The notes under the pieces were generated by a model that did not search any database, was not told where the DNA came from, and saw only the letters and a program-made list of their open reading frames with translations. Below, piece by piece: positions 1 through 25,642 of a stretch of 25,642 bases of DNA; position 1 is the stretch's first letter; each line of letters starts with the position of its first letter. Position numbers and translations under genes: made by a program. The stretch spans positions 1-25,642 of IMG/VR virus record IMGVR_UViG_3300020172_002313; one strand, written 5' to 3'. The stretch is from a virus.

Positions 1-678
1 ATCAACATTGACGGATGCCGAGTGGACTTTGTTTCGGATGAAGACAGACAGGAAAGCACCGCAAAGAATCAGCATCAGGACTTCGGAACTGAGCCCATGA
101 CCAACAACACTGTCTACGGCGACTACTCAATGATGAAGCCAACCAACTACAACCCACCAGGTCGTTTCCCTGCAAACTTCATTCATGATGGCAGCGACGA
201 AGTGCTTGAACTGTTCCCTGACAGCAAAGGCGGTGCGTATCCTGCGAAGCGTGGGCAGGCTGTAAACACCTCATTCGCTGGCGGTCAAGAAACCGAAGGC
301 GGTTTCAGGGCGATGGGTGATGACGGTTCGGCTGCCCGTTTCTTCTATTGCGCTAAAGCAAACAAGAAAGACCGCAACGAAGGCTTAGACGGATTCGCTG
401 AAAAACGCCCTGACGAACGAACCGTGACAGGGATGGGAACTTTTGAGGAGAAAGGCGTTGCCAAGCAAGCCAACCATCACCCGACTGTGAAACCGACAAA
501 CCTGATGCGCTACCTCTGCCGACTCGTAACACCACCCAACGGACTGATACTTGACCCGTTTACAGGGTCGGGTTCAACGGGCAAGGCTGCCGTGTTGGAG
601 GGGTTCGGATTCATCGGCGTAGAACAATCAGCCGAATATGTGGAGATAGCCAAAGCGAGAATAGGGGCACACCAATGA
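1..678 (+). CDS. DNA methyltransferase, C-terminal part (5' end outside window)
   Basis: The frame is open from the first base, so the start lies upstream. The visible 225 residues end with a class I methyltransferase AdoMet-binding motif, DPFTGSGSTG, about 35 residues from the C-terminus, preceded by HPTVKPTNLMRYL. This is the order seen in beta-class amino-methyltransferases (N6-adenine or N4-cytosine), where the catalytic DPPY motif is N-terminal; that half is missing here. The segment is strongly similar to the C-terminal half of the next gene (shared INIDGCRV, GRFPANFIHDGSDEVLELFP, FFYCAKANKKDRNEG), so the two are tandem paralogues. The stop overlaps the next start as ATGA. The target base and site cannot be read from sequence. 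Confidence 0.9.
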   Translation: MNIDGCRVDFVSDEDRQESTAKNQHQDFGTEPMTNNTVYGDYSMMKPTNYNPPGRFPANFIHDGSDEVLELFPDSKGGAYPAKRGQAVNTSFAGGQETEGGFRAMGDDGSAARFFYCAKANKKDRNEGLDGFAEKRPDERTVTGMGTFEEKGVAKQANHHPTVKPTNLMRYLCRLVTPPNGLILDPFTGSGSTGKAAVLEGFGFIGVEQSAEYVEIAKARIGAHQ

Positions 679-1829
679 TTTCGGTACAAGTACTGCACGG
701 TGATTGCCGAGACGAATTAGAACTTCTTCCCGATAACAGTGTTGACTCCATAGTTACTGACCCACCTTATGAACTTGGGTTCATGGGGAAATCTTGGGAT
801 TCAACAGGGATTGCTTATGACCAAAGGGTGTGGGTTCAATGCTTACGAGTGTTGAAGCCAGGCGGACATCTCCTCTCCTTCGGCGGCTCTCGTACCTATC
901 ACCGCATGGCGTGCGCTATCGAAGACGCAGGGTTTCAGATTCGTGACCAAATCATGTGGGTATATGGTTCTGGGTTTCCTAAGTCAATGGCTATTGATAA
1001 GCAATTAGATAAACAGTTAGGTGTAGAACGAGAAGTTGTTGGTAGAAATCCAAACAGCAGAGAAAACTCTACAAAAGATAATACGCTTTTTGAATCAGGA
1101 ACTGTTGGAAAAACAGACTACATAACAAAACCCTCTTCTGAAGAAGCAAAGAAATGGGAAGGCTGGGGCACTGCTCTCAAGCCAGCACACGAGCCAATAG
1201 TTTTAGCACGCAAACCATTAGAAGGAACAGTGGCGCAGAATGTGTTGACGCATGGTGTTGGTGGTATCAACATTGACGGATGCAGAGTGGAAACAACTGA
1301 CAACTTTGACAATGTGAAAGACAGAACTGATATGACAGGAAAACTCACCATCCACCACGAAGGGGGAAATCTTGAAGCATTACATAAACTCAAAACTCTA
1401 GGGCGTTTCCCTGCGAACTTCATTCACGACGGTTCAGACGAAGTGCTAGAACTATTCCCAGACAGTAAAGCAGGCGAGCCTCGTGATGACAGAGGTACGG
1501 GGGGTATCTGGTCGGAAAGTATGGGTGTTCCCTGTGGACCACAATACGGAGACAAAGGCTCAGCGGCTCGGTTCTTTTATTGTGCTAAAGCAAACAAGAA
1601 AGACCGCAACGAAGGCGCGGCAAACAACCATCCGACAGTAAAACCAACAAACCTCATGCGCTACCTAGTGAGGCTTATCACCCCACCCAACGGAACAGTC
1701 CTTGACCCGTTCACGGGCTCAGGTAGCACGGGCAAAGCAGCCGTACTTGAAGGCTTCAACTTCATTGGTATAGAGCAATCCGCAGAATATGTCCAAATAG
1801 CCAAAGCGCGGATAGAGGTAATCCAATGA
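675..1829 (+). CDS. DNA amino-methyltransferase (N4-cytosine or N6-adenine), complete
   Basis: 384 residues. TDPPYELGFMGKSWD near residues 29-43 carries the catalytic motif IV (DPPY); DPFTGSGSTG at about 344-353 is AdoMet motif I. Motif IV before motif I is the beta-class arrangement, which methylates exocyclic amino groups. A central region (about 110-300) holds the variable part where target recognition is expected. Such stand-alone methylases are common in phages and can protect against host restriction; no restriction endonuclease is next to it. Overlaps both neighbours by ATGA, so it is part of a translationally coupled cluster. The upstream paralogue differs mostly in the central region, compatible with different specificity. 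Confidence 0.93.
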   Translation: MISVQVLHGDCRDELELLPDNSVDSIVTDPPYELGFMGKSWDSTGIAYDQRVWVQCLRVLKPGGHLLSFGGSRTYHRMACAIEDAGFQIRDQIMWVYGSGFPKSMAIDKQLDKQLGVEREVVGRNPNSRENSTKDNTLFESGTVGKTDYITKPSSEEAKKWEGWGTALKPAHEPIVLARKPLEGTVAQNVLTHGVGGINIDGCRVETTDNFDNVKDRTDMTGKLTIHHEGGNLEALHKLKTLGRFPANFIHDGSDEVLELFPDSKAGEPRDDRGTGGIWSESMGVPCGPQYGDKGSAARFFYCAKANKKDRNEGAANNHPTVKPTNLMRYLVRLITPPNGTVLDPFTGSGSTGKAAVLEGFNFIGIEQSAEYVQIAKARIEVIQ

Positions 1830-2113
1830 AAACGTTCGTTCCCAACCACACACGGGATGACATCCAAACCTATTTAGAACACCGAGACGAAACCGTTCTG
1901 TTGGCAGACGGCTTTGAACACGCCTTTTTGGGGACAACACAACGAATGAACGAACCGCTCCTAGCCGTCTACTCATATCCGCTGATGGTAGAAACCCTGA
2001 TGCTCCGAGATGAAATGACTTATACGGAAGCCGAAGAATACATTGATTTCAATGTCGCAGGCGCATGGGTCGGAGAACAAACCCCAATCATTATTCATCC
2101 CGTAAACCTTTAA
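1826..2113 (+). CDS. Small phage protein of unknown function
   Basis: 95 residues, acidic, no membrane segment. The C-terminal half, with EEYIDFNVAGAWVGEQTPII, resembles a short conserved phage protein whose members end in a similar acidic helix followed by GAWVGE-TP; I cannot assign a function. The start overlaps the methyltransferase stop (ATGA), which supports it. About 50 bases separate it from the next gene, including a leader with ATAAATCTAAAC resembling the AAACCTA leaders found elsewhere in the window. Confidence 0.8.
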   Translation: MKTFVPNHTRDDIQTYLEHRDETVLLADGFEHAFLGTTQRMNEPLLAVYSYPLMVETLMLRDEMTYTEAEEYIDFNVAGAWVGEQTPIIIHPVNL

Positions 2114-2163
2114 CCACCCACACGCGGCGCCGTAGATAAATCTAAACGCCAAGGAACCACAAC

Positions 2164-2784
2164 ATGACAACAGTAGTAGGAATACAAGGGGACGGATACT
2201 GCCTACTAGCAGCAGATACCCGCATCACCTCCACGGACAGCGCGGGCGTCCCATATCAAATCATGACCCTCAAATCCGAAACATCCAAGATAGCCGTCAA
2301 CGGTAAGTACTTGATAGCAACGGCAGGAGACCTGAGAGCCATCAACCTCCTCACCCACACCCTTAACCCGCCTATCTGCCCACCAAACATCAAAGGCAAA
2401 AAACTTGACGAGTTCATCACCAACAAACTCATCCCAGCCATCAAAGAGATGTTTGAAAAGAACGGGTACACGACCAACGAAACAATGGTGGCTACCAAAG
2501 CCGAACACGACTCAGAACTCCTCGTAGCAATCAACCAAACCCTGTATCACATAGACGGCGACTACTCCTGGTTCACAGACCAAACAGGAATCTACACCCT
2601 AGGCACAGGAGCACCCTACGCACTCGGTGCACTACACAATATGCCTATCCCCAGAAACCCTGCTCAAGCCAAGAAGCAAGCCATCAAAGCATTAGCCACA
2701 GCATCCAAGTACGACCCCAACACAGGGAGTCCGTACCACACCAACATTCAACAAACACAACAGAAAACAGATAAACCTAAATGA
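2164..2784 (+). CDS. Proteasome beta / HslV-like N-terminal nucleophile hydrolase
   Basis: 206 residues. The start MTTVVGIQGDGYCLLAADTR matches the beginning of proteasome beta and HslV subunits: a threonine exposed after Met removal would be the nucleophile, D18 in AADTR corresponds to the conserved Asp, and SKIAVNGKYLIATAGDLRA follows the strand pattern with a candidate catalytic Lys (SKI). YTLGTGAPYALGAL matches the later GSG-YALGAL region of the fold. The start is set by AAGGA six bases before ATG and leaves almost no propeptide, unlike most actinobacterial beta subunits. The polar C-terminal tail (from about 180) is extra. It overlaps the WhiB gene by ATGA. It could process host or phage proteins, but activity and assembly are inferred. 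No alpha subunit or ATPase partner lies next to it. Confidence 0.82.
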   Translation: MTTVVGIQGDGYCLLAADTRITSTDSAGVPYQIMTLKSETSKIAVNGKYLIATAGDLRAINLLTHTLNPPICPPNIKGKKLDEFITNKLIPAIKEMFEKNGYTTNETMVATKAEHDSELLVAINQTLYHIDGDYSWFTDQTGIYTLGTGAPYALGALHNMPIPRNPAQAKKQAIKALATASKYDPNTGSPYHTNIQQTQQKTDKPK

Positions 2785-3095
2785 AACAACCACACCACAA
2801 CCACCGAGATGATACACAAACAAAAAGGTGGCAAACAATGGCAGCCTGCCGAGGAAAGACACACCTCATGTTTCCTCAGCACCACAAAGACATCACCTAC
2901 ATCCTTGAAGCAAGAGACATATGCGCACACTGCACCGTCAAGCCACAGTGCCTGAAAGAAGCCCTCGAATATCACCCCATAGACATGCACGGAGTATGGG
3001 CAGGCTTAACATCACGACAACTCGCCGCCAAACAAAAAGAACTCGGCATCAAACCCAAACGACCATCAATCAGCCAAATGTGGGAACTAGGCTAA
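2781..3095 (+). CDS. WhiB-family iron-sulfur transcription regulator
   Basis: 104 residues with the four-cysteine pattern of WhiB proteins: C23, C48, C51 and C57 (C-x24-C-x2-C-x5-C), which hold a [4Fe-4S] cluster in the family. The downstream G-V-W-A-G-L-T turn (71-77) and a basic C-terminal tail (KQKELGIKPKRP) complete the family signature. WhiB proteins are restricted to actinobacteria and their phages, so this is the best host marker in the window. They usually act by binding the principal sigma factor and altering promoter choice; phage WhiB copies can interfere with host regulation. Translationally coupled to the threonine hydrolase by ATGA; its end overlaps the convergent gene by nine bases. 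Confidence 0.95.
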   Translation: MKQPHHNHRDDTQTKRWQTMAACRGKTHLMFPQHHKDITYILEARDICAHCTVKPQCLKEALEYHPIDMHGVWAGLTSRQLAAKQKELGIKPKRPSISQMWELG

Positions 3096-3422
3096 ACACA
3101 CCCCACAAGTATCACAATAACTAGACCCCAAAACCTCAACAGGCTTCTTCTCGCAAGACGGCAAACCACAAGGCTCCAAACGACGCTCACCCCGAAGGTA
3201 CGCCACAACACCACTAATCGGCTCTATCGGCTCACCCAACTCCAATAAAGCCCGACCCTCAGCATCACGAACACCATTCACAAGAAGCAGTCCGACCAAA
3301 CGCTGAAACGACACATCTCTCTTTTTACACAAATCCAACAACTCATTCTTTAACCAGCCAGGCAAAGGAACAGTCACAAACACCGTTTCCTCGGGAACAG
3401 CACGCCTCGCCTTAAACCCCAT
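3087..3422 (-). CDS. Ribbon-helix-helix-like protein with C-terminal zinc-ribbon cysteines
   Basis: 111 residues from the ATG at 3422. The frame is open to 3500, but the extension would overlap the preceding gene by nearly 90 bases. The N-terminal part (TVFVTVPLPGWLKNELLDLC, then a helix to VNGVRDAEG) reads as one beta strand and two helices, like ribbon-helix-helix DNA-binding proteins. The C-terminus has five cysteines (PCGLPSC and YCDTCGVC), a likely zinc-binding element. It overlaps the upstream gene by 11 bases, and that gene has a similar fold, so the pair may be duplicated. No strong Shine-Dalgarno, suggesting coupled translation. DNA binding is inferred. Confidence 0.65.
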   Translation of the reverse strand: MGFKARRAVPEETVFVTVPLPGWLKNELLDLCKKRDVSFQRLVGLLLVNGVRDAEGRALLELGEPIEPISGVVAYLRGERRLEPCGLPSCEKKPVEVLGSSYCDTCGVCLA

Positions 3423-3597
3423 CAACAGCCCCAGAATCCCGAACAACCAACATCCCCAGATACTCGCCAATAGATAAATCAAAAGCATCCGCTTGGTCAA
3501 CCATCAAATTCTTGATGTCTGCGTCAATTTTTATAGTCAGGGTCGTTTTTGTATTTGCTTGTGCTCGATGCGGCGGTCGCCCGTGCCGTTTTTTCAT
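3412..3597 (-). CDS. Small ribbon-helix-helix-like DNA-binding protein
   Basis: 61 residues. A basic N-terminus (KKRHGRPPHRAQ) precedes TTLTIKIDADIKNLMVDQAD, a beta strand and helix typical of ribbon-helix-helix proteins, then a second helix. These dimerise and bind DNA via the strand. The upstream sequence GATAAACCCAA resembles the AAACCTA leaders found before other genes, and the stop of a 28-residue membrane peptide lies six bases upstream. Probable autoregulator or accessory DNA-binding factor; target unknown. Confidence 0.65.
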   Translation of the reverse strand: MKKRHGRPPHRAQANTKTTLTIKIDADIKNLMVDQADAFDLSIGEYLGMLVVRDSGAVDGV

Positions 3598-3603
3598 TTG
3601 GGT

Positions 3604-3690
3604 TTATCTGTCCCTGTATCGAGCGAGGAGTAGTCCGATGAGGATTCCGTGTGGGAGTCCGATGAGGATTCCGTATATATATTGTCTCAT
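3604..3690 (-). CDS. 28-residue hydrophobic membrane peptide with internal duplication
   Basis: Reads MRQYIYGILIGLPHGILI, then GLLLARYRDR and stop. AAGG seven bases before the ATG provides a ribosome site, and the gene starts five bases after the stop of the upstream gene and ends six bases before the next start, so it fits the operon exactly. The core is an eight-residue unit (GILIGLPH / GILIGLLL) encoded by two identical 19-base copies, with positive residues at the C-terminal end, giving one likely transmembrane helix with a GxxxG-like face. Resembles small phage membrane peptides in size only; function unknown. Confidence 0.55.
   Translation of the reverse strand: MRQYIYGILIGLPHGILIGLLLARYRDR
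3632..3674 (-). repeat. Two identical 19-base direct repeats
   Basis: AGTCCGATGAGGATTCCGT at 3632 and 3656, period 24, in frame with the eight-residue repeat of the peptide at 3604-3690. The repeat therefore duplicates a transmembrane segment. Confidence 0.85.
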
Positions 3691-3694
3691 TATG

Positions 3695-4141
3695 TTACCT
3701 TAGTGTTGTATGTTGGTTGTATGTTTGTTTGAAGTGTTCTCTGTCTGCGCCTGTTGACAGGTTGAGTCCAACTATTTTGATTACTTGTTTAAGTTTATCT
3801 GCGATGTGTTGGTCGGGTTGGGCGGTTCCTGAGTTGATGGTGTCTCGAAGGTGGCAGTAGGTGTTCCATGCTTGTGCTGCGGTGGGTTCAGCATTTGGTT
3901 GGGTTTGTTCCCAGTGTTCGTATATGGTGCCTGGGGTGGGGAGGTAGCGTTCTGTTTTGTTAAGTTTGACGAGGATGGCTTCTATTTCCTCATAGGGGCA
4001 TCCCCCAAGAACGAGGTGCCATCCCCTGTAGACGGCTTTGTTCTGGTCTGGGTTGTTGGGGAGTTCTTTGTTCCACAGTGTGTAGGCGAGGTCTACGATT
4101 TTCGTAGTGTTCGCTTTGGTTGGGTCTTGGGGTTTATTCAT
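3695..4141 (-). CDS. Putative replication accessory protein (helicase-loader-like)
   Basis: 148 residues, soluble. IVDLAYTLWNKELPNNPDQNKA, WHLVLGGCPYEEIEAILVKL and YLPTPGTIYEHW follow the pattern of N-terminal domains of phage helicase loaders and replisome organisers (a helical bundle with a conserved P-P-Y/T-P-x-E/T-I loop). I did not see a Walker A motif, so it would be a G39P-type loader rather than a DnaC-type ATPase. The next gene upstream is also of replication type and overlaps it by eight bases. Assignment is by pattern only. Confidence 0.5.
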   Translation of the reverse strand: MNKPQDPTKANTTKIVDLAYTLWNKELPNNPDQNKAVYRGWHLVLGGCPYEEIEAILVKLNKTERYLPTPGTIYEHWEQTQPNAEPTAAQAWNTYCHLRDTINSGTAQPDQHIADKLKQVIKIVGLNLSTGADREHFKQTYNQHTTLR

Positions 4142-4508
4142 CTAAGAACTCCTGTCGTGCGTCACGCTTCTGGGTGCGTTGAATGAAGCCCTCTATCTTG
4201 TCTGCGTCACGGAAGATGAGGTCAATACTGTTGTACTTCTTCTGTTGAGGGTTATCCCCCATATGGAATTTGGACATGGCGCATCCGTTGATTGCGTCGC
4301 ACGCACGCTGAATGCCGTAGTCGTAAATCGCAGCGGCTATCTTGACACGGCGCTTATGGTCGAGCACGGCTCGGTCGGAGCCCATAACGGTAAGCCAGTG
4401 TCCCCATACAATTTGGACTGCTTCGTCGGGGATGCCTTTGGCTTTTTCGTTTTGTTGTTTGGTAGCAATTCTAGGGCGTTTAGGTTTATCTGATTTTACT
4501 TCGTTCAT
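4134..4508 (-). CDS. Phage replication-region protein of unknown function
   Basis: 124 residues from the ATG at 4508 (a GTG two codons earlier is possible). A lysine-rich N-terminus is followed by VQIVWGHWLTVMGSDRAVLD, KRRVKIAAAIYDYGIQRACDAINGCAMSKFHMGDN and IDLIFRDADKIEGF. This pattern (W-x-x-W/Y..., KRR-K-I--A-, A-I-G---S-FH-G-N, L--R-----E-F) is familiar from phage replication proteins, often beside DnaD-like or helicase genes, where it may mediate DNA or primosome contacts. A possible promoter (TTGACC, 17 bases, TAGTCT) lies just upstream. No catalytic motif is visible. Confidence 0.6.
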   Translation of the reverse strand: MNEVKSDKPKRPRIATKQQNEKAKGIPDEAVQIVWGHWLTVMGSDRAVLDHKRRVKIAAAIYDYGIQRACDAINGCAMSKFHMGDNPQQKKYNSIDLIFRDADKIEGFIQRTQKRDARQEFLDE

Positions 4509-4779
4509 AAACACAGACTACACCCTTTTACTTAAAAGGTCAAGTGAACGTAGCCAAATCAATAAATATCTTTCGCGGCCGGATCAATCACAGGCAATTG
4601 AATTAGTGGTATCAACGTTGCCCTAAGAAAGAGGTAAAGAACCTCTGTCGTAGAAACACTTTGGAGAGTCTGAGAACCTTTGACCGACGTTTTTTGGCGC
4701 GAGAGCAGCCAGTGCCACATCCACGATTTTTTGACAATCGTAGATTCAGGTTCGACTATTTATCGTTAACGAAAGGTTG

Positions 4780-4795
4780 TATACGCCACCGTGCC
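4780..4795 (-). repeat. CGCCACCG box, copy 1 of 9 (diverged)
   Basis: TATACGCCACCGTGCC on the plus strand; the CAGGTTG half is lost. It opens the gene-free region after the replication genes. Confidence 0.5.
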
Positions 4796-5055
4796 TCTTT
4801 GGAAGGAAGACCGTGATTACTATTTCATTCGCCACAGTCCCGTGGTAGTGGTACAAGATAGCAGATGATTTGCCGTCCCGCACGCACGTTTCAAAACAAA
4901 TCCACTAGTAACGTAATTTAGTGTCCGACAGTCCCGTTACCGACCATCAAACCACAACCTGTGGGGGTGTTGATTGAGATGGGCGGGACTTGCTAGCGTT
5001 TGGTTTATCGACGGGGCTGTGAAGACCCCCTCTCCAAGACTCGTCGTGGTAGCAG

Positions 5056-5088
5056 GCGGGGCTAGGAACCCTTTGTCCTAGTCCCCGC
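5056..5088 (-). terminator. Strong GC-rich hairpin, possible bidirectional terminator
   Basis: GCGGGG and CTAGGA pair with TCCTAG and CCCCGC around an eight-base loop, with one bulged T; 12 base pairs in total. On the plus strand it is followed by TTGTTACT. It lies just beyond the end of the 5202-9238 minus-strand cluster, so it could end that transcription, although no clear T-run follows in that direction. The stem incorporates CGGGGCT and a one-base variant of AGTCCCG. Confidence 0.5.
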
Positions 5089-5160
5089 TTGTTACTAATT
5101 TAAGATTCGGTTTAACGTAAGTTGGATGGTCTCGCATCGACCGTGCAAGTTCTTTGTTTC

Positions 5161-5177
5161 CGCCACCGTTCAGTTTG
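5161..5177 (-). repeat. CGCCACCG box, copy 2 of 9
   Basis: CGCCACCGTTCAGTTTG, one mismatch to the common form. It lies between the hairpin region and the end of the gene at 5202, which it follows by 25 bases. Confidence 0.75.
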
Positions 5178-5201
5178 TACAACCGTGTGGTCGTCTTCTT
5201 C

Positions 5202-5522
5202 TTAGAACGGTTCTTCATCGTCGCCTTCTTCGTTTACTTCCATCATGATGAGGAATGCTTCTGACCGGCGTTTGATTGCTTCCTTGGTCATAATCGGCCA
5301 GTCTGCGATTGGTGATGCAAAACCTTCAAAATGTTCTTGTAATGCTTCTTCGCTACCGCAATCCGAACATACTTCTATTGACCGTTTGTCTGCGTCTCGT
5401 GTGAGACGAGATACCGCCCCCATGTATTGCCCGTGCTTTTCGTTTGAGGGGATTAGTCCTTCGCATCTGGGACAGACCCCTGACGCAATGAACTTGTTAT
5501 GTATTCGACTGAATGGTTTCAT
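5202..5522 (-). CDS. Phage zinc-ribbon protein of unknown function
   Basis: 106 residues. CPRC at 17-20 and CSDCGSEEAL at 52-55 make a four-cysteine zinc ribbon, followed by an acidic helical C-terminus ending EEGDDEEPF. Small zinc-ribbon proteins with a CSxCG-xxEA motif are common in actinophages. The leader upstream of the ATG contains ATAAACCTAAAC and a CGCCACCG box, with GAAAGAAG as a weak ribosome site. Function unknown. Confidence 0.78.
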   Translation of the reverse strand: MKPFSRIHNKFIASGVCPRCEGLIPSNEKHGQYMGAVSRLTRDADKRSIEVCSDCGSEEALQEHFEGFASPIADWPIMTKEAIKRRSEAFLIMMEVNEEGDDEEPF

Positions 5523-5567
5523 GTTTATCTTCTTTCGGTTTAGGTTTATAGTTTACTTTGTTTATTG

Positions 5568-5588
5568 TATACGCCACCGTTCAATTTG
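5568..5588 (-). repeat. CGCCACCG box, copy 3 of 9, promoter-like for 5202-5522
   Basis: TATACGCCACCGTTCAATTT then G on the plus strand. On the minus strand CAAATTGAACGGTGGCG is followed by TATACAAT, then the AAACCTAAAC leader and the ATG at 5522. This copy is the clearest evidence for a promoter role, since no GTTACACCCC promoter intervenes. Confidence 0.75.
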
Positions 5589-5796
5589 AATGGTGGTTTT
5601 GTTCAAATATCAGGTATCCGTTCCCGTCTTGCGCTATCCCAGTTACCCACGCCTCACGACGTTCCGATCCTGTGGGTGCGTTCGGGTTGTCTCCGACAAG
5701 ATTTCTGATTTTGTTTAATGCGTTTTCTGTTGCTTGACTTATGTCTTCACCTTCAACTTCTGTGGTGACCATGCAAGTGACTCTGTATGTTGCCAT
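5581..5796 (-). CDS. Small hypothetical protein
   Basis: 71 residues. The frame is open further upstream, but GGAGG nine bases before the ATG at 5796 and the TAATG overlap with the previous stop fix this start. The N-terminus alternates strands and a helix (YRVTCMVTTEVEGEDISQAT, then AENALNKIRNL), an arrangement seen in small phage proteins of the form strand-helix-strand. The last codons lie inside a conserved CGCCACCG box. Confidence 0.75.
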   Translation of the reverse strand: MATYRVTCMVTTEVEGEDISQATENALNKIRNLVGDNPNAPTGSERREAWVTGIAQDGNGYLIFEQNHHSN

Positions 5797-6119
5797 TATT
5801 TTTGTTCCTCCATATATTTGTTTACTGCTTTTAGACCTTTGTTGAGAATCATGGTGATGGGGAGGAACGCTGATGCTTGCGCACCGTATGTTTCCCCGTT
5901 CTTCTCTACTGACTCCGCAATCATCCGTTCGATGAGGTCTCCGTTGAATGCGACGCATACCTCGCCGTCTACCAGTCCATAGACCAACGGTGTCAACTTA
6001 TCTTTATCTTCAAACAATGTTGCGGGTGCTGTTAGGAATGTGACGGTGGTTCCGTCTTCATGTTGCATCCGAATCAACACATCATCGTTGTCGTCCTCTA
6101 GGAAGTCTTCAAAATCCAT
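5796..6119 (-). CDS. Hypothetical acidic protein
   Basis: 107 residues from the ATG at 6119; the longer open frame would read through the conserved box at 6141 and is unlikely to be coding. The first 14 residues are very acidic (MDFEDFLEDDNDDV). The rest is mixed, with a hydrophobic helix near the C-terminus (ASAFLPITMILNKGLKAVNKYM). The purine-rich AGAAAGAAG serves as ribosome site. The stop overlaps the next ATG as TAATG, so the two are coupled. No family recognised. Confidence 0.72.
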   Translation of the reverse strand: MDFEDFLEDDNDDVLIRMQHEDGTTVTFLTAPATLFEDKDKLTPLVYGLVDGEVCVAFNGDLIERMIAESVEKNGETYGAQASAFLPITMILNKGLKAVNKYMEEQK

Positions 6120-6140
6120 TTCTACTTCTTTCTGATGGCA

Positions 6141-6161
6141 TATACGCCACCGTTCAATTTG
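6141..6161 (-). repeat. CGCCACCG box, copy 4 of 9
   Basis: TATACGCCACCGTTCAATTT then G on the plus strand, identical to copy 3. Lies in the 64-base gap between 6184 and the ATG at 6119, with AGAAAGAAG directly after TATATG on the minus strand. Confidence 0.8.
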
Positions 6162-6183
6162 TAATCGTTTACAGCCACTCTTT

Positions 6184-6696
6184 TCAGAAGTGGTAGTCCA
6201 CAATCACTATCCATTGTCTGTCAGGGTTGCTCTCTACACGCTCATTTACCCATTTGGGATTTGCCGTGTATTCAATGGTGTCATAGAACATGACATCCGA
6301 TGTGTATCTCCCGTTGAGAACCTCGAACGCTCGTGTTACCTTGAAGACCGCAAGACTCTCTTCGAGGTATATATCTCGCTGTTCTTTGGTGAGGTCGTTC
6401 ACTGGTTTGTTGAAACTACTGAAGTCATACTTCGGGTTGGTCAATAGTTCCTTCAACGAGATGTCCCCATATAGTTCAACTGCTTTCGTGACTGTTTCTT
6501 GCGTCCACTTGCACGCCTGTTCTTTTTGTTCAACGAACTTGGTTGGGTTATCTTTGTAGGAGATGACCGACTCAACATCGTCGATGTGGATTTGATTCCA
6601 GTCAGACCACACTTGTTCGTTCGCAAACGCTTCTGCGAGTGCAATCGCTTCTTCTCGGTCGTCTGCTTCTACTGCTATTCGGTGATATGTATGCAT
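6184..6696 (-). CDS. Hypothetical protein
   Basis: 170 residues. It opens with MHTYHRIAVEADDREEAIAL, a strand followed by a helix that recurs in small phage proteins acting on unknown targets, and ends with WIVIVDYHF. Charged and soluble, with no membrane segment or cysteine cluster. AAGGA sits eight bases before the ATG. A CGCCACCG box fills the gap to the next gene. Not recognised. Confidence 0.75.
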   Translation of the reverse strand: MHTYHRIAVEADDREEAIALAEAFANEQVWSDWNQIHIDDVESVISYKDNPTKFVEQKEQACKWTQETVTKAVELYGDISLKELLTNPKYDFSSFNKPVNDLTKEQRDIYLEESLAVFKVTRAFEVLNGRYTSDVMFYDTIEYTANPKWVNERVESNPDRQWIVIVDYHF

Positions 6697-6700
6697 GGTT

Positions 6701-6919
6701 TTATCCTTGTCTCGTGTCGTATGGTTTGCCTGCGACGAAAGTTACGCAGGTGTATTCTTCGCTTTCGTCCACTAGGTGAACTCCGTCGATGTTGTCGTAC
6801 CAACCGTCGTTACCTATGACGACCATCGTGTCTTTGTCCTGACCTTCCAATAAGTCCAAGAGTTGTCCGACGGTCAAAATGCCTTTTTGGGATTTCGCAT
6901 AGTTTGACTGGGTTTTCAT
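6701..6919 (-). CDS. Small hypothetical protein (DUF-like, ILTVGQLLDLLEG)
   Basis: 72 residues; GGAGGT six bases upstream and the TAATG overlap with the previous gene define the start at 6919 rather than further upstream. KGILTVGQLLDLLEGQDKDTMVVIGND resembles the TVGELI--L---D-d-pV-v phage domain also visible in the protein at 14815-15024 (TVRQLIESLKKENLDEPVVYEY). These small proteins are frequent in phages, without known function. Confidence 0.75.
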   Translation of the reverse strand: MKTQSNYAKSQKGILTVGQLLDLLEGQDKDTMVVIGNDGWYDNIDGVHLVDESEEYTCVTFVAGKPYDTRQG

Positions 6920-7344
6920 TAGATTGACCTCCCCATGATGTCTCGTGCATAGTTGCGGATACCTGAGAGAAGTTCCTCTTGGTAAACATTCCACAGATAG
7001 TCAGAAGAGAGGATGTATTGACCTAACTCTTCTAGTTGGTCGTCGGTGAGTTGTTCACCTAACTTGAACTCGGGGATGTCTGTCAGGTGACTGTTCTCGA
7101 ACTCGTCTCGTAACGCTTTAGGACTAAACGACATTGAGTTTGCGTGAGTAAGGTCATTATCCACGAACCGTTCCAATGCCTTGCCGTATTTTTCACCGAG
7201 TTGCGTTGCGAAACTATCCGCTCCGCTCTCGTCCCAGTCTTTGAGGATTGCCTTACCCTCGTCGTCTAGTTTGTCCGTGTCCACGACGACCGTGTTTGCT
7301 AGTTCGCAAACCGTTCCGTCGAGTTTGTTGATGAGTAGTTTCAT
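6919..7344 (-). CDS. Hypothetical protein
   Basis: 141 residues from the second ATG (7344), which has GGAG eight bases upstream; the first ATG at 7359 has none. Begins MKLLINKLDGTVCELANTVVVD; the rest is acidic and helical. A sigma70-like promoter lies upstream (TTGCAA, 17 bases, TACAAT). First gene of a unit continuing into 6701-6919 by TAATG. Not recognised. Confidence 0.74.
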   Translation of the reverse strand: MKLLINKLDGTVCELANTVVVDTDKLDDEGKAILKDWDESGADSFATQLGEKYGKALERFVDNDLTHANSMSFSPKALRDEFENSHLTDIPEFKLGEQLTDDQLEELGQYILSSDYLWNVYQEELLSGIRNYARDIMGRSI

Positions 7345-7371
7345 TTTTAGTAACTCCATTTCTAGTAGGTG

Positions 7372-7410
7372 TATTTATTGTATCGGCTACAAAAACTATT
7401 TGCAACCTTA
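7372..7410 (-). promoter_or_regulatory. Sigma70-like promoter
   Basis: On the minus strand TTGCAA, 17 bases, TACAAT, about 40 bases before the start at 7344. Unlike the other promoters it lacks the GTTACACCCC box (the spacer has GTAGCC), so it may be regulated differently. Confidence 0.5.
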
Positions 7411-7423
7411 GGCGGTCAGGTTT

Positions 7424-7783
7424 TTACACCCGAACCGCCCTACTAAGGATTTCTGCCTCAATCTCTTTCACAGGACGAGGACTCCAATGACAGTCGCGCT
7501 CCACCGCAGGTACACCGCCAAAGACGGTCACTGCTTCTAGTTCGCTGTACGAGAAGTATCCGTACTCCATCTCGAACCCATCCACGAGACCCCAAAAGGT
7601 GTCCTTGCCGTCAAACTCAACCGCATACCAAGTCCATTGGGAATACGGTGAGAAGAACTTGACCACTGCTACCGCTTCTTTCGAGACATCGTAGAGTTGC
7701 TCGCTGTTGTAGAGAGGTGGGAGGGTGTCCCTAATCTCTTGCGTGAGTAGTAGGTGTTTGCGTTTTGCTTTTTGAGTTTCCAT
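7424..7783 (-). CDS. DUF2958 domain protein
   Basis: 119 residues covering a whole DUF2958 domain: LLLTQEIRDTLPPLYNSEQL, VAVVKFFSPYSQWTWYAVEFD, FWGLVDGFEMEYGYFSYSELEAV and a late VERD motif match the family pattern (LP-LY, VKFF-P-S-WTWY--E, F-GLV-G-E-E-GYFS--EL). The family is found on phages, plasmids and conjugative elements; its function is unknown. AAGGAG precedes the ATG and the start overlaps the previous stop (TAATG). Confidence 0.88.
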   Translation of the reverse strand: METQKAKRKHLLLTQEIRDTLPPLYNSEQLYDVSKEAVAVVKFFSPYSQWTWYAVEFDGKDTFWGLVDGFEMEYGYFSYSELEAVTVFGGVPAVERDCHWSPRPVKEIEAEILSRAVRV

Positions 7784-7929
7784 TACTTTATCTCCTTGTA
7801 GTTTCCGTTCCTGAGTTCTTTCAGGTTTGTGTAAATGATTACTTGTCCCTCGTTATCAACATCGAAGTCGCAGGTTGGGATAAGTTTTTCTAACGCTTTA
7901 CGCAACTTGTCTCCGTCAATAGTTTTCAT
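7783..7929 (-). CDS. 48-residue hypothetical protein
   Basis: Reads MKTIDGDKLRKALEKLIPTC and continues for 28 residues to NGNYKEIK. GGAG seven bases before the ATG at 7929; an in-frame ATG immediately upstream overlaps the previous stop (ATGA). The stop overlaps the next start as TAATG. The exact fit between two coupled genes supports it despite its size. Predicted helix followed by strands; not recognised. Confidence 0.7.
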   Translation of the reverse strand: MKTIDGDKLRKALEKLIPTCDFDVDNEGQVIIYTNLKELRNGNYKEIK

Positions 7930-8282
7930 CATTTTGCTCCTTCATAGTCGTCGGATTCGTCTTCATCATCAAACTCGTCTTCGTCTTCTGCACTTTGTGG
8001 GATGAGGTTCGTGTAACCCTCGTTCGGGTTCTCTTCGTTATGAACCACTGAACTTATGAACTTCAATGGACACGACTCGTCGTACCACTTGACAAGTTGC
8101 TCACGCAACTCTGAAGGTGTCCCCGTAACTTTGGTGTAATCATCTCGGTCACGAAACCACTGTGCCTCAATCTCGTCTAACGCAATATAGATTTTGTGAC
8201 AACCATCGAACGCAATAAGATATGCGTATTCCAGTGCGTTCTCTACATCGCTCCAATAATCTTGCATTGTTGTTGTAGCCAT
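7929..8282 (-). CDS. Hypothetical protein with acidic C-terminal tail
   Basis: 117 residues. A mixed N-terminal domain (YAYLIAFDGCHKIYIALDEIEAQWF) is followed by a strongly acidic tail (EDEDEFDDEDESDDYEG). Acidic tails like this occur in DNA mimics and chaperone-like phage proteins, but there is no other support for that here. AAGGAG seven bases before ATG. Driven by the promoter with the GTGTTACAC box at 8346-8355. Confidence 0.75.
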   Translation of the reverse strand: MATTTMQDYWSDVENALEYAYLIAFDGCHKIYIALDEIEAQWFRDRDDYTKVTGTPSELREQLVKWYDESCPLKFISSVVHNEENPNEGYTNLIPQSAEDEDEFDDEDESDDYEGAK

Positions 8283-8322
8283 TTTGTTGCTCCTTGTTTA
8301 GTAGGTTTAGTAAGGGTTTTAT

Positions 8323-8360
8323 CCCTCACCCATAACTATAGGTGAGGGGTGTTACACGGT
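8323..8360 (-). promoter_or_regulatory. GTAACACCCC-type promoter/operator with hairpin
   Basis: On the minus strand TAACACCCC (8346-8354) precedes TATAGTTAT. The -10 region lies in the loop of a perfect eight-base inverted repeat (8323-8330 with 8341-8348). Just downstream is the AAACCTA leader and AAGGAG of the gene at 7929-8282. The hairpin is GC-rich and could alternatively work as a terminator. Confidence 0.5.
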
Positions 8361-8363
8361 TGT

Positions 8364-8609
8364 TTAGACGGTGATGTCTCGTGCGTACACCTTGCTGGTG
8401 CAGAACTTATGCATCGCTCGGATTGCCTTATTCGATGAGTCTCGAATCCCCGACCAGTCGTAACCCTGCTCAGGTATATACCCAACTTCTCCGTACCCAT
8501 CGCTGAGTGAGTAGAGTTCCTCTAAGAAATCGTTGTCCATAGATTCCGTCCACGCCTTATGAATGGTGGGGAGTTGGGTGTCTCGGTCGTATTTCTTTTT
8601 AGTTGGCAT
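8364..8609 (-). CDS. Small hypothetical protein
   Basis: 81 residues, with a basic start (MPTKKKYDRDT) and an aromatic-rich middle (YSLSDGYGEVGYIPEQGYDW). Upstream lies a leader and promoter nearly identical to that of the next minus-strand gene at 9238. AAGGAG nine bases before ATG. Not recognised. Confidence 0.72.
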   Translation of the reverse strand: MPTKKKYDRDTQLPTIHKAWTESMDNDFLEELYSLSDGYGEVGYIPEQGYDWSGIRDSSNKAIRAMHKFCTSKVYARDITV

Positions 8610-8684
8610 TTATATTTCTCCTTGCTCGATAGGTTTATTTTTACTTACTCCCACATTGTATCTGTGGGGTGTTACACAGTTATT
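8605..8684 (-). repeat. Duplicated promoter-leader, copy 1
   Basis: Almost identical over 80 bases to 9234-9313 (constant offset of 629), covering start codon, ribosome site, AAACCTATC leader, -10-like TACAAT and GTGTAACACCCC box. Differences are a few scattered bases. The near identity of a whole promoter points to recent duplication or gene conversion, or to strong selection. Confidence 0.85.
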
Positions 8685-9238
8685 TAGACGGATGCCTTGC
8701 TGAGTGCTTCACGACAGAGTCCCCAAATCGAATCAACGACCTCGGATACTTGGTCGTAGAACTCGTCATATTCTTCGTTCTCTTGTTGTGCGGAAGACAT
8801 ACTTGGGTATTCCCCTTCAAGTTCTACAACGAACTCGCCGTTGCGGATTGCGAAACCGCCCAAGAATGCCATACCACCTTCGTCGTAGGTGAGAATGAAG
8901 TCAAGTGTCGGGAACTGTTTGGACACATTGCGTATGCCCTCGCCGATAGGAGACCACGCCGACATAAATGTTGCATGGATTTCCGTATCGGTGACAATGT
9001 TGAACACTCCGTCAAAGTCCGACCACTTGGAACCGTAGTTTGCACAGTTCCATGCGACTGCATCTATTCCGTCTATTCCGTCTTTTTTGTCTTTCGGTGT
9101 AGGTAATAGGTTGTCGAGAATGCTGAACTGGTCGTGTTCCTTACGTTCGTCTTCGTTCTTGATAATCGCTTCGTGGAAACGCTTGATTTCTTTTGCGTCT
9201 CCACTCACATGAAGGTTGTTGGTGCAGTAGTTTGGCAT
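8684..9238 (-). CDS. DUF1281/Api92-like protein
   Basis: 184 residues from the ATG at 9238, with AAGGAG nine bases upstream; the open frame before it belongs to the leader. MPNYCTNNLHVSGDAKEIKR, the Leu-Pro-rich segment NLLPTPKD, AVAWNCANYGSKWSDF and AFMSAWSPIGEGI-like segments match the DUF1281 family (N-terminal MPNWC-N-L-I-G, central W---NWGTKWD, then W-PP-). The family is common on phages and plasmids. Role unknown, sometimes found with antirestriction or plasmid-maintenance genes. Confidence 0.85.
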   Translation of the reverse strand: MPNYCTNNLHVSGDAKEIKRFHEAIIKNEDERKEHDQFSILDNLLPTPKDKKDGIDGIDAVAWNCANYGSKWSDFDGVFNIVTDTEIHATFMSAWSPIGEGIRNVSKQFPTLDFILTYDEGGMAFLGGFAIRNGEFVVELEGEYPSMSSAQQENEEYDEFYDQVSEVVDSIWGLCREALSKASV

Positions 9239-9313
9239 TTGTATTTCTCCTTGTTTGATAGGTTTATTTTTACTTACTCCCACATTGTATCTGTGGGGTG
9301 TTACATAGTTATT
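9234..9313 (-). repeat. Duplicated promoter-leader, copy 2
   Basis: Partner of 8605-8684. Contains TTACTCCCA, a 12-base spacer and GGGGTGTTA, the inverted-repeat operator form, with TACAAT (9284-9289 on the minus strand) in the spacer, then the AAACCTATC leader and AAGGAG of the DUF1281-like gene. Confidence 0.85.
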
Positions 9314-9344
9314 TTTAGTAGGTGCTTATTTATTACATTACCAT

Positions 9345-9392
9345 TATATACACACCACAAAACAAAAAGCAACTCTTTCCCCAAAAATCTTT
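9345..9392 (-). promoter_or_regulatory. Second upstream sigma70-like promoter
   Basis: Minus strand: TTGCTT, about 18 bases, TATAAT, followed by GGTAATG. It is upstream of the GTAACACCCC promoter of the same gene. The same TTGCTT/TATAAT pair precedes the gene at 22255-22512, next to another CGCCACCG box. Confidence 0.5.
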
Positions 9393-9437
9393 TAGACCTA
9401 AACGACCCCCACAAAACCAACAGCCCTCGACCACCCA

Positions 9438-9458
9438 TATACGCCACCGTTCAGGTTG
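9438..9458 (-). repeat. CGCCACCG box, copy 5 of 9
   Basis: TATACGCCACCGTTCAGG followed by TTG on the plus strand; on the minus strand CAACCTGAACGGTGGCG leads into TATA. It sits upstream of the minus operon starting at 9238. Read in that direction the box occupies the 17-base spacer before a -10-like TATA element. Confidence 0.8.
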
Positions 9459-9613
9459 AACAAAGCCGGCAGTGTCGCCTTGCCACCCTGCGATGCTTGA
9501 AAGCGCATCACAGCCCCGCACCCGTAGCACTTTGCGCTACAGCCCCGCTACCCGATGCGACAGCACGGGACTGTTGCAGGCGAACGGGCGTTTGGTCAAC
9601 TACTATCGAGACT
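9459..9613. other. Operon-border module with AGCCCCG and CGGGACT motifs
   Basis: Holds AGCCCCG at 9512 and 9541 and CGGGACT at 9566. ACAGCCCCG pairs with CGGGACTGT except for one C-A position. No gene is evident on either strand until the ATG at 9614; the frame open before it is not supported by start or ribosome site. Confidence 0.6.
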
Positions 9614-10009
9614 ATGACAATCTCCAGAACAGACAGATGGCAACACCGCTTCAACGCACTAGTCCAATACACAGACCGCACAGGAACTTCGCTTGTTCCA
9701 GCAACACAGGTTGAAGTTTATGGGGGCAAGAATGTCGCCCTCGGTGCGTGGGTCGCCTACAACCGTCAGCAATACAGGACAGGTGGGTTGTCATCCGCTC
9801 GCAAACAAGCGTTTGAGCAACTCGCAGGGTGGCATTGGGAGAAACAGAAACCTGGCAGACGCTACGACAAGACCCGAGACGCAGACATCTCGAAGCGTTA
9901 CGAGAGTGGCGAGCGTGTCGGTGACATCGCCAAGAGTTACAACCTTTCACGCCAACGAGTTCACCAAATCGTCAAAAAAACATCCAAACAAAATGTCCAA
10001 CTTTCCTGA
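9614..10009 (+). CDS. Helicase-associated domain plus helix-turn-helix protein
   Basis: 131 residues. The first part, RWQHRFNALVQYTDRTGTSL, then LGAWVAYNRQQYRTGGLS and FEQLAGWHW, matches the helicase-associated (HA) domain: W--R---L, P----V-GG-LG-WV--QR---G-L----R---L---GW-W. It is followed by a helix-turn-helix (ADISKRYESGERVGDIAKSYNLSRQRVHQIVKK) of resolvase/sigma-4 style with SRQRVHQIVK as recognition helix. Both parts are nucleic-acid binding, so it is a candidate DNA-binding regulator. The start is weakly supported (no good ribosome site). It overlaps the next gene by 17 bases and lies on an isolated plus-strand island. Confidence 0.72.
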   Translation: MTISRTDRWQHRFNALVQYTDRTGTSLVPATQVEVYGGKNVALGAWVAYNRQQYRTGGLSSARKQAFEQLAGWHWEKQKPGRRYDKTRDADISKRYESGERVGDIAKSYNLSRQRVHQIVKKTSKQNVQLS

Positions 10010-10340
10010 TCATAGTCACGGTAAGCGTGACGCATGGAAAAAGATGAGCGAGTGGTCGCACAGCGTTTCTGATTCTGAACTCGATGGGTTATGGAGTGAA
10101 TGGGATGACGAGGGAGAGTTTGCCAACCAAGACGCAGACCGACCACAAAAAGTTTTCAGAAAACTATTTTCCGCACTTCTCGGTTTCGTTTTGGGAATCG
10201 CTTTCTTTTCATTCGTTGTCTACCGTGTCGCACTCGCACTTGATGTCAGCGGGTTTACATTCGTTGAGTCGGTCATCGTCACTGCCGGCGTGGCACTCAT
10301 CCGATACGCAGACGCAGGAGTGATGAAACAGTTCCGATAA
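9993..10340 (+). CDS. Two-helix membrane protein
   Basis: 115 residues. The N-terminal half is soluble and charged (WKKMSEWSHSVSDSELDGLW). Two hydrophobic helices follow (about 57-81 and 88-107), with KKVFRKL-like positive charge before the first. Overlaps the HTH gene by 17 bases, which suggests coupling. A hairpin terminator follows at once. Function unknown; could be a holin-like or superinfection-type membrane protein, but no lysis gene is nearby. Confidence 0.65.
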   Translation: MSNFPDHSHGKRDAWKKMSEWSHSVSDSELDGLWSEWDDEGEFANQDADRPQKVFRKLFSALLGFVLGIAFFSFVVYRVALALDVSGFTFVESVIVTAGVALIRYADAGVMKQFR

Positions 10341-10348
10341 ACACAGCA

Positions 10349-10386
10349 GGCGCACCCTTCTCGAGATGAATCCCGAGCGGTGCGCC
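10349..10386 (+). terminator. Hairpin after the plus-strand island
   Basis: GGCGCACC pairs with GGTGCGCC, and an inner CTCG/CGAG extends the stem. It follows the stop at 10340 by nine bases. No T-run follows, so a classic rho-independent terminator is only likely, not sure. Confidence 0.5.
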
Positions 10387-10474
10387 TCTGCGGAAGAAAC
10401 CGAAAAGGTGAAAGGAGATAAGCCCTTTCGTTCCTCTAGCAATCAGAATAACACACAACCAATATGTCATTCTG

Positions 10475-10502
10475 AAGCGTTTAGGTTTTACCCCAAACGC
10501 TT
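10475..10502 (-). terminator. Hairpin at the end of the VWA gene
   Basis: AAGCGTTT pairs with AAACGCTT across a 12-base loop; the hairpin overlaps the last codons of the minus-strand gene ending at 10488. Weak T content on both sides, so termination is uncertain. Confidence 0.4.
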
Positions 10503-11987
10503 TCCGTTTAGTTTTTGATATGTCTCTTGCCAACACCTCGGATACCAACGAGTCGGTTTCTTGCCGACCTTGAGTTGATTCAAGAGTGCGACACCTTGCT
10601 TGACATCGTTCGCCATGAACACCTTGTGCTTGACAACTTCTTTTATGCAATCCTGCGCCAAGATGTCGTGGTATCCACCCCACTGTCCGTTGTTGCCGAG
10701 ACCGTGAACCTTGCCGTCTGTAATCCAAACGATAGGTGTCGATGAACGCCTGCGTTGCTTGATTGCCCAACGGATTGCTTCACCGTCTACACCGTTACCA
10801 CCGTTGCGGTCAGGAAGTTTGTCAACCATTTTCCCGTTTTGTGCGAGGACGAGAAGGTTCGGTTTCACATTGCTTCTGTCTGCGGAATAAACCGCAACCG
10901 TACATCCTGGACTCGCCTCAGTGATTTCGAGAATGTCTTTGTTTTGGAGAGACATTGAACCTGAACCGTCAATCAAGACGATACCGCCGTTGCCTTTCTT
11001 GTATTTGTCAAACACTCGCTTCTCGGGGTCTGCTAGTGCGTTGCCGATTCTGCGTGGGTTGCGCCCCATGTTGCTCGCAATACGCTTGCGTCCGAGACCG
11101 CCGTGCGCCTTGCGTGTGAGTGGAAGGTTGCCCACGATGAGTTTGCCCCAACTTGGAACAACACCTTCGCCTCGTGACGCTTCTGTCGGACGAACTTTCT
11201 TTGGGTCTGCTTTCGGTTGAGGTTGTTGCGGTTTGTTAGTCGCTCCCTCACCCTTGTCGCCCTCCTTGTTGGGTTTTCCCTCTTTGGGTTCACCCTCTTT
11301 GCTTTGCTCGCCTTGCTCACCCTCGTTGCCCTCGTCACCTTCGGGTTGTGGTGGGTTCGCCAAACGGTCTACCCATTCTGCGATTCGTTCCGTGTGTGCG
11401 AAACCGAATGGTGCGAGTCCGTGTCGTGGGTCTACTTCGGTTGAACCGAGAGTGCCTGTCTTGAATGCTTTGACAAACTCTTTCTCAACCGCCTTGATGA
11501 TTTCTCGAAGTGTCTTTGCCCACGCTGGGTTCACACGCTTCACGCCTGCAATGAAATCTTTTCCACCGCCACAGATTGAGTAACCTACTGCGATATAAAC
11601 CGCTTGCGTCCAATCTGCTTGTTCTGCGATACGAACGCCTGACGCTTTTTCACTTCCGTCTGAGAGAAGGTCAACATCAAATCCTGCCTTCTTGATAAGG
11701 AAGTTCACACGAACTTCCTCAACGACAATGAGTGCGTCTTTGGTTGCGATACCACGCTCAATCCATTTACCGAAATCGTCTGCAGGTGAGAATCGTGCGT
11801 GTGCCATTTCGTGCGCACGGATTACTCGGTCAATCTGTTCGTCACCGACAGGAACAATCATGTGTTTGTCCACGACATTCGTCATCGGTTTTCCACGAAC
11901 AGGTGCGCAAGTATCGATTCGCCATGCGCCTGCGTCTTTGTCTTTGCGCCCCAACATTTCGGGGAGTGGTCTGATTTCTGTTCTCAT
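10488..11987 (-). CDS. CobT-like VWA protein with HExxH motif
   Basis: 499 residues. Near the N-terminus RAHEMAHARF contains HEMAH (59-63), a zinc-metallopeptidase-like signature, followed by VVEEVRVNFLIKKAG (89-102) with a possible third ligand. Residues about 214-270 are a low-complexity Gly/Glu/Lys/Gln linker. The C-terminal domain is a von Willebrand A fold: IVLIDGSGSM (MIDAS D340, S342, S344), GGNGVDGEAIRWA, and ITDG at 422-425. This domain order (acidic linker, then VWA) resembles CobT-type proteins and MoxR-linked VWA proteins that work with an AAA ring. The AAA partner is the next gene upstream. Cobaltochelatase itself is unlikely as no CobN or cobalamin genes are here. Confidence 0.85.
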   Translation of the reverse strand: MRTEIRPLPEMLGRKDKDAGAWRIDTCAPVRGKPMTNVVDKHMIVPVGDEQIDRVIRAHEMAHARFSPADDFGKWIERGIATKDALIVVEEVRVNFLIKKAGFDVDLLSDGSEKASGVRIAEQADWTQAVYIAVGYSICGGGKDFIAGVKRVNPAWAKTLREIIKAVEKEFVKAFKTGTLGSTEVDPRHGLAPFGFAHTERIAEWVDRLANPPQPEGDEGNEGEQGEQSKEGEPKEGKPNKEGDKGEGATNKPQQPQPKADPKKVRPTEASRGEGVVPSWGKLIVGNLPLTRKAHGGLGRKRIASNMGRNPRRIGNALADPEKRVFDKYKKGNGGIVLIDGSGSMSLQNKDILEITEASPGCTVAVYSADRSNVKPNLLVLAQNGKMVDKLPDRNGGNGVDGEAIRWAIKQRRRSSTPIVWITDGKVHGLGNNGQWGGYHDILAQDCIKEVVKHKVFMANDVKQGVALLNQLKVGKKPTRWYPRCWQETYQKLNGKRLG

Positions 11988-12044
11988 CTTTGTCTCTTTC
12001 GTTTAGGTTTAGTTGGTTTATGTCTCTTGCTTAGGGAGACTGTC

Positions 12045-12075
12045 TTACACCCCCACCTTACGGCAGGGGTGTAAC
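12045..12075 (-). promoter_or_regulatory. Inverted-repeat operator TTACACCCC-N12-GGGGTGTAA
   Basis: Perfect nine-base arms (12045-12053 and 12066-12074) with a 12-base spacer; within the spacer on the minus strand lies GCCGTAAGGTG. It precedes the AAACCTAAAC leader of the VWA gene. One arm is the GTTACACCCC box found in front of most operons, so this looks like a dimer binding site overlapping the promoter. Confidence 0.7.
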
Positions 12076-12083
12076 ACGGTTTA

Positions 12084-12818
12084 TTAGACCGCAACCTTGT
12101 TGATTGCGATTGCGTCTAGGACGCTTTCTGCTTGCCTGCCGAACACCATGCGTGCGCTGTCTGCGTCACCAAGTGCTTTGCGTAGGTGGTCAAACGCATA
12201 GAAGGTACGGAGTGAGATTCTGCGCTCACCTGCGTCTGCCATGCGAACCGCATACTCACGCAAATCCGCAGACAACTTCTGCAATGCGTCAGGGTGAGGT
12301 TGGTTGATACGGATACAGACAGGGAATCGGTCTTTCAACGCTTCAGGGAGTTCCTCCATTGTTTCGATGTTCGTGGTCATCACGACACTGAAACCGTCTT
12401 TTGGAGTAATCGTCCGTCCGTTGTCAGGTGACTCCCACTTTGAGGATTCAGGTGAGTCCGTGAATGCGAGAAGTGTTGCGAACACATCTGCGCCTGCTTT
12501 GTCAATCTCGTCAATCACGAGACGACCACCACGAATACCGTCACCCTTCCATGCCGACACCGCTTTGCCGTCTACCCAAGACCAACCGCCTTCGCCGTTC
12601 ATCTTGTAGTGTCCTTCAACTTGTGCGTTGCTCATGTCCTCGGTGCAGATGAGTCGAAATGCTCCTGCGTTGACATCGCCGTAGTTGAGTCCTGCGAATG
12701 TCTTGCCCGTTCCTGGGGGACCGAACAGGATGATTCTGTCAACTCCTGCGTTGAGTGCGTTCTCAACATCTTTCCAACATTGTGGAAGGTCTTGACGAAC
12801 TTGGTTTGGATTTGCCAT
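12084..12818 (-). CDS. MoxR/CobS-like AAA+ ATPase
   Basis: 244 residues. Walker A GPPGTGKT (33-40), Walker B RLVIDEID (99-106), sensor 1 in VVMTTNIE (N150) and an Arg finger in LKDRF (R164). The insert KGDGIRGGRLVIDEIDKAG and the short length place it with MoxR/CobS-type ATPases, which form hexameric rings and pair with a VWA protein to remodel or insert cofactors into targets. The VWA/HExxH gene follows directly, separated by an operator, strongly suggesting a two-component machine. The substrate is unknown. Confidence 0.9.
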   Translation of the reverse strand: MANPNQVRQDLPQCWKDVENALNAGVDRIILFGPPGTGKTFAGLNYGDVNAGAFRLICTEDMSNAQVEGHYKMNGEGGWSWVDGKAVSAWKGDGIRGGRLVIDEIDKAGADVFATLLAFTDSPESSKWESPDNGRTITPKDGFSVVMTTNIETMEELPEALKDRFPVCIRINQPHPDALQKLSADLREYAVRMADAGERRISLRTFYAFDHLRKALGDADSARMVFGRQAESVLDAIAINKVAV

Positions 12819-12875
12819 TTCTTTTTACTCGCTTTCTTTGTTTAGGTTGATTTAGGTTTATTTGCTTTTATTTCC

Positions 12876-12905
12876 TTACACCCCCATCTTACGACAGGGG
12901 TGTAA
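12876..12905 (-). promoter_or_regulatory. Inverted-repeat operator TTACACCCC-N12-GGGGTGTAA
   Basis: Second perfect copy: arms at 12876-12884 and 12897-12905, again 12 bases apart. It precedes the leader (AAACCTAAATCAACCTAAAC) of the AAA ATPase gene. The same spacing in front of both partner genes suggests shared control. Confidence 0.7.
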
Positions 12906-12916
12906 CAGGGTTTCGA

Positions 12917-13324
12917 TTACGCCACTTGCGCTTCTGTGTTTGCCTTGCTCTCGGTGTTTGCACCCTTGAGTTCGGTCACACGGATTTGCTCGTATGCGGT
13001 GATTGTGATTACTGCGTCTGCGACATCTGCCTTGATGACACCAACTTCAACCGCACTCTTGAACTTCTTGCCGTCTACGGTTGCTTTGGTGACTGTCTTG
13101 AACACTTTGTCGGAAACAAGGTCTTTCAAGATTTCAACGCTGTATGAAGGACGCTCGCCTTTGATGACCGCAACTTTCGTTCCGTCCACTACTGCGAAAT
13201 CGACGCCTTCTTTTGCGAGTTCCAACTTGAAACTTGCTTCTGCTTGTGCGAGTTCTTGCTCTGCGATTGCGAGTGCTTCACGCTTTGCGAGAACCGCCTT
13301 TGCTGTTGAGGTTGTTAGTGCCAT
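12917..13324 (-). CDS. Hypothetical protein with N-terminal coiled coil
   Basis: 135 residues. The first 45 residues (AKREALAIAEQELAQAEASF onwards) have heptad-like Ala/Leu/Glu spacing expected of a coiled coil. Then strands (VAVIKGERPSYSVE) and an Ala/Glu/Thr-rich tail. AAGGAG nine bases before ATG. It sits directly upstream of the AAA-VWA pair and is promoted separately by a GTAACACCCC box at 13390. It may be an adaptor or substrate of that pair (inference from position only). Confidence 0.72.
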   Translation of the reverse strand: MALTTSTAKAVLAKREALAIAEQELAQAEASFKLELAKEGVDFAVVDGTKVAVIKGERPSYSVEILKDLVSDKVFKTVTKATVDGKKFKSAVEVGVIKADVADAVITITAYEQIRVTELKGANTESKANTEAQVA

Positions 13325-13377
13325 TTTTTTTTGCTCCTTATGTTTAGGTTTATTTGGTTTACTTGCTTACTTACCAC

Positions 13378-13400
13378 CACTGTATATCAGGGGTGTAACA
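13378..13400 (-). promoter_or_regulatory. GTTACACCCC-type promoter
   Basis: GGGGTGTAA at 13390-13398 (TTACACCCC on the minus strand), followed by TGATATACAG as -10 region, then the AAACCTAAAC leader of the coiled-coil gene. The second arm is only partly matched (TTACCACCA). Confidence 0.55.
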
Positions 13401-13474
13401 CGGTTATTTCTATTTCGTACTGACTAACTATCTATGATAGATAGTCTAGTACCACTTTTCGTACTTTGCAACCT

Positions 13475-13750
13475 TTATTTCAATAAATCTTCGATTTCTT
13501 GGTCAAGGTTGGTTACGGACTCCCGAACCACCGATTCCTCGTGTTCTGCGATGATTTGGTCGTTGATTGCCCCAAACACCCTCGCCAGACCGATTGCCAC
13601 ACCCACACGCTCTGCGAGTTCCTCACCCCTATATTCGTCTATCTCGGGGTTGCTCTGCTCATGGATGTCCTTCATCGTCTGTGCGCCCAATGCGATAGTG
13701 ATGAGGTAAATCTCGCTCTCCGTCAATGCCACTTCGTACACCTTGTTCAT
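13475..13750 (-). CDS. Hypothetical helical protein
   Basis: 91 residues from the ATG at 13750, chosen because AAAGGA precedes it; a longer reading from 13780 is possible. Mostly helical and acidic (ALTESEIYLITIALGAQTMK, ESVTNLDQEIEDLLK). The region 60-110 bases upstream holds three DnaA-box-like sequences. Not recognised. Confidence 0.7.
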   Translation of the reverse strand: MNKVYEVALTESEIYLITIALGAQTMKDIHEQSNPEIDEYRGEELAERVGVAIGLARVFGAINDQIIAEHEESVVRESVTNLDQEIEDLLK

Positions 13751-13832
13751 GTTGTTTCCTTTCGGGTTGTTGTTGTTCATACCTAGATAACGCACTGACC
13801 GTCCTGAAGTGTGATGTCGATTTGGAAAAATC

Positions 13833-13865
13833 TTTTCCACAGATTTGTCCACACCCTGTGGAAAA
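13833..13865. other. Cluster of three DnaA-box-like sequences
   Basis: TTTTCCACA (13833), TTGTCCACA (13845) and the reverse-oriented TGTGGAAAA (13857). TTGTCCACA is the consensus for actinobacterial DnaA boxes. The outer two also form a ten-base inverted repeat (TTTTCCACAG...CTGTGGAAAA). Phage genomes can carry host DnaA boxes at replication origins or use them as decoys. Confidence 0.6.
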
Positions 13866-13877
13866 CTCGTTGAGGTT

Positions 13878-13900
13878 TATATGCGCCACCGTTCAGGTTG
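13878..13900 (-). repeat. CGCCACCG box, copy 6 of 9
   Basis: TATATGCGCCACCGTTCAGG then TTG on the plus strand. On the minus strand, CATATAAACCTCAACG follows, which includes the AAACCT leader motif, so this box too may act as promoter towards the gene at 13475-13750. Confidence 0.8.
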
Positions 13901-14052
13901 GGTCGTCGATTCGACGGTCGATTCGACGGTCGGAGGGCGAGCGAAGCCGTCAGTCCCGTGCGCCATCTGAGTTTGGGACAGCCCCGCACTCGCATCTTCA
14001 GGGGCGGGACTATTCGTCAGCACTTTTGCTAACGGGACTAGATACAAAAATA
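13901..14052. other. Operon-border module with tandem TCGA repeats and AGTCCCG motifs
   Basis: Contains a tandem of TCGATTCGACGG (13907-13932), AGTCCCG at 13952, AGCCCCG at 13980, and CGGGACT at 14005 and 14033. CGTCGATTCGACG is palindromic. No ORF supported. It lies between the minus terminator at 14053 and the DnaA-box cluster. Confidence 0.6.
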
Positions 14053-14078
14053 CCCCGACCTGCTGAGACAGATCGGGG
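14053..14078 (-). terminator. Rho-independent terminator (minus strand)
   Basis: On the minus strand CCCCGATCTG pairs with CAGGTCGGGG (one mismatch) and is followed by TATTTTTGTA. It lies 32 bases after the stop of the DUF4314-type gene at 14110. Confidence 0.8.
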
Positions 14079-14109
14079 ATTCTCGATTACTTACTGCTTC
14101 TGCTGGATT

Positions 14110-14325
14110 TCACTTCCGTCCTGTTGATTCATACACAACCTGAAAACGGTCGCCCTCCTCGGTAATCATGCCGAGAGTGCTTCCGTTATCCCACTTGATA
14201 TGCACCGTGCCTTGTGAGTCGATGTGCGTCACCACGCCTTCATCGCCCCACACTAACTTTGTGTATTGGTCGTTAGACCGCATGAATCGCACTCGCTTGC
14301 CGACATAACTTTCTTTGTCGCTCAT
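14110..14325 (-). CDS. DUF4314 domain protein
   Basis: 71 residues comprising VGKRVRFMRSNDQYTKLVWG, EGVVTHIDSQGTVHIKWDNG and STLGMI; this matches DUF4314 (VG-RVRL--M-D-YT-L--G--G-V--ID--GT--V-WDNG--L--I). The family is common on phages, plasmids and conjugative elements, and forms a small beta-barrel of unknown role. GGAGGTG ribosome site lies inside the end of the preceding gene. Confidence 0.85.
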   Translation of the reverse strand: MSDKESYVGKRVRFMRSNDQYTKLVWGDEGVVTHIDSQGTVHIKWDNGSTLGMITEEGDRFQVVYESTGRK

Positions 14326-14328
14326 TAC

Positions 14329-14775
14329 TTACTTCACCTCCTTCCAAAACTCGTTGCTCTCAATAAGTTCTGACGCTTGGAGTATCGCTTCGTTTAGGTC
14401 GTGCGATACCGCATCTAACCAACCGTCCTCAATACCTTCGCCGTATGCATATAGGTCGAACCACGAGTTGTTTATCCACTCAATACGCCCTGCCTCATCT
14501 GCTTTGCGAAGTTCCTCATCGGTTGTGATGCCTACTGATGAGAGTTGATCGCAATATCTAATGACATCGTAGACATGAGGGTTGCTCTCTCGTGCTTCTT
14601 TGGAATCCCAAATATGAATCCGCATCTCACCGTCACAGAAAACTCGAATCTCTCTTTCACCGAAAACTACGGTTGCCGTGAGGGTGTGGTTTTCTGTCCA
14701 TGTGTAGAACGCCGAGTCGTTGCAGAACTGTTTTTCGTGTTCTGTTCCTTCTCTGATGATTTCTAATGTTTTCAT
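14329..14775 (-). CDS. Hypothetical protein
   Basis: 148 residues. MKTLEIIREGTEHEKQFCND opens with a strand and helix, then a strand-rich region (TLTATVVFGEREIRVFCDGE) and a helical C-terminal half. AGGAG seven bases before ATG. Ends three bases before the DUF4314 start, so they share an operon. Not recognised. Confidence 0.75.
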   Translation of the reverse strand: MKTLEIIREGTEHEKQFCNDSAFYTWTENHTLTATVVFGEREIRVFCDGEMRIHIWDSKEARESNPHVYDVIRYCDQLSSVGITTDEELRKADEAGRIEWINNSWFDLYAYGEGIEDGWLDAVSHDLNEAILQASELIESNEFWKEVK

Positions 14776-14814
14776 ATTTCTCCTTTGTTTAGGTTTACAT
14801 GAAGCGTCTTGCTG

Positions 14815-15024
14815 TTATGCGGACGCTTGCTTGAGTGCTTCTTCGATTTCGTCATATGCGCTGTCATTTGTCAAGATGCTGTCGTGTGCTTCTGCTATCT
14901 CTGCCCACGCCTTGTCGCTCACCTTGATGTGCTCAAAGTGGTCTTTGAGGTAATACTCATAGACCACAGGTTCGTCAAGGTTTTCTTTCTTGAGTGATTC
15001 GATTAGTTGTCTAACGGTTGTCAT
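14815..15024 (-). CDS. Small phage protein (TVRQLIESL type)
   Basis: 69 residues. MTTVRQLIESLKKENLDEPV followed by VYEYYLKDHF resembles the TVGELI--L---P-DAPVV family of small phage proteins, also visible at 6701-6919. The C-terminal half is helical and acidic. AAGGAAA ribosome site. The promoter box here is a weak variant (TGCAACACC at 15070-15078). Confidence 0.72.
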   Translation of the reverse strand: MTTVRQLIESLKKENLDEPVVYEYYLKDHFEHIKVSDKAWAEIAEAHDSILTNDSAYDEIEEALKQASA

Positions 15025-15082
15025 TTTTATTTTTCCTTTGTTTAGGTTGATATAAATATCTTACTAAAGCGGTGTTGCAGGG

Positions 15083-15220
15083 TTATTTATTCCACTTCCA
15101 CTCTCGACACGCTTCCTTGTCACGCTTCTTACGCTTGTCCGCCACTCGTTGTGCCTTGAGTATGTTGCGGTCTGCGAACGCTTGACGCTCTTCGGGTGTC
15201 CACGCCTTACGCTTTTTCAT
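15083..15220 (-). CDS. 45-residue basic protein
   Basis: Reads MKKRKAWTPEERQAFADRNI and ends in DKEACREWKWNK; over a third of residues are Lys or Arg. Its start overlaps the previous stop (TAATG). The composition suggests nucleic-acid binding, or a small structural peptide, but there is no family match that I can name. Confidence 0.65.
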   Translation of the reverse strand: MKKRKAWTPEERQAFADRNILKAQRVADKRKKRDKEACREWKWNK

Positions 15221-15702
15221 TAGAACCGATTCTTTCTTGTCCGCCACGCATGGCAGTCATGTTTCGCTTGGTTGTCTACTTGCTCTTGATTCATGCTCGC
15301 CGTAATCAACGGACGGTATCCGCAGACACACTTCACGCCGAGATACTCGGTGATGCCCTGCTTGATTTGGTATGCATGAACAGTAGTGTTGCCGTGTGTA
15401 CGCTCGTTGAGCCACAAGGTGATGAAGTTTTCGCAGTTTTCACAACCCACGATTTTCAGGTCTTTACCGTTCTTTGGTGCTTCTTTCGCAAAGAACTCGA
15501 ACTTGTAGTGATTACACTTTTCGCATTTGTCGTCGTGCTTCCGAACTTTTGAGATTTCTGTTTCACCGTTGGTGATAACTTTCCACTCGGTCGGGAGTAT
15601 GCCCTTAGTCGTCGCTTGCTCAATAAGGTGCTTCTGCACCGTCCACTCAAAGTAGGGCTTGGCAACTTTCTTTGCTTTCTTTGCCTTTTGCTTCTTTGCC
15701 AT
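15220..15702 (-). CDS. Zinc-binding protein with repeated cysteine pairs
   Basis: 160 residues. A Lys/Ala-rich N-terminus (MAKKQKAKKAKKVAK) is followed by CEKC at 60-63, CENC at 87-90 and CVC at 125-127. The pairs are spaced like zinc ribbons. Upstream is the only promoter of the cluster next to strong DnaA boxes. The function is not recognised; nucleic-acid binding is inferred. Confidence 0.7.
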   Translation of the reverse strand: MAKKQKAKKAKKVAKPYFEWTVQKHLIEQATTKGILPTEWKVITNGETEISKVRKHDDKCEKCNHYKFEFFAKEAPKNGKDLKIVGCENCENFITLWLNERTHGNTTVHAYQIKQGITEYLGVKCVCGYRPLITASMNQEQVDNQAKHDCHAWRTRKNRF

Positions 15703-15754
15703 TTTTTTCTCCTGTCTAGGTTTAGTTGTTTAGGTTTATCTAACTGCTACTACT

Positions 15755-15776
15755 AATATAACGGACGGGTGCTACA
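15755..15776 (-). promoter_or_regulatory. Promoter with GTAGCACCC variant box
   Basis: Minus strand: GTAGCACCC at 15767-15775 followed seven to twelve bases on by TATATTAG (15755-15760). Precedes the AAACCTAAAC leader of the zinc-binding gene. Confidence 0.55.
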
Positions 15777-15835
15777 AAGATGTGACTATTTGAGACATAT
15801 TTTTTATTCGACCAACCAATATATCTAGGGGCATA

Positions 15836-15870
15836 ATATCCACAGCCCTGTGGATAACCCCTGTGGATAA
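15836..15870. other. DnaA-box cluster next to AT-rich DNA, candidate replication origin
   Basis: ATATCCACA at 15836 (one mismatch) and two perfect reverse-oriented TTATCCACA boxes (TGTGGATAA at 15849 and 15862), spaced 13 bases in direct repeat. The preceding 50 bases are AT-rich (e.g. CATATTTTTTATTC), as expected of an unwinding element. This is the stronger of two DnaA-box clusters in the window. Confidence 0.65.
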
Positions 15871-15915
15871 CCCCGTGAGACACTTTGGCACTTTTGTCTC
15901 ATTTTCATTTAGGTT

Positions 15916-15938
15916 TATATAAGCCACCGTTCAGGTTG
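15916..15938 (-). repeat. CGCCACCG box (variant AGCCACCG), copy 7 of 9
   Basis: TATATAAGCCACCGTTCAGG then TTG on the plus strand. The minus-strand continuation TATATAAACCTAAATG matches the AAACCTA leader, yet no convincing gene begins there; it runs into the DnaA boxes. Confidence 0.8.
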
Positions 15939-16080
15939 GGTCGTTCGATTTGGACTCGGTCAAGATTTGGACTCAGTCCAAACTTCTGGTTGCGCCCGCC
16001 AGCCCACTAGCCCCGCCCGCATTTCCCATCGGCGGGACTCTTCGCTTTGCTTTGCCCGCACGGGACTGTACGCTTCTGGT
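15939..16080. other. Operon-border module (TTGGACT repeats, AGCCCCG/CGGGACT hairpin)
   Basis: GATTTGGACTC occurs twice, the second inside the palindrome TTGGACTCAGTCCAA. AGCCCCGCC (16009) pairs with GGCGGGACT (16031-16039) except at one C-A position, and a further CGGGACT is at 16061. No gene is supported here. Confidence 0.6.
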
Positions 16081-16293
16081 ATGCCCGTCCCATTTCGCTC
16101 AGTCTCAAAGACACACAACCTGCAGATTGCTGAAGTCATCGATGCGATTGCGCAAACTGAACCCGACCTATTTGGCGAAGGGTCGGCGACACTAATGCCC
16201 GTCAAACACTCCGCCAGTCTGGATATCCCTATCTGCAATGCCCATGTCGCAAACTGGACGCCATACGACGACCTACCCAAAGAGAGAGAGTAG
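16081..16293 (+). CDS. Possible small plus-strand protein
   Basis: 70 residues from ATG at 16081 (the frame is also open upstream, through the repeat module). IAEVIDAIAQTEPDLFGEGS looks like a real helical segment and shares PDLF/RDLF with the next ORF. No clear ribosome site and no plus promoter seen. It lies between a repeat module and the convergent minus-strand terminator, like the ORF at 19086-19286. Coding is plausible but not certain. Confidence 0.42.
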   Translation: MPVPFRSVSKTHNLQIAEVIDAIAQTEPDLFGEGSATLMPVKHSASLDIPICNAHVANWTPYDDLPKERE

Positions 16294-16299
16294 GCGACC

Positions 16300-16512
16300 G
16301 TGTGCGGTGGTGGTAGGGAATCACACGACATCGAGCAAGCGGAGCGTGCTGACTTGCTAGACACGCTGTTTGCTTCGCTGATGAGGGTCGCCCGATGGCA
16401 TGGCGCACTTCAGGCAAAGTTTGAACGAGACTTATTTGGCGCAACGCTCACCGAACTGCTAACGCAAAAAAGCCCGCCTACCGTAATGGTAGACGGGCTA
16501 GTCAACGCCTAA
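16300..16512 (+). CDS. Possible small helical protein, GTG start
   Basis: 70 residues from GTG at 16300, with GAGAGAG about 12 bases upstream. IEQAERADLLDTLFASLMRV and ALQAKFERDLFG form an amphipathic helix pair. Its C-terminal codons run across the minus-strand terminator at 16471-16499, which weakens the case for coding; the same sequence must then serve both roles. Six bases after the preceding ORF. Confidence 0.42.
   Translation: MCGGGRESHDIEQAERADLLDTLFASLMRVARWHGALQAKFERDLFGATLTELLTQKSPPTVMVDGLVNA
16465..16499 (-). terminator. Strong rho-independent terminator (minus strand)
   Basis: AGCCCG and CTACC pair with GGTAG and CGGGCT around a five-base loop; on the minus strand it is followed by TTTTTTG. 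It lies 17 bases beyond the stop at 16516 and ends the 16516-17449 operon. Confidence 0.88.
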
Positions 16513-16515
16513 TAG

Positions 16516-16755
16516 TTACTTGCCTTGTGCTTCGCTCCATAGGTGACGGAATACGAACTTAGGTATCGCCTGCCCATCGTTAGTAAAGTAGTAACCGTTG
16601 TCGAGTGTTGAGTTATCGGGGATGGTAACTATCTGACGCTTACCAACTCGCCCACCATACCAATATCCGACAATGAACTGATTGCGCTCACTGGTCGTCT
16701 CCCACTGCCAACGGGATGTGCCGACATATCCCTTGTAGGTGAGTTGAGTGCTCAC
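16516..16755 (-). CDS. Small hypothetical protein, GTG start
   Basis: 79 residues starting at GTG 16755, which overlaps the preceding stop as GTGA. Begins MSTQLTYKGY; strand-rich with many aromatics (RWQWETTSERNQFIVGYWYG). It may form a small beta domain; not recognised. Last gene of a three-gene unit. Confidence 0.7.
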   Translation of the reverse strand: MSTQLTYKGYVGTSRWQWETTSERNQFIVGYWYGGRVGKRQIVTIPDNSTLDNGYYFTNDGQAIPKFVFRHLWSEAQGK

Positions 16756-17000
16756 GCCTGCACCCACCCTGACGGTGTGCGCATTGCGTAAAGGTACGGG
16801 ATGACATCGACGATGATGTCAGTGAGTGCCTGCACGACTTCGTCACGAGTCGTCCCTAAGTCGTTTATCCACTCGCTGTCTATGCGACCGTGCGCCAAGT
16901 CTTCGACTATTGCGCCGATTACGCCTACGCCCGTTGCACCTATGCCTAGATAGTTATCCGCTAGGACTTCGCTGACTGATGGTGTTGACATGGTGCTCAT
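16752..17000 (-). CDS. Small hypothetical protein
   Basis: 82 residues from the ATG at 17000 that overlaps the previous stop (ATGA). The segment NYLGIGATGVGVIGAIVEDL is weakly hydrophobic and glycine-rich; the rest is helical. Not recognised. Confidence 0.7.
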   Translation of the reverse strand: MSTMSTPSVSEVLADNYLGIGATGVGVIGAIVEDLAHGRIDSEWINDLGTTRDEVVQALTDIIVDVIPYLYAMRTPSGWVQA

Positions 17001-17449
17001 GCCCACCCTTCAGTGCCGTTGCCACCCTTTGCGATGAGTGTCGCACGATGCCAACACTCGAGAATCTGCCGACCGACTAATCCTGACGCACGAGTGTGCA
17101 CTTCGTTGAGATAGTTGACGACACGAGTCTCAAACTCGCCCAACGCCTTTGCGCTATATCGTGCGATAGGTTGCGACGCAACGGTGCCTGATGGATAGTT
17201 GTCGTTGTCAAAGATTGCGAACTTGACAACTTCGAATCCACGACTGCGGTCGTAGTGTGCAAACCTGATGAACGCACTGAACTGTTTGCGGTCGGAATCG
17301 TGCGAGATATCTAGTTTGACTAGTCCGCCGACTTGCTCGCCGTCAAACTCGATATTCTGCAACGGACTGCGCCAAGTGTAAGTGACTGAACGGTCGCCTA
17401 CCTTGCGAGTTGCTTGCGCAAAGTTTGCGCTTAGTGTGGATGTTGACAT
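16997..17449 (-). CDS. Hypothetical protein
   Basis: 150 residues with GGGAG before the ATG. Strand-rich N-terminal half (VTYTWRSPLQNIEFDGEQVG, LVKLDISHDSDRKQF) and a helical C-terminus. First gene of a coupled trio ending at the terminator 16465-16499. Not recognised. Confidence 0.75.
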   Translation of the reverse strand: MSTSTLSANFAQATRKVGDRSVTYTWRSPLQNIEFDGEQVGGLVKLDISHDSDRKQFSAFIRFAHYDRSRGFEVVKFAIFDNDNYPSGTVASQPIARYSAKALGEFETRVVNYLNEVHTRASGLVGRQILECWHRATLIAKGGNGTEGWA

Positions 17450-17523
17450 TACTTGCTCCCTTGTCTAGTAGTTATATGGATTACCTTATTACTTATTATG
17501 TTACGGTACGGGTGTATCACGGT

Positions 17524-17733
17524 TCAGACTTCAAACTCTTCTTCGTGCATCGTTGAGTAGTCCGTGAGTCCGATATATTCGACGAGTCCCCGAACGGTGC
17601 TCAAACCGATTGTGTTAGTGCACCATGTCTGCGCTGTCGCCAAGTCTGCGAACTCTTTATTGACGATTGACTTGTCGCCATCGTTATCTAATCGCACTCG
17701 TGCGATAACTATATGTTGTCTGTCGTTTATCAT
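17524..17733 (-). CDS. Small hypothetical protein
   Basis: 69 residues, strand-helix-strand pattern (HIVIARVRLDNDGDKSIVNK, FADLATAQTWCTN). AAGGGG ribosome site. Promoter with GTTACACCCC box at 17796 and TATATT at 17785. Not recognised. Confidence 0.7.
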   Translation of the reverse strand: MINDRQHIVIARVRLDNDGDKSIVNKEFADLATAQTWCTNTIGLSTVRGLVEYIGLTDYSTMHEEEFEV

Positions 17734-17784
17734 ATGTCTAGCCCCTTATGTCTAATGGAATGGCGTTATTGCCATCCGCTATCT

Positions 17785-17806
17785 AATATACGCACGGGGT
17801 GTAACG
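17785..17806 (-). promoter_or_regulatory. GTTACACCCC-type promoter
   Basis: Minus strand: CGTTACACCCCG (box at 17796-17804) then five bases and TATATT (17785-17790). The same order and spacing occurs before the genes at 18752 and 19867. Confidence 0.6.
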
Positions 17807-18020
17807 GGGTGTGATGTCACGATGTCATGATGTCACCTATCTGGTCGGATATACACGATCGTAGATAACTGCGGGTCTCGCCGTCGGCGACTGCGGTCGA
17901 TTCGATTAGGTCGAGTCGATTGAGTCGGCACACTTGCGCCGGCGTCGTTAGCCCCGTTGCCGTTTCGTTCTGCGAACAGCCCCGCAGAAGATACTTGAAT
18001 GACGGGACTAGCAACACAAA
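17807..18020. other. Operon-border module without CGCCACCG box
   Basis: TCGATTCGATTAGGTCGAGTCGATT cluster near 17898-17920, AGCCCCG at 17950 and 17978, CGGGACT at 18003. ATGTCACGATGTCATGATGTCAC near 17812-17834 is a short tandem repeat (GATGTCA). No gene supported. Confidence 0.55.
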
Positions 18021-18042
18021 AACCCCACCCGAAGGTGAGGTT
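18021..18042 (-). terminator. Rho-independent terminator (minus strand)
   Basis: Minus strand: AACCTCACC, loop TTCG, GGTGGGGTT (one A-C mismatch), then TTTGTGTT. It lies 15 bases past the stop at 18057. Confidence 0.8.
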
Positions 18043-18056
18043 CTCATGTTTGCTGG

Positions 18057-18269
18057 TTATTTGAGTTCGATGACCGTTGCGTCCATCTCAAACGCATGAC
18101 CGTCTGCCCACTCGTCGAGTGAATCCAACGCAATCATCGCTGATTGTTCTGGTGTTCCGTCCATCTCATCAAACTTGATAGATAGTTTGATTTCGATGGT
18201 GTGCGAGTTTCCTTTGGGAACCGTTGCCATGATTTCGGCAACTTGTTCTAGGAACTTGGTGTTGTCCAT
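18057..18269 (-). CDS. Small hypothetical protein
   Basis: 70 residues. MDNTKFLEQVAEIMATVPKG then a strand (HTIEIKLSIKFDEM) and acidic helix. AAGGAAAG before ATG, AAACCTAGAC leader further upstream. Not recognised. Confidence 0.72.
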   Translation of the reverse strand: MDNTKFLEQVAEIMATVPKGNSHTIEIKLSIKFDEMDGTPEQSAMIALDSLDEWADGHAFEMDATVIELK

Positions 18270-18345
18270 GTTCTTTCCTTTCTTGTCTAGGTTTATCTAT
18301 TACGAGTTTGGTTACGCACGAAGCGCAACGAAGTGTGACCGCAGA

Positions 18346-18606
18346 TTACGCAGTCACCGCTTCGATACAAACCGCTACTGCACCATCAATGACGGTGCTT
18401 GTAACCCAATGCCCTGTCCAACCTGATTTGGTGAGATACTCCTGCACCGCACGGTTGTAGTTTTCCGAGATACCCAGTTCATGTTTCCATGAAACCATGA
18501 TTCGGTTCGGGTCTTTCTCGCCGTATCGTGCAACAGAGATTCTTCCGCTGTTGCCGAGATACTTGCATTTCAGTGTTGCTCGATGACTGCTTGATACTTT
18601 GTTCAT
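18346..18606 (-). CDS. Small hypothetical protein
   Basis: 86 residues. Basic N-terminus (MNKVSSSHRATLKCKYLGNS) and IMVSWKHELGISENYNRAVQ, then strands at the C-terminus (WVTSTVIDGAVAVCIEAVTA). The start follows the preceding stop by two bases with GGAGTGAAG in that gene as ribosome site. Not recognised. Confidence 0.72.
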   Translation of the reverse strand: MNKVSSSHRATLKCKYLGNSGRISVARYGEKDPNRIMVSWKHELGISENYNRAVQEYLTKSGWTGHWVTSTVIDGAVAVCIEAVTA

Positions 18607-18608
18607 TA

Positions 18609-18752
18609 TTACTTCACTCCGTAAGACAGACAGATTTGCATTACTGCATCGTTCAGTTCTTTTATCATTTCCTGAACTTGACTGTCCGCAAGTCCAGTAA
18701 TCATTTCTCCATCAATCGATGAAGTCCATACATTTTCTATTTCTTTGTTCAT
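18609..18752 (-). CDS. 47-residue hypothetical protein
   Basis: Reads MNKEIENVWTSSIDGEMITG to a helical C-terminus ending LSYGVK. AAAGGAAACC before the ATG, leader with AAACCTAGAC and a GTTGCACCCC promoter. Followed at once by TAATAATG into the next gene. Fits the operon; not recognised. Confidence 0.68.
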   Translation of the reverse strand: MNKEIENVWTSSIDGEMITGLADSQVQEMIKELNDAVMQICLSYGVK

Positions 18753-18788
18753 TTGGTTTCCTTTGTTGTCTAGGTTTACTTACTACTA

Positions 18789-18810
18789 ATACTACGCACG
18801 GGGTGCAACG
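18789..18810 (-). promoter_or_regulatory. GTTGCACCCC-type promoter
   Basis: Minus strand: TTGCACCCC (18800-18808), five bases, TAGTAT (18789-18794). Single-base variant of the GTTACACCCC box; followed by the AAACCTAGAC leader. Confidence 0.55.
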
Positions 18811-18843
18811 GAGTGTGATGGGGAAACCGCACTCAAACTTTTG

Positions 18844-18864
18844 TATCCGCCACCGTTCAGGTTG
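18844..18864 (-). repeat. CGCCACCG box, copy 8 of 9
   Basis: TATCCGCCACCGTTCAGG then TTG on the plus strand. It lies upstream of the minus operon starting at 18752, at a similar distance from the GTTGCACCCC promoter as in the other copies. Confidence 0.8.
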
Positions 18865-19079
18865 AGGGGGTGTCTTCGATAACTTGGGTCTCGGCTCTGG
18901 CTCGACGGCTCGATTCCTGCTCGATTCCTGCTCGACGTTCGACTTGACGTTCGACTCGACGCATCGGATGAGTCCCGTGCATGCTTTCTTCGCACGGGAC
19001 TGTGTCCCCGTCGGCATCGACTTCGAATAAATCGACTGACTTCTGGTTGTGGTTCTGGCGACTGCGCTATGATGCTGAG
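18865..19079. other. Operon-border module with tandem TCGA repeats and a perfect AGTCCCG hairpin
   Basis: GCTCGATTCCT occurs twice and ACGTTCGACT twice in tandem near 18911-18958. AGTCCCGTGC (18971) and GCACGGGACT (18992) form a perfect ten-base inverted repeat around an 11-base loop. No minus-strand gene is seen. Confidence 0.62.
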
Positions 19080-19085
19080 GTGAAA

Positions 19086-19286
19086 GTGACTTGCTCCATC
19101 TGCAACACAGACTTCGACACCCTGACTACGCAATACGCCGTAAAGGTCGTGGCATGGATAGAACACTCAAACGGCAGGTACATAGGCGCACCTAAGCACC
19201 CTTCTGCGCCTCTCGGGTACGCCCACAGGGTCTGCACAGATGGCAATAAGGCTGACGCTAATGACAGCGCACCAACGCTGTTCTAG
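19086..19286 (+). CDS. Small zinc-finger-like protein
   Basis: 66 residues from GTG 19086, with GAGG five bases upstream; a GTG at 19080 is an alternative. Starts MTCSICNTDFDTL, giving CSIC, and has HRVC near residue 50, so a treble-clef-like zinc site (CxxC ... HxxC) is likely. It is the plus-strand gene in an operon border, convergent with 19373-19867. Not recognised. Confidence 0.62.
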   Translation: MTCSICNTDFDTLTTQYAVKVVAWIEHSNGRYIGAPKHPSAPLGYAHRVCTDGNKADANDSAPTLF

Positions 19287-19288
19287 GG

Positions 19289-19324
19289 CATAAACGCAAT
19301 AAACGCAATAAACGCAAAAAACGC
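19289..19324 (+). repeat. Nine-base tandem repeat AATAAACGC
   Basis: Four units of AATAAACGC (first and last with small changes) lie between the stop at 19286 and the terminator at 19330. On the minus strand they follow the T-run of the terminator, so they may be a backup T-rich tail. Confidence 0.8.
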
Positions 19325-19355
19325 AAAAAGCCCCCCACCCCGAAGGGCAGGGGGC
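19325..19355 (-). terminator. Strong rho-independent terminator (minus strand)
   Basis: Minus strand GCCCCCTGCCC, loop TTCG, GGGTGGGGGGC, then TTTTTGCG. Two positions are G-U wobbles on the minus strand but A-C mismatches on the plus strand, so the minus direction is the functional one. It ends the gene at 19373. Confidence 0.9.
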
Positions 19356-19372
19356 GATTACTCAGACGGTAA

Positions 19373-19867
19373 TCAGATGCGCTGAACGCAAATCGGTCCG
19401 ATACCTCGCTCAACCGAAACAGGGTCTGAAAGTTCTGCGCCACACACGCAACAGATACCAAACTCGTGACCCGCCTTCTGCGCCTCTTCGAGAGTCATGC
19501 GGTTATCTGCGCTCAAACGGAACACACCGCCACGCTCGTACACGAACCGCTCAGACTTTACAGGTGCGAGGGGGTTGTACCGCATCGCATACAGGTTGCC
19601 TGACTGCTTAGAACGCTTGACACGGAACACAACGCCATCCTTGCGGTACATACCGAGTTCGGTGACGGGGTTCGCCTGAACCTCACGGACAGGTCGTGGT
19701 CGGTTGATGTTTCGCTCAACAGATGCCAACTGCGCTTCTGAGAGTGAACCTTTGCGGTCGAACTGCGACAACACGCTCGTAAAGAACGCATTGCCTTCTG
19801 CGTTCGCACGCAAGAACTCAACCACACGCACCGTGCGTGGGTCAAGGGTAAGGGTTGATGGGGACAT
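19373..19867 (-). CDS. Phage protein with C-terminal zinc-binding domain (DUF6011-like)
   Basis: 164 residues. The C-terminus LEEAQKAGHEFGICCVCGAELSDPVSVERGIGPICVQRI matches the DUF6011 type: A---G--YG-C-VCGR-L------E-GIGP-C, with C139, C142 and C160 as likely zinc ligands. The middle (RVKRSKQSGNLYAMRYNPLA) resembles regions next to this domain in other phage proteins. AAGGAG before ATG. Often found in phage replication or recombination regions; exact role unknown. Confidence 0.82.
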   Translation of the reverse strand: MSPSTLTLDPRTVRVVEFLRANAEGNAFFTSVLSQFDRKGSLSEAQLASVERNINRPRPVREVQANPVTELGMYRKDGVVFRVKRSKQSGNLYAMRYNPLAPVKSERFVYERGGVFRLSADNRMTLEEAQKAGHEFGICCVCGAELSDPVSVERGIGPICVQRI

Positions 19868-19900
19868 TTCTATTTCTCCTTTGTCTAGTAGTTGCTACCA

Positions 19901-19921
19901 ACATTACGCACGGGGTGTAAC
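19901..19921 (-). promoter_or_regulatory. GTTACACCCC-type promoter
   Basis: Minus strand: TTACACCCC (19912-19920), five bases, TAATGT (19901-19906), then GGTAGCAACTACTAGAC leader and AAGGAG. Same spacing as at 17796 and 18800. Confidence 0.6.
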
Positions 19922-20620
19922 AGGGTGTGCGGGGGTAACTCTTTGATGGCTTATCGATTACTCATTGACTTTATTTAGTGCTAAATCCAGACACCCCCAA
20001 ACGGCGGGAGTCATTTAGGTTTATCCAACATTTGTTAGCATTTGTGCTAACGACCTGAAGACGTCGGTCAGGTCGATTCCTTTGGCGGTTCAGCCCCACA
20101 GCCCCGCAAATCGTTGCTGGGCAACGGGACTGCTGGGTTTGCCCGCTCCTCACCCAGTTGGAAGCCGCCTGGTCTTCTGGTCGGCTGCATGGGACCACGT
20201 CCAAAATCAACAAAAACGTCACTTTTTTGACGTTTCCAGCAGCGGACCGTAAACCTTCATTTTTTCACTTTTCTTCACTTTTCTGAAAGCCTTATGCCAT
20301 AAGGGTTTCACGGTACGCGTATTTTGTAAGAAAGTACGGCAAACGCGGAAACGGGCAAAAAGCGTCAAAATCTCTCGATTTGCGTCGATGGGACCGGTCG
20401 ACCGGTCGAGAGGACCTGCTCAACCTGTCTGGAAAGACGGGTTTAGTCCCGTTGGTCAGCCGTATCGGCGGGGCTAATGGGCTAAATCGGGGCAAATCGG
20501 TGCTTTCAGCCTGGTCAAGGGCTCGACTAACCGAACGGATGCGCTGTTTCCTCATTTTCTTCACCCTGTCGGATAAACCCAAACAACGACCACGAGACAT
20601 CCAGAACCCGCAACATCGGC
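19922..20620. other. Gene-free region of about 700 bases
   Basis: AGCCCCG at 20100 and CGGGACT at 20125 form an imperfect hairpin; AGTCCCG at 20445 with CGGGGCT at 20469 forms another. GACCGGTCGACCGGTC (20392-20407) is a 16-base palindrome. AACGTCA/TGACGTT (20215-20235) is a hairpin with a T-rich loop, and CCTTATG/CATAAGG lies near 20289. A minus-strand frame of 102 codons (20292-20600) is rich in Arg/Ser/Pro, has no ribosome site and crosses the palindromes; it is not accepted. Confidence 0.5.
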
Positions 20621-20649
20621 TTGACTTCGTAACACCCTTGCGCTATTAT
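20621..20649 (+). promoter_or_regulatory. Sigma70 promoter TTGACT-N17-TATTAT
   Basis: TTGACT at 20621, 17 bases, TATTAT at 20644, followed by GGTACTG. The spacer contains GTAACACCC (20629-20637). About 40 bases before the ATG at 20689, with the leader ATAAACCTAGAC and AAGGAAA. Confidence 0.85.
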
Positions 20650-20688
20650 GGTACTGTAAGATAAACCTAGACAAAGGAAAATAAAACT

Positions 20689-21192
20689 ATGGGATACACG
20701 CACTACTTCATCCGAGACAAGAAACGACTTGGGTCTGCGTACTTTTACGGCAAACTCGCACTAGACGCAAAGGCGATTATCTCCGAGGCGAAAAACTCGG
20801 GCATCGTTATTGGCGACAAGGTTGGTTACGGTTCACCAGAGTTCACCGAGGCGTACTTCTCCCTCAATGGTGATGCGACGGCAGGGATTGACCACGAGAC
20901 ATTTCATTGGGAAGCATTACCCGTTCAACCTGAGTGGCAAAAAGAATACCAAAAAGGCGGAAGCGAAATCTTCGACTTTTGTAAAACGGCGTACAAACCC
21001 TACGATGCAGTCGTTACGGCGATACTTATCAGGGCGAAAGTCATCTACGGCGACTGTGTGAGTATCCGTTCAGACGGCGATTGGTCGGACTGGCAGGCAG
21101 GGCGAGACCTGTACGAAAGGGTCTTTGGAGAGACAGCACCCAACCCATTCGGAAGGGTGTACGAAGTTGAGTCGGTTGAGGTTATTTCCTAA
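20689..21192 (+). CDS. Conserved phage protein (MGYTHY family)
   Basis: 167 residues. MGYTHYFIRDKKRLGSAYFY and EIFDFCKTAYKPYDAVVTAIL belong to a familiar phage hypothetical family that opens with GYTHYW and has FCKTA-KPYD-VV-A-L near the C-terminus. Function unknown. A clear promoter and AAGGA site support the start. Standing alone between minus-strand operons. Confidence 0.85.
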   Translation: MGYTHYFIRDKKRLGSAYFYGKLALDAKAIISEAKNSGIVIGDKVGYGSPEFTEAYFSLNGDATAGIDHETFHWEALPVQPEWQKEYQKGGSEIFDFCKTAYKPYDAVVTAILIRAKVIYGDCVSIRSDGDWSDWQAGRDLYERVFGETAPNPFGRVYEVESVEVIS

Positions 21193-21203
21193 ACCGCAAC
21201 CGC

Positions 21204-21362
21204 TTATTCGCTGACGGTTACGAGTTCCTCTTTGGGGAGTTCGTCTAGTTCACACAAGAGACGCAGGTCTAGAAGTAAATCGACCATCTCTGATGTTGCC
21301 ACGAGGTCTCGCCCCGAGATGGTGTTGATGGTTTTATCTATGAGTGCAATGGTAGGCGACAT
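21204..21362 (-). CDS. 52-residue hypothetical protein
   Basis: Starts MSPTIALIDKTINTISGRDL and ends KEELVTVSE. ACAGGAAACC precedes the ATG, and the leader AAACTATTTAGAC is like the AAACCTAGAC leader. Helical and acidic. Not recognised. Stop lies 12 bases from that of the convergent gene. Confidence 0.65.
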   Translation of the reverse strand: MSPTIALIDKTINTISGRDLVATSEMVDLLLDLRLLCELDELPKEELVTVSE

Positions 21363-21392
21363 GGTTTCCTGTCTAAATAGTTTATCTGAGTT

Positions 21393-21542
21393 TTATTCGT
21401 AGAACGGTTCAGTCGGTCTTTCTGACGGGTGGTCTCTTTCCCACTTGCGTAATCGATACCACGCCCACCCGAGGGGTATGACGACGAACGACACGAACAG
21501 TATCTTGACGGTCACAAGACCGATGATTATTCGTTTACGCAT
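21393..21542 (-). CDS. 49-residue membrane protein
   Basis: MRKRIIIGLVTVKILFVSFV then VIPLGWAWYR and a charged tail. One transmembrane helix at about 4-28 with positive charges before it, so the charged tail would be outside unless reversed by RLRK after the helix. Overlaps the previous gene by eight bases. Not recognised. Confidence 0.65.
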   Translation of the reverse strand: MRKRIIIGLVTVKILFVSFVVIPLGWAWYRLRKWERDHPSERPTEPFYE

Positions 21543-21744
21543 CACCGAGAAGTAGAAGTGCTTCGTCAATCTGCATGGATGTCTTGATGTTGTGGTCGCC
21601 GTCGTACATGACAGTCACATAGTTCGCACCCCGAGAAGGGTCTTTTGCTAGGTCGCAAAGTTCTGCGTATGCCTGTGCGATTGCGTCCATGTGGTTGTCT
21701 GACTCGTAAATCATTTCCCAACGGACTAGGTAAGGTTTGGTCAC
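21535..21744 (-). CDS. Small hypothetical protein, GTG start
   Basis: 69 residues; GTG start overlaps the previous stop (GTGA). MTKPYLVRWEMIYESDNHMD with helix AIAQAYAELCDLAKDPSRGA and a strand TVMYDGDH. It resembles small phage proteins with strand-helix-strand domains similar to that at 6184-6696. Not recognised. Confidence 0.7.
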   Translation of the reverse strand: MTKPYLVRWEMIYESDNHMDAIAQAYAELCDLAKDPSRGANYVTVMYDGDHNIKTSMQIDEALLLLGDA

Positions 21745-21974
21745 AACTCTTCTCCGTTCTCGTCTTGATAAACAAGAAATCTTGCGTTCTCAACACCAAA
21801 GTCCTCTTGCGCCCAACCCTCAACTCGTTCCATCACATCTTCGATGGTTACTTCTGAGGTGCTATCGGGGTTTTCTGATACGATAAGTTCCACAACATCT
21901 GACACAACAAATGAGATTACTTTCATTACATTGATGCGTTCTGGTAGTTCGTTCACAGTCTCAGTCTTGGTCAT
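21741..21974 (-). CDS. Small hypothetical protein
   Basis: 77 residues from the ATG at 21974 overlapping the previous stop (ATGA). ISFVVSDVVELIVSENPDST and VTIEDVMERVEGWAQEDFGV; acidic. Not recognised. Confidence 0.7.
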   Translation of the reverse strand: MTKTETVNELPERINVMKVISFVVSDVVELIVSENPDSTSEVTIEDVMERVEGWAQEDFGVENARFLVYQDENGEEL

Positions 21975-22183
21975 ACGAATGCATCCACTTGCCATTGGAA
22001 CATCGGTTTGACACCGAGGTCATCAGTGACGCAACGGGAAGTTACCTCAACATCGACTTTGTATTGCTCCAAGTATGCGAGTTCCTCTGCAAGTTCTACT
22101 TTCGCAGTCTCTATCTCGTAACGGAGTTCTGATATTCGCTTTGAGGTTGTCTCAAAGGTGCGCTTTTTCTTTTTTAGTTTCAT
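21971..22183 (-). CDS. Small coiled-coil protein
   Basis: 70 residues with a very basic N-terminus (MKLKKKKRTF) followed by a coiled-coil helix (ISELRYEIETAKVELAEELA). First gene of a four- or five-gene coupled unit (21204-22183). Ribosome site is weak. Not recognised. Confidence 0.7.
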   Translation of the reverse strand: MKLKKKKRTFETTSKRISELRYEIETAKVELAEELAYLEQYKVDVEVTSRCVTDDLGVKPMFQWQVDAFV

Positions 22184-22222
22184 TGCCTATGTCTTTCGTC
22201 TAGTTTGTCTATGTTGGTTATT

Positions 22223-22251
22223 ACTTTACCTAACGGGTGTAACGAAGTCAA
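22223..22251 (-). promoter_or_regulatory. Promoter TTGACT-N17-TAAAGT with GTTACACCC in the spacer
   Basis: Minus strand: TTGACT (22246-22251), 17 bases including GTTACACCC, TAAAGT (22223-22228). Together with the promoters at 20621 and 23437 it shows the full arrangement: TTGACTTCGT-ACACCC and a -10 element. Confidence 0.75.
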
Positions 22252-22254
22252 TGA

Positions 22255-22512
22255 TTAGAAAGTGTCGTTTGCCGTTAGTGACTCAGGGAGAACTAATGCT
22301 CGCTGTGCTTCAACGATTAGTGCATCTGCTTTGTAGAGTAAGTCTCGCACCTGACTAACGGTTTCCCTATATACCGCACTTGTTTGTTCAGGTTCTCGTG
22401 CTAAGAGTTCCGAAAGAACAATGTCTTGTGTGTAATGAAGTGAGTTATTTACTCGACCAAGAGACATTGCGTCTCCATCGAATATTTCCCTAATGCCTAT
22501 ATTTTCTGTCAT
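22255..22512 (-). CDS. Small hypothetical helical protein
   Basis: 85 residues, mostly helical (EQTSAVYRETVSQVRDLLYK, ADALIVEAQRALVL). AAAGGCAAG as weak ribosome site. Promoter TTGCTT-N17-TATAAT upstream. Its stop lies close to the promoter of the next minus operon. Not recognised. Confidence 0.68.
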   Translation of the reverse strand: MTENIGIREIFDGDAMSLGRVNNSLHYTQDIVLSELLAREPEQTSAVYRETVSQVRDLLYKADALIVEAQRALVLPESLTANDTF

Positions 22513-22555
22513 CTATTTACTTGCCTTTCTATTGCTAGTTTTATATTACATATCC

Positions 22556-22584
22556 ATTATATGGCACCCGCAGCCAGAAAGCAA
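22556..22584 (-). promoter_or_regulatory. Sigma70 promoter TTGCTT-N17-TATAAT
   Basis: Minus strand: TTGCTT at 22579-22584, TATAAT at 22556-22561, GGATATG after it. Upstream lie two ATGTTCGCA direct repeats and a CGCCACCG box. Confidence 0.65.
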
Positions 22585-22642
22585 CCCCCCTGCCAAACAA
22601 ATGTTCGCAACACAAAACATATGTTCGCACCCCCCGAAAGTT

Positions 22643-22665
22643 TATATCCGCCACCGTTCAGGTTG
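22643..22665 (-). repeat. CGCCACCG box, copy 9 of 9
   Basis: TATATCCGCCACCGTTCAGG then TTG on the plus strand; minus-strand continuation GATATAAACTTTCG. About 80 bases upstream of the TTGCTT/TATAAT promoter of 22255-22512. Confidence 0.8.
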
Positions 22666-22841
22666 GGGGATACTTCTGATTATCCCTGAGTTGGGTCGAG
22701 GCTTTGACTTCTGGTTCTGGTTCTGGAAGTCCCGCTCGGTTCTTCATTTTACGGGACTTCTGATTTGATTTTTCGTCGATTCGTTTTCGACTCGACTTGT
22801 TTTTGACTCGAAACTCAGATAAACTAAAAAAAGGGGTGATA
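22666..22841. other. Operon-border module with perfect AGTCCCG hairpin
   Basis: GAAGTCCCG (22726) and CGGGACTTC (22752) form a perfect nine-base inverted repeat, followed on the plus strand by TGATTTGATTTTT, so it resembles a terminator here. GTTCTGG repeats and a TCGA cluster (22769-22799) flank it. This region also leads into the plus-strand gene at 22842. Confidence 0.6.
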
Positions 22842-23477
22842 ATGGCACTAACTGAACTAGAAATACTAGAACAAATCAGCAAACATTGGGTCTCGTACCG
22901 CAAAAAGTGGAAGATACAGCAGAACTCTTGCATCTTGGCGTGCAACTTCGCTCGACAAATCCTTCTTCGATTCGACATCGACCACGAAGTTTTACCCATC
23001 GGGACTACAGTCTTCAACCGTAGAGGTTGGGAACTGTTCGGGGTCCCGGCAAAACAACTACCTGACGACGCATGGCATGTTCATTGTTCGAGCCAATCTT
23101 TGGGTAAAGGGTTCGGTGGACATGTAATAATCCAGACGGAAAACCACTTCTTTGACCCAACCGTCGGGGCGTTCTCTCGACCAGAAAAAGAAATGATGTT
23201 CGGAGAAACCGTGATAGTCCCGTTGGCGAACATGGATGTTCACGCACGGGACTCTCATACACATCCGATACACCTTGCGTTCCGCACCAACAAGTTTTGG
23301 ACTTTCCCGATTGGGTCGGGGTTGTATTCCTTCTACATCGAGAAGTGGAACACCATTTACCGAAGGTCACCCGATTGGCAGATATCCCCCGACGAGTTGG
23401 GGATACCTGCGATAGTTGCAGATATGCGTAGGGTACTTGACTTCGTGGCACCCACCCCATATAATGGTACTAGTTAG
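22842..23477 (+). CDS. Putative Cys-His-Asp (transglutaminase/papain-fold) protein
   Basis: 211 residues from the ATG at 22842, with GGGGTGAT upstream. NSCILACNFARQIL places C30 at a helix start, GGHVII gives H94 and FFDPTVGAF gives D105; this order and the GGHV--DPT--F pattern fit the transglutaminase-like/papain-like fold. The last 40 bases of coding also carry the next gene's promoter (TTGACT-N17-TATAAT). Several AGTCCCG/CGGGACT motifs lie inside the gene. Enzyme activity and target are inferred. Confidence 0.62.
   Translation: MALTELEILEQISKHWVSYRKKWKIQQNSCILACNFARQILLRFDIDHEVLPIGTTVFNRRGWELFGVPAKQLPDDAWHVHCSSQSLGKGFGGHVIIQTENHFFDPTVGAFSRPEKEMMFGETVIVPLANMDVHARDSHTHPIHLAFRTNKFWTFPIGSGLYSFYIEKWNTIYRRSPDWQISPDELGIPAIVADMRRVLDFVAPTPYNGTS
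23437..23465 (+). promoter_or_regulatory. Sigma70 promoter TTGACT-N17-TATAAT inside a coding end
   Basis: Consensus -10 and near-consensus -35, with GTGGCACCC in the spacer, then GGTACTAG. Same block as the promoter at 20621 (TTGACTTCGT, then GGTACT). It starts 12 codons before the stop of the gene at 22842 and drives the following gene cluster. Confidence 0.85.
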
Positions 23478-23501
23478 ATAAACCTAGACAAGGAGAAATA
23501 A

Positions 23502-23750
23502 ATGAAAACAAAATATCCATCAAATCATTGGAAGCAAGTAGTCCTAGACATTATGGACATCATTGACAATGTCGAGGGCGCAGGACTACCGACAGACTTG
23601 GACATCGTTCTCGCACGACACGACGACTATCTCACGACGACACCTCTCCCTAAGAATATTGCGGAGTGGTTTGACGAACTCATTGACTTACTAAACAATG
23701 TTGAGGGCGCAGAACTTGAGCGTGAACTCAAAGGTTGGGTACTACCGTGA
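23502..23750 (+). CDS. Small hypothetical protein
   Basis: 82 residues, acidic, helical; two segments repeat the pattern IIDNVEGAGL / LLNNVEGAEL, pointing to an internal duplication of about 50 residues. AAGGAG seven bases before ATG. Not recognised. Overlaps the LysM gene by GTGA. Confidence 0.74.
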   Translation: MKTKYPSNHWKQVVLDIMDIIDNVEGAGLPTDLDIVLARHDDYLTTTPLPKNIAEWFDELIDLLNNVEGAELERELKGWVLP

Positions 23751-24043
23751 AAAACACATTACTTCTCGTGGGGATAGTCGTTGGTTTAGTCGTAGCAGTT
23801 ATCGTTGGTGAGGAAACCAGCAACAACTTCACTTGCGAAAACACACCACACAGAGTGTTTTCGGGCGACACGCTATGGCGTATCGCAGAAACGAAGTGTG
23901 ATGGGAACATACAACACGCAACAGACAAACTAGTTAACGCATACGGAACAACTATTCAGGTTGGATGGACTATCTACTTACCCGAGAACGAAAACTGTGA
24001 AATCGTCGTCACCAACGCAGGGCAAGTGTATGAAAACTGTTGA
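23747..24043 (+). CDS. Membrane-anchored LysM domain protein
   Basis: 98 residues starting at GTG, overlapping the previous stop (GTGA). The N-terminal 20 residues (MKNTLLLVGIVVGLVVAVIV) are a signal anchor. A single LysM domain follows (about 34-82: HRVFSGDTLWRIAETKCDGN to QVGWTIYLPE), the fold that binds N-acetylglucosamine of peptidoglycan. Possible role in cell-wall contact or superinfection control; no catalytic domain is attached. Cysteines 30, 51, 84 and 98 could form disulfides outside the membrane. Confidence 0.85.
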   Translation: MKNTLLLVGIVVGLVVAVIVGEETSNNFTCENTPHRVFSGDTLWRIAETKCDGNIQHATDKLVNAYGTTIQVGWTIYLPENENCEIVVTNAGQVYENC

Positions 24044-24254
24044 GTTCTGCGAACTACCGAGCAACCAACAGGATGTTTTTCTGGGTATCGCAACCGAGTG
24101 GCTAGTGGAACACGGACACCTACCGTGGACTGAGGAAGTTTGGGAAAGCGACAAATACTCTGACCGTATCTATGAAAAAGCGAACGAACTGTGGAAAGAA
24201 TATTGTGAGAAGTCTATGGAGAAACAGGAAGCGTACCCAAATCGGGATAAATAG
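24030..24254 (+). CDS. Small hypothetical protein
   Basis: 74 residues from the ATG at 24030, overlapping the end of the LysM gene by 14 bases. MKTVEFCELPSNQQDVFLGI, LPWTEEVWESDKYSDRIYEK; acidic and helical. Ribosome site is weak, as for coupled genes. Not recognised. Confidence 0.68.
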   Translation: MKTVEFCELPSNQQDVFLGIATEWLVEHGHLPWTEEVWESDKYSDRIYEKANELWKEYCEKSMEKQEAYPNRDK

Positions 24255-24268
24255 CCGAGAGCAATACA

Positions 24269-25642
24269 ATGGTTTCCGTGGATAAAAGACTGTTTCTGAA
24301 CGACGACCACTTGGTTTCGACTTCGCCGTATGACCGAGCCGAAGTGGAACAAATCAAAGCCATCAATGGAGCAAAATGGGACAAAGTAGCCAAAGCGTGG
24401 CGTATCCCAATGAGTTCCGTTGTTGAGGCACGGGACTTCGGGATGCGCAACGGGTTTACCATCGACCCACAAGTTCTGACCTTCGACCTGCCCGAGAAAC
24501 TCAACCCCATCTTCGGCGTAACTCTTGACGGCGACTTTATTTACATGTCGTTCGCTTACGACCCCGTAAAAGTCAAAGCAGTCAAGGGAATACCGAGCGT
24601 TACTTGGCACGCCAAGACCAAAGCGTGGCGTTCGCCCGTCGCAAGCATCGCCGAATGCATTGAATGGGCAGACAAGTTCAACCAACCAGTTCCAGAAAAC
24701 CTTGCTCGACTAGCCGAACAAATCAAAGAAACACACGACGACTCGGTGCAACAGTCCCGTTCGACCGATGCCGAACTCGAAGTGGCGGGACTCCCGCTTC
24801 TTCCGTACCAGAGAGCCGGAGTCAAATACGCTGCTCAGTCGAGGAGGTGTTTCATCGCAGACGACATGGGACTGGGAAAAACCCTTCAGGCGATTGCGAC
24901 TTTGGAATATGTGCCGAACTCTTACCCTGCTGTGGTGGTCTGTCCCCCAAACTTGGTTCTCAACTGGCAAAAAGAATACGGAAAGTGGTTGCCTGAACGG
25001 AAAGTGGTGACAGTTACCGACCGAAAGTCGTTTCCCGAGGACAGAAACTTTGATGTTCTTGTTATCGGTTACTCAAATATCTCGCATTGGCAGAAGCAAA
25101 TCACCAACTTCAGGTCGTTTGTTTTCGACGAATCACATTACGTCAAATCTCCGACGTCGCAGCGCACCAAAGCAGCCATCAAAATCGCTCGAACAGCCCC
25201 GCCAGATGGCATCATTTTGTGTCTCACAGGCACCCCCGTGACCAATCGACCAGCCGAGTACGCCAGCCAACTCGACGTTCTTGGAAAACTCAACACATTT
25301 GGTGGACTTTGGGGTTTTTACCGACGGTACTGCGGTGCTTTCAGGGACAGATTCGGTCAATGGAACATCAGCGGAAACTCAAATCTTGATGAACTGAACG
25401 AAAGGTTGCGTGGGAACTGTTACATTCGTCGAACCAAGGACCAAGTTCTGAAGGACCTGCCTCCCGTTCGACACGCAAATGTTGTTGTGTCTGGTAGTCC
25501 CGTACAGATGCAGGAGTATCGAAAAGCCGAGCGGGACATCGTTGAATATTTGGTCGAGCGAGCCAAGCAGATTGCACTCGAACTGGGAACTTCGCCTGGG
25601 TCAGCAGCCGTGCAAGCCCGAATGAAGGCAGAATCAAACGAA
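24269..25642 (+). CDS. SMARCAL1-like SNF2 ATPase (3' end outside window)
   Basis: 458 residues visible, open to the last base. Two N-terminal repeats (about 20-47 and 97-123, each ending KAWR-P) resemble HARP domains, which bind forked or annealable DNA. The SNF2 helicase core follows: motif Q LLPYQRAGV (178-186), Walker A DDMGLGKT (198-205), CPPNLVLNWQKE (225-236), DESH (287-290), motif III LTGTP (319-323), and the RecA-1 end YIRRTKDQVLKDLPP. Domain two lies beyond the window. HARP-SNF2 proteins re-anneal single strands and remodel replication forks; phage copies are likely replication or recombination factors. AGTCCCG/CGGGACT pairs occur inside the coding region. Confidence 0.9.
   Translation, partial: MVSVDKRLFLNDDHLVSTSPYDRAEVEQIKAINGAKWDKVAKAWRIPMSSVVEARDFGMRNGFTIDPQVLTFDLPEKLNPIFGVTLDGDFIYMSFAYDPVKVKAVKGIPSVTWHAKTKAWRSPVASIAECIEWADKFNQPVPENLARLAEQIKETHDDSVQQSRSTDAELEVAGLPLLPYQRAGVKYAAQSRRCFIADDMGLGKTLQAIATLEYVPNSYPAVVVCPPNLVLNWQKEYGKWLPERKVVTVTDRKSFPEDRNFDVLVIGYSNISHWQKQITNFRSFVFDESHYVKSPTSQRTKAAIKIARTAPPDGIILCLTGTPVTNRPAEYASQLDVLGKLNTFGGLWGFYRRYCGAFRDRFGQWNISGNSNLDELNERLRGNCYIRRTKDQVLKDLPPVRHANVVVSGSPVQMQEYRKAERDIVEYLVERAKQIALELGTSPGSAAVQARMKAESNE

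Follow-up and report, generated by a model that had tools for sequence, protein, structure and literature searches.

A strand-locked repeat in a small-gene block of uncultured phages, possibly an oriented operator array

The window, a linear IMG/VR record of 25,642 bases, carries a short asymmetric box that recurs on one strand, and this box is kept in one orientation across dozens of uncultured phages. The reading that we prefer, tentatively and at somewhat less than an even chance, is that the box forms an oriented operator array acting at the DNA level, with 6–11 copies, a stoperator-like mode of action, and the protein HA-HTH as its likeliest binder. From the sequence and its comparison we infer that a phage-encoded DNA-binding protein would recognize the asymmetric core ACGGTGGCG together with lineage-specific flanks, and that the bound protein would block or gate an RNA polymerase moving through the site. 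At the sites located upstream of unit promoters, it would control or insulate those promoters. The array would govern one block of small genes, and the binder would be HA-HTH, encoded inside this block behind a LexA-like site.

Box copies in the window and their surroundings

A scan of the window with CAACCTGAACGGTGGCG, in which ≤3 mismatches were allowed, gave eight copies with 0–2 mismatches on the minus strand and zero on the plus strand, while the shuffled window gave a mean of 0.10 matches and a maximum of 2. A ninth, diverged copy (S9) was located on the minus strand, for which orthologs are present in relatives. The repeated, strand-consistent box that an earlier note on this DNA had described is hence real. 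These copies are listed in Table 1 with the neighboring features; S10, a further site present in relatives, has no copy in the window.

Table 1. Box copies (S1–S9) and associated features of the window
Feature	Position	Strand	Remarks
S1	22649..22665	-	CAACCTGAACGGTGGCG, then GATATA; heads the minus-strand block; TTGCTT-N17-TATAAT promoter downstream
S2	18848..18864	-	exact, then GATACA; behind strong terminator; GTTGCACCCC promoter downstream
S3	15922..15938	-	1 mismatch, then TATATAAACCT
S4	13884..13900	-	exact, then CATATAAACCT
S5	9442..9458	-	exact, then TATATG; divergent from HA-HTH gene
S6	6145..6161	-	CAAATTGAACGGTGGCG, then TATATG; next ATG 26 nt downstream; directly behind hairpin (position conserved)
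S7	5572..5588	-	overlaps stop codon of upstream gene
S8	5161..5177	-	within conserved 46-aa ORF; GAAACA next, not TATA
S9	4784..4800	-	5' half diverged, core ACGGTGGCG intact; extended -10-like TGCTATCTT upstream; conserved ncRNA-like region
Intrinsic terminator before S2	19330..19355	-	strong
Intrinsic terminator before S3	16471..16499	-	strong
Intrinsic terminator before S4	14053..14078	-	strong
Sigma-70-type promoter TTGCTT-N17-TATAAT	22556..22584	-	downstream of S1
Sigma-70-type promoter TTGCTT-N17-TATAAT	9344..9372	-	downstream of S5
LexA-like palindrome GCGAACGGGCGTTTG	9580..9594	+	upstream of HA-HTH gene
LexA-like palindrome GCGAACATTTGTTTG	22594..22608	-	between S1 and S1 promoter
HA-HTH protein, 131 aa	9614..10009	+	Pfam HA + sigma4/resolvase-like HTH (LSRQRVHQI); inside block

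Positions of the box relative to genes were evaluated using a simple gene caller together with conservation. S1–S5 are mostly separated by 97–235 nt from the minus-strand gene that comes next downstream, with outliers of 242, 510, and 1282 nt that depend on the gene calls, and S6 lies 25–34 nt upstream of the next ATG across the relatives. Thirty of the 50 near-relative sites are clear of genes called in this simple manner, with S7 found at stop codons (in the relative G005, inside the upstream gene) and both S8 and S10 inside ORFs. The earlier placement of the box at operon borders or between genes thus describes many copies and fails for S7 and S8. Reading of S10 in differing peptide frames was considered and rejected, as the frame is identical in relatives. 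Besides the terminators ahead of S2, S3, and S4, AGYCCCG...CGGGRCT hairpins were detected roughly 40–140 nt before most of the S1–S5 and S9 copies. Separate promoter-like sequences follow S1–S5 in many cases, consisting of TTGCTT-N17-TATAAT (S1, S5) or GTTACACCCC-N5-TANNNT, which supports the earlier claim that the box stands upstream of such promoters at minus-strand unit borders. The leader motif AAACCT, formerly assigned to at least four copies, adjoins the box directly in S3 and S4 only, and is elsewhere part of a separate leader farther downstream.

Such an arrangement can be compared with an array of replication, partition, recombination, or packaging sites, the first three of which were also named in the earlier note. 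The occurrence of numerous asymmetric copies on the same strand of one block would fit it, as would the DnaA-like TTATCCACA repeats located downstream of S3/S4-type sites and the ParB_N protein that is encoded. However, most sites have no DnaA-like neighbors, and the sites follow the borders of genes and units, at orthologous positions, instead of making a compact cluster. Sites of the parS type are palindromic, while the box is not. These roles have little positive support, and we regard them as very unlikely.

Conservation in relatives and the TATA-like hexamer

Relatives were found by an exact box scan of viral contigs, which gave multi-copy contigs and scattered single chance matches. The contigs G005 (144.9 kb), G006 (138.1 kb), G009 (100.9 kb), and G003 (74.2 kb) were read along with shorter ones. 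All four have 10 or 11 boxes each, at the orthologous places S1–S10, with S2b as an extra, and all boxes of a contig lie on one strand, co-oriented with the minus-strand small-gene block, while their flanks have diverged. The earlier note had listed a lack of box conservation where the surrounding sequence differs among the results that would speak against its reading; about ten orthologous sites are kept under exactly such circumstances. The boxes are confined to one block of about 17 kb in the records of 138–145 kb (e.g., 32.5–50.1 kb of G006), and no comparable site was found outside the small-gene block of the relatives. Furthermore, 79 loci were picked by the HA-HTH protein and not by the box, which makes the count less circular than a pattern-collected logo. 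In these loci, ACGGTGG[ACT]G occurs 432 times on the strand opposite the HA-HTH gene versus 11 times on the other strand, and at least three boxes are present on the opposite strand in 66/79, though these are not independent events because many of the loci are near-identical contigs. A reversed control motif gave 14 and 29 in the same loci. Further relatives, obtained via a CobT-like protein at identities from 88 down to 42%, also retain the core on one strand.

Two WhiB proteins are encoded in each of the relatives examined, a WhiB is located at 2838–3095 in the window, and an HslV-like protein places Actinomycetia phage DSL-LC01 as the nearest annotated phage, at 37% identity. They are hence probably actinobacterial phages, with freshwater actinobacteria as the probable hosts. 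No match to cultured phages was obtained by megablast, and a literature search on the core sequence found no phage paper among the papers listed. A 22-base pattern searched against 84,980 prokaryote genomes gave three matches, all in Bacteroidales genes coding for NLNGGGYKGQAEA or nearly so, which were ascribed to chance; these genes presumably encode ribosomal protein S9.

Eight of the nine window copies are followed by a TATA-like hexamer, as the earlier note had claimed for all, the exception being S8, where GAAACA occupies this place as it does in the S8 orthologs of all four relatives. The hexamer is part of a proposed promoter class read by a phage-modified or phage-encoded RNA polymerase, in which the box would span about -29 to -13 and TATAYA would serve as the -10 element. 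Its presence at 42 of the 50 near-relative sites is consistent with this proposal, and so is the place of S6, directly behind a hairpin and close to ATG with no other promoter visible. A cultured cousin provides an additional parallel: small genes in a comparable region of DSL-LC01 (OQ999401) are preceded by approximately 33 copies of CTAAAGWTGTTATAAT on the same strand. That sequence, however, is unrelated to the box and adjoins a perfect extended -10 TATAAT, and the box of the window is not present in DSL-LC01.

The distant relatives argue against the promoter class. Their core reads ACGGTGGYGGAWRRC without a -10-like element nearby, according to a logo of 47 sites whose invariance at fixed positions is partly built in, because the collecting pattern fixes part of the core; another, earlier logo includes some chance matches. 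In the 79 HA-HTH loci, the TATA hexamer is present behind 65 of 84 near-group boxes and 0 of the 348 remaining ones. The distant boxes continue with GAAAGCC, GATAGCC, or GAAGAC, and GAWRR takes the place of the hexamer in 281/348 copies, and no conserved -10-like element was found at a fixed distance from them. TATAYA is hence specific to this branch, which weakens the promoter reading, as do the separate promoters downstream of S1–S5 and the location of S8 and S10 inside ORFs. A search for a T7-like RNA polymerase (PF00940) gave no match in 12 records, where the controls were without a match as well, and a search of the relatives for sigma-70 region 4 gave none above the cut-off. We consider a promoter class unlikely. 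A TATA-like stretch beside a conserved box can mislead when one branch alone is seen.

The S9 region and RNA-level tests

Within a conserved ncRNA-like transcript, S9 occupies the 5' part, downstream of the extended -10-like TGCTATCTT. In most relatives, AAAGGTTCCCCCRRACCCCCTCCAAAG appears 99–145 nt downstream of S9; this sequence was found in 52 loci, 44 of which have a box ≤400 nt upstream. An Rfam scan of the window and of S9 regions gave no match. The position of S9 raises the alternative that the box works in nascent or readthrough RNA, through antitermination, RfaH/ops-like pausing, or processing. The box is always in sense orientation, and S8 and S10 lie in transcribed ORFs, both of which agree with an RNA element. 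Some copies read CGGTAGCG, which we take to resemble ops.

In contrast, S1–S5 are located upstream of unit promoters and behind terminators. Across 97 sites, the accessibility of the core in predicted RNA folds did not differ from that obtained when the flanks were shuffled (p = 0.61), and no conserved pairing was detected. A hairpin made by the box itself was rejected on this ground and because its left arm varies without compensation. A NusG paralog (PF02357) was absent from 8 phage records, while the same search found NusG in 11 control genomes. The location of S1–S5 and the lack of an accessibility signal favor a DNA-level site over an RNA element, as far as can be judged from sequence, and the latter appears rather improbable. 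The operator array is preferred because it covers all positions, including those within ORFs and the ncRNA, with the fewest assumptions. Its action would most likely be stoperator-like since the sites face transcription, follow terminators or hairpins, overlap gene ends, and lie in ORFs and an ncRNA leader.

The HA-HTH protein and comparison with known arrays

The likeliest candidate for binding the box is HA-HTH, which matches Pfam HA at 1.8e-14; its C-terminal HTH is similar to those of resolvases and sigma-70 region 4. These two predicted nucleic-acid-binding parts would suit a long asymmetric site. An AlphaFold model was obtained with a mean pLDDT of 83 and pTM of 0.54, for which a fold search against the PDB gave weak HTH matches only, with no known repressor fold convincingly matched. 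All box-bearing relatives that were studied in detail encode HA-HTH, and the boxless cousin DSL-LC01 lacks it. HA-HTH has 272 relatives in IMG/VR, and none was found in cultured phages. Among 14 multi-box contigs found via the box alone, 8 encode HA-HTH, and weak matches in five more fall mainly on the HTH portion of other ORFs. Of the six contigs without it, four (G020, G022, G029, and G030) end near the box array on the expected side of the gene, and G028 is a 10.7-kb fragment; G024, with six boxes, is a real exception as far as the contig reads. Conversely, L219 and L198 possess the block genes and HA-HTH without a box, and several unrelated contigs have an HA-HTH with the same recognition-helix motif and no box. 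The co-occurrence is hence strong but imperfect. CobS/CobT, WhiB, and HslV likewise co-occur with the box, and because the block genes travel together, the link is an association and not a proof.

In most relatives, a LexA-like pattern, CGAAC-N4-GTTYG, stands ahead of the HA-HTH gene, and the window, G005, and G006 also carry a LexA-like palindrome at S1. In the 138-kb G006, the pattern occurs only at these two places. G014 and G018 lack the pattern, and in G017 and G019 it was not detected ahead of the HA-HTH gene. The Streptomyces LexA consensus is tCGAAC-N4-GNNCGa (PMC9380542); the HA-HTH gene and the S1 promoter may be under SOS control.

The stoperators of L5/Bxb1-type phages are asymmetric, dispersed, and numerous in a genome, mostly in one orientation with respect to transcription; in cluster A they are located between genes and in promoter regions, and their repressor binds as a monomer that has two DNA-binding domains (PMC9283540, PMC6550527). 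In L5, the sites are oriented according to transcription, and this orientation is important for function (PMC9283540, PMC6550527). The box is similarly short, asymmetric, and present in many copies of one orientation relative to transcription, and its stop-codon overlap and positions within ORFs may be likened to L5 stoperators (PMC9283540, PMC6550527), which are found chiefly in short gaps between genes and overlap gene ends. Stoperators of this type, however, are 13 bp with another consensus, whereas the box is 15–24 bp and restricted to one block. The candidate protein also appears to differ: PDB sequence and fold searches with HA-HTH gave no match to the type of L5 gp71 or the TipsytheTRex repressor and point to a different fold, such that no L5-type repressor was found by these searches. 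A tyrosine integrase search in the relatives gave no match above the cut-off, for which reason a lysogeny repressor would be unusual. The likeness is hence taken as a working principle, and not as membership or shown homology.

A new system, in which an SOS-linked, block-encoded HA-HTH binds 6–11 strand-locked sites and gates transcription of the block as an independent counterpart of L5 stoperators in integrase-less phages, is conceivable, though on the doubtful side. If true, many unnamed small genes of common, mostly uncultured actinophages would be under one sequence-recognizable control circuit; it would add a second case of one-directional operator arrays, apparently independent of the first, together with a concrete protein–site pair.

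The SAS/ESAS elements of cluster K phages are short non-palindromic repeats, nearly all in one orientation within regions of non-structural genes, and some have inverted repeats upstream of them; SAS is the 13-bp GGGATAGGAGCCC, placed 3–7 bp from start codons and including the ribosome-binding site (PMC3203893). Identity of the box with SAS was rejected, as the sequence and spacing differ, the box being usually 25–235 nt upstream with no fixed place. The two have in common that they are non-palindromic repeats of one orientation.

Conserved element near box S9

The AAAGGTTCCCCCRRACCCCCTCCAAAG element, which lies downstream of S9, a copy of the repeated minus-strand box, occurs in the window and at 52 related loci and was kept in distant relatives, and in most of them it is spaced 99–145 nt from this box. 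The element had no match in Rfam, and it looks like a noncoding RNA of an undescribed kind.

Features of the window, with strand where assigned
Feature	Position	Strand	Remark
AAAGGTTCCCCCRRACCCCCTCCAAAG element	4660-4681	-	conserved, ncRNA-like
TGCTATCTT	about 4855-4860	-	extended -10-like; precedes AAAGGTTCCCCCRRACCCCCTCCAAAG
AGYCCCG...CGGGRCT hairpins	24792, 23253, 22758, 20475, 20131, 19001, 18009, 16067, 16039, 14039, 14011, 9572, 4990	-	
GTTACACCC(C)-N5-TANNNT	22243, 19921, 18809, 17805, 15775, 13399, 12906, 12075, 9304, 8675, 8355	-	second promoter-like class
TTGACC-N17-TAGTCT-N6-ATG	4508-4545	-	leaderless-type start
TACTAT near ATG of HA-HTH	9590-9614	+	leaderless-type start
LexA-like palindrome	9580	+	5' of HA-HTH gene
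LexA-like palindrome	22608	-	at S1 promoter
TTATCCACA-like (DnaA box-like) repeats, TCCACA/TGTGGA palindromes	15875-15830	-	after S3
Same	13868-13830	-	after S4
HslV-like peptidase, then WhiB	2164-3095	+	
Methyltransferase ORFs, common stretch	469-678 and 1620-1829		

Hairpins, promoter-like classes and palindromes

The hairpins are located at unit borders and, in each relative, are confined to the box block (the minus-strand region of small genes carrying the boxes) and its immediate flanks; they are perhaps terminators without a U-tract. The GTTACACCC(C)-N5-TANNNT class was enriched in the box block of relatives. The boxless Actinomycetia phage DSL-LC01 (L100) carries approximately 33 copies of CTAAAGWTGTTATAAT at 22600–43300, all on the same strand and preceding small genes, which constitute an extended -10 promoter class with many copies flanked by an inverted repeat. 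LexA-like palindromes were also detected in G005, G006, G013, G015 and G016, located at the S1 promoter or before the gene of HA-HTH, the candidate box binder; one precedes this gene in most relatives. The TTATCCACA-like repeats and TCCACA/TGTGGA palindromes likewise come after S4 in relatives.

Neighbouring genes

The peptidase–WhiB pair is also present, in the same order, in DSL-LC01 and in box-bearing relatives. The two methyltransferase ORFs share 74% identity over 210 nt, pointing to their origin by gene duplication.
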